NCBI RefSeq assembly: GCF_008973825.1
Contig: NZ_WCHR01000030.1
Coordinates: forward strand, 1-60,533
DNA: 60,533 bases
Reading direction: 5' to 3'
Origin: Gemmobacter serpentinus
Lineage (GTDB): Bacteria; Pseudomonadota; Alphaproteobacteria; Rhodobacterales; Rhodobacteraceae
The notes under the pieces are model-generated. The model ran no database searches and was not told the DNA's origin. It saw only the letters and a program-made list of their open reading frames with translations. The position numbers and the translations under genes were made by a program. Positions 1-60,533 of the stretch are shown here, one piece after another. The first letter of the stretch is position 1. Each line of letters starts with the position of its first letter.

Positions 1-3000
1 AGCGGATCAGCTATATGATCGCCGACGCAAAACCCCGCGCGGTCATCACCACCGAAAACCTCATCCCCCGCCTGAAATCCCTCGGACTGCCAGAGATCGC
101 GATCCTCACAGCAGAGGCCGAAACCGCAGATCCCAACACAACAGACACAAACCCCAATCCACCCGCAAACCAAGACACCCTCGCCTATGTCATCTACACA
201 TCAGGCTCCACGGGAAAACCTAAAGGAACTATGGTCGCGCAGGCCGCCGTTTTGCGACTGTTCGAGACCACCCAGCCCGGTTTTGCCTTCGGACCTGACG
301 ATATCTGGACGCTGTTCCATTCCTACGCTTTTGATTTTTCGGTCTGGGAAATCTTTGGTGCGCTGCTGCATGGCGGGTCGCTGGTCATCGTGCCCTGGCT
401 GACCTCGCGCGATCCCGAGACCTTCCATCGCCTGCTGCTGGACGAGGGGGTGACGGTGCTGAACCAGACACCTTCCGCATTCGCCCAATTGGCTGCGCAG
501 CGGCTGGCGCAGAAGGAGCCGGGAAAGCTGGCGCTGAAATGGGTGATCTTCGGCGGCGAGGCGCTGAACCCGGCCAGCCTGACCCCCTGGTTCGAGGCGC
601 ATGGCGATCAGGCACCACAGCTGGTGAACATGTATGGCATCACCGAAACCACGGTGCATGTGACGTGGCAATGGCTGCGGCATCCGGTGCAGACCACAGG
701 TGCCATCGGCCAGCCAATCCCCGATCTGCAAGTGCGTCTGCTGGATCCGGACATGGAGCCCCTGCCCATTGGCGTTCCAGGCGAAATGTTCGTGGCCGGG
801 CCGGGCTTGGCGCGCGGCTATCTGAATCGCCCCGGCTTGACGGCCGAACGTTTTGTGCCCGATCCCTATGGTCCGCCCGGTGCCCGACTTTATCGCAGCG
901 GCGATCTGGCGCGCGGGTTGGAGGATGGGCGGCTGGATTATCTTGGCCGCGCCGATCAGCAGGTCAAGATCCGGGGCTTCCGCATCGAAACCGGCGAAAT
1001 CGAGGCGGCGCTGACGGCCCTGCCGGGCGTGCAGTCCGCCGTTGTGCTGGCCCGTGACGGGCGGCTGGTCGCCTGGCATTGCTCCGCGCTGACCGAGGCA
1101 GAGCTGCGCGCGGCCCTTGCGGCCCGCCTGCCCGATTACATGGTGCCTGCGGCCTTTGTCGCATTGGAGGCACTGCCGCTGACGGCCAATGGCAAGGTGG
1201 ATCGTGCCGCCCTGCCCGCGCCGCAGGCCGAGGCACCGCCGGATTACACTGCACCCCGCACGCCGCGCGAGGCGGCTTTGGCAGTGATCTGGGCCGAGGT
1301 TCTGGGCCGCGACCGGATCGGCATCCATGACAATTTCTTTGCTTCGGGCGGGGATTCCATGCGCGCGGTCACCCTGGCCGCGCGGGCGCGGGATCAGGGG
1401 CTGCGCCTCAGCCTGGGCAGTCTGTTCCGCCATCAGACCATCGCGGCCCTTGCATTGGCCGAGGACTTTGAGACAGCACCGGCCAGCCTGCCGCCCCTGT
1501 CTGCATCCGACCTTGCCCTGATGCCAATGGATGCCGAAACACTCTGGCCAATGACGCGGCTACAGCTTGGCATGGCCTTCCATGCCGAGGCCGATAGCGC
1601 GGCTGCCGTCTATCATGATGTGTTCAGCTTCCATCTGCGCCTGTCATGGGATGAGGCGAGTTTCCGTCAGGCGCTGGCGCTGATCGTGGCGCGCCATCCG
1701 ATCCTGCGCACCCGTTTCGATCTGATGCGTTTCGAGCGTCCGATGCAGGTGGTGCAGCGCCATGCCGAAGTGCCCCTGCAGATCATCGATCTGTCGGCCC
1801 TGCCCGCCCCGCAGCAGCGCAGCCGTCTGGACGCGGCGATTGCCGCCGAGAAGGCACAGCCCATTGCGCTGGATGCGGCACCACTCTTGCGCATTCTGGT
1901 CCATCTTCTGGGCCCGGAGGAGCTGGAGATCACCCTGGGGATGCATCACGCCATTCTGGATGGCTGGAGCGTGGCCAGCCTTCAGGCCGAATTGCTGACC
2001 GTCTGGTCGCGCCTGCGCCGGGGCGAAAGCGTGACGCTGCCGCCGCTTGCCTCGGATTTTGCGGCCAGTATCGCGGCAGAGATGCAGGCGCTGTCCGACC
2101 CGGCGCAGCGCGCGTGGTGGCAAGACCGGCTGGAGGGGCAAAGCCCCCTGATCCTGCCGCCATCCCGACAGCCCGATGCGGCCTTCGCGCCGATCTCGAT
2201 CACGGTGGATCACGATCTGCAGATGCGGCTGCGGGCGCTGGCCGACAGGTTTGGGCTGCCGTTGCGCAGCCTTCTGCTGGCGGTGCATATGCAGGTTCTG
2301 GCGCAATGGGGGGCCACGCAGGATGTGACCACCGGCCTTGTCAGCCATATGCGGACCGAGGCCCCTGACGCCGACAAGGTGTTGGGGCTGTTCCTGAACA
2401 CCCTGCCCCTGCGCCTGCGGCTGGTGCCGGAAAGCTGGCACTCCATGATCCGCCGTCTGTTCGAGGCCGAGCTGGATCTGATGCGCCATCGCTTCTATCC
2501 GCTTGCGCAGATCATTGAGGATCGCGGCCATCAGCCGCTGTTCGATGTGATCTTCAACTTCATCGACTTCCATGTGTTGTCGCTGGTGCAGGCCGATGAC
2601 AGCGGCGTGCAGGGCGTCAGCAGCTTTGAGGCCACCAATTTCGCGCTTGTGGTCAATGCCATTGCGCAGGGTGGCGGGCTGGTCATGAACTTTGCGGCAG
2701 ACCCGAGGCGGATTGATCCCGATGCGGTGCGGCGAATGGCCGACTCTTATCTGCGCGGCCTGCAACAGTTGGCCAATGACCCCGAAGGCCCTGCCACTAC
2801 CGCCCTGCTGCCCGAGGATCAGGCGCATCTCGCGGCCTGGAATGCCACGGCGCGCCCTGACCTGGATCCGGGCCAGACGCTGGTCACGCGGATCGAGGCC
2901 TGTATGGCCGCCCGGCCCGAGGCGATTGCCGTTGACTATGCGGGCGAAACGCTCAGCTTTGCCGCGCTGAATGCGCGGGCCAACCGTCTGGCGCATCATC

Positions 3001-4643
3001 TGCGGGCGCAAGGGGTGGGGGCCGATCATGTGGTGGGTCTGTGCACCGACCGCTCGGTCGAGATGATCGTGGCGATCTTGGCCATCTTGAAGGCGGGCGC
3101 GGCCTGGCTGCCGCTGCCGCCCGATGCCCCGGTCGAACGGCTGGCGATGATGATCGAGGATGCGGGCCCGGTCCTGACCCTTGTGGGTCCGGGAGCGGAA
3201 GGCATCCCCCTGCCCGGTCCGGTTCTGCCGCTGTCCACCCCCCTCACAGGCCCCGACAACAACCCCGCCCCGCAGGCCGGGCCCGAGACGCTCGCTTATG
3301 TGCTGTTCACCTCAGGCTCGACCGGGCGACCCAAGGGGGTGGCGGTGTCGCATCGGGCCATCGTGAACCGGCTGCTCTGGATGGCAGAGGCCTATGAGAT
3401 CGGCCCCGCCGACCGCGTCGTGCAAAAGACGCCCTATGGCTTTGACGTATCCGTCTGGGAACTGATCCTGCCCTTGATGACCGGCGCGCGCATGGTGATC
3501 GCCCGGCCCGGCGGGCATCTGGACCCGACCTATATGGCAGAGCTGATCCGCGAACGGTCTGTGACCGTGGCGCATTTCGTGCCGCCGATGCTGGATGTGT
3601 TCCTGGCCGTCACCGACCCTGCGCAAAGCACCAGCCTGCGCGCCGTGATCTGTTCGGGTCAGGCGCTGACCCGCGCGACGCAGGATCGCTTTCATGCGGC
3701 CCTGCCGGGTTGCGGGTTGCACAATCTTTATGGCCCGACGGAGGCCGCGGTCGATGTGACTGCCTTCACCTGCCAGCCCGGCGACAGCGGCCAGACCGTG
3801 CCGATCGGCCGCGCCATCGCCAATGTGCAGATGCATGTGCTGGACGAGGGGCTGAACCCGCTGCCGCCGGGCGTGGCCGGGCATCTGCATATCGGAGGCA
3901 TTGCTCTGGCACGCGGCTATGCGCGCCGACCGGACCTGACCGCCGCCAGCTTCGTGCCCGATCCTTTCGGCCCGCCAGGGGCGCGGCTGTATCGCACGGG
4001 CGATCTGGCGCGGTTCCTGCCTGATGGCAATATCGACTATCTGGGGCGGGCCGACGATCAGGTGAAGATCCGCGGAATGCGCATCGAACTGGGTGAGGTG
4101 GAGGCCGCGCTTTTGGCCAATGGCGTCGCCGAGGCCGTGGTGATGGCGCGCCCGGACCCTGCGGGCGAGGCCATGCTTGTGGCCTGGCTGACCGGCTGGG
4201 ATGGCGAGGACGCGGCGCTGCGTGCACGTCTGGCGCGGCACCTGCCCGATCAGATGATCCCGGCGCATCTGGTCGCGCTGACATCCCTGCCGCTGAATGC
4301 CAATGGCAAGGTGGATCGCCGCGCCCTGCCCGATCCGCTGCCGCCTGCGGTCACCTTCCTGCCCCCCAGGACCGAGACCGAGCGGCTGCTGGCGCAGATC
4401 TGGGCCGAGCTTTTGCAGATGGAGCGGGTGGGGCGCGATACCTCCTTCTTCGCGCTTGGCGGGCATTCGCTGAATGTGCTGCGAATGCTGGCGCGGGTGC
4501 AGCGCGATTGCGGCGTCGTGATCTCCTTGCGCACCTTCCTTGCTGCGCCCGATATTGCCAGCCTCGCGCAGGCGGTAGAGGGGATCCGCGATACGCTGGC
4601 CCCCGATCTTGACGAGTCTGAAACGGATATGATCCTGCTATGA
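1..4643 (+). CDS. NRPS, partial at 5' end: A(Thr)-T-C-A(Ser)-T
   Basis: The open frame runs in from the window edge (codon phase starts at base 3), so the N-terminus is missing. Residues are counted from the ATG at 15. A1 occupies about 1-410 with the A3 motif TSGSTGKPKG near 60. T1 carries FASGGDS near 441. The C domain has HHAILDG near 641. A2 spans about 945-1435 with TSGSTGRPKG, and T2 has ALGGHS near 1476. Pocket residues read by alignment to GrsA positions give D-F-W-N-I-G-M-V-H for A1, the known threonine code, and D-V-W-H-I-S-L-V-D for A2, one residue from the EntF serine code. There is no TE, so the chain must pass on, presumably to the next protein, whose start codon overlaps this stop. 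Codon use changes near base 235: the first part is richer in AAA and ACA codons than the rest. Confidence 0.93.
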   Translation, partial: RISYMIADAKPRAVITTENLIPRLKSLGLPEIAILTAEAETADPNTTDTNPNPPANQDTLAYVIYTSGSTGKPKGTMVAQAAVLRLFETTQPGFAFGPDDIWTLFHSYAFDFSVWEIFGALLHGGSLVIVPWLTSRDPETFHRLLLDEGVTVLNQTPSAFAQLAAQRLAQKEPGKLALKWVIFGGEALNPASLTPWFEAHGDQAPQLVNMYGITETTVHVTWQWLRHPVQTTGAIGQPIPDLQVRLLDPDMEPLPIGVPGEMFVAGPGLARGYLNRPGLTAERFVPDPYGPPGARLYRSGDLARGLEDGRLDYLGRADQQVKIRGFRIETGEIEAALTALPGVQSAVVLARDGRLVAWHCSALTEAELRAALAARLPDYMVPAAFVALEALPLTANGKVDRAALPAPQAEAPPDYTAPRTPREAALAVIWAEVLGRDRIGIHDNFFASGGDSMRAVTLAARARDQGLRLSLGSLFRHQTIAALALAEDFETAPASLPPLSASDLALMPMDAETLWPMTRLQLGMAFHAEADSAAAVYHDVFSFHLRLSWDEASFRQALALIVARHPILRTRFDLMRFERPMQVVQRHAEVPLQIIDLSALPAPQQRSRLDAAIAAEKAQPIALDAAPLLRILVHLLGPEELEITLGMHHAILDGWSVASLQAELLTVWSRLRRGESVTLPPLASDFAASIAAEMQALSDPAQRAWWQDRLEGQSPLILPPSRQPDAAFAPISITVDHDLQMRLRALADRFGLPLRSLLLAVHMQVLAQWGATQDVTTGLVSHMRTEAPDADKVLGLFLNTLPLRLRLVPESWHSMIRRLFEAELDLMRHRFYPLAQIIEDRGHQPLFDVIFNFIDFHVLSLVQADDSGVQGVSSFEATNFALVVNAIAQGGGLVMNFAADPRRIDPDAVRRMADSYLRGLQQLANDPEGPATTALLPEDQAHLAAWNATARPDLDPGQTLVTRIEACMAARPEAIAVDYAGETLSFAALNARANRLAHHLRAQGVGADHVVGLCTDRSVEMIVAILAILKAGAAWLPLPPDAPVERLAMMIEDAGPVLTLVGPGAEGIPLPGPVLPLSTPLTGPDNNPAPQAGPETLAYVLFTSGSTGRPKGVAVSHRAIVNRLLWMAEAYEIGPADRVVQKTPYGFDVSVWELILPLMTGARMVIARPGGHLDPTYMAELIRERSVTVAHFVPPMLDVFLAVTDPAQSTSLRAVICSGQALTRATQDRFHAALPGCGLHNLYGPTEAAVDVTAFTCQPGDSGQTVPIGRAIANVQMHVLDEGLNPLPPGVAGHLHIGGIALARGYARRPDLTAASFVPDPFGPPGARLYRTGDLARFLPDGNIDYLGRADDQVKIRGMRIELGEVEAALLANGVAEAVVMARPDPAGEAMLVAWLTGWDGEDAALRARLARHLPDQMIPAHLVALTSLPLNANGKVDRRALPDPLPPAVTFLPPRTETERLLAQIWAELLQMERVGRDTSFFALGGHSLNVLRMLARVQRDCGVVISLRTFLAAPDIASLAQAVEGIRDTLAPDLDESETDMILL

Positions 4644-7600
4644 GCCTTGCCGATCTTCTGCATGATGCCCGCGCAAACGGGGTTCACCTTTCCCTGCGAG
4701 ACGGGCGTCTGGCTGTTCAGGCCAAGGGGGGCGTTCCGCCCGATCTGCTGGCGCGGATCAAGGGGCAACGTGACGCGCTGGTGGATTGGCTGACACGGCT
4801 GGCCGAAGATGCGGGTCAGCAGGATACGGCGATCCTGCCTGCCGCAGCATCGGAGGCAGAGTCCGGGGCGGATCCGGGGCCAGAGCCCCTGTCCTATTCG
4901 CAAAGCCGGCTTTGGGTCATCGACCGGATGGAGAATGCCGCAGGCCTTTACAATGTGCCCTTCACCCTGCGCCTCACCGGCCCGCTGGATCTGGCGGCGC
5001 TGGAACAGGCGCTGGCCCGGTTGCTGGATCGCCACGCCGTCCTGCGCACGGTGTTTGACGAAGGCCCCGGCGGCGTGACGCAGCGCGTGCTGACCGATTA
5101 CACCTTTGCATTGCCGGTGCATCAGATGACACCGCAGGAATTGGCAAGCCTGACCGCCGCCGAGGCGCAACGGCCCTTTGATCTGACCCGCGATCTGATG
5201 CTGCGGGCGGTGCTGGTCCGGCTGGCACCCGAGGATCACCATCTGCTGCTGACACTGCACCACATCGCCACCGACGGCTGGTCGAATACCGTGCTGCTGG
5301 AGGAGTTGATCGCGCTCTATCATGGTGCGGCCCTGCCAGCGCCCGCGCTGCAATTCACCGATTACGCCCGCTGGCAACGCCGCATGTTGGCCTCAAATGG
5401 TGCCGCGCTGGCCGAATGGTGGCGCGCCACGTTGCAGGGCGCGCCGGATCTGCATGATCTGCCCTGCGATCACCCGCGCCCGCCGGTGCTGAGTGCGTCG
5501 GGCGGGCATTTGGCGGACCGCGTGCCGCCCGCGCTTGCCACCAGGCTGCGCGATCTGGCGCGGGTGCAGGGGGTTTCGCTGTTCACATTGCTTCTGGCGG
5601 CTTGGGCTGCTTTTCTGCACCGTCAGACCGGCACCGAGGATCTGGTGATCGGCACGCCCGTCGCCGGGCGCGAGCGCGACGAGTTGAAACAGTTGGTCGG
5701 TTTTCTGGTGAATACCTTGCCCCTGCGCTTGCAGCCACTGCCGGACCAGCGTTTTGTGGATTTTCTGGCAGATGCCAACCGTCAGACGACCAACGCATTG
5801 GCCCATCAAAATCTGCCCTTTGAAATGATCGTGGAGCAGGTGAACCCCCCGCGCAGCCTGTCACATGCACCTCTGGTACAACTGGCCTTCACGCTGGTGC
5901 AGCCGCAGGCCGGTGACAAGATCGCGCCCGGCCCCCTGCAATTCGAGGCGGTCGAAACCGCGATGAACAGCGCCAAGTTCGAGCTGTCGCTGGGTCTGGT
6001 GGACAGCGGGACAGACATGGGTCTGGGCTGGACCTATGCAACCGATCTTTTCGCCCCCGCCACGATCGCCCGCTACAATCGCGCCTTCCTGTCGCTGCTT
6101 GAGGGAATCGCGGCTGCCCCCGAGACGGTGCTGACCGATCTGCCTCTGGTTTCGTCGGCTGAACAGGCGCAGCTTCTGGCATTGGGCAGCGGTCCTGTGC
6201 GGGATGACGGGCCGAACCCGCCCGAGCCTCATGCGCTGGTCGCGCATTTTGCCGAAACCACGCCCGATGCGATTGCCGTGGTCTGGCAAGGGCAGCAATT
6301 GAGCTACGCCACCCTCAACGCGCGGGCAAACCGGCTGGCCCATCACCTGCGCGCCCTTGGTGTTCAGGCCGGGGATGCGGTGGCGGTGGCCACCGGCCGC
6401 AACGCCGCAATGATCGAGGCCATTGTCGCGGTGAACCGTGCGGGCGCGGCCTTCGTGCAGATGCCGGTCGACGCCCCGATGGACCGGGTGACCGGCATCT
6501 TGCAAGACAGTGCCAGCCGCCTGTTGCTGACGCTGTCGGATCGCCCCGATCTGATGGCCTTGCCCGGCGCGCTGGCGCTGGATGATGACACCATGTGGCG
6601 CGACCTGCCCACCACCGCGCCAGAGCCCTGGCACAATCCGATCAGCTATATCGTTTATACCTCTGGCACCACCGGCGTGCCGAAGGGCGCGTTGAACACC
6701 CATCTGGGCCTTTTGAACATGTGCCGCTGGCAGGCGGGCGATTTCGGCATGGATGCGCGCTGCAGCCAGACCGTTGCCGCCAATCCGGCCTTTGACGCGA
6801 TCATGTGGGAAATCTGGCCCGCGCTGAGCGTCGGGGGTCGGCTGATCCTGTTATCGTCTGAAGATCTGGCCGATGTCGGCGCGCTTCAGACCGCGCTGGA
6901 CCACCATATGCCCAGCCATTTCTGGCTGCCGACCGGGCTGATGGAGGCGATGTGTGGCGCGGGCCTGCGCCTGCCTGCCTCGGTCCGGTCGGTCTCGACC
7001 GGTGGCGATAGGCTGTAGGGCTATTGCCTGCCCGAAGGCTGCGGGCTGCCGCTTGCCAATATCTATGGTCCCTCCGAGGCGGCGGTGATCACGGTCTGCG
7101 CAGTCTTGCAGCCGCATGAAACCACGCAGGCCCCTATTGGCCGGCCAGTGCCCAATACCTGCGTCTATATTCTGGATGAGCGCGGGCGCCTTCTGCCCGA
7201 GGGCGCGGTAGGCGAGCTGTGCCTGTCCGGCCCCTTCCTTGGGCCCGGCTATCTGGGCCGCCCCGATCTGACCGCACAGAAATATGTGGCCAATCCCTTT
7301 GCCAAACCGGGACATGAAACGCTGTATCGCACCGGCGATCTGGCGCGGTGGCGTCCCGACGGGCGGCTGGAATGTCTGGGCCGCACCGATTTTCAGGTGA
7401 AAATCCGGGGCTACCGGATCGAGCCACAGGAAATCTCGGCGGTGCTGCTGGCGCAGCCCGGCATTCAGGCAGCCTTTGTCGAAGCGGTCGATCAGGGCAC
7501 CCGCCATCTGGTCGCCTTCGTGGTGGCCGAACCGGGACAGGACAGCGCCCTGATGGAACCCGCGCTGAAGGCCGCGCTGGCCAAGGTTCTGCCCAGCTAC

Positions 7601-8698
7601 ATGATGCCACATCGCTATGTCTGGCTGGCCGCCCTGCCCCTGACGGATCGCGGCAAGATCGACCGCCGGGCGCTGGTGGCGCTGGCACCGGAACCGGGCC
7701 GTCAGGTCAACACGGCCAGCCCGCGCGATGATCTGGAACTGCGGCTTTACAACATCTGGTCCTCGGTTCTTCTGCACCCGAATATCGGCCTGCGCGACAA
7801 TTTCTTCGATATTGGCGGCACGTCGCTTTCGGCCATCAAGATCGTGCATCGCATCAATGCCGAACTGGGAACCGCACTGGCGGTAACCGAGATCATCGCC
7901 CACCCAACCATCGAGGATCTGGGTGGGGTGCTGCGCGCGGGGCGCGAAAGGCAGCGTCCGCAGAACCCGATCTGCTTCCGCAAGGGCGGGGGGGCGGTGA
8001 ATGTCGTCTGTATCCACCCGGGCGGCGGCACGGCCTTCGCCTATCTGTCTCTGGCCAAGGAACTGCCCGAGGATCACGGCGTCTGGGGGATCCAGTCCGT
8101 CGGGGTCTATCCGGGGGACGAGATGCTGCCCGATATCGGCGCCATGGCCGATCATTATATCGGTCTGATCGGTGATCTGCTGGATCGGCCATTGGTGATC
8201 ACCGGGGCCTCGTTTGGCGGGATGGTGGCCTATGAAATGGTGCGCCGCCTGCATCTGGCCGGGCATGACACCGCGACGGCGGTGATGCTGGATGCGCTTG
8301 GGTCCGACGATCCGGCGATCACCGAGAACGAGACCCTTTCTGATGCCGCAGAGTTCCGGTCCAAGCTGGTCACCTATAACGGCATGTTCCCCGGCATCGA
8401 CGATGCACAGATCGATCAATATCATCGGATCTACAATCACAACACATTGGCCTCGCGGCGTTGGAACTTCCGCCGCAATGACGGGCGTGTGATCCTGATT
8501 CAGGCCATCCGGGGCCGCAATCGTGCTCAGCTGCGCTTTTTGCGCTTTTTCTGGCACATGCGGAGCAAGGGGCGGTTCCTGTTCAAATGCACGGCAGGCG
8601 ATCATTCGACCATGCTGGAGGGCGATGACGTGCGCCGCATCGCACAGATCATCACCAAGGTCTTGGCGGGGCGGCTGATGCCGACCGGGGGGAAATGA
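4640..8698 (+). pseudogene. NRPS TubC-C-A-T-TE interrupted by an in-frame TAG
   Basis: A single reading frame covers the whole interval except for a TAG at 7016-7018. Residues 1-58 match the TubC N-terminal docking fold. The C domain follows with SYSQSRLW near 84 and HHIATDG near 206. The A domain has YTSGTTGVPKG near 671. Codon 793 is amber, and the downstream sequence continues the same A domain without a gap (GYCLPEGC, then NIYGPSEAAV). Then come GKIDRRAL near 1001, a T domain with DIGGTS near 1060 and a thioesterase with GASFGG near 1188. Pocket residues read as D-A-W-W-S-G-I-V-I, which I cannot assign. A CAG to TAG change would explain the stop. As written, translation gives a 792-residue C-A fragment, and a second internal start near 7085 could give a partial A-T-TE protein. 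A sequencing error or suppression cannot be excluded. Confidence 0.85.
7016..7018 (+). other. In-frame amber codon inside the NRPS A domain
   Basis: TAG in frame with both the 4640 start and the 8698 stop. The flanking codons read STGGDRL before it and GYCLPEG after it, as expected for an uninterrupted stretch between the A4 and A5 adenylation motifs. It therefore looks like a nonsense point mutation rather than a true gene end. Confidence 0.9.
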
Positions 8699-11600
8699 TG
8701 ACGGGTTTGTTGCAGCAATTCGCGGCGCAGGTCGCCAAGGCCCCGGATCATATCGCGATTGATGAGGCCGCCGCAGGACGCCTGACCTATCGCCAGCTTG
8801 ATGCCGCCAGCGATGCGCAGGCCCGCGCGCTGATCGCGCAGGGCCTGCGCCCGGGCATGGTGGTGGGGTTGCGGATGCAACGTTCGGCTGCGCTGGTCGT
8901 AGCCATTCTGGCCGTGCTGAAGGCACAGGCGCTCTATTTTCCGCTTGGCGTGGCGCAACCTGCCACACGTCTGGCCATGCTGTTGTCGCGCGCAGGCGCA
9001 GCGTTCGTGTTGTCGGATGCGGACCAGCCCGCGCTGCCGCCGGGCCCGTGGGCAGAGCTGCGCAATCTGCAGGACGCACCCGAGGTGGCGCTGCCTGCCA
9101 TCGATATGGGTCAACCCGCCTGCCTCTTTCATACTTCGGGCACCACGGGCCTGCCCAAGCTGATGCGGATCGGGCAGCCGGGGATCCTGCGGATGGCGCA
9201 GGCACCGGATTATGTGACGATCACCGCGCAGGACCGCATCGCGCTTTTGGCAAATCCCGCCTTTGACGCGCTGAATTTCGAGATCTGGGCTGCCCTGCTG
9301 AATGGGGCCACGCTGGTACCTTTTGGCCGCGATGCGGGACTTGACCCCGATCTGCTGGCCGTGGGTTTGGGTGCGCGCAGGGTGACCGGCGCCTTCTTCA
9401 CGACCAGCCTGTTTCACCTTCTGGCAGAGCTGCGCCCCGATTGCCTGCTTGGGCTGGATTGGGCAGTTCTGGGCGGCGAGGCCGCGAGTGCGGCGCATAT
9501 CCACCGCCTGTTCGCCGCGCAACCGGGTAGCGCATTGGTGCTGACCAATGGCTATGGCCCGACCGAATGCACGACCTTTGCAGTGGCGCATCGCATGACG
9601 GCGGCAGATTGGGCGCGGGCCGATCACCCCGCCCTGGTGCCGATCGGCCAGCCGCTGCGCGACACCCCGGTTCTGGTGGTGATGCCCGATACATTGGTGC
9701 CGGTGGCATCGGGGGAATGGGGCGAATTGCTGATCGGTGGCAGCGGTCTGGCCGAGGGTTATTTGGATCAGCCCGACGAGACCGCCGCGAAATTTGTGCA
9801 GCTTGACGGGCGGCGCTATTATCGCAGCGGTGATCTGGCGCGCTGGCATGAAGGCGTTTTGCACTGCGGCGGGCGGCTGGATCAACAGGTGAAGATCCGT
9901 GGCCACCGGATCGAACTGGCCGAGATCGAGACGCGTCTGCTGGCCCATCCGCAGGTCAATCAGGCGGCAGCCGCCCTGCAACATGGCAGGCTTTGCGCCT
10001 TTGTGGTGGCAGAGCCCGGCCTAACCGCCGCCGATCTGCGGCGCGACCTGGCAATCAGCCTGCCGGACTATATGCTGCCGCAAAGCCTGACCTTCCTCGC
10101 CCGCCTGCCCCTGACCGCAAATGGCAAGCTGGACCGCCGGGCGCTGATCACCGCCGAGACCCGGCTATGGGAGGGCGAGATCCCGCCCGGCCAAAGCCTT
10201 TTGCAGCTTGGGGGTGACTCGCTCATTGCGGCGCGGCTGGTGACAGAATGGCGCGCGCGCGGCCTGCAGGTCAGCCTGAGCGAATTGCTTTCGGCCCGCC
10301 CGCTGGCCGATCTGCTGCAAGACGCGCAGGGCAATCGACAGGCCGTATCCGAAGCCACCCTGCCGCCGCCGCGCCAAACCTACCCCGCCGCGTCTGAGCA
10401 GCGGCGGCTCTGGCTGGCACAGGAAATGCAGCCCGCCTCCACCGCCTATTCCATCCCGCTGCGCTTTGATTTCGAAACTGCGCCGGATCAGGCTGCGATG
10501 CAGCGGGCATTGACCACGCTGTTTGCCCGCCATGCCGTGCTGCGCGCCCGCTTTGCCGAGGTGGATGGCGCGTTGCAGGTGCAGATCAATCCGCCCCGCC
10601 CCCTGGCATTGGAGCATCCCGAAAGTGAGGCAGCCTTCTTTGGGCAGGCTTTCGATCTGGCCTCGGGGTGTCTTTTGCGCGCCGGTGTGATCGGGTCACG
10701 CTTGTTGGTGCTGGTGCATCACATCGTGGTGGATGGTGCCGCATTGAACATCCTGTTGGCGGATCTGGCGGCGCTTTATGACGGGCAGGATTTGCCGCCC
10801 GCCCCTGACTATTCCGGCTATCCGCTTTTGCAGGCTGCGGTATATGGCAGCCCCGCCTATCAGGGCCGGCGGCTGGATCGGCAGCGCAGCCTTGGGGCCG
10901 CCCCTGACAGAAACACCCCGGCGCTGCATTTGCCGGCGCCAATGGCAGGCCGGTTGCGGCATGTCCTGCTGCCGCCTGCGGTGCTGACCGCCTTGCAGGA
11001 TCTGGCCAGATCGCGCGGGCAGTCGCTGTTTTCCCTGCTGCTTGCCGCCTATGCCCTGACGCTGGCGCGTGCGGGTCATGGCCCGCGGCTGTCGATCGGC
11101 CTGCCGGTCGGCCTGCGTCCGCCGGGCTATGAGGCGGTGGTCGGCATGTTCGTCAATACCCAGATCTGTCGGCTGGATCTGGACCCCGGCCTACGGCCCG
11201 AGGATGTGCTGACCCGCGTCGATGCCGAGGTGCAGGCGATGCGCCAGGGGCATGATGTGGCCTATGATCATCTGGTGGCCGATCTGCGGGCGGCGGGCCA
11301 ACACGGCGCACCGTTCGAGACGATGTTCGTGCTGGAAAACACCGACTACCACCTGCCGGGGCTGGCGGCGCGCTTTGTGGCACCCGAAAAGGTGGATCCG
11401 CGTTTCCCGCTGACCCTGTTTGCCACCGTGACCGAGGCAGGTCTGTCCTGTCAGATCGAACATGATCTGGCCCTGTTCGATCCGGCGGCGGTGGACCGGA
11501 TCGAGACCCTGTTCACCCAAACCGCGCGCGCGCTGGCCACAGGTCTGCCCGATCTGGCACAGCTGGAAGATCCACCCGGCCTGATGGCGCGGATCGGCCG

Positions 11601-14600
11601 GGCCATCGCCCTTTGGCCCGATGCCCCCGCCGCAATATCGGGGACGAAACAGCTCAGCTTTGCCGAGCTTGACCTGCAATCTGCGGCGCTTGCCGCCGCC
11701 TTGCAACAGCAGGGCGCGCAGGCGGGCGACCGCATCGGCCTGTCGCTGCGCCCCGGCCTGCCGCTTTTGGTCGGGCTGCTGGCGATCCTGCGGCTGGGGG
11801 CTGCCTATGTGCCGCTGGATCCCGATTATCCGCCCGCCCGTCGCAATTTCATGGTGCAGGACGCGGGCCTGCGTCTGGTGATCGCGACCGATGCCGAGGA
11901 TCTGCCCGAAGGTTTGCGCATCGTGCAGCCTTTGGGACATCCGTCGCAACCGGGCCCGCAGCCCTGGCCCGCCGAGAGGCCGGAGGCCATCGCCTATGTC
12001 ATCTATACCTCTGGCTCGACCGGGCAGCCCAAGGGCGTTTGCGTCAACCACCATTCGCTGGCCAATTATCTGGACCATGTCGCCGCCAGCTATTTCGCCC
12101 CCTTCCCGTTGCAAGGCGCGGTTGTCAGCACCTCGCTGAATTTCGACGCGACGGTGACGAGCCTGCTTGGCCCGCTTTGTCAGGGCCTGCCTGCGATCAT
12201 CCTGCCTGCCGCCGATATGGCGGCGCTGACCGATCTGGCGCTTGGGGCCGAGCCGCTTCTGTTCAAGCTGACGCCCTCGCATCTGGTGGCATTCCTGTCC
12301 TACGCAGCGGGGCGCCGCTGCGAGACCGCGCATTTGTTGGTGGTGGGGGGCGAGCAATTGCCAACCCATCTGGCGCAATCCGTGCTGGATCTGCTGCCCA
12401 ATGCGCAAATCGTGAATGAATATGGCCCGACCGAGGCCACGGTTGGCTGCATCACCGCCTGGGCCAGCCGGATGGCGGGCGTGCCCGATTGGCGCGGCGC
12501 CATGGTGATCGGGCGCCCGATGCAAGGGGCCGAGATCCGCTTGCTGCACCCCGATGGGCGCGAGGCCGCGCCGGGTGAGGAAGGCGAAATCGTCATCCGT
12601 GGCGTTTGCGTCACGCAGGGCTACCTCAACCGCCCCGATCTGACCGCGAGCCGCTTTGCCCCGCTGGACGGTCATCCCTGCTATCGCACCGGGGATCGCG
12701 CCATGCGCCTGCCAAATGGCGATATGGCCTATCTCGGGCGGTTTGATGATCAGGTCAAGCTGAACGGTTTCCGCATCGAACCCGGCGAGGTGGAGGCGGC
12801 ACTATGCGCCTTGCCTGATGTGCAGGCCGCCGCCGTGATGGTGCATGAGGGGCAGCTTCTGGCCTTCTATACCGGCACGGCTTTGCCCGCCGATCTGCAA
12901 GAGCCGCTTGGCCAAGCCCTGCCTGCGCATATGCGCCCGTCGCGTCTGTTCGCGGTTGCGGCGATGCCGCTGACCCCGAATGGCAAGCTGGACAAGGCAG
13001 CACTGATCGCGGGCCTTGCCGCGCCGATCAGCTCGCCGATCAGCTCTTTGCCCATCAGCGGTTCCAGCGACACCCGTGAACGCTTGAGCGCCCTGTTTAC
13101 GCAGGTTCTGGGCCATGCATTGGAGCCGGAGCAACATTTCTTCGATGCCGGGGCCGGGTCGCTGGCCTTGATGAAGGTCCATGCCCTGGCCCGACAGGAT
13201 CTGGCACCCGATCTGGCCCTGGTTGCGTTCTTCCGCCATCCGACGCTGGTCCAGTTGGCCGACCATATCGATGCACAGCGTCCAGCCCCGATGCCAACCG
13301 CCCCGGCGGTCATGACGTCTGACGACCGCTCGGGTGATATTGCCATCATCGGCATGGCTGCAGGTCTGCCGGGGGCCGAGGATCTGGCAGATCTGTGGCA
13401 GATGATCCGCGAGGGACGTTCGGCCATCCGCCTTGGCCCGGCCAAGGGCCCGGGGCATGTGAATGCCGTCTCGTCGCTGGCGCGACCGCTGGCCTTTGAT
13501 GCGGAGCATTTCCGCATTCCGCCACGCGAAGCCGGGTTGATGGATCCGCAGCAACGCCATCTGTTGATGGGGGCGGTGCAGGCGCTGGATCATGCCGGGC
13601 TGGATGCCGCAGGGCTGCGGATCGGCCTGATCGTTGGCAGCAGCGAAAACACCTATCACCAGACATTGCAGCGCAATGGGGCCGAGGATCTTTCGGCCTA
13701 TGCGCTGGCATTGTTGCAGGAAAAGGACTTTCTGGCCAGCCGCATTGCCCATCTGCTGGATCTGCGGGGGCCGGCATTGACAGTGCAGACCGCCTGTTCC
13801 AGCTCGCTGGTCGCCGTGCATCAAGCCTGTCAGGCGCTGCGTGCCGGCGAGGCCGAGGCCATGCTGGCGGGTGGCTGCAACATATCCTTGACCACGCTGG
13901 AGGGTTATCAGCACCAGCCCGGGCATATCTTCTCGGCCGATGGCCATTGCGCGCCGTTTTCCGCGGCGGCGAATGGCACGGTGCCCGCGAATGGTTGGGG
14001 ACTTGTGGTGCTGCGACCCTTAGCGGCGGCACAGACGGCGGGTGACCGGGTGCTGGCGATCATCAAGGGATCGGCCATCAACAACGATGGCAGCAACAAG
14101 GTGGGCTTCACCGCCCCCTCCGCCACCGGACAGACCGAGGTGATCCGCGCGGCCATGGCGCAGGCGGGGATCGATGCTGACCGGCTGGGCTATGTCGAGA
14201 CGCATGGCACCGCCACAGCCCTTGGCGATCCCATCGAGGTGGAAGCCCTGAGCGATGCCTATGGGCCGGGGCCGCAGGGTGCCATTGCCATCGGCTCGAT
14301 CAAAAGTCAGATCGGCCATATGGGGGCCGGGGCCGGGGTGGCCGGGCTGATCCGGGTGGTTCTGGCCATGCTGCATCAGACTCTGCCGCCGACATTGGGT
14401 TTTGTGGCCCCCAGCCCCGCGATCGACTTTGCCCGCCTGGCGCTGCGCGTGCAGGGCAGCGCCGCGCCCTGGCCGCAAGATCGGCCCTATGCGGGTGTGT
14501 CCAGCTTTGGCATGGGCGGCACCAATGCGCATCTGGTGCTGTCACCTGCCCCGGATACTGCGGCCCCCGCTCCGACCGGCGCGCAGGTGCTGGTCCTGCA

Positions 14601-17076
14601 TGGGCGCACGGCAGCGCTGGTGCGGGCGCAGGCGCAGGCCCTTGCATTGCGGCTGGAACAGGGGTCCAGCCTGCCCGGTCTGGCCGCCGCCTGCCTGCGC
14701 GGGGCGCGCGACAGCGCCTTCCGCGCGGCGATCTGCTGCACCAATGTCGAAGACGCCATCGCCCTGCTGCATGGGGTGCAGCCGGTCAGCCCCGCATCTC
14801 AGGACGGGCCTATGCCGCAAGGTGCCCGGGCCGTCGCCGATGCCTGGTTGAACGGGCTTTCCGCCCGCCATCTGCCACGCCCGGAGGTGCCTGCCGCCTG
14901 GGATCTGCCGCCGCGCGCCTTTGAGCTGACGGATCATCTGCATCCCGCAGCCCTGCCCGGTGCCATAGCGACGGCCATGCCGGTGGCCACGTCGCGCCGT
15001 CTGCCCTGGTCCGACTGGTTCCAGACGCCGGTCTGGCAGCGGGTGCCAGCAGCCCCCGCAGCGCCCACCAGCCAAGCCGGTCTGGTGCTGGATGTCGATG
15101 ACAATTGGCCCGAAACCCTGCTCCCGCTGCTGCGCGACAAGGGGGCAGCACTGGCCCGCGTTGGTCAAAGCCTGACGCTGCGCGCCAGGCCTGATGCGGA
15201 TGGCCAGTTGCCCCCGGATCTGGCGATGCTGTCGGGCTTTCTGCGCGCGGTCGCGGCAGAGCTGCCGGGGCTCGCGCTGCGGCTGGTGGCGACAGATGCC
15301 GCGACGCCCCTGCCTGCCCTGCAGGGCAGCGGCTTTGCGCATTACCTGCATCAGCGAGGCAAGCTATGGCAGGCAGGTCACAGCGCCGCCGCCCCCACCC
15401 CCGAAAGCGGGCTGGCGATCCGGCCCGGCTGTTACCTGATCACCGGAGGCAGCGGGGGCATCGCACAATCATTGGCGCGCGGATTGCTGCAAACCCCCGG
15501 CACCGAGGTCATTCTGGCATCGCGCAGCGGGCGGGCCCTGCCCGGCACCACGGGCCTTGCGCTTGACATCACAGATGCGGCGGCGGTGGCCGCATTCGCC
15601 CGCGAACGGAACGGCCAGCCGCTGGCAGGGGTGATCCATGCCGCAGGGCTGCCCGGCGGCGGGGCGGTGCAGCTGATGACGCCTGCGGCACTGGCCGCAA
15701 CCCTGGCCCCCAAACGCCAGGGGGCCGAGGCGATCATTCAGCACCTTGCGCCCTTGACCCAGGATTTCATCCTGTTCTGCTCGTCTCTTTCCGCAGTGGT
15801 GGGTGTGGCGGGTCAGGCCGATTATGCCGCCGCCAATGCCTGGCTTGACGCCCGGGCCGAGGATTGGTCAGCCGCCAGCGGCCCGCGCCTGCTTTCGGTG
15901 AACTGGCCCGCATGGCGCGGGATCGGCATGTCGGGCAAGCTGATGCAGGGCAGCGGCAAGATGGCCGATCTGGCCCGCGCGCTCGATGAGGGCGCGCTGT
16001 CCGAGGCAGAGGGTTGGCAGGTTTTCCAGCACGCGCTTCGGCTCGGGCTGCCGCAGCTCATCGTGTCGCCTTTGCCGTTGGCCCGCCTGCAATCGGCCCC
16101 CGCCGATGCCGCGCCCACCGTTGCGGCCCCGGAAAGTGAGGCCCTTGATATTGCCGATGTCTTCGCCCGCTTCCTTGGGCTGGATGGGATCGACCCCGAG
16201 GTATCGTTCTACGATCTGGGGGGAGATTCCCTGCTGGGCCTTGATGTGTTGGAGGCATTGGCGAACCAGGGGCATGATCTGCCCGCCAGCCTGTTATCGG
16301 GGCCATTTTCGGTGAATGTGGTCAGGGCGGCGCTGGCCATCCCGGCGCCGGCACAGGGCCCGGTTGTCCTGCGCAATGGCCTCGGCCCGCCCTTGGTGCT
16401 GATCCATCCGATTGGCGGGGATGTGGTGTCCTATCGTGCGCTTGCATCGCAGGTGGCGCCTGGCCGCCCGGTTCTGGCCATCGAGGATGCGGTTCTTGCC
16501 GATCCCGACGCGCCGGACCTTGATATCGACAGCCGCGCCCGCGCCTATCTGCAACAGGTGGAGGGGCGGTTTTCGCTGGCGGGCTGGTCCTTTGGCGGGC
16601 TGGTCGCCTTTGCAATGGCCCGCATCGCCCCCGATCGCGTGCTGGATCTGACGCTGATCGACCCGCCCGCACCGCAAGGGCGCGGCCCCGTTGACCCGCG
16701 ACAGGCCGAGGCCGATTTTCTGGCCGAGATCACCCATCGCAAGCATCTGGGTCTGCTGCCCGAGGATCTGTCTGGCGACGCACCCGCCGCCAACCCCTAT
16801 CTGGCTCGGCTGTTGCGGGCATTTGCGCGCAACAGTCAGGCGATGGCGCGCTGGCAACCGCAGCCCCTGCCCCAATCCGCTCCGCCCACCTGCCTGATCC
16901 TGGCCGACGGTCAGGGCGAGGTCGCGCAGCGACAGGCCGATTGGCTGCATCTGGTGCCCAAGGCCCGCACCCTTCGCCTCGCCGGAGATCATTTCTCGAT
17001 CCTGCAACCGCCTGAGGTGGGCGCCCTGACCGATGCGATCAACAGCCTGCACCCGATGCCGGAGGTCACCAGATGA
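8695..17076 (+). CDS. Hybrid NRPS-PKS: A-T-C-A(Asn)-T-KS-KR-T-TE
   Basis: 2793 residues, start ATG overlapping the previous stop. Domains: A1 1-480 (TSGTTGLPK near 147; pocket D-A-F-F-L-G-G-T-F, close to the valine code DAFWLGGTFK); T1 (LGGDSL near 504); C (HHIVVDG near 674); A2 960-1440 (TSGSTGQPKG; pocket D-A-T-K-V-G-E-V-G, asparagine-like); T2 (DAGAGSLAL near 1482); KS 1548-1945 with TACSSS, HGTAT and GHMGAGAG, so Cys-His-His are all present; KR about 2240-2450 with TGGSGGIAQ and a Ser-Tyr-Asn set (SSLSAVVG, ADYAAAN); T3 (DLGGDSL near 2505); TE (GWSFGG near 2630). Starting directly with A-T suggests a loading module. No acyltransferase motif is found between KS and KR; about 290 residues of linker-like sequence lie there. 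The extender must come from an AT acting in trans that is not in this window. Confidence 0.93.
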   Translation: MMTGLLQQFAAQVAKAPDHIAIDEAAAGRLTYRQLDAASDAQARALIAQGLRPGMVVGLRMQRSAALVVAILAVLKAQALYFPLGVAQPATRLAMLLSRAGAAFVLSDADQPALPPGPWAELRNLQDAPEVALPAIDMGQPACLFHTSGTTGLPKLMRIGQPGILRMAQAPDYVTITAQDRIALLANPAFDALNFEIWAALLNGATLVPFGRDAGLDPDLLAVGLGARRVTGAFFTTSLFHLLAELRPDCLLGLDWAVLGGEAASAAHIHRLFAAQPGSALVLTNGYGPTECTTFAVAHRMTAADWARADHPALVPIGQPLRDTPVLVVMPDTLVPVASGEWGELLIGGSGLAEGYLDQPDETAAKFVQLDGRRYYRSGDLARWHEGVLHCGGRLDQQVKIRGHRIELAEIETRLLAHPQVNQAAAALQHGRLCAFVVAEPGLTAADLRRDLAISLPDYMLPQSLTFLARLPLTANGKLDRRALITAETRLWEGEIPPGQSLLQLGGDSLIAARLVTEWRARGLQVSLSELLSARPLADLLQDAQGNRQAVSEATLPPPRQTYPAASEQRRLWLAQEMQPASTAYSIPLRFDFETAPDQAAMQRALTTLFARHAVLRARFAEVDGALQVQINPPRPLALEHPESEAAFFGQAFDLASGCLLRAGVIGSRLLVLVHHIVVDGAALNILLADLAALYDGQDLPPAPDYSGYPLLQAAVYGSPAYQGRRLDRQRSLGAAPDRNTPALHLPAPMAGRLRHVLLPPAVLTALQDLARSRGQSLFSLLLAAYALTLARAGHGPRLSIGLPVGLRPPGYEAVVGMFVNTQICRLDLDPGLRPEDVLTRVDAEVQAMRQGHDVAYDHLVADLRAAGQHGAPFETMFVLENTDYHLPGLAARFVAPEKVDPRFPLTLFATVTEAGLSCQIEHDLALFDPAAVDRIETLFTQTARALATGLPDLAQLEDPPGLMARIGRAIALWPDAPAAISGTKQLSFAELDLQSAALAAALQQQGAQAGDRIGLSLRPGLPLLVGLLAILRLGAAYVPLDPDYPPARRNFMVQDAGLRLVIATDAEDLPEGLRIVQPLGHPSQPGPQPWPAERPEAIAYVIYTSGSTGQPKGVCVNHHSLANYLDHVAASYFAPFPLQGAVVSTSLNFDATVTSLLGPLCQGLPAIILPAADMAALTDLALGAEPLLFKLTPSHLVAFLSYAAGRRCETAHLLVVGGEQLPTHLAQSVLDLLPNAQIVNEYGPTEATVGCITAWASRMAGVPDWRGAMVIGRPMQGAEIRLLHPDGREAAPGEEGEIVIRGVCVTQGYLNRPDLTASRFAPLDGHPCYRTGDRAMRLPNGDMAYLGRFDDQVKLNGFRIEPGEVEAALCALPDVQAAAVMVHEGQLLAFYTGTALPADLQEPLGQALPAHMRPSRLFAVAAMPLTPNGKLDKAALIAGLAAPISSPISSLPISGSSDTRERLSALFTQVLGHALEPEQHFFDAGAGSLALMKVHALARQDLAPDLALVAFFRHPTLVQLADHIDAQRPAPMPTAPAVMTSDDRSGDIAIIGMAAGLPGAEDLADLWQMIREGRSAIRLGPAKGPGHVNAVSSLARPLAFDAEHFRIPPREAGLMDPQQRHLLMGAVQALDHAGLDAAGLRIGLIVGSSENTYHQTLQRNGAEDLSAYALALLQEKDFLASRIAHLLDLRGPALTVQTACSSSLVAVHQACQALRAGEAEAMLAGGCNISLTTLEGYQHQPGHIFSADGHCAPFSAAANGTVPANGWGLVVLRPLAAAQTAGDRVLAIIKGSAINNDGSNKVGFTAPSATGQTEVIRAAMAQAGIDADRLGYVETHGTATALGDPIEVEALSDAYGPGPQGAIAIGSIKSQIGHMGAGAGVAGLIRVVLAMLHQTLPPTLGFVAPSPAIDFARLALRVQGSAAPWPQDRPYAGVSSFGMGGTNAHLVLSPAPDTAAPAPTGAQVLVLHGRTAALVRAQAQALALRLEQGSSLPGLAAACLRGARDSAFRAAICCTNVEDAIALLHGVQPVSPASQDGPMPQGARAVADAWLNGLSARHLPRPEVPAAWDLPPRAFELTDHLHPAALPGAIATAMPVATSRRLPWSDWFQTPVWQRVPAAPAAPTSQAGLVLDVDDNWPETLLPLLRDKGAALARVGQSLTLRARPDADGQLPPDLAMLSGFLRAVAAELPGLALRLVATDAATPLPALQGSGFAHYLHQRGKLWQAGHSAAAPTPESGLAIRPGCYLITGGSGGIAQSLARGLLQTPGTEVILASRSGRALPGTTGLALDITDAAAVAAFARERNGQPLAGVIHAAGLPGGGAVQLMTPAALAATLAPKRQGAEAIIQHLAPLTQDFILFCSSLSAVVGVAGQADYAAANAWLDARAEDWSAASGPRLLSVNWPAWRGIGMSGKLMQGSGKMADLARALDEGALSEAEGWQVFQHALRLGLPQLIVSPLPLARLQSAPADAAPTVAAPESEALDIADVFARFLGLDGIDPEVSFYDLGGDSLLGLDVLEALANQGHDLPASLLSGPFSVNVVRAALAIPAPAQGPVVLRNGLGPPLVLIHPIGGDVVSYRALASQVAPGRPVLAIEDAVLADPDAPDLDIDSRARAYLQQVEGRFSLAGWSFGGLVAFAMARIAPDRVLDLTLIDPPAPQGRGPVDPRQAEADFLAEITHRKHLGLLPEDLSGDAPAANPYLARLLRAFARNSQAMARWQPQPLPQSAPPTCLILADGQGEVAQRQADWLHLVPKARTLRLAGDHFSILQPPEVGALTDAINSLHPMPEVTR

Positions 17077-18353
17077 GCGACAGCCACGACCTGTTCAATG
17101 CCAGCGCGCAGATGGATGCCGCCGAAATCGACCGGATCAACCGCGATTTCTATGGCCGCTTCAATTATCCATGGTTGCCGATGGTGTTGCCGCAGATTGG
17201 TGACCCCGGCTTTTTGCCGCGCTTCATCGCGCAGGAACTGGGCGACTTCAGCGGCACGCGCATCCCCTCTGATGGCCGGATCTGGGTGGCGGGCTGTGGC
17301 ACCAATCAGGCGGTGCTGACTGCGTTGCGCTTTCCCGGTGCGCAGGTTCTGGGCACCGATGTTTCGACCCGGTCGCTGGAGGTGGCGCGCAACACCGCCG
17401 ATCAGCTGGGCCTCAAGAACCTGACGCTGGAGGAGGCAAGCCTGAACGATCCCCGTCACGAGGCTTGCTTTGATCATGTGATCTGCACCGGCGTCATTCA
17501 TCACAATGCCGACCCCGAACGCCCGCTGGCCACGCTGGCCCGCGCGCTGAAACCGCAGGGCGTGATGGAGTTGATGGTCTATAATTTCTACCATCGCCAG
17601 CACACCACGGCCTATCAAAAGGCCATACGGCTGCTGTCTGGCGCGCGTGGTCATCAGGGCCTGCTGGAGTCCGAGCTGGCCATGACCCGTGATCTGATCG
17701 CCGATGGCCGCCTGCCCGGCAGCATGACCGGCTTTCTTGCGGCCCAGCGCGACCTGCCGGAACCTGCGGTGGCGGATTCCCTGCTGCAACCTGTGGAATA
17801 CAGCTACACCGTGCAAAGCCTTGCCGCGATGTGCGCGCGTGCGGGGCTGCAGATCCTGCAACCTTGCGTGAACCAGTTCGACAAATTGTCCGGCCAGTTC
17901 AGCTGGGACCCGCCTCTGCCCGACGGCCCCGTCCGTGAGGCCTTTGACGCGCTGGAGGATCTGCCGCGCTGGCAGGTCGCCAATCTGCTGATGCAGGAAG
18001 CCTCGCCCATGCTGTGGTTCTATGTCCAGCGGCAGGGCCCGCGACGCAGCCGCCCCGAAATTGACGCGGCCTTTCTGGATCAACGGTTCCGCCCCGCCAT
18101 GACACCTGTCCGCAGCTTCGTGCTGGGCGCAGATCAACGCTATTCCGACAGTGGCAGGGCTAGCCAATGGCCGGTGCCTGCCCTGCCCGCCGATCCGCTG
18201 GCGCGCGCGGTCCATGCGGCCTGTGATGGCACAACGCCCCTGCGCACCATCCTTGACCGGCTGTCGCCCGCCCCGGATCGCAGCCCGGCCGGTGTCACCC
18301 GGCTGCGGCAGATGTTGACGACACCGGCCTTCCCCTATCTGGTGGCGGCATGA
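17073..18353 (+). CDS. SAM-dependent methyltransferase of the NRPS-PKS cluster
   Basis: 426 residues. The class I methyltransferase core lies at about 60-200: motif I reads VAGCGTNQAV, followed by an acidic loop (GTDVSTRSLEVA) and a CTGVIHHN motif typical of small-molecule methyltransferases. The remaining 200 or so residues form a C-terminal extension without a motif I recognise. The start ATG overlaps the stop of the hybrid synthetase by four bases, and its own stop overlaps the next start, so it is translated as part of the same operon. A role in N-, O- or C-methylation of the peptide is inferred from position; the target atom cannot be read from sequence. Confidence 0.8.
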   Translation: MSDSHDLFNASAQMDAAEIDRINRDFYGRFNYPWLPMVLPQIGDPGFLPRFIAQELGDFSGTRIPSDGRIWVAGCGTNQAVLTALRFPGAQVLGTDVSTRSLEVARNTADQLGLKNLTLEEASLNDPRHEACFDHVICTGVIHHNADPERPLATLARALKPQGVMELMVYNFYHRQHTTAYQKAIRLLSGARGHQGLLESELAMTRDLIADGRLPGSMTGFLAAQRDLPEPAVADSLLQPVEYSYTVQSLAAMCARAGLQILQPCVNQFDKLSGQFSWDPPLPDGPVREAFDALEDLPRWQVANLLMQEASPMLWFYVQRQGPRRSRPEIDAAFLDQRFRPAMTPVRSFVLGADQRYSDSGRASQWPVPALPADPLARAVHAACDGTTPLRTILDRLSPAPDRSPAGVTRLRQMLTTPAFPYLVAA

Positions 18354-19036
18354 TCCTGTTTCCGCTGCTGACTGAAAACCCGTTTGGCCTGCCTGGCCTG
18401 TTCTGGCGCGAAGGGCGGTTTCAACCCGGCCCGCTTGCCACGCCCCTCTCTGGTCAGGCACCCGAACTGCTGTATCTGGGCGACCCGCTGGGACCGGCGC
18501 GCGCGACGCTGCCCGAGGCATTGCACAGTGCCGTGCCCAAACGTCAAAGCGAATATCTGGCGGGACGGATCTGTGCCGCACTTGCCCTGCGCGCCGCAGG
18601 CCTGCCCGAAGTGCTGGGCCTTCAGGGACGGGCGCCGGTCTGGCCTGCGGGTGCCGCCGGATCGATCAGCCATAGCGACAGCCGTGTGGTGGCGGCGGTC
18701 AGCCGCGATCATGCCGCCCTTGGCGTGGATTGCGAAACCATCATGCCCGAAGATCAGGCCCGCACCCTGACCGGGATGATCATGACACCGGCCGAAACCG
18801 CGCTGCGCCCCGAGACGATCGGGCTTGCTGCCTTCCTCACCTTGGTCTTTTCGGCCAAGGAGGCGCTTTACAAGGCCATATCGGCCCGCCATGCGCGGAT
18901 GCTGGAATTTCACGATGTGCTGTTGACCGGCATCGCCGGTGACCGCCTGCATATGGCGCAGGGCAAGCAGGACTTTCAGGCCCGGTTTCAACTGGACCGG
19001 ACCGAGGTTCTGACGCTGGTTCTGGTGCAATCATGA
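18350..19036 (+). CDS. 4'-phosphopantetheinyl transferase, EntD type
   Basis: 228 residues, the usual size of EntD/Sfp-like enzymes. It shows the two Mg/CoA-binding signatures: GVDCETI near 124 and FSAKEALYKA near 165. Upstream it has the conserved GSISHSD patch and the R-A-P-V-W substrate loop. It would convert the apo T domains of the neighbouring megasynthases to their holo forms using coenzyme A. Stop and start overlap the neighbours by four bases on both sides, which places it firmly inside the NRPS operon. Confidence 0.9.
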   Translation: MILFPLLTENPFGLPGLFWREGRFQPGPLATPLSGQAPELLYLGDPLGPARATLPEALHSAVPKRQSEYLAGRICAALALRAAGLPEVLGLQGRAPVWPAGAAGSISHSDSRVVAAVSRDHAALGVDCETIMPEDQARTLTGMIMTPAETALRPETIGLAAFLTLVFSAKEALYKAISARHARMLEFHDVLLTGIAGDRLHMAQGKQDFQARFQLDRTEVLTLVLVQS

Positions 19037-20628
19037 TGGCCTTGATGACCCATCTGTTCCGTGCCGCGCCCCGGCAGGCGGCCTTGGCGGTCTTTTTGGG
19101 GCTGGCAAGCGGCGGCGCTGCGGCGGCAATGGCTGTCCTGATCAGCCGCGCCCTGCAATCCGAGACACGCAGCGCCAGCCTCGCGCTGTGGTTCTTTGCC
19201 GCCGCCGCCGCGCAAATGGGCCTGCGCATCCTGGCAGAGACCCGGCTGATCGCCATCACCCAGAAGGTGGTTCTGGATCTGCGCCTGTCGCTGGGGCAGC
19301 GCCTGCTGGCCACGCCGCAATTGCGGCTTCAGCAGATCGGGCGGCAGCCGCTGCTGACCATTCTGACCCGCGATATCGATGCCTTTGCAGGCTCGGTGCA
19401 GCTGATCCCGCTGATCCTTGGCAACGCGCTGCTGACCATCGGCTGCTTCGCTTATCTGGCGCAACAGGATCTGGGGATCTTTCTCTGGGTTCTGGCCAGC
19501 CTGATCCTTGGCGCCACCGGCTTTCGTCTGGCGGAACGCAAACCCTTGCAACGCCTGGCTCAACTGCGCGGCCATATTGACGAGCTTTATATCCATCAGC
19601 GCGCCCTGATCGAGGGCAGCAAGGAATTGCAGCTTAATCATCAGCGGGGCGCGCAATTCCTTGGTCGTATTCTCAGCCCTGCGGCCAATGCCGTGGCGCG
19701 CGAATATGTGGGAGCGATGTCGTCCTATGTCTGGGTGACCAATATCGGCAACAGCCTGTTTTATCTGGTGATCGGGCTGGTGCTGTTCGGCCCGACCGGG
19801 CTGCCCGGGCCGGAAACCCTGTCGGTCGTGCTGATCCTGCTATATCTGGTGCGCCCGGTTGCCGAGATTCTGATCTGCCTGCCGCCCCTGCGGCAATCCG
19901 CCGTGGCCCTTGCCCGCATCTCGCAACTGTCCAGCGATCTGCCCGGCGGCACCGCCGCCGCGCCCGAGCCGATGCACCCCGAAGTGATCTCTTTGCAAGG
20001 CGTGACGCATAGCTACCGTTCCGAGGCCGAAGACGGTGTCTTTACCCTCGGGCCGGTGGATCTGACGGTGCGGCGCGGCGAGATCTTGTTCCTGCTGGGC
20101 GGCAATGGCAGCGGCAAATCCACGCTGGCCATGCTGCTATGCGGGCTTTACGCCCCCGATCAGGGCCAGATCATCGTGGATGGCACCCCCCTGCCCGATG
20201 CCGCCCGCCCGGCCTATCGTCAGGCGTTTTCTGCCGTCTTTTCCGATTTTCATCTGTTCGCGCAATTGCCCGGGCGGGACGATCCGGGGATGGAACAGCG
20301 TGCCACCCATTTCCTGCAACGCTTCAAGATGGCACATAAGGTGCGGGTGGAGCACGGCAGCCTCTCGACCACCGATTTGTCCACCGGGCAGCGCAAGCGG
20401 CTGGCGCTGGTTGCGGCCTATCTGGAGGACCGGCCCTTCTATCTGTTCGATGAATGGGCCGCAGATCAGGATCCGGCCTTCAAGGCGGTGTTCTATAACG
20501 ATCTGCTGCCGGAACTGCGCGCGCGCGGCAAGGGCGTCATCGTCATTTCCCATGATGATGCCTATTTCGGTGTTGCGGACCGGGTGATCAAACTTGCCGA
20601 TGGTCAGGTGACAGGAGGCGTCGCATGA
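19033..20628 (+). CDS. Cyclic-peptide-type ABC exporter (fused membrane and ATPase domains)
   Basis: 531 residues. The N-terminal half (about 10-310) contains roughly six hydrophobic segments forming an ABC type 1 exporter domain. The C-terminal half is an ATPase with Walker A GGNGSGKST near 358, the signature LSTGQRKR near 452 and Walker B YLFDEWAADQDP near 472. This one-chain layout and the LSTGQ signature are typical of the PvdE/SyrD group that moves siderophore precursors and cyclic lipopeptides. Export of the cluster product, or of its precursor to the periplasm, is inferred. GTG/ATG overlaps couple it to both neighbours; the second codon ATG is an equally good start. Confidence 0.88.
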   Translation: MMALMTHLFRAAPRQAALAVFLGLASGGAAAAMAVLISRALQSETRSASLALWFFAAAAAQMGLRILAETRLIAITQKVVLDLRLSLGQRLLATPQLRLQQIGRQPLLTILTRDIDAFAGSVQLIPLILGNALLTIGCFAYLAQQDLGIFLWVLASLILGATGFRLAERKPLQRLAQLRGHIDELYIHQRALIEGSKELQLNHQRGAQFLGRILSPAANAVAREYVGAMSSYVWVTNIGNSLFYLVIGLVLFGPTGLPGPETLSVVLILLYLVRPVAEILICLPPLRQSAVALARISQLSSDLPGGTAAAPEPMHPEVISLQGVTHSYRSEAEDGVFTLGPVDLTVRRGEILFLLGGNGSGKSTLAMLLCGLYAPDQGQIIVDGTPLPDAARPAYRQAFSAVFSDFHLFAQLPGRDDPGMEQRATHFLQRFKMAHKVRVEHGSLSTTDLSTGQRKRLALVAAYLEDRPFYLFDEWAADQDPAFKAVFYNDLLPELRARGKGVIVISHDDAYFGVADRVIKLADGQVTGGVA

Positions 20629-21389
20629 CCTCGCCATGGCTGATCCGGGTGCCGAAACCGGGGGCACGCACCCGGCTTTACGTCTTTCCCTATGCCGGCG
20701 GCAATGCGGCGGCCTTTCTGCCCTGGTCGGCCCGGCTTGGGCCGGGGGTGGAGCTGTCGGTGATCAGCCTGCCCGGCCGCGGGCAGCGCCGAGTTGAGGC
20801 ACCCTTGCAAGACATGCGACAGGCTGCCCTGCAGATCGCCGCCGCGATATCGGCCGATGGGGCCACGGATTTCGCGTTTTTCGGCCATTCGATGGGTGCG
20901 GTTCTGGCGCTGGAGGTGGCACGGATCTGCACATTGATGCATCTGCGCCTGCCGCGGCTGATGGTGGCCTCTGGCTGTCGCTGGCCCGGGGCGCTGGACC
21001 GTGAGGCGCTGCATGACTTGCCTACCCCCGCCTTTCTGGAACGGCTGCGCGCCTTGGGCGGCACCCCCGAGGATGTGCTGGCCCATGACGAGCTGATGCA
21101 GATCGTGCTGCCCGCTCTGCGCGCGGATTTCGCGATGTTGCATGGCTATGCCTATCGCCCCGGTCTGGCGCTGAAGCCGACGCTGCATGTCTTTGCCGGG
21201 CGGCAGGATCACCGTGTCGCCCCCGATGAACTGGCCGGCTGGCAGCAGGAAAGCGCGGCTTTCGGGCAAGTCCATTGGTTCGAAGGCGGGCATTTCTTCC
21301 TGCATCAGCACGAGGCCGAAGTTCTGGCCACCCTGACGGGCATGTTGTCGGGGGCAGCGCCCGCCCCATTCCATCCTTCCCACCACTAA
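20625..21389 (+). CDS. Type II thioesterase
   Basis: 254 residues, the typical length of external editing thioesterases of NRPS/PKS systems (GrsT/SrfAD family). It carries [12 protein letters not shown] near the start, the nucleophile elbow GHSMGA near 89, and a late Asp and His ([15 protein letters not shown]). Such enzymes hydrolyse misprimed or stalled acyl groups from T domains. The start overlaps the exporter stop by four bases, and only ten bases separate it from the MbtH gene. Confidence 0.92.
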
Positions 21390-21399
21390 GAGGCATATC

Positions 21400-21615
21400 A
21401 TGACGAACGAACCACAATATCTTGTCGTTAAGAATCACGAAGACCAGTATTCGATCTGGCCCGAAGGCAAGGAGCTGCCCGCAGGCTGGGTGGCCGATGG
21501 CATGCAGGGTGACAAGGCGGCCTGCCTGGATCATATCAACACGGTCTGGACCGATATGCGCCCACGGTCCCTGCGCGAAGCGATGGAGCGTGAGGGCCTG
21601 CCGCGCGGCATCTGA
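21400..21615 (+). CDS. MbtH-like NRPS partner protein
   Basis: 71 residues with the MbtH family signature: [15 protein letters not shown], then PAGW and [11 protein letters not shown] near the end. MbtH-like proteins bind adenylation domains and raise their activity or solubility. An AAGAGG ribosome site precedes the ATG. It is the last gene of the biosynthetic operon and is followed by a terminator hairpin. Confidence 0.96.
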
Positions 21616-21677
21616 TCAGCCCCGCCTCCCCTGCCGCCGTCCGGTCGCAGGGGTTTGGCATAGACGCCCCCCCGAAA

Positions 21678-21700
21678 GGCCGGGGTTTTCCCGGCCCATT
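21678..21700 (+). terminator. Hairpin terminator after the NRPS operon
   Basis: GGCCGGG - GTTTT - CCCGGCC, a perfect 7-bp GC stem with a 5-base loop, followed by CATTTCCTT. It lies 62 bases after the MbtH stop. The tail is only moderately T-rich, so it is a probable rather than certain intrinsic terminator. Confidence 0.65.
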
Positions 21701-21975
21701 TCCTTGGCATTGATTTGCGAGGTCATGCAGGATGCAACCATTCTCGACATATGCAATCTCGATGGTCGCAGTTGCAAAGTTCACGGCGTGATGATTCACT
21801 TTGCGATAACAGTTAGTTAGGCGGATGGCATGAGCCAGCACAATCCGCCCTGCTCCCGTCACAAGCACTGGCCCGCGTGCAACCGCTCTTGAGCCGCGCG
21901 GGTCTATGTCGATCCTGATCGACCTCGAGATTCACGGGCTCGTGGAGCCAGCCGACAAGACCGGTAGGCGTGCGG
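21701..21975. other. Gene-free stretch between NRPS operon and IS debris
   Basis: About 275 bases with no convincing gene, RNA or repeat. It separates the terminator of the biosynthetic operon from the first transposase remnant. Confidence 0.5.
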
Positions 21976-22165
21976 TGCTCTTGGAACGTGGCGATCCAGC
22001 TCTGCCTTTCCGCCAAGGTTCTGTTCAAACCCCCGCTGCGCCAGGCGGTCGGCATGGTGCCGACGTTCATGAAGCTTGCAGGACTGGACTGGCCCATGCC
22101 GGACCATACCACCCTGTGCAGCCGCCAGAAGTCACTCGCAGTCCAAGTCCGTATCAATCGGCGCG
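21976..22165 (+). pseudogene. IS5-family transposase fragment
   Basis: A short in-frame stretch reads AIQLCLSAKVLFKPPLRQ ... GLDWPMPDHTTLCSRQKSLA. This matches the conserved N-terminal part of IS5-type transposases (KVLFGLPLRQ, GLDW-P-D, RRQKTLAV). Similarity ends soon after AVQV, so only about 60 codons remain. Both flanks are missing. It is dead and marks an old insertion beside the NRPS cluster. Confidence 0.75.
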
Positions 22166-22196
22166 CAGAACTGACTCTCTATCGGCGTCCAATTTT

Positions 22197-23845
22197 GGGT
22201 TTGACTCAAAGTTGGTGCATTTTCTGGTTTACGCCGGGGCGAGTAGCCGTGCCTTGAGCAAATCGATGTTGGCACGACCTTACATCTGGCGTTTGAGAGC
22301 CTTCAGCCGATTGATCTGCCCCTCTGTCTGGCCGTCCGACCAAGGTTCGCGCAGGGCGGCAGCAACGGCGGCGTAGTCGCTGCGGAGACCTCGGACAAAA
22401 GACGCGATCATGCTGCCTTCCGCCTCATCGAGCCAGCTGGCCAAGATATCCTCACGTCCGTTTCGAACCATCTCCGTGAACCTGTCGGTGAGCGCCCAAG
22501 CGGTCGGCAGGGCGGGCAATGCCGCTTCGATTTGCGCGACCTGAAGCGCATCGGCTCTGGAATGGTGAACCCGCCCCATGGTCAGGAGCCGCGCAATTCT
22601 GCGGGCAGGTGGCGATTTCCCCATCCCCCTTGGCATACCTTGCTCGGCGCGGCGCTGGCGTGTTGCCCATTCTCCGACGACCCGGAGACTGCCGCGAAAA
22701 CCATCCTCCCTCAGCCGGTGCCATTCCGGCAGCCGCCGTTCCACTCCCGATCCAGCCGTGGCAGCCAGGGTGTCAGACTGCTTTCGCGGATGCGGAAGAG
22801 ATCTTCGCGTTCGCCACGCAGGATCTGGCGAACGAGCTTGCGGCTGAGGTCGGTCGCGCGGACGATATCCTTGATGGGGAGGTCCTCACCGGCCATCTTC
22901 CTCACCATCCGATTGGTTTGCTGGCGACGCCGAAAGCCTTCGTATGGCAGCCCTTCCGCTGCCGTCCGCAGCGCGGGATCGAGCGTCTTCGCCCCGATCG
23001 CCCTGCGGATGACGGGCATGCTGCGCTGTAAGGCCGCCTAGGAATGCGGCGCTTGCATTTTCCAGCAGATGCCAGCGATCGGCGACCTGAAGCGCCTCTG
23101 GCAGGGCACGGGTGGCGGCCCCGCCATAGCCGCCGTTACGGTCGCGGGCAGTGATCCGGATGTCGGGATGTGCGCGGAGCCAGGCTTTCACGGTGGCAGG
23201 CTCACGATCGGGCAGCAGGTCGATCACCTGCCGCCGTTCCAGATCGCAAATCACCGTGCCGTAACGCTGACCCTTGCGCCATGCCCAGTCATCGATGCCG
23301 ATCACGCGCAGGGGTTCGGAGGCGGGGCCCACCATCGTCCGCGCCCCACGCAAGAACCTGTCCTTGCTTGCCGGCACAAGTAGGCGCCGGGCGAGCGCCT
23401 GAGCCGGTCGTCCGCCAAGGGCAAGACCGAGGTGACGCACAAGATCCTGCAAGCGCGAGGTGCGTCGCATATGTGGTCGGGTGATGCCGAGCGGGAACCG
23501 CTCAGCGAAGATCCGGGCCGGACAGCCGGGCGCGCGGCAACGAAGCGCCGAACCTGCAAGATAGTTTCTACGGCGCGCCCATGCGCAGGAACATCGGCTG
23601 GCCAACGTCGATACCCGCTGTGGACATGGTCCGAAATGCTTGTGCAGTGTGGACAGGCGGCTGCGGTCGACAAGGAGCGGACATGGATACGGATCGTATT
23701 GCCATCGAGCTAGACTTGATCGGCCGTAAGCCCTGCCGGCAGAAAATCTCGGCGTGAAAGCCATGACGACATCGGTAACCTCCCTGAAAGAAGGCCGAAA
23801 TGTAGAGAGTTAGAAGCTCAACTGCACCAAATCCGCGTCAGGTGC
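22197..23845 (-). mobile_element. Decayed ISL3-family insertion sequence
   Basis: A region containing an ISL3-type transposase read on the minus strand, broken by a stop and several frameshifts. One side begins near GGGTTTGACTCAAAGTTGG at 22197; the other reaches about 23845. I could not pair clean terminal inverted repeats, so the boundaries are approximate. Confidence 0.65.
22280..23772 (-). pseudogene. ISL3-family transposase, multiply frameshifted
   Basis: Reading starts at the ATG complementary to 23770-23772, behind an AGGGAGG ribosome site. It begins MSSWLSRRDFLPAGL and soon meets TAG. The frame then shifts around 23590 (zinc-binding CPHC ... HSGYRR, then CRAPGCPARIF), near 23020 and near 22740. 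Recognisable parts include the catalytic-region text VIGIDDWAWRKGQRYGT, LEVADRWHL-like QVADRWHLLEN and the C-terminal SDGQTEGQINRLKALKRQM. The total length of about 1490 bases equals an intact ISL3 gene, so decay is by small indels rather than deletion. No functional protein is expected. Confidence 0.85.
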
Positions 23846-24218
23846 AAGATCGCACGCCGAAACACAAACGGGAAAGCGGTGAAACCGTCACGAAACTGGA
23901 AACCCAGCCCAATCTGACGATGAAACCCGATCCAAAGATATCCCGAAAACTCGAAAATGGGCCGGATCTGGCAGATTACCGGTAGTCAGAACAGCGCGAC
24001 GCCTCGATGACCCGTACTCAACCGAAGCAAGGGCGAGCGATATATAGAAGCAGCGAACCGACAAATCCGCCGCAGGGAGACGGCTTTGCCCCACCAGATC
24101 GGACTTGGCGCAACCTCTCGAAATGATCCGCAAAACACAAATGCGCGAGTGTTCGCACCGACAATATAGTATTATACGGTGGAAATGGTGGTTTTCAGGT
24201 GATTTTTAGGGATCTGGC
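23846..24218. other. Gene-free stretch upstream of the IclR regulator
   Basis: About 370 bases without a coding frame I trust. The last 80 bases are AT-rich and hold an imperfect palindrome TATAGTATTATA at 24165-24176, about 43 bases before the regulator start. This may be promoter or operator sequence for the regulator. Confidence 0.4.
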
Positions 24219-25001
24219 ATGTCTTCCGAACTCCCCAAGACCGTCCGCTCTGTTGAACGAACGCTGAAAATCCTCGAGCTGATGAACCGTATGCCAGTTG
24301 TCCGGGTGCAGTATCTTGCCGCAGAGGCGGATCTTCCCGCCCCCACTGTCGTGCGGCTGCTGGAGACACTGGTCGCGGCAGGATACGTGCATAAGCTGGG
24401 TCGGCAGTCGGGCTACAGCGTCACCGGGAAGGTAGCGGCCTTGGGGGCCGGGCATCACGGATTGCCACAGATCTTCGACCGCGCACGCCAGGCGGCAGAA
24501 GAGCTGACGCGGCGCACTCTCTGGCCCACGGCGCTGGCGACGCTGGATGTAGATGCGCTGGTGATCCGCTACAGCACGATCCCGCTCAGCCCGCTGTCGC
24601 ATTACCAATCGACCATCAACCGGCGCATGACCCTGCTGGACTATGCCCATGGCAGAGCCTATCTGGCCTTCTGCCCAAAGGAGGAGCGCCAGCATCTGGT
24701 GTCCCTGCTGCAGCAATCGGCTGCAGATGAGGAGGAGGCCGAAGCCATCGCGGTCAAGGCAGAAGTCTTGGCCGCCCAGACCCGCGCCAGCGGCTTTGGC
24801 GAGCGGATGGGCAACATCCAGCCCGAGACGCATTCGCTGGCCCTTCCCCTGCGGCTGGGGGCCAAGATCGTGGGCACCTTCGGCATCACCTATTTCGCCC
24901 GGACGCAGGTCGATGTCGAAGCCTTGAAACGCGATCTTCGCACCACGGCCGAGGGCTGCATGGCGCAGAGCGGGCCGGCAGAGGCTCAGGTCATGGGATA
25001 G
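24219..25001 (+). CDS. IclR-family transcriptional regulator
   Basis: 260 residues. The N-terminus is a winged helix-turn-helix (RSVERTLKILELMN at about 10, then APTVVRLLETLVAAGYV) and the remainder an IclR ligand-binding domain (for example YSTIPLSPLS and LALPLRLGAKIVGTFGITY). The layout and size resemble regulators of phenylpropionate and other aromatic pathways such as MhpR. It lies at the edge of an aromatic-degradation gene set, and TTCC-N7-GGAA palindromes found upstream of two neighbouring transcription units are candidate targets. Its 3' end overlaps the convergent quinone-reductase gene by 16 bases. Confidence 0.88.
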   Translation: MSSELPKTVRSVERTLKILELMNRMPVVRVQYLAAEADLPAPTVVRLLETLVAAGYVHKLGRQSGYSVTGKVAALGAGHHGLPQIFDRARQAAEELTRRTLWPTALATLDVDALVIRYSTIPLSPLSHYQSTINRRMTLLDYAHGRAYLAFCPKEERQHLVSLLQQSAADEEEAEAIAVKAEVLAAQTRASGFGERMGNIQPETHSLALPLRLGAKIVGTFGITYFARTQVDVEALKRDLRTTAEGCMAQSGPAEAQVMG

Positions 25002-25573
25002 ACCGTTCGGGCCCGGTGGTCATCCTTGCCCGAGGCGGTGATCCGCGGCACGGCATGGCGCAGGTGGTCGACATAAGCCTTGGCCGAGGCGGCCACGGCT
25101 TCGTTATCCAGCGCACGCACGCCGGTCAGGGCGAAATGCGGCAGGTAATGCATGCCGGTATGCTTGGCCATCAGCTCGAAGGGCGTGGTGATCTCCTCCA
25201 GCGTGCGGCCATAACGGCCATCAGGCGCATAGTCGCGGCCGTCCGAGCCGGTGGAGAAAGCGATGCCCAGCGTCTTCAGCCGCAGCGCCCGGCCACCAGG
25301 GCCATAGGCCCAGCCCCGCTTCATGATCTCGCCCTGCCAGCGCGACAGGAGCGGCGGGCAGGAATACCAGGTCAGCGGGAATTGCAGCACGATCCGGTCA
25401 TGATCCATCAACCGCTGCCGCTCTGCCTCGCCGTCGATCTGGTCGTCAGGGTAGCGGGCATGCAGATCATGCAGCGTGATGTCCCCCGCCTTCAGGATTG
25501 CCTTGGACCAAGTGGCGTTTATCCGGCTGCCAGCCAGATCGGGGTGCGTCAGGATAACGAGGGTTCGGGTCAT
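24986..25573 (-). CDS. Flavodoxin-fold NAD(P)H:quinone oxidoreductase
   Basis: 195 residues in the KefF/YwrO/MdaB family: it starts TRTLVILTHPDLAGSRIN (nucleotide/FMN loop) and contains QFPLTWYSCPPLL and a late FSTGSDG loop. Such cytosolic FMN or FAD enzymes reduce quinones by two electrons, which would fit detoxification of catechol-derived quinones in this cluster; that role is inferred. The ATG at 25573 is chosen because GGAGGAGA lies just upstream; a longer frame to 25603 lacks such a site. It is transcribed away from the cupin gene. Confidence 0.85.
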   Translation of the reverse strand: MTRTLVILTHPDLAGSRINATWSKAILKAGDITLHDLHARYPDDQIDGEAERQRLMDHDRIVLQFPLTWYSCPPLLSRWQGEIMKRGWAYGPGGRALRLKTLGIAFSTGSDGRDYAPDGRYGRTLEEITTPFELMAKHTGMHYLPHFALTGVRALDNEAVAASAKAYVDHLRHAVPRITASGKDDHRARTVYPMT

Positions 25574-25637
25574 CTGGGTCTCCTCCGGCCTTACTGCTGT
25601 CACCGCGCGGAAGGGGGATCAAGCAAGCCACGGCTCA

Positions 25638-25654
25638 GTTCCGCCAGATGGAAC
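25638..25654. promoter_or_regulatory. Candidate operator GTTCC-N7-GGAAC
   Basis: Perfect 5-bp arms GTTCC/GGAAC with a 7-base spacer in the divergent promoter region between the quinone reductase and the cupin gene. The same TTCC-N7-GGAA design occurs at 27477. IclR-family operators often have this kind of layout; binding is inferred. Confidence 0.5.
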
Positions 25655-25727
25655 GGCATCGGGTTTTCCGTGCGCCGCAGCCGATCCTGTGCGACCCCGG
25701 GCGCAGGAGAGATATAAGGAGCCCGCC

Positions 25728-26636
25728 ATGTTCGATGACAGCGACCCGCGAAAGGCGCTTGCCCCCGCTCGCAAGGAACAGGGGTTTCCCGGGCCTTTTT
25801 GTGGGCCGGAGATTGGCGATCTGACCGGGACGGAACCGCAGGAACAGGGACCAGGATGGCAAGCCTGGGTTATGCGCTCCACCAACCTTGTCCTGCGGGT
25901 GGTCTCGCTGGACGGCACGGCGGTGTTCACCCGCAAAGGTCAACTTGACGAATACATGGTCTTCTCCACCGACCCCGGCCTGCGCTTCACCATCGGCACG
26001 GCGCAAGGATCGGTGGAGGACCATCCCGGCAACCACCTGTTCATCCTGCCCCCCGGTGACAGCCGCGTGGTGGTCTCGGGCAAAGGGACGGTCACCTTTG
26101 CCTTCACCACCCGCTCCGCCGATCTGGTGGCCCTGTGTAGCAACCCGGTGGTGGAGGCGAACTCGAACATCCCGCCCTTCCAGCCCTGGCCCGATCCGGT
26201 GGAGGGATTCCGCCTGCGCGCCTACGACCTGGACCTGCCCGAGGCACCGGGCCAATTCGGCCGGATCTTCCGCTGCACCACAATGATGGTGAACCTGATG
26301 CCCCCGTTTGCCGCCGCGCGCGATACCGGCCAGGTCTCGCCCCACCATCACGCCACATTCGAGCAGATCAGCCTGACCCTGACCGGCGATTTCGAGCATC
26401 ACCTCCGCTGGCCCTGGACCCCGAACATGGCGCATTGGCGCGATGACATGCGGATCGCCTGCGCCAGCCCCTCGATCACCGTGCTGCCGCCACCCGCGAT
26501 CCACACCACGCTTTGGCTGACGCCCGGGGCGCTGATCGTCGATCTGTTCTCCCCCCCCCGCATGGATTTCTCGCAGCGCGAGGGCTGGGTGCGGAACGGT
26601 CCGGACTATCCGACCGCAAGGACGGACACGGAATAG
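25728..26636 (+). CDS. Cupin-superfamily protein of unknown function
   Basis: 302 residues, ATG preceded by AAGGAG. The sequence suggests two beta-barrel halves: one near 75-160 (HPGNHLFILPPGDSRVVVSG) and a second with the metal-binding cupin motif SPHHHATFEQISLTLTG near 205. The three-histidine patch plus a glutamate is a usual metal set for cupin enzymes. I do not recognise a specific reaction. It sits between a quinone reductase and a TetR regulator, in a region otherwise devoted to aromatic ring cleavage, so a dioxygenase, isomerase or hydrolase step on a pathway intermediate is possible. It converges on the TetR gene with a single base between stops. Confidence 0.7.
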   Translation: MFDDSDPRKALAPARKEQGFPGPFCGPEIGDLTGTEPQEQGPGWQAWVMRSTNLVLRVVSLDGTAVFTRKGQLDEYMVFSTDPGLRFTIGTAQGSVEDHPGNHLFILPPGDSRVVVSGKGTVTFAFTTRSADLVALCSNPVVEANSNIPPFQPWPDPVEGFRLRAYDLDLPEAPGQFGRIFRCTTMMVNLMPPFAAARDTGQVSPHHHATFEQISLTLTGDFEHHLRWPWTPNMAHWRDDMRIACASPSITVLPPPAIHTTLWLTPGALIVDLFSPPRMDFSQREGWVRNGPDYPTARTDTE

Positions 26637-26637
26637 C

Positions 26638-27405
26638 TCACTCCGCCCCGATCTCTCCCAGGGCGGGCATGCTGGCAATCACGATGGTCTCATGCGCGAT
26701 GGCGGGTAGGGCGGGAAGGGGGCGGTTGGCAATCTCATGCGCCACGGCGGGGGGCATGCCGAAGGACATCAGGATGTGTTCCGTGACCTCCTCGGGGTAG
26801 CGCGCAGAGGTGCCGCCCCGGGTGATCGACACCATGGCTGCTGAGACCGCGCCCATCAGGATGTCGCGCCCGATCTCGGCGGAAGAGATGTGGAACAGGC
26901 CCTCATCCCGTCCGCGCCGGATGGTGACCAGCGAGTTGTGCCAGACCGTCTCGCCAAAGGTGTGCCCCGGCGCGCTGGAATGGATCATTGCCCAGCCCCA
27001 GGCCGGGTTCTTCGCCGCCGCATGCAGGTAATAGCGGATCGCTACCGCGCTTTGTTCGGCTACGTTCTCCAGCCTTGCGAACATGTGGTGGACTGCGCGG
27101 TCGAACTCGCCGGTCATCGCTTCCAGCAGATTATACCGCAGCTGCTCCAGATCGTCGAAATGGTTGTAGAAGGTGCCCCGCGCCACGCCCGCCGCCTTGC
27201 AGACATCCTCGATCCGCACGAAGCGGCCGCCCTCGCGTCCGTAGCATTCGAAGGCAGCCGTCAGCAGGATATTGCGCGACTTCGCCCGCCGCGCCGCTCC
27301 GATCTGCGCCCGGCGCTCCAGATGGGCCATGCGGTATCCTATGCGGGCCATTGCCTCATCCGCCTCGGTCGCGCTTGACCTTTCTCCCATCGCCTCCCCC
27401 GACAA
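26638..27405 (-). CDS. TetR-family transcriptional regulator
   Basis: 255 residues. The DNA-binding domain is at about 40-95: ILLTAAFECYGREGG, then the helix-turn-helix ending GVARGTFYNHFDDLEQL. The C-terminal ligand domain is long and variable. An unusual 40-residue N-terminal tail precedes the HTH; an internal ATG at the MARIGYRM segment could be the real start. It reads away from the ring-cleavage dioxygenase, so the 360-base gap between them probably contains promoters for both. Confidence 0.85.
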   Translation of the reverse strand: MSGEAMGERSSATEADEAMARIGYRMAHLERRAQIGAARRAKSRNILLTAAFECYGREGGRFVRIEDVCKAAGVARGTFYNHFDDLEQLRYNLLEAMTGEFDRAVHHMFARLENVAEQSAVAIRYYLHAAAKNPAWGWAMIHSSAPGHTFGETVWHNSLVTIRRGRDEGLFHISSAEIGRDILMGAVSAAMVSITRGGTSARYPEEVTEHILMSFGMPPAVAHEIANRPLPALPAIAHETIVIASMPALGEIGAE

Positions 27406-27765
27406 CCTGCGGTTCCCTCCCCATTATGAAGGCTTCGCGCCGCAGGTTCCAGCCTGAGCCATCGCCAGACTCAAGAATTCCACATTGCGGAATAAGTAAA
27501 ATGACCATTTGTGCAAATTACATCCTGTCATAATCTGATCCCAAGGCGGCAGGAGGGCCGCCCCAAGGCAGAATCGGCTTGGGAGAGCCGGAGGGAGAAC
27601 CACAAGCATGACACCTGCCCCCTGGCCAGACCCGATAGGTCTAACCCAACGGAGCCATTCCGTCGTCTGACCCGGGGCGCCAGCCCTTTCATCCGAACCC
27701 GTATTCCCGGCGATGCACCGCATTCGCCGCCAGAAGATCCATTGCTTGCAGAAAAGGACCATCCC
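27406..27765. promoter_or_regulatory. Divergent promoter region, TetR gene / dioxygenase gene
   Basis: 360 bases without a supported gene. The left third is AT-rich compared with its surroundings and holds the palindrome listed at 27477. The dioxygenase ATG at 27766 has AAAAGGA as ribosome site. I could not fix convincing -35 and -10 boxes. Confidence 0.5.
27477..27493. promoter_or_regulatory. Candidate operator ATTCC-N7-GGAAT
   Basis: Perfect 5-bp arms ATTCC/GGAAT around the 7-base spacer ACATTGC. Arm sequence and spacing match the palindrome at 25638, suggesting one regulator (IclR is the best candidate, TetR the alternative) controls both units. Confidence 0.55.
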
Positions 27766-28511
27766 ATGGGGATAAACCGCATCGACCATGCCGCAATCTA
27801 TGTCGGCGATCTGGGCAAGGCGCTCACCTGGTATCAGGACGTCCTCGGCCTGACCGTCCTGTCGCGCTCCGAGGACACTGTCCACCTCGCCTGCCGGGGC
27901 AAGGCCGCCGACCTGACGCTCGTGAAGGGCGTCAAATCGCTGGAACACTTCACCTTCGGCGTCGATGACGAGGAAGATCTGGATCGCGTCGCCGGCATCC
28001 TGTCCCGCGAAGGCGTCAAAGCCGAGCGCCGCGCGGGCGACAGCCGCCCCGGCGAAGGTGCCACGCTGAAATTCCATCTGCCCTCGGGCCATGAGCTGCG
28101 GCTTTGCACCGGCGGGGCCGAGCGTCGCGCGGGAATTTCCGACTTCGACGCCAAAGGCTCGCATGTGCCTTCGGACATGGATCACATCAACCTTCTGGGA
28201 GAGGTCGAGCCCGAGGTGATGCGCGACTTCCTGATGACAATCGGCTTCAAATCGTCGCTGAACATCTCCGTGGGCGGGCAGCTGGCCGGGATCTGGCTGC
28301 GTGGCTCGGCCTATGACCATGACATCGCCTATATGAAATCCATCCGCCCGACAGACCGGCTGCATCACGTCGCCTTCGCGGTCGAGGATGGAAACCATTA
28401 CTTCCGCCTGTCGGACCGGCTGATGGAAACCGGCCACCGCTGGGAGTTTGGACCGGGCCGCCACAATGCGGGCCTCGGCAAATCCACCGGCTTCGGGACG
28501 AACAACTACGC
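27766..28511 (+). pseudogene. Extradiol ring-cleavage dioxygenase, N-terminal part, split by prophage
   Basis: The first 248 codons or so of a catechol 2,3-dioxygenase-type protein made of two vicinal-oxygen-chelate modules (about 5-115 and 138-265). The first two iron ligands are visible: His in DMDHINLL near 140 and His in RLHHVAF near 200. The reading frame then runs three codons into phage DNA and stops at 28521. The missing end, including the third ligand Glu in GNRNEF, lies at 54444-54612. Joining the two parts across one copy of the TACGC duplication restores a 304-residue protein of normal family length. Without the glutamate the fragment should be inactive. Substrate is unknown. Confidence 0.93.
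28507..28511. repeat. Target-site duplication TACGC, left copy
   Basis: TACGC directly precedes the phage terminus TGTTGAG. The same five bases directly follow the phage right terminus CTACA at 54439-54443. Five-base duplications are the hallmark of Mu-type transposition. Confidence 0.93.
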
Positions 28512-28536
28512 TGTTGAGTGACACCAATAACTGCAG
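28512..28536 (+). repeat. Left terminal repeat with transposase-binding site L1
   Basis: TGTTGAGTGACACC begins the element. It matches the inverted right end in the pattern TGTNGNGNGACACNAAT followed by NNNTGCAG. The core GACAC-N-AAT-N3-TGCAG is at 28520-28536 and corresponds to a Mu attL1-type transposase site. Confidence 0.85.
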
Positions 28537-28577
28537 GAACCCGGAAGACCCCGAAAGAACCCGGAAGACCTCGGAAA
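28537..28577 (+). repeat. 20-bp tandem direct repeat at the phage left end
   Basis: GAACCCGGAAGACC occurs at 28537-28550 and again at 28557-28570, with similar following bases (CCGAAA and TCGGAAA), giving two 20-base units. It lies immediately inside the L1 site. Confidence 0.75.
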
Positions 28578-28759
28578 GCCCAATCAAATAAGGGCTTTAC
28601 AGGAGGTTGCGATACGGGTGGCACGCTGTGCGCGATGTCTTGCAGTGGACCTGAAACCAGCCACTTATGGTGCGGTATCGGCGCGAGGGCGGCATTGGTG
28701 CCGGCCATGCGCTGCGCAGGGAACAGGGTAAGAAATCAATAAGTTAAAGCCACCGCGCG

Positions 28760-28776
28760 GCACCGAAACTGTGCAG
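28760..28776 (+). repeat. Possible second transposase-binding site in the left end
   Basis: GCACCGAAACTGTGCAG shares the TGCAG end, the central AA and the spacing of the L1 core, but differs at several positions of GACAC. Mu left ends carry separated internal sites, so the position is reasonable; the match is weak. Confidence 0.35.
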
Positions 28777-28787
28777 GGTGATTATCG

Positions 28788-28832
28788 GAACTGGGACGTT
28801 TTGCGCCCGGTTCTCCGCGGGCGTCCCAGTTC
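28788..28832. repeat. 11-bp inverted repeat GAACTGGGACG / CGTCCCAGTTC
   Basis: Perfect 11-base arms at 28788-28798 and 28822-28832 enclose a 23-base GC-rich spacer. It lies between the phage left end and the end of the minus-strand gene at 28915, so it could form a hairpin terminator for that gene or be a protein site. No T-run follows on either strand. Confidence 0.5.
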
Positions 28833-28914
28833 GATGTATGTCTTTGGAAAGTAAAGAAATTCGGCATCCCGGCGGATTGAGGCGATCAGATCGAACCGGG
28901 ACGCGATTTTCAGG

Positions 28915-29466
28915 TCATTCGATGGTTTGGACGGTTGGGGCGCAAGATTGGTTGTCAAACGTTCCGCTCGCTTTTCCGCGAACCACACCGCCGAATCCGT
29001 TCTTTGCCCGAAACATCATCAATATGGCATTCTGGCCATCCTCACGAACAGGCCATGTTCTGGTCTCGTCGTGCTCAAAGCTATCGGGGTCATTCAGTTG
29101 AGCTTTGACCGCAGCAACAAAGTCCCGATGGCTGCCATCCCAGCCACTAAGGCAGTGGAAACCATGCTTTGCTTCATGGGCCTTCTCAGCCGCCAGCTCT
29201 GCGGCTTGTGCCGCCTCAGTTGCGGCAAGCTGCTCGGCCTCTGCCCGCGCAGCAGCGTCAACTTCTACAGGTTCCACTTCACTTTGTGCCGCCACTTCTG
29301 CCGACACGACAGGTAAGACCTGCTCTGCTACCAGCTCTTCATCGCCGGTCAACCAATGCCAAGCAACGTAGCCAAGCACGAACAAGACCGCCAACCCTAG
29401 CATGCCATCTCGAAACTCTTGCAGTTTCGATTGTGGCTTCTTCTCTGGCATCTTGAAAATTGCCAA
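28915..29466 (-). CDS. Membrane-anchored phage accessory protein, function unknown
   Basis: 183 residues. One transmembrane segment lies near 22-40 (MLGLAVLFVLGYVAWHWL), followed by an Ala/Glu-rich, probably helical stalk (about 45-95), and a compact C-terminal domain beginning HGFHCLSGWDGSH near 100 and containing DPDSFEHDETR. I recognise this C-terminal pattern from uncharacterised small proteins of phages and bacteria but know no function. It lies on the minus strand between the left phage end and the repressor, the usual place for genes expressed in the lysogen, so a lysogenic-conversion or superinfection role is possible. Confidence 0.7.
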   Translation of the reverse strand: MAIFKMPEKKPQSKLQEFRDGMLGLAVLFVLGYVAWHWLTGDEELVAEQVLPVVSAEVAAQSEVEPVEVDAAARAEAEQLAATEAAQAAELAAEKAHEAKHGFHCLSGWDGSHRDFVAAVKAQLNDPDSFEHDETRTWPVREDGQNAILMMFRAKNGFGGVVRGKASGTFDNQSCAPTVQTIE

Positions 29467-29488
29467 CTCAGTCTCCTAAAAACAGCTT

Positions 29489-30172
29489 TCAATCTCGGTT
29501 TGTATGGCCCCACCACATCACTTTTCCAATGACTGTGATGTCGCTCGCGCGTGCAAATTGCGGCCCATAATCTGGGTTGTCCGACAGAAGCAGCAACTCG
29601 CCTTCGGCCGGTCGTTCTATCCGTTTGATCCGTGCGTGGCCGTCTTCCACGAAGGCGTAAATGGAACTTCGCCGCGCCTTGGTCTCAGTCTTCCGAACCG
29701 GCAAATCAGCCCTGGTTCGATCTATGAGTACGAGGTCCCCCGCCCAGATCGTCGGCTGCATGCTATTCCCATCGGCCCGAGCCAGCACCGCGCTTGACGG
29801 TGAAACTCCGACCCGGCGCAACCAGTCTCGTCGAAAGGCCAGATAGTCGATCACCGCTTCTTGGTGGTTCTCATGTCCGTGGCCAGCAGAAAGAGAGGCG
29901 GCGTGAAGAGGGATCTGGGCAAAGCTCTCGCCTCCCAGGGCGACGCTCTCGACCGGCCCCGTCTCTCGTGCCGGCCCAAAATAAAACTCCCAGCCGACAG
30001 CCGCGCATAAAGCTGCGAGCTTCTCGGCAGATGGGGACGACCCGCGCCGGAGCGCTTGGAAGGCCGAGTTGTCCGGCTTGCCAAACGCACGAGCGCCAAC
30101 ATCGGCTTGGGATAAGCCGAGTTCCAACCGCCTTGCCTCTAGGGCCTCATATATCTCGTTGGGTGTCGGCAT
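29489..30172 (-). CDS. CI/LexA-type phage repressor (HTH plus S24 peptidase)
   Basis: 227 residues. An N-terminal helix-turn-helix covers about 5-60 (LGLSQADVGARAFG). The C-terminal S24 peptidase domain contains the nucleophile region ADGNSMQPTIWAGD near 143 and a later RIKRIER segment that may hold the lysine partner, so induction by RecA-stimulated self-cleavage is plausible. The start ATG complementary to 30170-30172 is preferred over one 36 codons upstream, because that extension would run through the operator palindromes. It is transcribed leftward, divergent from the early operon, and should keep the prophage silent. Confidence 0.9.
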   Translation of the reverse strand: MPTPNEIYEALEARRLELGLSQADVGARAFGKPDNSAFQALRRGSSPSAEKLAALCAAVGWEFYFGPARETGPVESVALGGESFAQIPLHAASLSAGHGHENHQEAVIDYLAFRRDWLRRVGVSPSSAVLARADGNSMQPTIWAGDLVLIDRTRADLPVRKTETKARRSSIYAFVEDGHARIKRIERPAEGELLLLSDNPDYGPQFARASDITVIGKVMWWGHTNRD

Positions 30173-30280
30173 GGTGTAAAAATGCACCAAATTAGGCCGC
30201 CGCACAAGTCGATGTAAATTTGCACAGTCTGTTTCCAAAATGATGTAAATTAGTATTGCCGTGATGATGCAAATATGCAT
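30173..30280. promoter_or_regulatory. Repressor/early operator-promoter region
   Basis: AT-rich divergent gap between repressor and early operon with related palindromes: GGTGTAAAAATGCACC at 30173-30188, ATGTAAATTTGCAC at 30212-30225, a half-like GATGTAAATTAG at 30242-30253 and ATGCAAATATGCAT at 30267-30280. The shared design is TGYA-N4-TGCA. They probably bind the repressor and the Ner/Cro-like protein. Confidence 0.75.
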
Positions 30281-30289
30281 TATTAGGGC

Positions 30290-30532
30290 ATGGAGTATTC
30301 ACACCTCACCAATCTTGCCACCCTGCTAGGTGAACACCTGGGCCGTTCGGACCTTACGGTTGCGAAATGGTGTGGCGTGCACTCGCGGCTCTTCCTTCGG
30401 CTGAAAGCCGGTGGGGGCTGCCGCGTGGATACGTTCAAGGAGGCCCTGCGGGCCTTCGATGCTCTGTGGCCGGCCGATCTGGAATGGCCACGCGAGATCC
30501 CCAGACCCTCAAAATCGAAGGAGGCCGCATGA
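30290..30532 (+). CDS. Ner/Cro-like early DNA-binding protein
   Basis: 80 residues, first gene rightward from the operators, the position of ner in Mu. A helix-turn-helix can be read at about 20-50 (LTVAKWCGVHSRLFLRLK). It probably represses early or repressor transcription at the lytic switch; that role rests on position and size. The stop overlaps the next start (ATGA). Confidence 0.6.
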   Translation: MEYSHLTNLATLLGEHLGRSDLTVAKWCGVHSRLFLRLKAGGGCRVDTFKEALRAFDALWPADLEWPREIPRPSKSKEAA

Positions 30533-30789
30533 TGGCCATCCGTTCCATACCGCAGCGGTCGGTTGGCCCCTGCCGTGGCGGGAGCCGCCCTGATTTGTCC
30601 GGGATGGCAGCCCCGGCGGATCAGGGCGTGCCGCGCCGCTCGATCTGGCAGCGCCTGCGGGCGCTGGATGATCGGATCAACGACTGCTGGATCGGGGACC
30701 TTTTGGGCGTCGTCCTGCTGTTCCTGATCCTGTTCGCGACCCCGGTCGCACTCCCGATCCTTGTCATCATCTTTGGAGGTAACCCGTGA
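30529..30789 (+). CDS. Small phage protein with one membrane segment
   Basis: 86 residues. The N-terminal 45 residues are basic and polar. Residues about 46-82 form one long hydrophobic stretch (LLGVVLLFLILFATPVALPI). The start ATG overlaps the preceding stop, and the stop overlaps the next start. Function unknown. Confidence 0.6.
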   Translation: MMAIRSIPQRSVGPCRGGSRPDLSGMAAPADQGVPRRSIWQRLRALDDRINDCWIGDLLGVVLLFLILFATPVALPILVIIFGGNP

Positions 30790-31037
30790 AGGACATCATC
30801 GAACCGCTGTCGAAGTGCGGGCAGCTTGAGGCCTTGTCTCACGCGATCCGTGACACGCGCGAAGCCATGGGTCGGGCCGATTCGGCGCGCCAGCTCGGTG
30901 AGGCCGTCGCAGGCGAGATCGCTGTCGAAGATGCAACGGAGGCGCTGGCCCGCCTGCTGGAAGCCTTCAGCACCGCAGAAAAGACCGGCCTCATGGACGA
31001 GTTGGCGGGCTATCTCGCCACCACCTATGGGGGCTGA
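30786..31037 (+). CDS. Small early phage protein, unknown
   Basis: 83 residues, acidic and helix-rich (SHAIRDTREAMGRADSARQL, then ALARLLEAFSTAEKTGLMDE). GTG start overlapping the previous stop, behind a TTTGGAGG ribosome site. Part of the coupled early operon; no recognised family. Confidence 0.6.
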   Translation: MKDIIEPLSKCGQLEALSHAIRDTREAMGRADSARQLGEAVAGEIAVEDATEALARLLEAFSTAEKTGLMDELAGYLATTYGG

Positions 31038-31038
31038 C

Positions 31039-31365
31039 ATGACGGTCCTGCTTAGCACCTATCGCCCGCGTTATGAGGTTGAGCGCATCGGTGGCAGCTA
31101 CTGCGTCCGCGATCCGAATGGCGCGTTGCTACCCGCCCGTTACGCGAGCCGTCAAGCCGCACTGATGAGCCGCGAGGACCTCCAGCGTGAAGCCGACCGT
31201 AAGGCCAAGCGCGGGCCGCGTGCCTGCATGTGCTGCGGTGCCACTTTCCAGTCTGACGGCATCCACAACCGTCTTTGCACAGACTGCCGCGCGCCCGGCT
31301 TTGCCACCTCGGCAACGGCAGGCAGCACCTCCACCGGAAAGATCCGCCGCGCCGCAAGGGCGTGA
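31039..31365 (+). CDS. Early phage protein with a Cys4 zinc-finger-like motif
   Basis: 108 residues. Two cysteine pairs, CMCC near 64 and CTDC near 80, separated by about 15 residues, would form a small zinc ribbon. The rest is basic and polar. It starts one base after the preceding stop, and its stop overlaps a possible GTG start of the ParB-like gene. DNA or RNA binding is a guess from the zinc motif. Confidence 0.6.
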   Translation: MTVLLSTYRPRYEVERIGGSYCVRDPNGALLPARYASRQAALMSREDLQREADRKAKRGPRACMCCGATFQSDGIHNRLCTDCRAPGFATSATAGSTSTGKIRRAARA

Positions 31366-31391
31366 CGGCAGAAGATCACAGGGGCCAAACC

Positions 31392-32243
31392 GTGAAACAA
31401 CCGACCTTGATGCAACAAAACCGGGTGAAGGTGGCAGAGATTGATGCTCGCCAGCGCCTGCGTCCGGTATCGGAGGCAGGCGTGCAGAGCCTGATCGCGT
31501 CGGTCAACGAGACCGGGGTGATGAAGGATGCGATCCATGTGCGGCGCAAAAAGGATGGCAGCCTTGTCCTGATAGCGGGCGCACATCGTCTGGAAACGGC
31601 CCGGCAGCTTGGCTGGGAAGAGATAGAGGCGAAGATCTGGACAGACGTGACCGACGACTGGGCACGCCTGATGGAAATTGACGACAATCTGGCTGGTGCG
31701 GAAATGAACGCGCTCGACACCGCTGTTTTTCTGGCGGCGCGGAAGGCCGTTTACGAGCGTATGCACCCGGAGACCAAGCGGGGCGTGGCCGGTGGTCTGG
31801 CAAGGCAGGGCTTAGCAACCGACATCATGTCGTTTGCTGCCGCGACAGCCGACAAGTTTGGCTGCACCACGCGCCACGTAGAGCGCATGGTTGCAGCAGG
31901 CTCCCGCCTCGGCCCCGATCAGGTGCATGCCCTGCGGCAGGCCCCGCGACAGATCACGCTCAAGGACCTGACCGAGATTGGCAAGATCAGTGAACCCACA
32001 GCGCGCTATGCGGTTGTGGACCGGCTCGCGGCCGGCCGCGCGAAATCCGCCGCCGATGCCCAGCGCGGTTTGAAGGCGGAAGGTGCCGCTGAAGCCCCTG
32101 TTAAAGACCCGATTGAAGAGCAGTTTATTGCCGCCTTGAAGGTTTGGAACCGTATCGGAATGGCCGCGCGCAAGCGGATGGTGGCAGCGGTCGAGGGTGA
32201 CCTCAGAGATATCCTCGCCGATCTGGACCGGGGGGACGCATGA
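31392..32243 (+). CDS. ParB-like nuclease-domain protein of the early operon
   Basis: 283 residues from the GTG at 31392, which has AGGGG seven bases upstream; a GTG at 31362 overlapping the previous stop is an alternative. The N-terminal region shows the ParB/sulfiredoxin fold pattern: GVMKDAIHVRRK, then LIAGAHRLETARQLGW (GxHR motif) and a later helical segment with a possible HTH (KFGCTTRHVERMVAAG). ParB-like proteins directly before the transposase gene are common in transposable phages of alphaproteobacteria. A DNA-binding role in replication or target choice is inferred. Confidence 0.8.
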   Translation: MKQPTLMQQNRVKVAEIDARQRLRPVSEAGVQSLIASVNETGVMKDAIHVRRKKDGSLVLIAGAHRLETARQLGWEEIEAKIWTDVTDDWARLMEIDDNLAGAEMNALDTAVFLAARKAVYERMHPETKRGVAGGLARQGLATDIMSFAAATADKFGCTTRHVERMVAAGSRLGPDQVHALRQAPRQITLKDLTEIGKISEPTARYAVVDRLAAGRAKSAADAQRGLKAEGAAEAPVKDPIEEQFIAALKVWNRIGMAARKRMVAAVEGDLRDILADLDRGDA

Positions 32244-34369
32244 ACGCCGCACCTGAACAGGAATGGTGGAGCGCGCAAGAACTCGCATCCGCAGTGCTGC
32301 CGGATCTGCCCACGACAAAGCGCCGTGTAAATGCACTTGCAGAGCGGATGAGCTGGAATGCCCAGACCGGCCTCGCCCGCCGCCGTGCAGGTCGCGGCGG
32401 CGGCTGGGAATACAATTGGCGCCTTTTACCTGTCCGCGCGCAAAGCGCGCTTCTGAAGGCCATGCCCCGCAATCTTACCGGCGAAACCTCGGGCCGGATG
32501 GGCCGGGACGAGGCTTGGGCGTGGTTCGATGGCTTGCCCGAGAAGATCAAGGCCACCGCACGGGAACGGCTGGCCATCATTCAGCAGGCCGAAGGGCTGG
32601 AAGCCCCGATGGGCAAGAACCTCGCGATTGATACGGCCGCCCGTGGCGCGGGCGTTGCACAGCGCACGGTCTGGAACTGGGTGGCGATGATCGAGGGCGT
32701 CGATCCCGCAGACCGTTTGCCCTATCTCGCGCCGCGCCACCGCGCCGCCGCGCCCAAGCGCGAGCGCGCGGTATGCAGCCAGGAGTTTCTGGACCGCATT
32801 CGGGCAGACTATCTACGCCTTGGCGGGCCAAGCCTACGGTCTGCCCATCGCAGGGTCGCTGATTGGTGCAGCCGCCACGGCCACGCCTCGCTTGAATACC
32901 GAACCACATTGCGGTGGTTCGAGGAAAATGTACCGCGCGTTACACAGGTCTTCGCCCGTGAGGGAGAGAAAGGTCTTGCCCGCTGCTTTCCGCCGCAGAT
33001 CCGGGATCGGTCCATGTTGACGGCGCTGGAAGGCGTTGTCGCGGACTGCCACAAGCTGGATGTGTTCGTGCAGTGGCCCGAAATCGAAAAGCCGGTGCGG
33101 GTGCAGATCGTCGCCTTCACCGACCTCTATTCGAACAAGATCCTGTCGTGGAAAGTTGACCTTGACCCGAACAAGGTGGCCGTCATGTCGGCCTTCGGTG
33201 AGTTGGTCGAGACTTGGGGCATCCCGCGCCATTGCCTTTTCGACAATGGACACGAGTTTGCCAATAAGTGGCTCACCGGCGGCACACCCACGCGCTTTCG
33301 GTTCAAGATCCGCCCAGATGACGCCCTGGGCGTGTTGCCGCAGATGGGCATCAAGGTTCACTGGGCCACGCCCGGCCATGGTCAGGCAAAGCCGATTGAG
33401 CGGTCTTTCCGCGACCTTGCGGATGATCTTGCCCGGCACCCCGCCTTTGCCGGGGCCTATGTCGGCAATCGCCCCGATGCCAAGCCCGAGGATTACGGCA
33501 GCCGCGCGGTGCCGCTGGCCGATCTGCTGGAGGTCACCGAACAGGTGATTGCCGCGCATAACGCCCGCCCGGGCCGTCTGACCGACAATGCCAAGGGCCG
33601 CAGCTTCGATGAAACCTTCGCCGAAAGCTATGCGAAATCGCGGATCATCAAAGCCACGGCGGAGCAGCATCGTCTTTGGCTGATGGGCCAAGAAGTCCGC
33701 AAGCTGCACAAGCAGCACGGTGCCTTCAAGCTGTTCGAAAACAGCTACTGGTCCGATTGGATGAACGAGCATGTCGGTGAAACGGTGGTCGCCCGCTTTG
33801 ACCCTGAAAACCTGCATGCGGGTCTGTTCATGTACTCGCTCGCCGGTGAATTCCTTGGCGCAGCAGATTGCCGCGAGAAGGTCGGTTTCTTCGATCTGGT
33901 CGGCGCGCGCCTCGCCGCCCGGCTCAAGCGTCAACGCCGCGCGGCGGAAAAGAAGCTGCTGGACTTGCACCGCCCGGTCAGCGTCGGGCAGTGGGCCGCC
34001 GAATTGCACGCGGCACCGCAGATCGACACGCCGCTTGTCGAGGCCAAGGTGGTCGAACTGGCCCCGGCCCGCATCCGCAGGCCGGTGATCGAGCGCCCGC
34101 TGCCGGTGCCGGATACCACGGATGAAGAACGGCTGAAGGTCTTCACCGCGAATTTCAGCAGGCCAGTTGTGGAGGAACCCGCCCCGGAAAGCACCGCCGA
34201 CCGCTTTCGGCGGATGCTCGATATCGAGCGCAGATCGGAGGCCGGTGAACCCGTGTCGGAGGCCGAGGCAGAGGAATGGGCACGCCTGCAGCGTCTGCCC
34301 GAGTTTCAGGCGATGCGCACCATGTTTGCCCGCTTCGGCGATGAATTTGGCGATGCGGCAATCGGATGA
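32240..34369 (+). CDS. A: MuA-like DDE transposase
   Basis: 709 residues, a typical MuA length. An N-terminal Mu-type HTH covers about 8-70 (WWSAQELASAVLPDLPTTKR), followed by further end-binding helices. The catalytic core has Asp in VVADCHKLD near 268, Asp in LFDNGHEF near 334 and Glu in AKPIERSF near 386. These positions are close to D269, D336 and E392 of Mu itself. The C-terminal tail is charged and probably contacts the MuB-like ATPase. It should bind the end repeats described here and carry out integration and replicative transposition. Confidence 0.96.
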   Translation: MNAAPEQEWWSAQELASAVLPDLPTTKRRVNALAERMSWNAQTGLARRRAGRGGGWEYNWRLLPVRAQSALLKAMPRNLTGETSGRMGRDEAWAWFDGLPEKIKATARERLAIIQQAEGLEAPMGKNLAIDTAARGAGVAQRTVWNWVAMIEGVDPADRLPYLAPRHRAAAPKRERAVCSQEFLDRIRADYLRLGGPSLRSAHRRVADWCSRHGHASLEYRTTLRWFEENVPRVTQVFAREGEKGLARCFPPQIRDRSMLTALEGVVADCHKLDVFVQWPEIEKPVRVQIVAFTDLYSNKILSWKVDLDPNKVAVMSAFGELVETWGIPRHCLFDNGHEFANKWLTGGTPTRFRFKIRPDDALGVLPQMGIKVHWATPGHGQAKPIERSFRDLADDLARHPAFAGAYVGNRPDAKPEDYGSRAVPLADLLEVTEQVIAAHNARPGRLTDNAKGRSFDETFAESYAKSRIIKATAEQHRLWLMGQEVRKLHKQHGAFKLFENSYWSDWMNEHVGETVVARFDPENLHAGLFMYSLAGEFLGAADCREKVGFFDLVGARLAARLKRQRRAAEKKLLDLHRPVSVGQWAAELHAAPQIDTPLVEAKVVELAPARIRRPVIERPLPVPDTTDEERLKVFTANFSRPVVEEPAPESTADRFRRMLDIERRSEAGEPVSEAEAEEWARLQRLPEFQAMRTMFARFGDEFGDAAIG

Positions 34370-34423
34370 GGAAACCGCCGGGGGCGTGCAGGCCCCACGG
34401 CGGCTGGACGAAGTGAGGAAAGA

Positions 34424-35173
34424 ATGATGGACGGAGCAGTCAATATCAATACCGCTGGCAGCGTCGCACCTTTGCGGAACGTGCTGCTTTTGAACGCCCT
34501 GATCGCGCGGGTGCAGAACCGGGACTTTGACTTGCCAGGGCTGGCCTGCTTTTTCGGGCCAAGCGGCTATGGAAAGACCAAGGCCGCGACCTGGAACGCG
34601 CAGGAGACCCGGGCATACTGGGTCGAGGTCAAATCGACCTGGAGCCGCAAGAAGTTTGCGGAAATGATCCTGCGGTCCATGGGCATCACGCCCGGTCGCA
34701 CCATTGGCGACATGGTCGAGCAGATCGGGGATCAACTGAGCAAATCCGGTCGCCCCCTCCTGATCGATGAGGCTGACCTTGTCGCCAAGGACGGCATGAT
34801 CGGCATCATCCGCGATATCTATGAAAGCAGCCAGGGCACCGTCATCCTGATCGGCGAAGAGAACCTGCCACAAACCCTGCGCCGCTGGGAGCGCGTGCAC
34901 AACCGCATGCTAGACTGGGTTGCCGCCCAGCCAGCCGATCTGCGCGAGGTCGATCTGCTGGCCCGGATGAAGTGCCCCGGCCTCGAGATTGAACGCGAAG
35001 TCATGCAGCATGTGCTTGAGGTCTCGCAGGCGCGGGCGCGCCGTATCGTGGTGAACCTGCGCCAGATCGCGGAATGGGCGCTCACCAACAACACGACAGT
35101 CATCACGCCGGTTGAAGCCAAGAAGATCACCTTCTTCAGCGGAGAGGCACCGTCTCCCCGGAGGGGCGTGTGA
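34424..35173 (+). CDS. B: MuB-like AAA+ target-selection ATPase
   Basis: 249 residues with Walker A GPSGYGKTKA near 46 and Walker B RPLLIDEADLV near 110, plus sensor-like LIGEENLPQTLRRWERV. In Mu, MuB binds DNA, delivers targets to the transposase and prevents self-insertion. It follows the transposase after 54 bases, with GAGGAAAG as ribosome site; the second ATG at 34427 is equally possible. Confidence 0.92.
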   Translation: MMDGAVNINTAGSVAPLRNVLLLNALIARVQNRDFDLPGLACFFGPSGYGKTKAATWNAQETRAYWVEVKSTWSRKKFAEMILRSMGITPGRTIGDMVEQIGDQLSKSGRPLLIDEADLVAKDGMIGIIRDIYESSQGTVILIGEENLPQTLRRWERVHNRMLDWVAAQPADLREVDLLARMKCPGLEIEREVMQHVLEVSQARARRIVVNLRQIAEWALTNNTTVITPVEAKKITFFSGEAPSPRRGV

Positions 35174-35754
35174 TGACCCGTAAACCCGTAGATCAGGCAG
35201 GAGCCCCGCGCGACGCCATCTGGGCCGCTGTGCGCATGATCGGTGGCGCCGGTACCGCTTTCACCGTGTCTGATATCGCCGCCCAAGCGCAGGCCAAGGA
35301 TAAGACCGTGCGCGACTACCTGAAAGGCCTGACCGCCTCGGGGTATCTGCATCAAGACAACACGGTTGTCGGCTTCGAAGCCACGCGGTGGGTGCTGGCA
35401 CGCGATATCGGAAATGAGGCACCCCGTGTCAGGGCGGATGGCTCGCCGGTGACACAGGGCACGATCACAGAGCAGCTCTGGCGCGGCATGTACATGCTCA
35501 AGGAGTTCACGTTCGAGGACCTGATCGAGACTGCAACAGTCGAAATCCCTGTCGATACCGCGAAGGCCTATTGCAAGATGCTGCTGACGACCGGCTACCT
35601 GCGAGTGTTGCGTAAGGCAGAACCCACGAGCGGCCGGATCGCACGATATCGCCTGATCCGTTTTAACGGGCCGAAGCCGCCGCAGATCCAGCGTGTGAAA
35701 CGGGTCTATGACCCGAACTCGCGCGAGGTCTTCATGCCGGGGGCGCAGGCATGA
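35173..35754 (+). CDS. Winged-helix-type early phage protein
   Basis: 193 residues. Two segments look like winged helix modules: AFTVSDIAAQAQAKDKTVRDYLKGL near 30-60 (read in two parts) and FTFEDLIETATVEI with a following helix near 115-150. The ATG overlaps the stop of the MuB-like gene (GTGATGA). It probably binds DNA; its function in the phage is unknown. Confidence 0.65.
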   Translation: MTRKPVDQAGAPRDAIWAAVRMIGGAGTAFTVSDIAAQAQAKDKTVRDYLKGLTASGYLHQDNTVVGFEATRWVLARDIGNEAPRVRADGSPVTQGTITEQLWRGMYMLKEFTFEDLIETATVEIPVDTAKAYCKMLLTTGYLRVLRKAEPTSGRIARYRLIRFNGPKPPQIQRVKRVYDPNSREVFMPGAQA

Positions 35755-36146
35755 GTGGCCCACTTGCCATTGCGCGCGCAGCTTGGGGCGACGAGATGCC
35801 GGACTATGTGCGGTGCCTCGCAGATGAATGCGCTCTTACGAGCCAGAACAAGGTAGCCCTGCGCCTTGGCCGCTCGGCCGCGCTTGTCTCTTGCGTGCTG
35901 CGCAACAAGTACAAGGGCGACATGGCGGCGGTGGAAGACCTCGTCCGTGGTCAGTTTATGAGCGCGACCATCCGGTGCCCCGCCCTCGGCGAGATATCCA
36001 CGGCTGTTTGTCGCGGCTGGATGACCCTTGCAAAGACTTACTCCAACGAAACCAGCGAGCGGGTGCGCATGAACCGCGCCTGTCGTGCCTGTGCCCGTAA
36101 CAAAGTCACCCCTCAAGCCCCTGAAAAGGAGACCCGAAATGTCTGA
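35751..36146 (+). CDS. HTH-containing small phage protein
   Basis: 131 residues. A helix-turn-helix-like segment (NKVALRLGRSAALVSCVLR) lies near 34-52. Several cysteines in the second half (IRCPALG, ACRACARN) may bind zinc. It is coupled to both neighbours by overlaps. Proteins of this type recur in Mu-like phages of this group without a defined function. Confidence 0.6.
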   Translation: MSGPLAIARAAWGDEMPDYVRCLADECALTSQNKVALRLGRSAALVSCVLRNKYKGDMAAVEDLVRGQFMSATIRCPALGEISTAVCRGWMTLAKTYSNETSERVRMNRACRACARNKVTPQAPEKETRNV

Positions 36147-36756
36147 TGAAATGTGGATCAACGGTCAGGGGCACCATGTTCCCGCCTCCATGGTCAGCGA
36201 TGCTGACAAGATGAAAGAGGAGCTGGTCAACCGACTGCATGCGGGGGCCGATGCCACACAGGCTGTCCTCGCAGCCTTCAAAAAAGCGGCCTTCGACGAG
36301 GTCTATGCCGCGCGGGAGCTTCTGTTCGAGAAATACGGCGCCAAGGTCGGTGGTGCGAAGGGAAATTTCACGATCACGAACTTCGCTGGCACGAAATCGG
36401 TGGAGGTCAAGGTCTCTGACCGGATCTCGTTCGGGCCGGAGTTGCAGGCCGCCAAAGCCTTGATCGACGAGTTTGTCGAGGAAAACGCGGAGGGCGTGAA
36501 CGACAATGCACGCGTATTGCTGGAGCATGCGTTCCAGGTCAACAAAGCAGGCCGGATCGACACCAACCGCGTTCTCGGCCTGCGGAAACTCCAGATCAAA
36601 GGCCCCGATGGCGGTGCGCACCCCAAATGGGAAGCGGCCATGCAGGCGATCACCGACGCGCTGCAGATCAACGGCACCTCGACCTATCTGTTGTTCAAGG
36701 AAGCGGATGAGCGCGGCGTGATGGTGACGAAGTCCCTGGACTTCGCGGCACTGTGA
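36139..36756 (+). CDS. DUF3164-family phage protein
   Basis: 205 residues. The start is set at the ATG at 36139 because AAAGGAGA lies just upstream. The sequence (WINGQGHHVPASMV near the start, then KYGAKVGGAKGNFTI and DRISFGPEL) matches the DUF3164 family, a constant member of the early region of transposable phages with unknown biochemistry. It overlaps the previous gene's 3' end by eight bases. Confidence 0.8.
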   Translation: MSDEMWINGQGHHVPASMVSDADKMKEELVNRLHAGADATQAVLAAFKKAAFDEVYAARELLFEKYGAKVGGAKGNFTITNFAGTKSVEVKVSDRISFGPELQAAKALIDEFVEENAEGVNDNARVLLEHAFQVNKAGRIDTNRVLGLRKLQIKGPDGGAHPKWEAAMQAITDALQINGTSTYLLFKEADERGVMVTKSLDFAAL

Positions 36757-36766
36757 GGCCTAGTCC

Positions 36767-37450
36767 ATGGATAGCATCAAGCAGAAGATCGCGGCACTGC
36801 TGAAGATGACCACGGCTTCGGGCTGCACCGAGGCCGAGGCGCTTGCCGCCGCCGCAAAGGCTGCGGAGCTGATGCGGGCACATGGGTTGTCCGAGGCCGA
36901 TATCACCATCGGTCAGGCCTCGGCCGTCACCGCCAGCAAGGGTCGCAGCGTCCGTGATCCTCTTTGGAAGATTGTCGCCTATTGCACCAACACCGCCGCG
37001 ACCTTCGCACATGTGCCCGGGAAACGCGGATCTGAGCTGGTCTTTATCGGCCGCGATCCCGGCCCCGAGATTGCGGCCTATCTGGTCGCGGTTTTCAATC
37101 GTGCGCTCGATATCGGGATTTCGGAATTCAAGGCTGGTGCGTTCTACCGCCGCCGCAAGACCGACGCGACCCGCCGTGCGGCTGTGAGGGATTTCACGGA
37201 TGGTATGGTGACGCGGCTGTCGTCACGGCTGATCAACATCTTTGGCCCCGGCATTGATAAAGCGGCAAATGCCCTGGCGGTGGCCGCACGCGCGGAACGC
37301 TTCGCGGCATCGGTCCCGGTGAAGCAAAAAGACAGCGGAAAACCCCGGTTTGATGAGGCCACGTGGTCAGGCTGGTGCGCAGGAAGCAAGGTCGGCATCG
37401 CCCACGGTGTAACCGGTGCCGGTGCCACCCGTGCATTGGGTCGCCCCTGA
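36767..37450 (+). CDS. DUF2786-type protein
   Basis: 227 residues. The N-terminal 45 residues (IKQKIAALLKMT, then EAEALAAAAKAAELMRAHGL) fit the DUF2786 helical domain, followed by an alpha/beta region found with it in phages (KIVAYCTNTAATFAHV, LVFIGRDPGPEIAAYL). The function is not known. Start ATG lies ten bases after the preceding stop. Confidence 0.75.
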   Translation: MDSIKQKIAALLKMTTASGCTEAEALAAAAKAAELMRAHGLSEADITIGQASAVTASKGRSVRDPLWKIVAYCTNTAATFAHVPGKRGSELVFIGRDPGPEIAAYLVAVFNRALDIGISEFKAGAFYRRRKTDATRRAAVRDFTDGMVTRLSSRLINIFGPGIDKAANALAVAARAERFAASVPVKQKDSGKPRFDEATWSGWCAGSKVGIAHGVTGAGATRALGRP

Positions 37451-37728
37451 TGCCCCGGCCTCTCGATAGCCTCAGCCCTTTGCAGCGCATTCGCCGTGTT
37501 CGGCGGCTGGTGCGCGAAATGCAGGGGCAACGCGCCCTCTTGCAAAGCAGCCTGGAACCCCGCGATGCGGCGGATGCACGGACACGGCTGGTTGAGGCGT
37601 CGGGTGACCTCTTTGCCGAACTGATGTGGCTCGAAGGCGCCGGGATCATGGCGGCGGTCGAGGAATGCATCGTGACGATCTTCGGGTGCCATCGGCCTCC
37701 GGTGATCCCCTCTGAAACCGCATTTTAA
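37450..37728 (+). CDS. Small helical phage protein, unknown
   Basis: 92 residues, highly charged and helical (PLQRIRRVRRLVREMQGQR). The ATG overlaps the previous stop by one base. No family recognised; kept as a gene because of the coupled start and in-frame length. Confidence 0.55.
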   Translation: MPRPLDSLSPLQRIRRVRRLVREMQGQRALLQSSLEPRDAADARTRLVEASGDLFAELMWLEGAGIMAAVEECIVTIFGCHRPPVIPSETAF

Positions 37729-37740
37729 TACGAGGGTTAA

Positions 37741-38190
37741 ATGGCCACCTCCGAGAGCCTCAGAAAACTGGTCCACCTCGGCTGTAAGCAGATCGGCCTG
37801 GACAATGACACCCGGCGCGACCTGCAATTGGTCGCGACTGGCAAGGCCAGCATGGCCGACATGACCGATGCGGATCTGCTGCGTGTTGTCGAGGCGCTTA
37901 AACAGCGCGGGTTCAAGGTCGGTTTTCCGGGGCGCAAGCCCGGTCGCCACCCCGTCGCGCCCCGCGCTGATTTGCGCCTGATCCATGTGCTGTGGTCCAA
38001 GCTGGGCGATGCTAACGCGCTGGAACGCCCAGGGCGCGATGGCCTGAACGCTTTCATCCGCAGCCGCTTTGAAGGCAAGTGGCAGGCCGTGCCCATTGAT
38101 GTTGATACCCTGCGCGACAGCGATCAAATCAACGATGTCATCCGCGCACTGAAAGACTGGTGCAAGCGCAAGGAGGTGCCCTTGCAATGA
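37741..38190 (+). CDS. GemA / Mu gp16-like regulatory protein
   Basis: 149 residues, matching the gp16 (DUF1018) family: LRKLVHLGCKQIGLDNDTRR at the start, then LLRVVEALKQRGF and a C-terminal IRSRFEGKWQAVPIDVD. Mu GemA influences host DNA topology and gene expression early after induction. Start is preceded by ACGAGGG. Confidence 0.85.
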   Translation: MATSESLRKLVHLGCKQIGLDNDTRRDLQLVATGKASMADMTDADLLRVVEALKQRGFKVGFPGRKPGRHPVAPRADLRLIHVLWSKLGDANALERPGRDGLNAFIRSRFEGKWQAVPIDVDTLRDSDQINDVIRALKDWCKRKEVPLQ

Positions 38191-38441
38191 CCCAGCCTGT
38201 CGTCATCACGGATCACGCGGTCCTGCGCTATCTTGAGCGTGTGGGTGGCTTCCAGATCGAGGCGTTGCGTGCCGCCTTGGCCGCGCGCCTCCAGCCCGGT
38301 GCCGCCACCGGTGCCGGAGCGGTGGTCATCGACGGTTATGCCTATGTCATCGCCCGCCGTGATGACGAAGCGCCCGCTGTCACCACGGTCATCAAAGTGC
38401 CCCCGTACCCCAAATCCTTTTTGAACAGGGGGAAGGAATGA
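38187..38441 (+). CDS. Small phage protein next to mor, unknown
   Basis: 84 residues starting VVITDHAVLRYLERVGG and ending KVPPYPKSFLNRGKE. The DHAVLRYLER text recalls small phage proteins annotated only as hypothetical. AAGGAGG precedes the start, and both ends overlap neighbours. Confidence 0.65.
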   Translation: MTQPVVITDHAVLRYLERVGGFQIEALRAALAARLQPGAATGAGAVVIDGYAYVIARRDDEAPAVTTVIKVPPYPKSFLNRGKE

Positions 38442-38821
38442 CGACCTTTCCGGGGATCGCAGGCCAAATCGAGGAAGCCATCGGGGTTGAACTGACCACG
38501 CTGCTTCTGCGGCGCTGGGGCGGATGCGAGGTTTCGATCCCGAAACATGCCCAAGGCACGAAGCTGGCAGAGGTGATTGGGATGGAAGCGGCGGAAATCC
38601 TGATCCGTGAAATAGGCCACGGCAAGCTCGTCTTGCCTTGTGCCACCCTGCGCGGGGCAAAGCGCCGCCGTGCCGAAGCGATAGCGCTGCTGCGCCGAGG
38701 TATGTCCGCCTCACAGGTGGCGTTGGCCTGTGACCTTCACACCCGCACCGTCCACGCCTACCGCGCAGCCTTGACCGCCGAAGACAATGCCGCCCAATTG
38801 CAACTGCCGTTTGACATCTAG
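38438..38821 (+). CDS. mor: Mor-family activator of middle/late transcription
   Basis: 127 residues. The N-terminal dimerisation part (IEEAIGVELTTLLLRRWGG) and the C-terminal HTH (LLRRGMSASQVALACDLHTRTV) fit the Mor/C family, which in Mu activates the middle promoter and, through C, the late promoters. It is the last early gene, followed by a terminator and the amidase operon, as expected for the activator that switches on the next block. Confidence 0.9.
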   Translation: MTTFPGIAGQIEEAIGVELTTLLLRRWGGCEVSIPKHAQGTKLAEVIGMEAAEILIREIGHGKLVLPCATLRGAKRRRAEAIALLRRGMSASQVALACDLHTRTVHAYRAALTAEDNAAQLQLPFDI

Positions 38822-38871
38822 CCCGTCCGTCTGCGACAGTATGGCCTGCCCAAATCCAGCCCCGACGCGCC

Positions 38872-38903
38872 GCCCCTGAAACCCTTCAGGGGCGCTTTTG
38901 TTT
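38872..38903 (+). terminator. Terminator hairpin between mor and the amidase gene
   Basis: GCCCCTGAA - ACCC - TTCAGGGGC, a perfect 9-bp stem with 4-base loop, followed by GCTTTTGTTT. It ends the early operon. A near copy of the same stem stands before the protease gene at 46864. Confidence 0.85.
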
Positions 38904-38945
38904 GGCGCGCTTGCGACTGTTTCCCCAGAAAATAGCGGGGCAACA

Positions 38946-39569
38946 ATGTCGAAACCTCACATCATTCAGATCCAGAACGGGCTTGCCGGGCTGGGCTATC
39001 AGCCGGGTGCGGCAGACGGTATTGCGGGGCCGCGCACGCTTGCGGCAGCGGCTGCCGCTCTGGCCAATGACCTTCGCCCTGCGGCGGCGGCCATCAAGCC
39101 CGAAACCACCTCCATCATCTATCAGGGCAGCGCGCGCTATCCGGTAGCAGAGATTGCCGTGCATTGCTCCGCCACCGTGCCCGACTGGATGCGCGACGCA
39201 GGACTTGCTGCCCAGAAGGCCGAGATCCGGCGCTGGCATCTGGCCAACGGCTGGCGCGCTGAAGGCTATCACTGGTTTGTCGGGCGCGAGGGTGACGTGC
39301 TGTCGGGCCGTGCGGAAACGGAGATCGGTGCCGGGATCGAAGGCCACAATCGGGGGGTCATTCATATCTGCCTGATCGGTGGTCACGGATCTTCGGAGAC
39401 CGACCCCTTCAGCCGCAATTTCACGCAGCGGCAGGATGCGGCCCTGCGCCAGTTGATCCAGGGCATCGGCATGCGCACCCGCATCACCCGGATCAGTGGC
39501 CACAATGAATATGCCGCGAAATCCTGCCCTGGCTTCCAGGTGGGCGCATGGCTGAAGGAGGCCGCATGA
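38946..39569 (+). CDS. N-acetylmuramoyl-L-alanine amidase (phage endolysin)
   Basis: 207 residues. Residues about 5-50 resemble a peptidoglycan-binding domain (IQNGLAGLGYQPGAADGIAG). The amidase_2 domain follows with zinc ligands in AVHCSAT, a GYHWFVGREG segment and ISGHNEYAAKSCPGF. It would cleave the amide bond between muramic acid and L-alanine during lysis. The ATG at 38946 after CGGGGC is preferred over an upstream ATG that would lie close to the terminator stem. Confidence 0.92.
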   Translation: MSKPHIIQIQNGLAGLGYQPGAADGIAGPRTLAAAAAALANDLRPAAAAIKPETTSIIYQGSARYPVAEIAVHCSATVPDWMRDAGLAAQKAEIRRWHLANGWRAEGYHWFVGREGDVLSGRAETEIGAGIEGHNRGVIHICLIGGHGSSETDPFSRNFTQRQDAALRQLIQGIGMRTRITRISGHNEYAAKSCPGFQVGAWLKEAA

Positions 39570-39928
39570 TGCAGCAGGTTCTGCAAGCCATGTATGCCGA
39601 ACTCCTGCCGGTGCTGCTGCAACTGATCGCGGCGATCCTCGGCATGGTGCTTTTGCGCGCGGCCGAGGCTGCGCGCCGTCGCTGGGGGATCGAGATCGAG
39701 GCCCGGCACCGCGAGGCCCTGCATGCCGCGTTGATGACCGGGGTCAGCGCGGCATTGGCGCGCGGCCTTCAGGGCACCGCTGCCATTGACGCGGCCACGG
39801 TCTATGCCCGCACGAGCGTGCCGGACGCCATTGCCACGCTGAAACCTGACGCGGTGCTGATGCGCAATCTGGCTGCTGCCAAGCTGCATCAGGCCCAGCC
39901 CTTGCTGTTTGCGGAGGCAGCCCAGTGA
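39566..39928 (+). CDS. Small membrane protein of the lysis region
   Basis: 120 residues with one hydrophobic segment near 9-28 (LLPVLLQLIAAILGMVLLRA) and a charged helical remainder. It directly follows the endolysin with overlapping codons; a holin-like or accessory lysis role is suggested only by location and topology. Confidence 0.6.
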   Translation: MMQQVLQAMYAELLPVLLQLIAAILGMVLLRAAEAARRRWGIEIEARHREALHAALMTGVSAALARGLQGTAAIDAATVYARTSVPDAIATLKPDAVLMRNLAAAKLHQAQPLLFAEAAQ

Positions 39929-40287
39929 TCCCGCCGACACCCCCTGCCTTTGATCTTGGCCCCGCCTTGGCGTTGACCCTCGCGGCCCTGAACATCATCA
40001 ACATCCTCTACACTTGGTGGCGCACCCGCGATCAGAATGTCGAGACCCGCTTCCGCGCCGGATCGGAGCGGATGGATCGGCTCGACCAGCGGTTGGCCAG
40101 TGTTGAACAGACCTTGCGGGCGCAGCCAACCAAGGAAGACATGCACGCCCTGCACCTCGCCATGAAGGAAATGCAGGGCGAGATGAAAACCATGGCGGCG
40201 GTGATGGAGGGCAACAACAAGATCATGTCGCGCCTTGAGGACATCGTTGCCCGCCACGAAAACCACCTGCTGGACGGAGCGAAGTGA
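39925..40287 (+). CDS. DUF2730-family protein (Mu gp25-like)
   Basis: 120 residues: one N-terminal membrane segment near 13-30 (ALALTLAALNIINILYTWW), then a long coiled-coil (RMDRLDQRLASVEQTLR ... EMKTMAAVMEG). This topology is that of DUF2730/gp25 proteins found between lysis and terminase genes in Mu-like phages, possibly spanin-like. GTG start overlaps the previous stop. Confidence 0.8.
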   Translation: MIPPTPPAFDLGPALALTLAALNIINILYTWWRTRDQNVETRFRAGSERMDRLDQRLASVEQTLRAQPTKEDMHALHLAMKEMQGEMKTMAAVMEGNNKIMSRLEDIVARHENHLLDGAK

Positions 40288-40586
40288 TGAGCGATTACGG
40301 CACCACCCTGCGCAAGCATCGGCGGCTGGCCATGCTGCGCTTCCTGAAGGACTGCGACGGCTACAGCGCCAACGGCTCGATCATCCGCGATGTGGTGAAC
40401 GGGGTGGGCGTGACCTCGACCACCGATCAGATCACCACGGAACTGGCCTGGCTGAAGGAACAGGGTCTGATCACACTGGATGATCTGGGCGGCCTGTTGC
40501 TGGCCACCGCGACAACGCGAGGTGTCGAGATCGCGCAAGGGCTTGCATCCCACCCGGATGTGCAGCGCCCCAGCCCGAGGGCCTGA
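40287..40586 (+). CDS. Mu gp26-like small winged-helix protein
   Basis: 99 residues with a winged-helix pattern (LAMLRFLKDCDGY, TTDQITTELAWLKEQGLITLDD). The position between the DUF2730 and gp27-like genes equals gp26 in Mu. The ATG shares a base with the preceding TGA. Confidence 0.7.
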   Translation: MSDYGTTLRKHRRLAMLRFLKDCDGYSANGSIIRDVVNGVGVTSTTDQITTELAWLKEQGLITLDDLGGLLLATATTRGVEIAQGLASHPDVQRPSPRA

Positions 40587-40587
40587 C

Positions 40588-41127
40588 ATGCCGCCGCCCC
40601 GCAAGATCGACCTGCTGCCCGCCGAAATGCGCGGGTGGTTGCAGGAGGAACTGCGCGCCGCTGGCTTCGCGGGCTATGAGGATTTGGCCGAAAGGCTGAA
40701 CTTCCGGCTTGAAGCCGAGGGCCTTGAGCTGCGCATCCGCAAATCGGCGATCCATGCCTACGGCGTGGAATATGAGGCGATGGTGCGGGCGCAGGAAGAG
40801 GCCAGCGCTTGGGCGGTGGGCTGGATGCAGGACGAAGGGCTGGCTGATGAAGCCAAGCGCCATTCCGTCCTGTTCCAGATGATCACGACGCTCGCGTTCA
40901 AGGTGATGAAATCGCAAGCCCTGAAAGAGGGCGACGAGATCGACCCGAAGGAGCTGCACTTCCTCGGCAAGATGCTGAAGGACGTCATGTCATCTTCCGG
41001 CATCCGTGAGCAGACCATCGCCGCCGACCGCAAGGCGCAATCGGCCAAGCTCGAGGCCGCTGTTGCCTCTGGTGATATCGACGCCGAAGCCGCCGCCAAG
41101 GCGCGCAGGATCATGGGGTTTGCGTGA
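40588..41127 (+). CDS. DUF3486-family protein, probable small terminase (gp27-like)
   Basis: 179 residues. It starts RKIDLLPAEMRGWLQEELR and continues with a helical region (FQMITTLAFKVMKSQALK) typical of the gp27/DUF3486 family, which acts as the small terminase or DNA-recognition subunit in Mu-like packaging. The gp28-like large terminase follows further along. Confidence 0.82.
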   Translation: MPPPRKIDLLPAEMRGWLQEELRAAGFAGYEDLAERLNFRLEAEGLELRIRKSAIHAYGVEYEAMVRAQEEASAWAVGWMQDEGLADEAKRHSVLFQMITTLAFKVMKSQALKEGDEIDPKELHFLGKMLKDVMSSSGIREQTIAADRKAQSAKLEAAVASGDIDAEAAAKARRIMGFA

Positions 41128-41315
41128 TGGATGATCGCGCCACCGGCAATCTGATCCTGCTGGCCCAACTGAACTATCAGCGCGCGGGCTGGCAGACGCT
41201 GGCCCTCGCCTGGGCGCTCGGGCGCCATCGCATCATCCGGCATCTGGGTCGTGTCGGCCGCGTCAGCTTCTGGCGCGGTCAGCCCTACCTTCTCTCGTTT
41301 CGTGAAACCCTGTGA
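41127..41315 (+). CDS. Small phage protein, unknown
   Basis: 62 residues, basic and aromatic-rich (QLNYQRAGWQTLALAWALG, then FWRGQPYLLSF). The ATG shares a base with the preceding stop. No family recognised. Confidence 0.5.
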   Translation: MDDRATGNLILLAQLNYQRAGWQTLALAWALGRHRIIRHLGRVGRVSFWRGQPYLLSFRETL

Positions 41316-41325
41316 GGACAAATCC

Positions 41326-42165
41326 ATGTTTCGACTGAGACCCGTTGACTTCCTGCTGGTATTGGCAGCCTTGATCGTCCTGACCCTGTGCCTGCTGGCA
41401 CCGTCGCCGGTCGCAGCCCAGACCCTCGACATTGCGACCGGCAAGGCGAGCGGTGGTTATGACCGCCGAGCCAAACAGATCGTACAGCGCCTTGAACAGC
41501 GCGGCATCCCGACCACCCTGACCAATTACAACGGCTCCGACGAAATCTCGTTGGCGCTCTGTGGCGGGCGGGCCGGTCTCGGCATCCTTCAGATTGACGC
41601 CATCTATGCCCGGTCCCTTGAGGGCTGCCAGATGAAGGCGGTTGGCTCCTATGGCGCAGAGGCCGCGCTGATCCTGTTTCCGCCCCGTTCCGACTATGAT
41701 GAACTGTCCGACCTTGGGTCTGGTACTGCCGTCCTGGTCGATACGGTCGGCAGCGGGTCCGATCTGTTCTGGCGCACGATCACCCGTGTTGAAACCGGCG
41801 AAGATGGATCTGGGGATGATTGGGCCTCGGCCCGTGTCGTCAATGATCCGCTCGAGCTGGCAAACACCTCGGCACAGATGGGCGAGATCCACGCGGTTGT
41901 TCTTGTCCGCAAGCCCGACAGCCCGGATGTGCAGATCCTGCTGGGGCAAGGCTGGACGATTGGCGAGCTTTGGGACCGCGATATCAATGCCCTCGTTTTC
42001 AACGGCGCCCCGCTTTACCGCTCTGCCAAGTTCATGGTGCCCACGCCGGGCGGCTCGACCGTCAAGGCATGGGCCTATGAGGTGCGCAGTTTCATCGCGG
42101 TGACGCGGTCCATTGCGGATGGCGACCGCCAGCGCTTTGCGGCTGTGACCGCCGCCGCGCAGTGA
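41326..42165 (+). CDS. TAXI-type periplasmic solute-binding-like protein inside the phage
   Basis: 279 residues. A signal peptide or anchor is clear at 1-32 (LVLAALIVLTLCLLA, then SPVAAQ). The mature part follows the TAXI/TRAP substrate-binding pattern: TLDIATGKASGGYDRRA, then ISLALCGGRAGLGILQIDAI and AVLVDTVGSGSD. Such proteins normally feed TRAP transporters, but no transporter gene is present and the neighbours are small and large terminase genes. GAGGACAAATCC precedes the ATG. A role in modifying the envelope of the infected or lysogenic cell is a guess. Confidence 0.75.
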   Translation: MFRLRPVDFLLVLAALIVLTLCLLAPSPVAAQTLDIATGKASGGYDRRAKQIVQRLEQRGIPTTLTNYNGSDEISLALCGGRAGLGILQIDAIYARSLEGCQMKAVGSYGAEAALILFPPRSDYDELSDLGSGTAVLVDTVGSGSDLFWRTITRVETGEDGSGDDWASARVVNDPLELANTSAQMGEIHAVVLVRKPDSPDVQILLGQGWTIGELWDRDINALVFNGAPLYRSAKFMVPTPGGSTVKAWAYEVRSFIAVTRSIADGDRQRFAAVTAAAQ

Positions 42166-42196
42166 CGACGCCGTGATCAAGCGCACAGGGGGCACC

Positions 42197-42442
42197 ATGA
42201 ACAAGATTGGCCTTACACTTGGCAGCGATTGTGAACGCGCTGCCTTTGACGCCGAGAAGATCGCGGCGGCTGGCTTGGATGATGCCACCCTTTGCGACCT
42301 GCTGACCCGATGCCTCAATCCTCTCGCCCGCCTTCTGAAGGACGGCTGCGGCGTCGGAGTCACGGTGAGTGCCGGGCAGGCACATATCTTTGGACTGGAA
42401 ACGGCGGAGGTATCAGTACCGCCTGAAGCCGCCCGGCTATGA
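42197..42442 (+). CDS. Small phage protein before the large terminase, unknown
   Basis: 81 residues from the ATG at 42197, with CAGGGGG as ribosome site. Mixed alpha/beta composition (ITLG-like GLTLGSDCERAAFDAEKI, then LLKDGCGVGVTVSAGQAHIF). The stop overlaps the terminase start. No family recognised. Confidence 0.6.
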   Translation: MNKIGLTLGSDCERAAFDAEKIAAAGLDDATLCDLLTRCLNPLARLLKDGCGVGVTVSAGQAHIFGLETAEVSVPPEAARL

Positions 42443-43848
42443 GCGCCCTAAACCCCACCTCGCCGGTGATCCGCTTCCTGCCTTACCAGAAGGCGTGGAT
42501 TGCGGATCAGTCGCGCTTCAAGATTGGCATGTTCAGCCGCCAGACGGGCAAGACCTTCTCGACCGGGGGCGAATGCGCCGACGATTGCTTCACCGCATGG
42601 GCCGAGGATCGACGGGCGCGGTGGGTGATCCTTTCGCGCGGGGAACGGCAGGCGGCCGAGATGATGACCGAGGTGATCAAGCCGTTCACCAAGGCCTATT
42701 ATGAGGTCTATAACACCCTGCTTAAAGGCGGCGAGCCGACCTTCCACGAAGGCGAGTTCCGCGCGCCCCAGGAGAAGGGGCCGGATGCGGTTTACAAGCA
42801 GCTCGAGGTGGCCTTCCCGAATGGCAGCCGTATCACCGCGCTGCCCGCAAATCCCGACACCGCGCGCGGCTTTTCGGCCAATGTGATCCTCGACGAATTC
42901 GCCTTCCACGCCAAATCGCGCGAGATCTGGGCGGCGCTGTTTCCGGTGATTTCCAAATCCGGCCTGAAGCTGCGGGTGATCAGCACGCCCAACGGCAAGG
43001 GTAACAAGTTCTTCGAGCTGATGACCGCCGAGGATACGGTCTGGTCGCGGCATGTGGTCGATATCTATGAGGCGGTGCGGCAAGGGCTGGACCGCGATAT
43101 CGACATGCTGCGCAAGGGCATGGCCGACCCGGATGCATGGGCGCAGGAATATGAGCTGCAATGGCTGGATGAGGCCTCAAGCTGGCTCGACTATGACCTG
43201 ATTGGTGCCTGCGAGCATCCGGCAGCCGGGCTGCCCGGGCTGTATCAGAGCGGGCCCTGTTTTGTCGGTGTCGACATTGCGGCACGCAACGACCTGTTTG
43301 TGATCTGGGTCATGGAACTGGTGGGCGATGTGCTTTGGACGCGCGAGGTCATCACGCGGCGCCGGGCCTCGTTTTTTGAGCAGGATCAGCTGCTGGCCGA
43401 GGTGATGCAGCGCTATCATGTGGTGCGCTGCCGGATGGACCAGACGGGCATGGGCGAAAAGCCGGTCGAGGATGCCAAGCGCCGCCATGGTGACAGCCGG
43501 GTTGAAGGCGTCCTGTTCTCGGCCGCCATCAAGCTGGACATGGCGACTGCACTGAAGGAGGCAATGCAGGACCGCAAGGCACGCATCCCGGCGGGCGATG
43601 TGCCGTTGCGCGCGGATCTGCATGCCATCAAGAAACAGGTCGGGGTGACCGGCACACCGCGCCTGATTGCGGACGGCGACACTGATGGCCACGCCGACCG
43701 CTTCTGGGCCGCCGCCATGGCGGTCTCAGGCGCCCAGGTCACCTATCAACCGTATGCGTATCAGCCTGTGCCGATGGGCGGCGGGCAGGATTTTGACCGC
43801 GAGATCGCCACCACGGGCGGGTTTCGTGTTGGGAAAGGACTATTCTGA
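42439..43848 (+). CDS. Large terminase subunit (Mu gp28-like)
   Basis: 469 residues. ATPase: Walker A SRQTGKTFS near 33 and Walker B NVILDEFAF near 150, with the coupling motif STPNGKGN near 178. The nuclease half has an RNase H-like start GVDIAARNDLFVIWV near 275. It packages phage DNA into proheads. The GTG/ATG overlap with the preceding gene and the shared base with the portal gene show tight coupling. Confidence 0.94.
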   Translation: MSALNPTSPVIRFLPYQKAWIADQSRFKIGMFSRQTGKTFSTGGECADDCFTAWAEDRRARWVILSRGERQAAEMMTEVIKPFTKAYYEVYNTLLKGGEPTFHEGEFRAPQEKGPDAVYKQLEVAFPNGSRITALPANPDTARGFSANVILDEFAFHAKSREIWAALFPVISKSGLKLRVISTPNGKGNKFFELMTAEDTVWSRHVVDIYEAVRQGLDRDIDMLRKGMADPDAWAQEYELQWLDEASSWLDYDLIGACEHPAAGLPGLYQSGPCFVGVDIAARNDLFVIWVMELVGDVLWTREVITRRRASFFEQDQLLAEVMQRYHVVRCRMDQTGMGEKPVEDAKRRHGDSRVEGVLFSAAIKLDMATALKEAMQDRKARIPAGDVPLRADLHAIKKQVGVTGTPRLIADGDTDGHADRFWAAAMAVSGAQVTYQPYAYQPVPMGGGQDFDREIATTGGFRVGKGLF

Positions 43849-45398
43849 TGGCACTGCTCGATGCCTATGGGCGACCGATCCGGCCGCAGCAGCTGACCCG
43901 ACCGCAGGCCGAACCGGGGATGACCGGCATCCGGCAAATTTGGAACGGCTCGACAGCGTCAGGCCTCACGCCACAGCGCATGGCGGCGATCCTGCGCGCC
44001 TGTGATCAAGGCGACATGCACGAGTTCCTGACGCTCGCGGAGGAGATGGAGGAGCGTGACGCGCATTACCAGTCCGTCATGGGCACCCGGAAGCGCGTGA
44101 TCAGCGGCATCACCCCGATTGTTGTTCCGGGGGGCAAGGATGCGCAGTCGAAAAAGATTGCCGATGCGGTTCAGCGCGAGATTGCCGAACATGACGGCTT
44201 CCCAGATATGGTCGAGGATCTGCTTGACGCGCTCGGCAAATCCTTCTCCGTGGTCGAACTGGATTGGCTGCGCGAGGGGCGTGGCTGGTCGTTTGCCGAG
44301 TTCATTCGCCGCGACCAGCGCCACTTTACTTTTGACCGGGCGACCGGGCGCGAGCTGCGAATGCTGGATGAGGCGGCACCGGTCGACGGGCTGACGCTTG
44401 AGCCCGCCAAATTTGCCATCCATCGTGCCCGGATCAAATCCGGCCTGACCTATCGCGGTGGTTTGGCCCGCGTCGTCTCTTTTGCCTGGATGTGCAAGCA
44501 GTACACGATGAAGGACTGGATTGCCTTTATCGAGACCTATGGCCTACCGCTGCGCCTCGGCCGCTATGGGCCTGAGGCCACCGTTGATGACGTGCGCAAG
44601 CTGTTTATGGCGGTAGCCAATATCGGCACCGATGCGGCGGCGGTCCTGCCCAAGTCCATGGAGATCGAATTCCAGAACGGCACCGCCGTCACCGGCGACC
44701 GTCTCTTTGAAAACTTCGCACGCTGGGCGGATGAACAGATTTCAAAGGCGGTTCTGGGGCAGACCATGACGGCCGATAGCGGATCGTCCGAGGCCCAAGC
44801 CAAGGTGCATAATGACGTGCGCCACGACATTGCGGTGTCAGACGCGCGGGCGGTATCCGGCACGATCAACCGCGATATCGTGCGTGCCTATGTGGCTCTG
44901 AACTTTGGTGAGCAAGACATCTATCCGCGCCTGCGTCTGGTCATCGAGGAGCCGGAAGACGCCAAGGCAAAGGTTGACGGAGCGGTGGCGCTGGCCGGGA
45001 TCGGCGTCACCTTCCGCGCGTCCGAGCTGCGCCGCACGCTGGGCTATTCTGATCCTGAGCCGGGGGAGGAGGTGGTGGGTGGGCCGCCTGCGCCCCCTGC
45101 ACCTCCGAAGGATGGGGACGCCCTGAACCGTCTGCGCCAGACCCTGTTGGCGCTGAACACCCCGACCGCCCCTGACACGGCCGACCAGATCACCGATGAG
45201 GCGCTGGAAGATTGGGAGGATCTGGCCAACCAGATGCAGTCGGCCATAGCCACGGCGGTGGACGGCGCGCAAAGTTATGAGGAGCTGCTGGCGCGGCTGC
45301 CTGAAGCGCTGTCGCTTATGCCCACATCACTGACCGTTGAAACCCTCGTAAAGGGGCTGTTCAAGGCCCGGGCGCTTGGGGATCGGGTGGATGGCTGA
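43848..45398 (+). CDS. Portal protein, DUF935 family (Mu gp29-like)
   Basis: 516 residues. It contains the DUF935 core: HYQSVMGTRKRVISGI, a middle YTMKDWIAFIETYGLPLR and KAVLGQTMTADSG, as in gp29-type portals. The protein forms the DNA entry ring of the capsid. A Pro-rich linker near 400-425 precedes a helical C-terminus. The stop overlaps the start of the gp30-like gene. Confidence 0.93.
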   Translation: MALLDAYGRPIRPQQLTRPQAEPGMTGIRQIWNGSTASGLTPQRMAAILRACDQGDMHEFLTLAEEMEERDAHYQSVMGTRKRVISGITPIVVPGGKDAQSKKIADAVQREIAEHDGFPDMVEDLLDALGKSFSVVELDWLREGRGWSFAEFIRRDQRHFTFDRATGRELRMLDEAAPVDGLTLEPAKFAIHRARIKSGLTYRGGLARVVSFAWMCKQYTMKDWIAFIETYGLPLRLGRYGPEATVDDVRKLFMAVANIGTDAAAVLPKSMEIEFQNGTAVTGDRLFENFARWADEQISKAVLGQTMTADSGSSEAQAKVHNDVRHDIAVSDARAVSGTINRDIVRAYVALNFGEQDIYPRLRLVIEEPEDAKAKVDGAVALAGIGVTFRASELRRTLGYSDPEPGEEVVGGPPAPPAPPKDGDALNRLRQTLLALNTPTAPDTADQITDEALEDWEDLANQMQSAIATAVDGAQSYEELLARLPEALSLMPTSLTVETLVKGLFKARALGDRVDG

Positions 45399-46587
45399 TC
45401 CGCTTGATCGCCCGGAATACAGCTTCAGTCCCGGGCCGCCGCCCGAGGCCAGCCGGTTCCTGAAGAACAAGGGGCTGCGGCCTTCATTCGGGTTTGAGGA
45501 TGTTGAACCCGAAGAACATGCCGTCGCATTCGCCGTGGCCAAGGTTATGGAGGTCGATCTTCTGGAGGCCATGCAAACCGAGATCCTGCGCGCGTTGGAT
45601 GAAGGCTTGCCGCTGGCGACCTTCCAGAAGAGCTGGCGCGCTAATCCGCGTCTCGCCGAGTGGTGGGGCAAGCGCGAAATGACCGATCCGCTGACCGGGG
45701 AAGTCAAACTGGTGCAGTTGGGCAGCCCCCGCCGCTTGCGCACCATCTATAATGCGAACATCCGCAGTGCGCGTGCGGCGGGGCAATGGGAACGGATCGA
45801 GCGCACAAAAGCCGCTTTCCCCTATCTGGAATACCGCACCGGCCCCAGTGAGCAGCATCGGCCGCACCACCTGGCGAAAGCCGGAACCATCCTGCCGATC
45901 GACAGCCCGTTCTGGGATGACTGGATGCCGCCGAATGGCTGGGGCTGCAAATGCTGGGTGCGTCAGGTGACCAAGGCGGAAGCCACGCGGCGTGGCGTAT
46001 CGCCCGAACCGGATGTGCCGGATCGTGTGGTGCCGAACGAGCGCACCGGGGACACGCGCTTCATCCCGCTCGGCATTGATCCCGGCTGGCAGCGCAATCC
46101 CGGCAAGCTACGCCTGCAGCACATGGACATGCTGTTGCGCGAGAAGATTGAAAACCTGCCTGAAGCCGCGCGCAAAGTGGCATTGCGTGACATTGCCACC
46201 AGTTGGCGGGTCATGCGCATCTTGCGCGATGGCGCTCCTGGTAAAGCCCCGGTCGCCATGCTGGAGCCTGCGCTCACAGAGCGGCTTGGCGCCCGGACCA
46301 GCCTGATCGATGTATCCTCTGCCACCATCGAGAAGCAGCGCGGCCGCCATCCCGAGCTGACGCCGGAAGACTATGCCCGCCTTGTCGATCTGCTGGAAAA
46401 GGGCAAGGCGATTGCGCAGAGCGAGACGCACCTTGCATTCGTCGAACCGGCGTCCGACCTACCATGGGTCGCTGTTCTCAAGCGGACACTGGACGGGCGA
46501 GAGGTGTTTCTCGTCAGCCTCTACAAATCATCATCAATGCGCTACATCAGCCGTCTGATCGAGCGTGGCGAGATATGGAGGGAGTGA
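45391..46587 (+). CDS. Minor head protein, Mu gp30/F-like
   Basis: 398 residues. It contains the phage Mu F-like head morphogenesis domain: RTIYNANIRSARAAG near 118, KAAFPYLEYRTGPSEQHRP, and the conserved WGCKCWVRQV near 187. A C-terminal extension (AFVEPASDLPWVAVLKR) may be a nuclease- or toxin-like module, as in some gp30 homologues; I am not certain. The ATG at 45391, overlapping the portal stop, is chosen. Confidence 0.88.
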   Translation: MADPLDRPEYSFSPGPPPEASRFLKNKGLRPSFGFEDVEPEEHAVAFAVAKVMEVDLLEAMQTEILRALDEGLPLATFQKSWRANPRLAEWWGKREMTDPLTGEVKLVQLGSPRRLRTIYNANIRSARAAGQWERIERTKAAFPYLEYRTGPSEQHRPHHLAKAGTILPIDSPFWDDWMPPNGWGCKCWVRQVTKAEATRRGVSPEPDVPDRVVPNERTGDTRFIPLGIDPGWQRNPGKLRLQHMDMLLREKIENLPEAARKVALRDIATSWRVMRILRDGAPGKAPVAMLEPALTERLGARTSLIDVSSATIEKQRGRHPELTPEDYARLVDLLEKGKAIAQSETHLAFVEPASDLPWVAVLKRTLDGREVFLVSLYKSSSMRYISRLIERGEIWRE

Positions 46588-46730
46588 AGCGCCTGGGAGG
46601 ACGTCAGATCCTCCGCGACACGAGGCCGGTTCGACGGGATACTTGGCTCAGGCGCATAGCCAATATGGTGCAAATCGGGGCGGATTTCAACGGCCCCGCT
46701 CTCACCCACCGCCGCCCCGCCGTGCAATAG
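46584..46730 (+). CDS. Possible 48-residue phage ORF, GTG start
   Basis: GTG overlaps the stop of the gp30-like gene (GTGA) behind GGAGG. The text KRLGGRQILRDTRPVRRD and WLRRIANMVQIGADFNGPA looks protein-like rather than random. It fits the coupling style of this operon, but there is no known family and the ribosome site spacing is tight. Confidence 0.4.
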   Translation: MKRLGGRQILRDTRPVRRDTWLRRIANMVQIGADFNGPALTHRRPAVQ

Positions 46731-46863
46731 GCGCGAACTGCCCCGTTAAATACCCTTTTAATACCCTCGACAGGTCACCGGGTCTCTCGATACTGTAGAG
46801 CGGCGGTGGCCCCTGAGCGGCCCGCAAAATCACCCCCCCCGCATACCAGCCCGACACATGCCC
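46731..46863. other. Gap before the protease gene, probable late promoter region
   Basis: About 130 bases without a gene, including AT-rich CCCTTTTAATACC. In Mu the late promoter PI lies at the equivalent place, upstream of gene I. No clear promoter boxes were fixed. Confidence 0.4.
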
Positions 46864-46885
46864 GCCCCTGAAAGGTATCAGGGGC
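46864..46885 (+). promoter_or_regulatory. Hairpin covering the ribosome site of the protease gene
   Basis: GCCCCTGA - AAGGTA - TCAGGGGC, a perfect 8-bp stem. The right arm contains the AGGGG that serves as ribosome site for the ATG at 46892. There is no T-run after it, so it is not a normal terminator. The arms nearly repeat those of the hairpin at 38872. Confidence 0.6.
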
Positions 46886-46891
46886 GATCCC

Positions 46892-47884
46892 ATGCGCGCG
46901 GTTTGCGATGGTGCGGGCATGAAACCTCGCGCCCCATTCCTATCCGCCATCGCCCTGAACGCTGCCGAAGGCGTGGCACCCGACTGGGTGCAATTGACCC
47001 CGCCCGGTCCGCAAATCCTCGGCCGTGACGGGCGGTGGTGGACGCTGACTGATCCGCAGGCTGTGGCCGCGCGCTTCGATCCGACGAAGGAGCCGCAGAT
47101 CGACATCGAGCATGCCAGCCAGCTGCAGGCGCCGCAGGGGCTACCTGCGCCCGCAGTGGGCTGGATCAAGGAGATTGCGGTGCGGGATGCCGCGCTTTGG
47201 GGCCGGGTCGAATGGACGCCGGTCGGGACCGCACTCGTGACCGAGCGGGCCTATCGCTATCTCAGCCCCGCCTTCAGCTTCGATCCGGCAACCGGCGAGA
47301 TCCTCGAGATCGTCTGCGCTGGCCTGACCAACACCCCCAACCTCGAACTGGCGGCGCTGAATGCCGCCCAACCGGAGACCTTTGATATGGACAAAGCGGT
47401 CCTTGAGGCCCTTGGCCTCGCGGCCACCGCCACGGCGACCGAAGCGCTGGTGGCGATCAATGCCCTCAAATCCGAAAAGGCGGTGGCGCTGAACGCAGCG
47501 CAACACCCCGACCCGGCGCAATTTGTGCCGCGTGCCGATCATCAGCTGGCGCTGAACCGGATCACGCAATTCGAGACCGAAGCCAAGGATCGCGGCGAAG
47601 CGGAAGCGGTGGCGGCTGTGGATGCGGCGATCACGGCTGGCAAAATCGCCCCGGTCTCGCGCGATTACCACCTCGCCACCTGTCGGGCCGATGGCGGCTT
47701 GCAGCGGTTTCGCGATTTCGCGGCCGCGCAGCCGGTGATCGCGCCGCCCTCCGGTCTTGATGGCAAGCCGCTGCCCAAGGCCGATGCCAAGACCCTCAGT
47801 TCCGAGGAACTGGCCGTCTGCCGCCAGATGGGCATGAGCGCCGACGACTTCATCGCGGCCCGTGCCGCTGAAAAGCAGGAGTAA
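46892..47884 (+). CDS. Phage protease / scaffold precursor (Mu gpI-like)
   Basis: 330 residues. The N-terminal 150 or so residues match the Mu I-type head maturation protease (WTLTDPQAVAARFDPTKEP, IDIEHASQ, then RAYRYLSPAF). The C-terminal half is Ala-rich and helical, as in scaffold Z. AGGGG lies eight bases before the ATG; an internal ATG at 46919 lacks a good site. It would shape and then process the prohead. Confidence 0.88.
   Translation: MRAVCDGAGMKPRAPFLSAIALNAAEGVAPDWVQLTPPGPQILGRDGRWWTLTDPQAVAARFDPTKEPQIDIEHASQLQAPQGLPAPAVGWIKEIAVRDAALWGRVEWTPVGTALVTERAYRYLSPAFSFDPATGEILEIVCAGLTNTPNLELAALNAAQPETFDMDKAVLEALGLAATATATEALVAINALKSEKAVALNAAQHPDPAQFVPRADHQLALNRITQFETEAKDRGEAEAVAAVDAAITAGKIAPVSRDYHLATCRADGGLQRFRDFAAAQPVIAPPSGLDGKPLPKADAKTLSSEELAVCRQMGMSADDFIAARAAEKQE
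47387..47884 (+). CDS. Probable internal start: scaffold protein (Mu Z-like)
   Basis: An in-frame ATG at 47387 (MDKAVLEALGLAA) has CGGAGA upstream and lies at the junction between protease and Ala-rich scaffold halves. In Mu, gene Z is translated from such an internal start within I. The product would have 165 residues. Confidence 0.5.
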   Translation: MDKAVLEALGLAATATATEALVAINALKSEKAVALNAAQHPDPAQFVPRADHQLALNRITQFETEAKDRGEAEAVAAVDAAITAGKIAPVSRDYHLATCRADGGLQRFRDFAAAQPVIAPPSGLDGKPLPKADAKTLSSEELAVCRQMGMSADDFIAARAAEKQE

Positions 47885-47889
47885 CGCAC

Positions 47890-48801
47890 ATGGCGCTTAT
47901 CAACGCCGCAATCCTTCAGGCGCTCAATACGGGCGTGAAAAAGAACTTCCAGGACGGCTATGGCCAGATGCGCGCCGCGTCGTTCTGGGAAAAGGTCGCA
48001 ACGCTTGTGCCGTCGACCACCGCTTCCAACACCTATGGCTGGCTGGGCGACTTCCCCAAGCTCCGCGAATGGGTGGGCGACCGTGTTGTCAAAGACATCA
48101 AGGAGGCCGGGTACACCATTACGAACAAGCTCTTCGAGGGCACGCTCGGGGTGCAGCGCACGCAGATCGAAGATGACCAGTTCGGGCATTACGCCCCCAT
48201 CGCCATGTCGATGGGCCAAGAGGCCGCGCAACATCCTGACCGGCTTCTGCAGGCCCTGATCAACGGCGCGGGCGCTTCCCTTTGCTATGATGGCCAGTAT
48301 TTCTTCGATACGGACCACCCGGTCGCGCCCAATGAGGACGGGTCCGGTGTTGCGGTCAGCGTCTCCAACTTTGTCACCGGCGCAAATCCGGCATGGTATC
48401 TGCTGGACTGCTCGAAGGTCTTGAAGCCGTTCATCTTCCAGGAGCGCACCAAGCCCGAACTGGAAATGAAATTCGACCCCTCGACCTCGGACTCCGTCTT
48501 CAAGTCGGATCGCTTCGAATGGGGCATCCGGTATCGCTGCAATGTCGGCTTTGGCTTCTGGCAGCTTGCCCGCAAGTCGCAGGCCACGCTGGATGCTGCT
48601 GCCTTCACGGCCGGACGGCAGGCTATGCGCGAACTGAAAGGCGATGGCGGGCGGCCGCTGGGCATTGTGCCCAACATCCTGATGGTGCCGCCCTCGCTCG
48701 AGGCCGCTGCGGACGCCATCGTCAGTGTGCGCACCCTGCCGCAGGGCGGTGACAACCCGAACTTTGGCAAGGCCAAGGTCGTGGTGATGGATTGGGCATG
48801 A
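47890..48801 (+). CDS. Major head subunit (Mu gpT-like)
   Basis: 303 residues, the length of Mu gpT. Conserved pieces include MALINAAILQALNTGVKKNF, WLGDFPKLREWVGDR and FEGTLGVQRTQIEDDQFG, and DTDHPVAPN near 138. It builds the capsid shell. A CAGGAG site precedes the start five bases after the protease stop. Confidence 0.94.
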   Translation: MALINAAILQALNTGVKKNFQDGYGQMRAASFWEKVATLVPSTTASNTYGWLGDFPKLREWVGDRVVKDIKEAGYTITNKLFEGTLGVQRTQIEDDQFGHYAPIAMSMGQEAAQHPDRLLQALINGAGASLCYDGQYFFDTDHPVAPNEDGSGVAVSVSNFVTGANPAWYLLDCSKVLKPFIFQERTKPELEMKFDPSTSDSVFKSDRFEWGIRYRCNVGFGFWQLARKSQATLDAAAFTAGRQAMRELKGDGGRPLGIVPNILMVPPSLEAAADAIVSVRTLPQGGDNPNFGKAKVVVMDWA

Positions 48802-49172
48802 TCATGGGTCAGAAATTGTTGATCGCCGCCGTCGCTGCCATCAGTTTCCGCCGTTGCGGCCGGACCTTCCCCAAAGAAGGGGTTGTCGTCGATTACCCGG
48901 ACGATTTTTCCGAAGAGGAATGGGGTGTGCTGCGGGCCGAGCCGATGCTGCATATCAGCGTGGCACCCGAAGAGGCAGAGATCGCCGCCGATGCCGCGAA
49001 TGACCTGAAGGCGCAATTGCGCCGTGTTGTCGCCGGGCTGGCATCCGAGGATTTCGGCGAAGACGGCGCGCCACTGGCCGAGGCGATCCGCAAGGCTCTG
49101 CCCGGCACCAGCGGCATCACCAAGAAGCTCGTCGCCGAAGTCTGGGCCGAGCTGAAGGATCAACAGCCCTGA
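48798..49172 (+). CDS. Mu gp35 / HI1506-like head-region protein
   Basis: 124 residues. The N-terminal FRRCGRTFPKEG and YPDDFSEEEWGVLRAEPML match HI1506-related proteins placed after the major head gene in Mu-like phages. ATGA overlap couples it to gpT. An ATG two codons later is also possible. Confidence 0.8.
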   Translation: MIMGQKLLIAAVAAISFRRCGRTFPKEGVVVDYPDDFSEEEWGVLRAEPMLHISVAPEEAEIAADAANDLKAQLRRVVAGLASEDFGEDGAPLAEAIRKALPGTSGITKKLVAEVWAELKDQQP

Positions 49173-49212
49173 TACCCCAAGCCCGCCGCGCGTGACGCGG
49201 CTGGCAAACCAG

Positions 49213-49268
49213 CCCGGGTCACTGCCCGGGCGCCTTGCAAGGGCGGCGCACTATCCCCGCCGCCCTTG
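49213..49268 (+). promoter_or_regulatory. Two consecutive hairpins after the head genes
   Basis: CCCGGG - TCACTG - CCCGGG at 49213-49230, then CAAGGGCGGCG - 9-base loop - CGCCGCCCTTG at 49238-49268 with an 11-bp perfect stem. Neither is followed by a T-run. They lie in the only sizeable gap between head and tail genes and could act as terminator, attenuator or RNA-processing site. Confidence 0.6.
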
Positions 49269-49287
49269 TCCTTACCCGGAGCCGCCC

Positions 49288-49740
49288 ATGCCCTATGCCA
49301 GTCAGTCCGATATCGTGACCCTCTACGGCGCCAATGCGCTCGTGGTGGCCGATCATGACCGTGATGGCGTGCCGGATACCGAGGCGGTCACCCGTGCCCT
49401 CGACCTAGCATCCGCTGAAATCGACACCTATATCGGCCGCCGCTACAACCTGCCTCTGCCGGTCGCCAGCACGCCCCACCTGATGCAGCTCTGCGTCGAT
49501 ATTGCGCTGTATCGTCTGGCGCTGTCGCAGGACGTGGCCTCCACCGAACACCGAACGCGCTATGAAGACGCAATCACCACACTAGTGCGGATTGCCGATG
49601 GCCGCGCCGCTCTGGTGTTGCCGGCCCAGCCCCCGGCCGAGGGCGAAGAAGGCCCCAGCCCCGAGGTCAGCGGCCCGCAGCCCATCGTCGCGGGCGGCCC
49701 CCCGCGTCTCTTCAGCCGCGAACAGATGAGGGACCTGTGA
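49288..49740 (+). CDS. DUF1320-family head-tail protein (Mu gp36-like)
   Basis: 150 residues. The text YASQSDIVTLYGANAL, then ALDLASAEIDTYIGRRYNLP and HLMQLCVDIALYRL, is diagnostic of DUF1320/gp36. The start at 49288 follows GGAGCCGCCC. The stop shares a base with the next ATG. Confidence 0.9.
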   Translation: MPYASQSDIVTLYGANALVVADHDRDGVPDTEAVTRALDLASAEIDTYIGRRYNLPLPVASTPHLMQLCVDIALYRLALSQDVASTEHRTRYEDAITTLVRIADGRAALVLPAQPPAEGEEGPSPEVSGPQPIVAGGPPRLFSREQMRDL

Positions 49741-50219
49741 TGACCGGCGTTGCAGTTGAAGCTGACTTTTCGGTTGCCGCCCGCGCGCTCGGCCGGTTGA
49801 CCGACGAGCAACTGGCTTTGCTGGCCTATGAGATCGGGGCACTGGTTGAAGATCAGACCAAATTGCGCATCGCGGACGAAAAACGCGCGCCCGATGGCAC
49901 GCCATGGGTCCCGTGGTCCGAGGCCTACGACAATACCCGCAACCATGCCAAGCACTCGCTGCTTGTCGGCGAAGGCAATCCCGGCCTGCTGGAAAGCATC
50001 CAGAATTATACCACCGGCTTGCAGGCGGTGGTCGGCACCCCGTTGATCTATGGCGCGATCCATCAATTCGGGGGGCCTGAGGGTGCCCGCGATCCTGACT
50101 TGCCTGACGGCGCTGCTGGCAGTGGCATCCCGGCACGCCCCTATCTTGGCCTCTCCACAGACAACCGCACCGCCATCGAGGATCTGGTGATCGGTCGCCT
50201 TGAGGATCTGCTTCAATGA
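49740..50219 (+). CDS. Virion morphogenesis / tail completion protein (Mu gpG-like)
   Basis: 159 residues with the phage virion morphogenesis pattern: KLRIADEKRAPDGTPWVPWS near 42, YGAIHQFGG near 102 and IPARPYLGLS near 130. It is thought to complete tails or join head and tail. Overlaps couple it to both neighbours. Confidence 0.9.
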   Translation: MTGVAVEADFSVAARALGRLTDEQLALLAYEIGALVEDQTKLRIADEKRAPDGTPWVPWSEAYDNTRNHAKHSLLVGEGNPGLLESIQNYTTGLQAVVGTPLIYGAIHQFGGPEGARDPDLPDGAAGSGIPARPYLGLSTDNRTAIEDLVIGRLEDLLQ

Positions 50220-50782
50220 GCCTTTACAACACCCCTGAAGACCTGCTTTCCGGGCTGCCCGACCGGGTGGCGGCCGAGATCCGCACCATCTTGCCGGGCC
50301 TGCGCACCTGCCGGGGCATGGCCGGTCGGCTGGACGTCAAGACCATCAAGGCGCTCGGCATCGCGGCACCCGCCGTGCTGGTGACCCGCCTGCGCCTGCG
50401 GCAAGACCAAACCCGCAGCGGCCCGCATCATACCTTCCGCGCGCAGATGGCAGCCTTCATCCTGTGCAAGGATGAGCTTGCTCTGCCGCGTGACGTTGGC
50501 GTGTCGAACATCGCGCAAGTCTTGCTGACACGGCTGCCCGATACGGATTGGGGCGCACCGGATCACCTTGGCCCGGCCGAGGCCATGACCGAGGAACCGC
50601 TTGTCAGCGCCGAGAGCCAAGGCCTTGCCATGGCGTTGACGGCCATCACCTGGGATCAGGTGATTGCGTTTGAGCCATGGCCTGAGCCGCCGTCGATCAC
50701 ACCCACCCTCTATCTGGGCCAGGCCCCGGCGATCGGCGCAGATCATGAGGCGGATTATACGCTGATCGGGGGTGGCCAATGA
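50216..50782 (+). CDS. DUF1834-family tail protein (Mu gp37-like)
   Basis: 188 residues matching the DUF1834/gp37 pattern (AAPAVLVTRLRLRQ, HTFRAQMAAFILCKD). In Mu it is followed by gp38 and the tail sheath L; here baseplate V follows directly, overlapping by four bases. Confidence 0.82.
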   Translation: MSLYNTPEDLLSGLPDRVAAEIRTILPGLRTCRGMAGRLDVKTIKALGIAAPAVLVTRLRLRQDQTRSGPHHTFRAQMAAFILCKDELALPRDVGVSNIAQVLLTRLPDTDWGAPDHLGPAEAMTEEPLVSAESQGLAMALTAITWDQVIAFEPWPEPPSITPTLYLGQAPAIGADHEADYTLIGGGQ

Positions 50783-51234
50783 CCTATTCGGCAGCCGAGA
50801 CAGACCGCCAGATCGGAAATGCGCTGCATGTCGGTACGATTACCGCCATAGATAACGCGACCGGCCGCGCCCGCGTGCAGATCGGCGATCTTCTGACCCC
50901 TCCGATACAGATCATGCAACTGCGCTCGGGCACGATCCGAATGCACTGGATGCCCAGCCTTGGCGAGCAGGTCACGATTGCCGCCCCATCAGGCGACATG
51001 GCCCGCGCCTTCGTCATGGGGTCATTGCCTATCGACGGCAACATGGTTGCCCCCGATGAGGGCAGCCCGACCATGGACCTGGGCGGCGGCACCCTGCGGC
51101 TGATCGGCAACCTTTACATCGACGGCGATGTTGAAGTGACCGGCGATGTGGTCGCCTCGGGCATCAGCCTGGTCACGCACACCCATGGCGGCGTCATCCC
51201 GGGCGGTGCCAATACCCAGGAGCCAAACGGATGA
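50779..51234 (+). CDS. Baseplate spike assembly protein V
   Basis: 151 residues. An N-terminal OB-fold (GTITAIDNATGRARVQIGD, SLGEQVTIAAPSGD) is followed by a beta-helical repeat (GNLYIDGDVEVTGDV) and the spike tip motif HTHGG near 134, which binds iron in P2-type spikes. It forms the membrane-piercing tip of a contractile tail. Confidence 0.92.
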   Translation: MTYSAAETDRQIGNALHVGTITAIDNATGRARVQIGDLLTPPIQIMQLRSGTIRMHWMPSLGEQVTIAAPSGDMARAFVMGSLPIDGNMVAPDEGSPTMDLGGGTLRLIGNLYIDGDVEVTGDVVASGISLVTHTHGGVIPGGANTQEPNG

Positions 51235-51437
51235 CAGAACAATCGTATATTGCGCGCGCAGCCGGATGGATTGCAGGCCGCCGCGTGAAAGCGGGCGAGC
51301 GGCTGACCATGACGCCTGCGGCCGCGCGCTATGAGCCGGTCGATATGGCACCGCAGGGCGCGCAGACCAAGCGCGCGGCGCGCAAGTCCAGTAGCCCGAT
51401 TGCCGACGCACCCGCCGACCAGGGCGAAGCGGAATGA
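51231..51437 (+). CDS. Small protein between baseplate V and W
   Basis: 68 residues, with a globular start (ARAAGWIAGRRVKAGERLTM) and a Lys/Ser/Ala-rich tail. Overlapping start and stop codons on both sides support it as a gene. Function unknown. Confidence 0.6.
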   Translation: MTEQSYIARAAGWIAGRRVKAGERLTMTPAAARYEPVDMAPQGAQTKRAARKSSSPIADAPADQGEAE

Positions 51438-51766
51438 CCGGCATGTCGAGGCTGACCGGCCGCAGCATTTCTGGCGGCAGCCATCTTGCGCAATCGATCA
51501 CGGATATCCTGTCCACGCCCAAGGGCAGCCGCGTCTTGCGCCGTGACTATGGCTCCCGCCTGCCGGATTTGATCGATGCGCCGATGAACGGCGAAACTAT
51601 GGTTGATCTGTTCGCGGAGACCGCTGAGGCGCTGGACCAATGGGAACCCCGCCTGAAGCTGCGCCGCGTCGAGGTGAGTGCTGCGCGCCAAGGTGAGCTG
51701 CGCATGGTGCTTACCTGCGATGTTCAAGGCGTAAACACGGCGGTCCAGGTGGAGCTGATGGCATGA
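51434..51766 (+). CDS. Baseplate protein W (GPW/gp25 family)
   Basis: 110 residues. Conserved GPW/gp25 features: SITDILSTPKGSRVLRRDYG near 21 and LFAETAEALDQWEPRL near 60. It belongs to the baseplate wedge of contractile tails. Its stop overlaps the start of the interrupted J gene. Confidence 0.92.
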   Translation: MTGMSRLTGRSISGGSHLAQSITDILSTPKGSRVLRRDYGSRLPDLIDAPMNGETMVDLFAETAEALDQWEPRLKLRRVEVSAARQGELRMVLTCDVQGVNTAVQVELMA

Positions 51767-51787
51767 GCACCCCGATTGATCTCTCTA
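51763..51787 (+). pseudogene. Baseplate J gene, first codons only, cut by IS
   Basis: The ATG overlaps the W stop, and the frame reads MSTPIDLS before entering the insertion sequence. In P2-type phages gene J follows W and begins with a similar I-D-L text. Everything beyond the first codons is lost. Confidence 0.75.
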
Positions 51788-52628
51788 GGCTCAGGACTCG
51801 TTGTGGATCATAGCCAGAACAGGACGATTGCGGCGAGGAGGATGGCCGAGAAGAAGGTCTGTGGACAGCGGTCGTATCGGGTGGCGACACGCCTCCAATC
51901 CTTCAACCGCCCGAACATGATCTCGATGCGGTTGCGCCGTTTGTAACGCCTCTTGTCGTATTTCACGGCCTTCTTGCGAGACTTTCGGCCGGGGATGCAG
52001 GCCTTTATCCCCTTGTCATTCAATGCTTCTCTGAACCAATCGGCATCATAGCCCCGGTCCCCCAGCAGCCACCCTGCCTTCGGCAGGCTACCCAACAGCG
52101 CCGCTGCGCCAGTGTAATCACTGACCGGCCCGGCGGACATGAAGAACCCGATGGGACGTCCCTTGGCATCGGCAACGGCGTGCAGCTTGGTGTTCATGCC
52201 GCCTTTGGTGCGCCCGATCTGGCGCCCGCGCCCCCTTTTTTAACCCCAAGGCTTGATGCCGTGCGGTGCGCCTTGAGATAGGTCGCGTCAATCATGATCG
52301 TCTTGTGTTCGGCGCGCTCTGCGGCCAGGCCGACCATGATCCTGGCGAAGACGCCGTTGTCACTCCAACGTTTCCAGCGGTTGTAGAGGGTCTTCGCCGG
52401 GCCGTATTCAGTTGGAGCGTCACACCAGCGCAACCCATTGCGATTGACGAATATTATGCCGCTGAGGACGCGGCGATCGTCGACGCGGGGCTTCCCATGA
52501 CTCCTGGGAAAGAACGGCTTCAGGCGTTCCATCTGGGCATCGCTCAGCCAGTAAAGATTGCTCATCGATCAGGTCTCCTTGCGGAGCCTGAATCACGCCA
52601 AACGCCTGAAATCAATGGGTCTGGAGCC
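51788..52628 (-). mobile_element. IS5-family (IS427-group-like) insertion sequence
   Basis: 841 bp with imperfect inverted ends GGCTCAGGACTCGTTG and GGCTCCAGACCCATTG (reverse strand of the right end), 12 of 16 identical. TA flanks both ends, a possible 2-bp duplication. The next outer bases CTCTC and GAGAG are also inverted copies, so true ends may be 51781 and 52635. Confidence 0.85.
51808..52565 (-). CDS. IS5-family transposase in two frames (programmed frameshift)
   Basis: The first frame (52565 down to 52194, 123 residues) starts SNLYWLSDAQMERLKPFFP and contains the first catalytic Asp in TIMIDATYLKAHRTA. The second frame (52197 down to 51808, 129 residues) has LLGDRGYDADWFREAL and RNRIEIMFGRLKDWRRVATR, with the second Asp and the final Glu. 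They meet at GGTTAAAAAAGG, an A6G slippery run known to drive frameshifting in this IS group. A fused DDE enzyme of about 250 residues is expected, so the element may be active. Confidence 0.88.
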
Positions 52629-52845
52629 TAGAGAGGTTTCACGTCGTACACATGGGGGCGAGGCCGAACAGTGGGCGGCTGAAGCCGCGACACACCTGCG
52701 CTTCATAAAAAACGCGTGGAGAAATCAAGCTATGCATCCGCGCCAGACCTATGACGAGGACAGGGCTGTGGCGATTTTCGACAATGCGCGATCCTTTATG
52801 CAGCACATTTCCGAAAAGCTCAGCGAGGATGACTTGCTCGACTGA
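52629..52845 (+). pseudogene. 3' fragment of a HEPN-like protein gene
   Basis: About 70 codons continue from the IS edge to TGA at 52843. The text contains RFIKNAWRNQAMHPRQTY, where R-N-Q-A-M-H is an RX4H motif as in HEPN ribonucleases, then a helical end. The N-terminal part is missing because the IS lies directly before it. Base composition is more AT-rich than the phage genes to the left. Confidence 0.6.
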
Positions 52846-53004
52846 GAAGTCGCCAGATCTACTTCTGGGTTGCCCTCAGCGCGTGGCAAATTTCATTGAG
52901 AAGAGCACTCTGCCTCGCCACGCAAACCTCATGTTGTAACGAAGTCTCGTTCTGCGCTTCTGTGGGTGAGGTGATTCCACTTTGTTCAAGAAGGGAGGCG
53001 AGAA
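52846..53004. other. Spacer before the CoiA-like gene
   Basis: 160 AT-richer bases. GGGAGGCGAG just before 53005 is the ribosome site of the next gene. No separate feature identified. Confidence 0.4.
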
Positions 53005-54285
53005 ATGGCAGTTAAGGAAGTATTCGTGCGAGGCTATGGCGTCATAGATGAGGCACGTCAACTCAGCATGGAGAGACCGGACTGGCAAGATATCCGTTCG
53101 CGTCTCAACCGACAAATCCCCGGCACTCTAGCACATTGTTTCGGGTGTCATGAGCCAGTATTCCTTCGCGCCGGGAAACCAAATAGCTCAATGCGGCCTC
53201 ACTTCTCTCACTTCAAGGACGGCGGGATAGGGTGTCCTTGGGGACAAGACACGACTAGACCGCTAGACCGAATCCGCGCTGGCATTTTCACAGGGAATCA
53301 GGAGTCAGAACTTCATCGGCACATGTGCGAGCGCGCCTTGGAACTGATCGAAGCAGATGCTCGATATGTTGCAGGCTCAGGTGCGGTTGACAGTTACATG
53401 AAGTCGAAAGACGGGTATCGGGGACGATGGCCGGACGCAAGTTTTGATATCGACGGGTTAGGAAAGTTCGCCATTGAGGTGCAGTTTGCACCGAGCTTGG
53501 CACCGGAAGTCATCGGCCGATCCGACTTCTACGCCAAAGAAGGCGTCAACCTGATCTGGCTTTTGCCGTGGTATAGCTTCGAACAAGTGCAGCGAGCATA
53601 TGCTTCCGATATTGCGCAAGAAGCCCGTGGTAACTTCTTTGTCCTAGATCAAGAAGCAGAACGGGAATCTCGTGTCCGAGGCACCCTCGTAATTTGGGCA
53701 GCGTGGATAGGCGAACGTAGTTTTGAGAGGAAGCTCGTCTCTCTTGACGACCTGACATATCCTAAAGGCGGTCATCCCTTCTTCGTCGATGCAGTCACGC
53801 CTGCCATTTTTCGCACAGCAGAACGAAGACGACAGCAAATCTCACTGGATCTCTTGGAAACCAAGGACGACATCGTTCCCAAGCGCAAAGTTATCTTTGA
53901 CCTCGATGAGCAGCCAGATGAAGAAGGATCGCGCCTGATACGCAGCGCCATCTCCATTTGGTCTGCAGCGAAAGGCGAGTATATCAACTATTCGGGTCAT
54001 AGTGACAAACTCACTGGCCAAATTGATGCCTACCTCAACTCCAATGATGGCCGACGGCGTGCGGTGATCATCAATCAGATGCTTGTGTCAACCCAAGCAA
54101 GACCCTGTATCAAACGGTCCGTGTGGGAGAAAATAGAGCGAGCGGACCTCCACGACCAGCTCGACGATAGCGACCGTTGGGTTGCCTACGTCCATTCTCT
54201 GTTCCCAGAAGTGTTCCGTGTGGATCTAAGAAGTGAGGCCCTAGTCGCGGGCAGCCTTCCGACTTGGGCAATCCCCGCTGGGTGA
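53005..54285 (+). CDS. CoiA-like / DUF6035-like putative nuclease, phage cargo
   Basis: 426 residues. A zinc-binding start resembles CoiA: CFGCHEPVFLRAG near 46, then RPHFSHFKDGGIGCPW. A nuclease-like core follows: RWPDASFDIDGLGKFAIEVQ near 140-160, where the D...E-V-Q spacing resembles the PD-(D/E)xK variant of the CoiA family, and GVNLIWLLPW. The 200-residue C-terminal part has no recognised domain. It is lower in GC than surrounding genes, lies between the IS-damaged late region and the phage right end, and is not a known structural gene. A defence or anti-competitor role is inferred; the family name is tentative. Confidence 0.65.
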   Translation: MAVKEVFVRGYGVIDEARQLSMERPDWQDIRSRLNRQIPGTLAHCFGCHEPVFLRAGKPNSSMRPHFSHFKDGGIGCPWGQDTTRPLDRIRAGIFTGNQESELHRHMCERALELIEADARYVAGSGAVDSYMKSKDGYRGRWPDASFDIDGLGKFAIEVQFAPSLAPEVIGRSDFYAKEGVNLIWLLPWYSFEQVQRAYASDIAQEARGNFFVLDQEAERESRVRGTLVIWAAWIGERSFERKLVSLDDLTYPKGGHPFFVDAVTPAIFRTAERRRQQISLDLLETKDDIVPKRKVIFDLDEQPDEEGSRLIRSAISIWSAAKGEYINYSGHSDKLTGQIDAYLNSNDGRRRAVIINQMLVSTQARPCIKRSVWEKIERADLHDQLDDSDRWVAYVHSLFPEVFRVDLRSEALVAGSLPTWAIPAG

Positions 54286-54438
54286 ACAGGTGAGACTGGC
54301 GGGTGCGCAGCTCGACCTTTCTAGCGCGCCTTTCACCTTACTTAGCCCAACAGAACTTTCCTGCCACCATCAGCTTCCCAAAATCGCACTGCTGCAAACC
54401 TTCGTGTCACGCACTGCAAAAATTCGTGTCGCGCTACA
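54286..54438 (-). repeat. Right phage end with transposase sites R1 and R2
   Basis: The last bases read inward from 54438 (reverse strand) as TGTAGCGCGACACGAAT, the mirror of the left end. Two close copies of the core are present: CTGCAAAAATTCGTGTC at 54414-54430 and CTGCAAACCTTCGTGTC at 54392-54408, 22 bases apart. A weaker third may lie at 54361-54377. Mu right ends likewise have clustered sites. Confidence 0.85.
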
Positions 54439-54443
54439 TACGC
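54439..54443. repeat. Target-site duplication TACGC, right copy
   Basis: Directly follows the phage terminus CTACA and is identical to 28507-28511. It is also the codon text (TAC GC) at which the dioxygenase gene resumes. Confidence 0.93.
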
Positions 54444-54612
54444 CTATATCTTCGACCCCTTCGGCAACCGGAACGAGTTCTCCTCGGGCATGGAGCAATT
54501 CGCCGATGACGCAAAGCCGCTGAGCGTAGACATCGCCCCCCAGCAGCTGGCCGAGGTGATGAGCGGCTGGGGCTACGAGATGGCCGAAACCTTCATGACG
54601 GTCGGATCGTGA
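54444..54612 (+). pseudogene. Extradiol dioxygenase, C-terminal part
   Basis: The frame continues the split dioxygenase with YIFDPFGNRNEFSSG, containing the third iron ligand Glu, and ends MAETFMTVGS. Removing the prophage and one TACGC copy restores an unbroken 915-base gene (27766-28511 plus this part). There is no start codon of its own. Its TGA overlaps the GTG of the next gene, so that gene belonged to the same operon before the insertion. Confidence 0.93.
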
Positions 54613-55073
54613 GCGGGTCGGCATACCTCGCGGCGCAGGATCTGATCCTGCGCTTCTGGGCGGTGATCGACGAGGTGGAGGACACCCCCGGCCCGTCCCT
54701 GTTCATCGAAACGGGCGCATTGGCGATCGAGAGCTTCCGGGCAGAAGGACCCGAGGAGCTGACCCGTTACTTCACCGCCCGCCGGATGCTGTCGGTGGAA
54801 CGCCAGCGCGCCACGCGGCACATCTGCAGCAACCTGCGGCTTCTGCCGGGCGAGGGCACGCGGCTGGCCGCCACGATCACCGTCTTCTCGGGCAGCGGGG
54901 CACGTCCCCTGCCTCTGGGCACCCCCTCGACGCTGGCCGATTTCACCTTCGACTGCGTCGAGACCGCCGAAGGCTGGAAGTTCCGGGAGGTCTGGGGCGC
55001 GGTGGTTTTCGCCGGGGCCGACACGCCGGATCTGAAGAAGGCCGCCGCTGCGGCGAAAGGGGAAGCGGCATGA
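54609..55073 (+). CDS. NTF2/SnoaL-like small protein
   Basis: 154 residues with the NTF2-like pattern of a helical start (AAQDLILRFWAVIDEVED) and a curved sheet (ADFTFDCVETAEGWKFREV). This fold occurs in SnoaL cyclases, ketosteroid isomerases and the small subunits of ring-hydroxylating dioxygenases. No catalytic set could be assigned. The GTG start overlaps the dioxygenase stop. Confidence 0.72.
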   Translation: MSGSAYLAAQDLILRFWAVIDEVEDTPGPSLFIETGALAIESFRAEGPEELTRYFTARRMLSVERQRATRHICSNLRLLPGEGTRLAATITVFSGSGARPLPLGTPSTLADFTFDCVETAEGWKFREVWGAVVFAGADTPDLKKAAAAAKGEAA

Positions 55074-55744
55074 AACAGGTTGCGCTGATCCATGGCTGGG
55101 GCGGCTCCTACGCCGCCACCTGGGAAACGGCGGGCTGGAATGCGGCGCTGCGCGCGGCGGGGTTCGATCCGGTCGGGGTGAACATCGCCGGGCATGGGCC
55201 CGAGGGCGGCTCGCATGATCCGGCGGATTATGGCGATCTGGCCGGAGATCTCGCCCAAAAGCTGCCCAAGGGTCTACATGGTGCCATCGGCTTCTCGCTG
55301 GGCACCAAGCTTCTGTTGGAGCTGGAGGTGCGCAACCCCGGCGCCAATGGGCGCTTGGTGCTGGGCGGGATCGGCGACAACATCTTCGCGCCGGAAACCA
55401 TTGGCCCGGCGCTGGTGCAAGCTCTGCGCGGTGTCTCCGGCGAACAGGCCCCGCAGGTGGCGGCCCTGTTGGCCTATGCCGCGAAAAGCGGGGCGGACAA
55501 CCTGTGCCTCGCCGCCGTGCTGGAGCGGCCCGCCAATCCGGTCCTGCCCGAAGGCCGGCTGATCAAGGCCAAAGCCCCGATTCTGATCTTCAACAGTCGC
55601 GACGACGCCGTGGCGCAACCCGATGCCCGGCTTCGCGCCGCGCTGCCCCACGCCCGACACCAGCTGATCGACGGCCCCGGCCATGTCGGCTTGCCTGCGG
55701 ACCGAACGTTCCGCGATGCCGCCATCGCCTTTCTGACCCACTGA
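55070..55744 (+). CDS. Alpha/beta hydrolase, probable meta-cleavage product hydrolase
   Basis: 224 residues. HGWGG near 8 forms the oxyanion loop, GFSLGT near 75 the nucleophile elbow, and Asp in NSRDD and His in GPGHVG complete a triad. Hydrolases of this fold cut the C-C bond of the product made by extradiol dioxygenases (MhpC/BphD role); that role is inferred from its operon with the split dioxygenase. It is somewhat shorter than MhpC, so it could instead hydrolyse an ester. Start overlaps the previous stop. Confidence 0.75.
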   Translation: MKQVALIHGWGGSYAATWETAGWNAALRAAGFDPVGVNIAGHGPEGGSHDPADYGDLAGDLAQKLPKGLHGAIGFSLGTKLLLELEVRNPGANGRLVLGGIGDNIFAPETIGPALVQALRGVSGEQAPQVAALLAYAAKSGADNLCLAAVLERPANPVLPEGRLIKAKAPILIFNSRDDAVAQPDARLRAALPHARHQLIDGPGHVGLPADRTFRDAAIAFLTH

Positions 55745-55765
55745 CATTCCTAGGGAGGATAATCC

Positions 55766-56938
55766 GTGTTCGACGATACCAACCCAATGATTGACCGCGT
55801 CCGCACCATTCTGCCCAAGATCAGGGCCAATGCCGATAAGGCCGAATCCGACCGCATGGTCCCGAAGGAGAACATCGACCTTCTGAAGTCCACCGGCCTG
55901 CACCGCGCCTTCCAGCCCCGCGCCTATGGCGGGCTGGAAATGCCGGTTCCCGAGTTCGAGAACTGCATCGCGCTGATTGCCAGCGCCTGCGGCTCCACCG
56001 CCTGGGCCTTCTCCCTGCTGGCGGAACATGCCCATCAGATCGCGCTCTATTCCAAGGAGTTGCAGGACGAGATCTGGGCCAAGGATCCCGACACGCTCGC
56101 CTCCTCCTCTATTGCGCCCTATGGCAAGTCGGTCGAGACAGAGGGCGGCGTCCGCTTCTCGGGTGAATTCGGCTGGTCCTCGGGCTGCGATCACGCGACC
56201 TGGGCGATCCTGGGCTTCCTGCGCGACGATGCCACCCATGGCAAGGTCTACAGCTTCGCCATCGTCCCGCGCAGTGACTATGAGATCAAGGACACCTGGT
56301 TCACCCAAGGGATGCGCGGGACGGGATCGAAGACTATCGTCGTCAAGGACGCCTTCGTGCCCAACCACCGGATCGAAAGCGTGCCCGCGCTGATGACGCT
56401 GACCTCGGCGGGCGGGCAACTTTACCCCGACAGCAAGACCTATCACACCCCCTTCATCTATGTCTTCGCCAGCTGCTTCTCTTCAGTCAGCCTGGGGGTC
56501 GCGGAACGGATGATCGCGCTCTACACCGAGCGCACGCAAGGACGAGTCCGCGCCTATACCGGCGCCAAAGTCGGCCAGAGCATCCCTGCCTGCATGCGTC
56601 TGGCCGAAAGCGCCCATCAGGTGGCGGCGGGCCGCGCTTTCCTGGAAAAGACCTGGGAGGACATGCGCGACCATGCCGCCCGCCGGGCCTATCCCGATCC
56701 GCTGAAAATGGCGCATTGGCGGACGAACCAGGCCTATGCGGTGAAGATGTTCGTCGCCGCCGTGGACCGGCTGTTCGAGGCTTCGGGCGGGTCGGCCTGG
56801 TTCGAGGATTCCGAGGCGCAGCGGCTGTTCCGCAACGCCCACATGACCGCAGCCCATGCCTATACCGATTACGACGTCAGCGCCCAGATCCTGGGGCGCG
56901 CACTGATGGGGCTGGAGCCGGACCCCTCCTTGTTCTGA
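55766..56938 (+). CDS. Flavin-dependent aromatic monooxygenase, HsaA-like (acyl-CoA dehydrogenase fold)
   Basis: 390 residues, the size of group D flavoprotein monooxygenases (HsaA, HpaB-like hydroxylases). Features: HRAFQPRAYGGLEMPV near 47, the acyl-CoA-dehydrogenase-type middle DTWFTQGMRGTGSKTIVVKD near 180 and a C-terminal HMTAAHAYTDYD near 365. These enzymes use reduced flavin from a partner reductase to hydroxylate phenols to catechols; a flavin reductase gene follows. It would supply the catechol cleaved by the dioxygenase. TAGGGAGGATAATCC precedes the start. Confidence 0.85.
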   Translation: MFDDTNPMIDRVRTILPKIRANADKAESDRMVPKENIDLLKSTGLHRAFQPRAYGGLEMPVPEFENCIALIASACGSTAWAFSLLAEHAHQIALYSKELQDEIWAKDPDTLASSSIAPYGKSVETEGGVRFSGEFGWSSGCDHATWAILGFLRDDATHGKVYSFAIVPRSDYEIKDTWFTQGMRGTGSKTIVVKDAFVPNHRIESVPALMTLTSAGGQLYPDSKTYHTPFIYVFASCFSSVSLGVAERMIALYTERTQGRVRAYTGAKVGQSIPACMRLAESAHQVAAGRAFLEKTWEDMRDHAARRAYPDPLKMAHWRTNQAYAVKMFVAAVDRLFEASGGSAWFEDSEAQRLFRNAHMTAAHAYTDYDVSAQILGRALMGLEPDPSLF

Positions 56939-57012
56939 TCCAGCCGACGAACCGGCGCGCCCGGCCCCAGGCGGGCGCGCCTCCCCCCCCAAAAAAATAC
57001 CCGAGGTCCGTC

Positions 57013-57534
57013 ATGGCCGATACACATCATCCCGCAGCGGAGGGGTTCGACCCCCGCGCCTTCCGCGCCACGCTTGGCTGCTTTGCCACCGGTGTCACGG
57101 TGATCACGGCGCAAGCGGAGGGACGCCGCGTCGGCGTCACCGCCAACAGCTTCACCTCGCTGTCGCTGGAGCCGCCGCTGATCCTGTGGAGCCTGATCAA
57201 AGCCTCGTCCAGCTATCCGGTCTTCGAAGCGGCCAGCCATTTCGCAGTGAACATCCTGGCACAGGATCAGATGGAGCTGTCAAACCGTTTCGCCCGGCCG
57301 GGCACCGACAAATTCGCCGGGATCACGCTGGAGGAGGGCCATGGCGGCTGCCTGCTGCTGCCCGACACCTGCGCCACCCTGCAATGCGCGCGTGAACAGA
57401 TCCTGGATGGCGGCGACCACTGGATCCTGATCGGGCGGGTGACCGCCTTCGAGAATTCCGAACAGGCCCCGCTGCTCTATCACCGCGGCGCCTATTCCAG
57501 CGCCGGGCCGCATCCGCACCAAGCCCGCAGCTGA
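57013..57534 (+). CDS. Flavin reductase, HsaB/HpaC-like
   Basis: 173 residues. Family text: RATLGCFATGVTVITA near 17, GVTANSFTSLSLEPPLI near 40 and SHFAVNIL near 79, with DHWILIGRV near the end. It reduces FMN or FAD with NAD(P)H for the neighbouring monooxygenase. Start is set at ATG 57013; the upstream frame overlaps the monooxygenase. Confidence 0.92.
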   Translation: MADTHHPAAEGFDPRAFRATLGCFATGVTVITAQAEGRRVGVTANSFTSLSLEPPLILWSLIKASSSYPVFEAASHFAVNILAQDQMELSNRFARPGTDKFAGITLEEGHGGCLLLPDTCATLQCAREQILDGGDHWILIGRVTAFENSEQAPLLYHRGAYSSAGPHPHQARS

Positions 57535-57580
57535 CCCCGCGCAACGACCCGTTTCGACACGTTCAAGGGAGGAGACCTGA

Positions 57581-58465
57581 ATGAAGACCACGAAGAGGAA
57601 GACGATCCCGGCACCGGCCGCCGCCGCGACCGCGCTGCTTCTGATGGCCGGCACCGCGCAGGCCATCGACGTTGGCCCGGCCGATTACACTATCCTGCCC
57701 AGCGGTACGACGCTGGGGATGTTCTACTGGCAGCACATGTCCTCGGACACGCTGTCGATCGGCGGCACTGAGGTTCCCGGATCGTCCTTCAAGGCCGATG
57801 TGGTGATCCTGCGCAGCCTGAACTACTTTCAGATCGGCCAGACGCCCGCCGCCTTCCACATCGTCGCGCCCTATGGCGAGATCGGCAATGCCCGGATCGG
57901 CGGCGCGGACCAGCCGACCCGCAGCGGGATCGGCGATGTGACGGTGGGCCTGACAGCCTGGCCGGTCCAGCCCTCCAATCCCGAGACCGGGACCACGCTG
58001 GGGTTCTCGCTGTTCGCAACGCTGCCCACCGGCGATTTCGCCCCTGGCAGCATCGGCATCGCCGAAGGGACGACGACGATCACCCCTCAGGTCGGGATCA
58101 TCCAGGGCCTAGGCGATGGCTGGTATTTCGACGGCGTCCTAGATGTCGCGATCCAGGCGGACCATGACGAAGGCGGCGTCACCCATGAGCGCGACCCCGC
58201 GTGGCAATTGCAGACCATGCTGCGCAAGCAATGGGGCCCCGAGACCTCGCTGACCATCGGCTATTCCGGCCAGCGCGGCGGTGACCAGATCGTCGGTGGC
58301 GTGAAGACCGGGCTGAAGACCCACCGCGACCAGATCCGGCTGTACGGCACCCATTTCCTGACGCCCACCCTGCAGGTTCAGGGCATGCTGGCCAAGGACC
58401 TCAATGTCGAGGGCGGGTTCAAATATAACAGTGTGGCGCAGATCCGCCTCGTGAAGGTCTTCTGA
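57581..58465 (+). CDS. MetA-type outer-membrane protein (phenol-degradation family)
   Basis: 294 residues. A signal peptide at 1-28 ends GTAQA before IDVGPADY. The mature chain alternates beta strands with many Gly/Thr and ends with an aromatic residue (VKVF), as outer-membrane barrels do. The pattern fits the MetA-pathway transporter family (PF13557), linked to uptake of aromatic substrates such as phenols. GGGAGGAGACCTGA precedes the ATG. Confidence 0.82.
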   Translation: MKTTKRKTIPAPAAAATALLLMAGTAQAIDVGPADYTILPSGTTLGMFYWQHMSSDTLSIGGTEVPGSSFKADVVILRSLNYFQIGQTPAAFHIVAPYGEIGNARIGGADQPTRSGIGDVTVGLTAWPVQPSNPETGTTLGFSLFATLPTGDFAPGSIGIAEGTTTITPQVGIIQGLGDGWYFDGVLDVAIQADHDEGGVTHERDPAWQLQTMLRKQWGPETSLTIGYSGQRGGDQIVGGVKTGLKTHRDQIRLYGTHFLTPTLQVQGMLAKDLNVEGGFKYNSVAQIRLVKVF

Positions 58466-58472
58466 CCCTTTC

Positions 58473-58496
58473 CGGCCCGGAAACCGCTCCGGGCCG
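58473..58496 (+). promoter_or_regulatory. Hairpin between the outer-membrane and BKACE genes
   Basis: CGGCCCGGA - AACCGC - TCCGGGCCG, a perfect 9-bp stem eight bases after the stop. The following TACTTCACTTT is weakly T-rich, so it may be a terminator or a processing site that sets expression of the last two genes. Confidence 0.6.
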
Positions 58497-58524
58497 TACT
58501 TCACTTTAACAAACAGGAAAGCCC

Positions 58525-59457
58525 ATGCCCAGCAGACCGGGAAAGACCATCATCTCCTGCGCCATCACCGGCTCGATCCACACGCCGTCCATGTCGCCAC
58601 ATCTGCCGGTGACGCCCGATCAGATCGCCGAAAGCGCGATCAGTGCCGCAGAGGCCGGGGCGGCGATCCTGCACCTGCATGCCCGCAATCCCGAAACCGG
58701 CGCCCCCAGCCAGGATCCGGCACATTATACGCAGTTCCTGCCCCGCATCGCAGCCGCCACGGATGCCATTGTCAACATTACCACCGGCGGCGGACTTGGC
58801 ATGTCGATGGAGGACCGGATCGCCCCGGCGCTTCAAGCCGCGCCAGAGCTGGCCTCGCTGAACATGGGATCCTTCAACTTCAACATCTCGGGCGCCGAGA
58901 AGGCGCTGTCAAACCCGCAACCCTGGGAGGCCGAATACCTGCGCGGCACCCGCAACCTTATCATGTCGAACACCTTTACCCAGATCGAGACGGTGCTGTC
59001 CCGGCTGTCGACCGCAGGCACGCGGTTCGAGTTCGAATGCTATGACACCGGCCATCTCTATAATCTCGCGCATTTCGCCGATGCCGGGCTGGTGAAGCCG
59101 CCGTTCTTCGTGCAGGCGATTTTCGGCGTCCTGGGCGCTCAGGGCACCGATCCTGAGAACCTGATGCATATGCGCGCCACCGCCGAGCGGCTGTTTGGTG
59201 ACGATCACCTTCTGTCGGTCCTGGGCGCGGGCCGCGCGCAATTCCCGCTGGTGACCATGGGGGCGATACTGGGCGCGCATGTCCGCGTGGGGTTGGAGGA
59301 CAACCTCTATATCGCAAAGGGCCAACTGGCCGAAAGTAACGCCCAGATGGTTGCCAAGATCCGCCGCATCCTTGAGGACCTGGGCCATGAGATCGCCACC
59401 CCGGACGAGGCCCGCGCGATGCTGGGCACCAAGGGCGCAGACCAGGTGTCCTTCTGA
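58525..59457 (+). CDS. BKACE-family beta-keto acid cleavage enzyme
   Basis: 310 residues. Family features: IISCAITGSIHTPSMSP near 10 with a metal-binding His, AILHLHARNPETGAP near 47 with the second metal pair, NITTGGG near 85 and FECYDTGHLYN near 173. BKACE enzymes (Kce type) use zinc and acetyl-CoA to convert a beta-keto acid to acetoacetate and a new CoA ester. In this pathway it could process a ring-cleavage product; the substrate is unknown. Its stop shares the start region of the aldolase gene. Confidence 0.88.
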   Translation: MPSRPGKTIISCAITGSIHTPSMSPHLPVTPDQIAESAISAAEAGAAILHLHARNPETGAPSQDPAHYTQFLPRIAAATDAIVNITTGGGLGMSMEDRIAPALQAAPELASLNMGSFNFNISGAEKALSNPQPWEAEYLRGTRNLIMSNTFTQIETVLSRLSTAGTRFEFECYDTGHLYNLAHFADAGLVKPPFFVQAIFGVLGAQGTDPENLMHMRATAERLFGDDHLLSVLGAGRAQFPLVTMGAILGAHVRVGLEDNLYIAKGQLAESNAQMVAKIRRILEDLGHEIATPDEARAMLGTKGADQVSF

Positions 59458-60218
59458 TGCGGAGCGGATTTCGCGCGCGCCTGGCCGGGGCTGAACCGCT
59501 GCTCGGCACCTTCCTGAAGATCCCCTCGACCCAACCGGCCGAAATCATGGGGTCACTCGGCTTCGACTTCGTGGTGATCGACGAGGAACACGCCCCGCTA
59601 AACCCCGAGACCACCGATGCAATCCTGCTGGCTTGCCGCGCGCATGGGATGGCCGGGCTGGTGCGGGTACGCCATGCAGGTGATGTGTTGCGCGTATTGG
59701 ACAGCGGCGCAGACGGGGTTCTGGTGCCGCATGTGGATAGCGTCCAGGCCGCGCAACAGGCGGTAGCGCTGTCCCGCTATCGCGGTGTGCGGGGCTTTTC
59801 TCCCACGACCAGGGCGGGGGGCTTCGGCGCGTTGAGGGCGGAGGAGCAGATCGCCGCACAGGATGCTCGCGTTGCCGTCATCGCCATGATCGAGGATGCC
59901 TCCGCCCTGCCCCTCATCGATACGATCGTTGCGGTCGAGGGCCTGGACGCGATTTTCATCGGACGCGCCGATCTTGCTGTCAGCATGGGCGAGGCAATAG
60001 CTGAAGGGGGGCTCGACCGGGCCGTCAACCGCATCCAGTCCGCCGCCCACGCTCAAGACCTTCCTGTAATGATCCTCGCCGCAACCCCGGCCGAGATGGA
60101 AGCGTTCCGCCGTCAGGGTGCCACAGCTTTTCTATATGGCTCGGATCAGGGGTTTCTAAGGGCCAACGCCGCCCAGGCCAGAACCGCATTAGCGTCAGGA
60201 CTCGTTCTAGCGTCATAG
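59457..60218 (+). CDS. HpaI/HpcH-type class II aldolase
   Basis: 253 residues. Conserved pieces: LGTFLKIPSTQPAEIMGSLG near 20, FVVIDEEHAPL, LVRVRHAG near 68, GADGVLVPHV, the metal ligands in AMIEDASAL and FIGRADLAVSMG, and YGSDQGFL near the end. Such enzymes split 4-hydroxy-2-oxo acids to pyruvate (or a 2-oxo acid) and an aldehyde. It would finish the pathway after ring cleavage. The start ATG overlaps the preceding TGA. Confidence 0.88.
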   Translation: MRSGFRARLAGAEPLLGTFLKIPSTQPAEIMGSLGFDFVVIDEEHAPLNPETTDAILLACRAHGMAGLVRVRHAGDVLRVLDSGADGVLVPHVDSVQAAQQAVALSRYRGVRGFSPTTRAGGFGALRAEEQIAAQDARVAVIAMIEDASALPLIDTIVAVEGLDAIFIGRADLAVSMGEAIAEGGLDRAVNRIQSAAHAQDLPVMILAATPAEMEAFRRQGATAFLYGSDQGFLRANAAQARTALASGLVLAS

Positions 60219-60533
60219 CGGTGTTGTTGCAAAACCCTGTCTCCCAAGAATTCACATAGCGAATCCATGCGGTTAGACGGGGCGCATAACCCCTCATCGC
60301 CCGCAGCACCGCGTCCCGCCGTTGCATCGGTGTCGTCAGGGCTTTCCCAAAAGATCATTCAAAACCACATTGTCGAGCATGACATCTGCCACAAGGCGCT
60401 TCAGCTTGGCGTTCTCGGTCTCGAGCTGCTGGAGTGTTGTGACCCCCAATGTTCATCCGGCTGAAGCCTGAGTCCCTTGTTGAATTTGGCGCGGTTGTGC
60501 CGACGGAGCAATGGGCGATCTGCGCGGCGTTTC
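60219..60533 (-). mobile_element. IS remnants, including an IS3-type OrfA fragment
   Basis: On the minus strand from about 60433 to 60340 the text reads LQQLETENAKLKRLVADVML and DNVVLNDLLGK, the C-terminal pattern of IS3-family OrfA proteins. A short OrfB-like start (PMQRRDAVLRAMRGY) follows, then similarity ends near 60270. GGTGTTGTTGCAAAACC at 60219 looks like another IS terminus. No intact transposase is present within the window. Confidence 0.6.

Follow-up and report, generated by a model that had tools for sequence, protein, structure and literature searches.

A Mu-type prophage is inserted, exact to the base, in an extradiol dioxygenase gene of Gemmobacter serpentinus, with which an operon for aromatic meta-cleavage begins. 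The window analysed is a stretch of 60,533 nt (contig NZ_WCHR01000030.1), and the features found in it are listed in Table 1. The left end of the prophage reads TGTTGAGTGACACCAATAACTGCAG from position 28512, and the right end, in reverse complement, reads TGTAGCGCGACACGAATTTTTGCAG and terminates at 54438. When the host flanks were joined around a single TACGC, a frame of 304 aa was obtained, running from the ATG at 27766 to the stop codon at 54610-54612; the computed frame thus bore out the preliminary description, which had claimed that removal of 28512-54438 plus one TACGC restores 304 residues. Among 12 related dioxygenase loci that we fetched, 11 gave full-length matches (the twelfth matched only residues 1-85, at 34%), and in all 11 the dioxygenase is uninterrupted at 304 aa across the junction, which reads TGFGTNNYAY.FDPFGNRNEF, with TGFATNNYAY in one. 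The proposed position of a Mu-like prophage exactly within this gene is therefore upheld by its ends, the TACGC repeat and the 11 uninterrupted relatives. These three lines of evidence show that a Mu-type temperate phage entered the gene through ordinary transposition, which depends little on sequence, and that 5 bp of the target were duplicated. The insertion mutation is clean but ordinary, matches the known behaviour of Mu-type phages and is probably recent. The account as a whole, that is, an ordinary insertion of a transposable phage into a catabolic gene by what is now a tail-less, fixed prophage, we regard as very likely correct.

Table 1. Features of the interrupted operon and its prophage (positions in the window)
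Feature	Position	Strand	Evidence or remark
TetR-type regulator	26638..27405	-	divergent from operon; Pfam TetR_N 9.5e-8
Extradiol dioxygenase gene, 5′ part	27766..28511	+	residues 1-249; joined frame 304 aa
5-bp target duplication TACGC, left copy	28507..28511	.	
Mu-like prophage	28512..54438	+	25,927 bp; TG...CA ends with related terminal motifs; phage proteins
Phage repressor (CI-like)	29489..30280	-	phrog_4 1.6e-39
ParB-like protein, upstream of transposase	31275..32243	+	phrog_3264 4.3e-77
MuA-type transposase, 709 aa	32240..34369	+	phrog_310 1.3e-149
MuB-like DNA transposition protein	34424..35173	+	phrog_296 1.8e-54
Late transcriptional activator	38438..38821	+	phrog_836 4.1e-20
Lysis amidase	38898..39569	+	phrog_822 4.1e-45; Pfam Amidase_2
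Packaging/head module: small and large terminase, portal, minor head protein, protease, major head protein	40480..48801	+	phrogs
Head-tail adaptor, neck, first baseplate proteins	49192..51766	+	phrog_195, phrog_26, phrog_6142, phrog_43; last is gpW-like, 51434-51766
gpJ-like baseplate gene, first codons	51763..51788	+	MSTPIDLSR (read by eye)
IS5-type insertion sequence	51789..52627	-	inverted ends, CTAG both sides, two transposase frames; Pfam DDE_Tnp_1 and DUF4096 (IS4/5 family)
Gene at prophage right end	53005..54285	+	weak CoiA-like N-terminal match only (Pfam CoiA_N 22.1 bits, cut-off 26.3); no phrog
5-bp target duplication TACGC, right copy	54439..54443	.	
Extradiol dioxygenase gene, 3′ part	54444..54612	+	residues 250-304, Glu260 motif GNRNEF
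SnoaL-like protein	54609..55073	+	Pfam SnoaL_4 24.8 bits, cut-off 24
Alpha/beta hydrolase	55070..55744	+	Pfam Abhydrolase_1
Two-component aromatic hydroxylase, oxygenase part	55766..56938	+	NF045920 685 bits, cut-off 650
Flavin reductase	56716..57534	+	Pfam Flavin_Reduct 2.8e-42
MetA-pathway protein, beta-keto acid cleavage enzyme, HpaI/GarL-type aldolase	57581..60218	+	

The element carries the marks of a Mu-like phage: a MuA-type transposase with a MuB-type partner, a Mu-type order of head and packaging genes after the early region, and TG...CA ends with a 5-bp target duplication, a layout shared by prophages of two other genomes (G012 and G374). An own-genome search found the transposase in one place. 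Its closest counterparts among the phages compared were Pelagibaca phage vB_PeaS-P1 (65.5% identity), Rhodovulum phage vB_RhkS_P1 (49.4%) and Thiobacimonas phage vB_ThpS-P1 (43.3%), in each case over 99% of the length; these are Mu-like phages of the Roseobacter clade and its kin, with records of 38,868, 38,773 and 39,591 bp respectively, against 25.9 kb for the prophage described here. The early, packaging and head genes of vB_PeaS-P1 lie in the same order, but that phage carries a tail region; our prophage lacks a tail module and has an IS and baseplate genes of the Mu type. The best synteny of five elements compared was shown by the prophage of G374, a genome of the same family (large terminase 90% identity, portal 73%, gpV-like 77%, gpW-like 69%), whose right end is nearly identical. 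That prophage is 54,974 bp long, has the target repeat GCCGC, keeps the tail module and contains about 18 kb of additional DNA between head-region genes. The prophage of G012 is 39,678 bp long with the target repeat TCTGC, its end pair leading the scan narrowly (score 15 versus 14). Insertion ends are thus known in two of the four relatives scanned, and those of the G314 and G312 prophages were not found in the scan.

We then compared the right part of the prophage with that of G374, where the gpJ-like gene after gpW is intact. In our prophage the gpJ-like gene is cut by the IS in its ninth codon, and the distance from the gpW stop codon to the right end is 2,672 bp, 839 of them IS, compared with about 13.0 kb in G374, where this interval holds gpJ together with genes for the tape measure, tail and fibres. 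In the part of our prophage to the right of the IS, neither a tape measure nor a fibre gene was recognised, so that the complete tail module needed for virions is missing from the prophage; a search of the rest of the host genome with the G374 gpJ and tape measure, run without a positive control, gave no match. From its gene content the prophage looks defective, with a baseplate gene broken by an IS and no tail genes beyond it, and it is probably a stuck remnant and not a reversible switch. We class it as a defective member of the Mu-like transposable phages, whose defective prophages share the family's origin but lack a complete tail module. The preliminary description had missed this defective look, with gpJ interrupted at its start by the IS5-type element and a tail module lacking.

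Loss of the tail genes is most simply explained by an IS-associated deletion. An IS5-type element would have entered the baseplate gene region, later or earlier than the phage insertion, and a deletion, for example by recombination of two IS copies at CTAG sites, may have taken the tail module. The CTAG that flanks the IS on either side would also fit a simple insertion, if the tail module had already been lost by another route, or CTAG may belong to the IS ends themselves. The tail deletion could even have preceded insertion into the dioxygenase gene. The outcome would be a defective prophage fixed in place. Since the transposase genes and both ends are kept, it may still transpose, and no tailed particle would be expected from the prophage alone. 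The case thus also represents a transposable prophage apparently disabled by IS-associated loss of tail genes. It resembles ‘grounded’ (cryptic) prophages, described in PMC6379469 as disabled, fixed in the host and open to insertions and deletions; there the function lost is integrase-type excision, whereas here tail genes were lost from a transposable phage.

A different view of the same gene content is that the tail-less form is a stable transposable satellite, which would package itself into heads of its own and rely on a helper phage for tails. Genes for the transposase, packaging, head and neck are indeed present with open frames, and only the tail module is lacking. On the other hand, an IS marks the break, which falls within a baseplate gene, the first baseplate genes remain, the syntenic relative G374 has a tail module, and vB_PeaS-P1 and vB_ThpS-P1 make siphovirus-like, tailed particles according to PMC5488378. 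We therefore give this view only a slim chance, and it seems just as improbable that such an element still transposes and packages itself with borrowed tails, with the dioxygenase knock-out being one of many insertions that move within the population.

Could the defective, fixed prophage that we favour act instead as a regulatory (active-lysogeny) switch, leaving the gene precisely under some condition and restoring ring cleavage? In favour of this, the two gene halves have kept an intact frame and the two copies of the repeat match perfectly. The identity of the split dioxygenase to an outgroup sequence (L011) is 77.0%, within the range of 74.7-81.6% of 10 uninterrupted genes and lower than nine of them, and sequence comparison gives no clear sign of decay; a recent insertion, however, predicts intact halves equally well. 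Active-lysogeny phages such as Sa3int excise through site-specific recombination, and precise excision of Mu is rare. Our prophage is an element of the Mu transposition type, with a repressor, MuA and a MuB-like partner, and no integrase or excisase family was present among the phrog matches of 30 scanned frames, all of at least 90 aa. The different targets in G012 and G374 likewise speak against fixed attachment sites; neither dioxygenase half was found in the stretches fetched around those two prophages, while the positive control (L003) was found. Like active-lysogeny switches such as the Sa3int prophage in hlb, where a prophage interrupts a chromosomal gene (PMC6597384), the prophage sits in a chromosomal gene; unlike such phages, it is a Mu-type transposable element that looks defective. 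Taken together, these points make a switch very improbable. The preliminary description's idea that precise phage loss would restore the pathway is accordingly not supported as a realistic event, and reversion by precise excision would be expected to be very rare. A literature search found no report on precise excision of a Mu prophage from lysogens, and, partly on titles and abstract starts, none of a Mu-like prophage in an extradiol dioxygenase gene.

To judge how far the borders depend on the repeat, we used as a chance control the 50 TG...CA pairs within 1.5 kb of both borders whose 5-bp flanks agree. Six of the 50 left a long frame (at least 300 codons). The repeat and the open frame by themselves thus prove little, and the case rests on the relatives. 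Similarity of the termini was highest for the reported pair among the 50 (18 of 30 bases; runner-up 16), and in a wider scan of end pairs it also scored top, with 18/18 on a terminal motif that was derived from the same two ends, which makes this score partly circular. Judged from their sequences, the relatives uninterrupted at 304 aa settle the insertion borders. The genome is a draft of 63 contigs, and phage and host reads might have been wrongly joined; an exact 5-bp repeat at phage-type termini, after which the host sequence resumes in frame at the next base, makes such an assembly artefact highly implausible. As encoded, the 5′ part gives 251 aa with a stop at 28519-28521, the last base of which is the tenth base of the phage; that this is a natural protein ending at GTNNYAVE, with an unrelated right piece, has a negligible likelihood given that all 11 full-length relatives are 304 aa long and carry the right-hand sequence.

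The search for an uninterrupted homologue suggested with the preliminary description is answered by those same 11 genes, none of which is interrupted. Near relatives of the dioxygenase were absent from the 10 other genomes of the genus searched, five of which had distant matches (best of each 28-32% identity). The right flank has a match in a Pseudosulfitobacter plasmid (76% over half of the query) with the same kinds of genes annotated, which is absent from the matches of the left-flank search. By sequence, the empty site is seen in other genera only.

The joined frame aligns over most of its length with solved type I (VOC) extradiol dioxygenases, namely catechol 2,3-dioxygenase (PDB 5znh, 3hpv, 1mpy) and homoprotocatechuate 2,3-dioxygenase (1f1x), with the His and Glu motifs matched; it differs from them in being distant (best E 2.8e-21) and split by a phage. 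Its best NCBIfam matches, catechol_2_3 (3.4e-35) and HpaD (3.4e-34), are both under the cut-off, and owing to these scores and the distant match we name no substrate. DMDHINLL (H140), LHHVAF (H200/H201) and GNRNEF (E260) are kept in all 11 relatives, and the His and Glu residues of these motifs are presumably the metal ligands. The alignment to solved structures thus gives the joined frame a VOC fold with a 2-His-1-Glu triad. In the lysogen the triad is not on one polypeptide, because the chain is cut after residue 249 and E260 lies past the phage. The claim that the Glu ligand (GNRNEF) is parted from both His ligands agrees with the aligned motifs. The truncated product of 251 residues has neither the Glu260 motif nor the final 55 residues of the joined protein, which makes loss of ring cleavage in the lysogen a well-supported inference.

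A search of the host genome with the joined protein (E 1e-3) found only its own two pieces, and since no close paralogue was found, the dioxygenase step of the pathway is likely lost in this strain. PF02900 matched in no place and PF00903 in 14, one of them the split gene; the other 13 include two that share a 255-aa frame of contig C41, and two more, both weak, that fall in frames of 326 and 632 aa. The genome could still hold a distant backup enzyme. In annotation, the two pieces should be treated as a single broken gene and the pathway should not be assigned to this strain; the case is one of an aromatic-degradation step apparently lost through phage insertion.

Finally, the operon gene order is conserved across the related loci, with the TetR-type gene on the same strand and in the same place in all 11. 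Separation of the downstream genes had been put forward, and the SnoaL, hydrolase, monooxygenase, reductase and later genes are indeed parted from the operon 5′ region. Severing of the operon, together with a dioxygenase cut short before its Glu ligand, would abolish the pathway step. No sigma-70-like promoter was found in the two regions scanned, just as in shuffled sequence, and terminator-like sites likewise stayed at shuffle level. The flavin reductase frame as listed overlaps the preceding gene, and since its domain lies at residues 121-262, its true start is probably later.

The preliminary description placed a Mu-like prophage exactly inside an extradiol dioxygenase gene and stated that its removal restores a protein of 304 residues. 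Joining the host flanks through a single TACGC yields a frame of 304 residues, from the ATG at 27766 to the stop at 54610-54612, and in the lysogen the frame runs to residue 249, adds Val-Glu and stops, giving 251 residues in total. Near the borders, 50 TG...CA pairs are flanked by equal 5-bp sequences and 6 of them leave at least 300 codons, so the repeat and the open frame are weak evidence alone. Among the 50, the two ends resemble each other most closely in the reported pair, which also scores 18/18 on a terminal motif derived from these very ends.

Scanning one genome per species identified 12 loci, 11 of which matched all 304 residues (76-88% identity); the twelfth, from a planctomycete, matched residues 1-85 only, at 34% identity. 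The related loci came from Salipiger, Tropicibacter, Sagittula, Pararhodobacter, Sinirhodobacter, Cereibacter, Roseobacter, Pseudogemmobacter and a Chelatococcus MAG. The gene was uninterrupted, at 304 residues, in all 11, with TNNYAY.FDPFGNRNEF kept across the junction region, and a natural C-terminus at GTNNYAVE, the contrary case named at the outset, was seen in none of them. These relatives bear out the proposed placement.

Coordinates of the prophage ends and of features inside and beside the prophage
Feature	Position	Location	Remarks
Left prophage end	28512		TGTTGAGTGACACCAATAACTGCAG; TACGC directly outside
Right prophage end	ending at 54438		TGTAGCGCGACACGAATTTTTGCAG, read inward; TACGC directly outside
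IS5-type element	51789-52627	inside the prophage, where the tail module is absent	CTAG on both sides
426-residue gene	53005-54285	prophage right end	N-terminus weakly CoiA-like (score below cut-off); no phrog
Peptide/polyketide cluster	15-21389	upstream of the catabolic operon	
ISL3-type transposase	22886-23764		
Conserved frame	25476-26636	between the IclR and TetR genes	

The extradiol dioxygenase fold binds its metal through two His and one Glu. The motifs of the split protein can be aligned to solved dioxygenases, placing H140 and H200/H201 left of the prophage and E260 right of it, which agrees with the earlier claim that the Glu ligand is separated from both His ligands. Because the His motifs and E260 fall on opposite sides of the prophage, there is good support, at the level of sequence, for the view that ring cleavage would be lost in the lysogen. 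Searched with the joined protein at E 1e-3, the host genome gave no further match, and no LigB-type enzyme was found in it; PF00903 occurs at 13 other places, 9 of them in frames 150-205 aa long and the other 4 in longer ones.

Gene order was the same in all 11 loci (divergent TetR, dioxygenase, SnoaL-like, alpha/beta hydrolase, hydroxylase, flavin reductase), followed in each by a MetA-type gene (one match partial); 7 of the 11 also had a beta-keto acid cleavage enzyme and 9 had an aldolase. Against NCBIfam models, the hydroxylase reached 685 bits for p-hydroxyphenylacetate 3-hydroxylase oxygenase (cut-off 650) and the cleavage enzyme 481.8 bits for 3,5-dioxohexanoate:acetyl-CoA acetone transferase (cut-off 430), both passing; the first part of the dioxygenase fell under the cut-offs of its best models. 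The operon probably encodes hydroxylation, meta-cleavage and hydrolysis of some substituted phenol. Its distribution is patchy, since none of 10 other genomes of the host's genus holds a near relative of the dioxygenase, and horizontal gain would fit this pattern.

Matching of 30 frames (at least 90 aa) to phrogs recovered a repressor, a ParB-like protein, a MuA-type transposase, a MuB-like protein, a late activator and an amidase, together with terminases, portal, minor head, protease, major head, adaptor, neck and two baseplate proteins. For several frames the only matches were to families of unknown function. After the gpW-like gene, the start of a gpJ-like gene (MSTPIDLSR) is interrupted by the IS5-type element, and no baseplate, tape-measure or fibre genes were recognised from the IS onward to the right end; this part holds a 70-residue open stretch without Pfam match and the 426-residue gene. 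From the gpW stop to the right end the prophage spans 2,672 bp, whereas the best-matching relative, G374, has ~13.0 kb with gpJ, tape-measure, tail and fibre genes; the closest named phage by transposase (65.5%), Pelagibaca phage vB_PeaS-P1, also has a tail region in its 38,868-bp record. A search of the host genome with G374's gpJ and tape-measure proteins, run without a positive control, found no match. The prophage thus appears to be defective, which goes beyond the preliminary description, and the simplest account is that an IS-associated deletion removed the tail module, by a presumed route and at a presumed time. Host contig C48 finishes in 97 bases from one end of a 99%-identical IS, and contig C44 carries a copy at 76%.

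Ordinary transposable-phage insertion accounts for the features seen. The MuA-type transposase occurs at one place in the host genome, and 36 of 394 sampled genomes of the family, the host included, had a match at E 1e-100 or better. Ends were obtained for two of four scanned related prophages, G012 (39,678 bp, repeat TCTGC, its end pair leading the scan 15 to 14) and G374 (54,974 bp, repeat GCCGC), and the scan found none in G314 and G312. In the stretches fetched for G374 and G012, no match to either dioxygenase half was found (best E 0.12), and both halves matched the control locus L003 in the same search. For Pseudomonas Mu-like phages, globally random insertion has been reported, with hotspots for some phages (PMC5977238). 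The G374 prophage carries ~18 kb of extra DNA between its major head region and adaptor gene (contig C2, at 25-43 kb of the oriented, joined stretch), possibly a nested mobile element.

The split gene is 77.0% identical to the outgroup locus L011, below 9 of the other 10 genes (74.7-81.6%); by this coarse test it bears no clear extra divergence, so the insertion looks recent. That the prophage forms a reversible switch, its precise loss restoring the pathway as had been proposed, is highly improbable: precise excision is rare in Mu, and no excision gene family was seen among the phrog matches of the 30 frames. The split dioxygenase, read as an ordinary insertion, was correctly observed and belongs to a common type of event; the one point added to it is that the phage appears crippled.

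Further observations concern the surroundings of the operon. The frame between the IclR and TetR genes has ~54-69% identity in 9 of 11 related loci; it is found elsewhere in L011 (43%), and has no match in the related locus L012 or in Pfam. The ISL3-type transposase is short against its family profile (positions 36-219 of 370 matched), and two Paracoccus plasmids carry DNA ~90% identical to it. The nonribosomal peptide/polyketide cluster encodes condensation, adenylation, ketosynthase, ketoreductase and thioesterase domains, together with a phosphopantetheinyl transferase and an ABC transporter.
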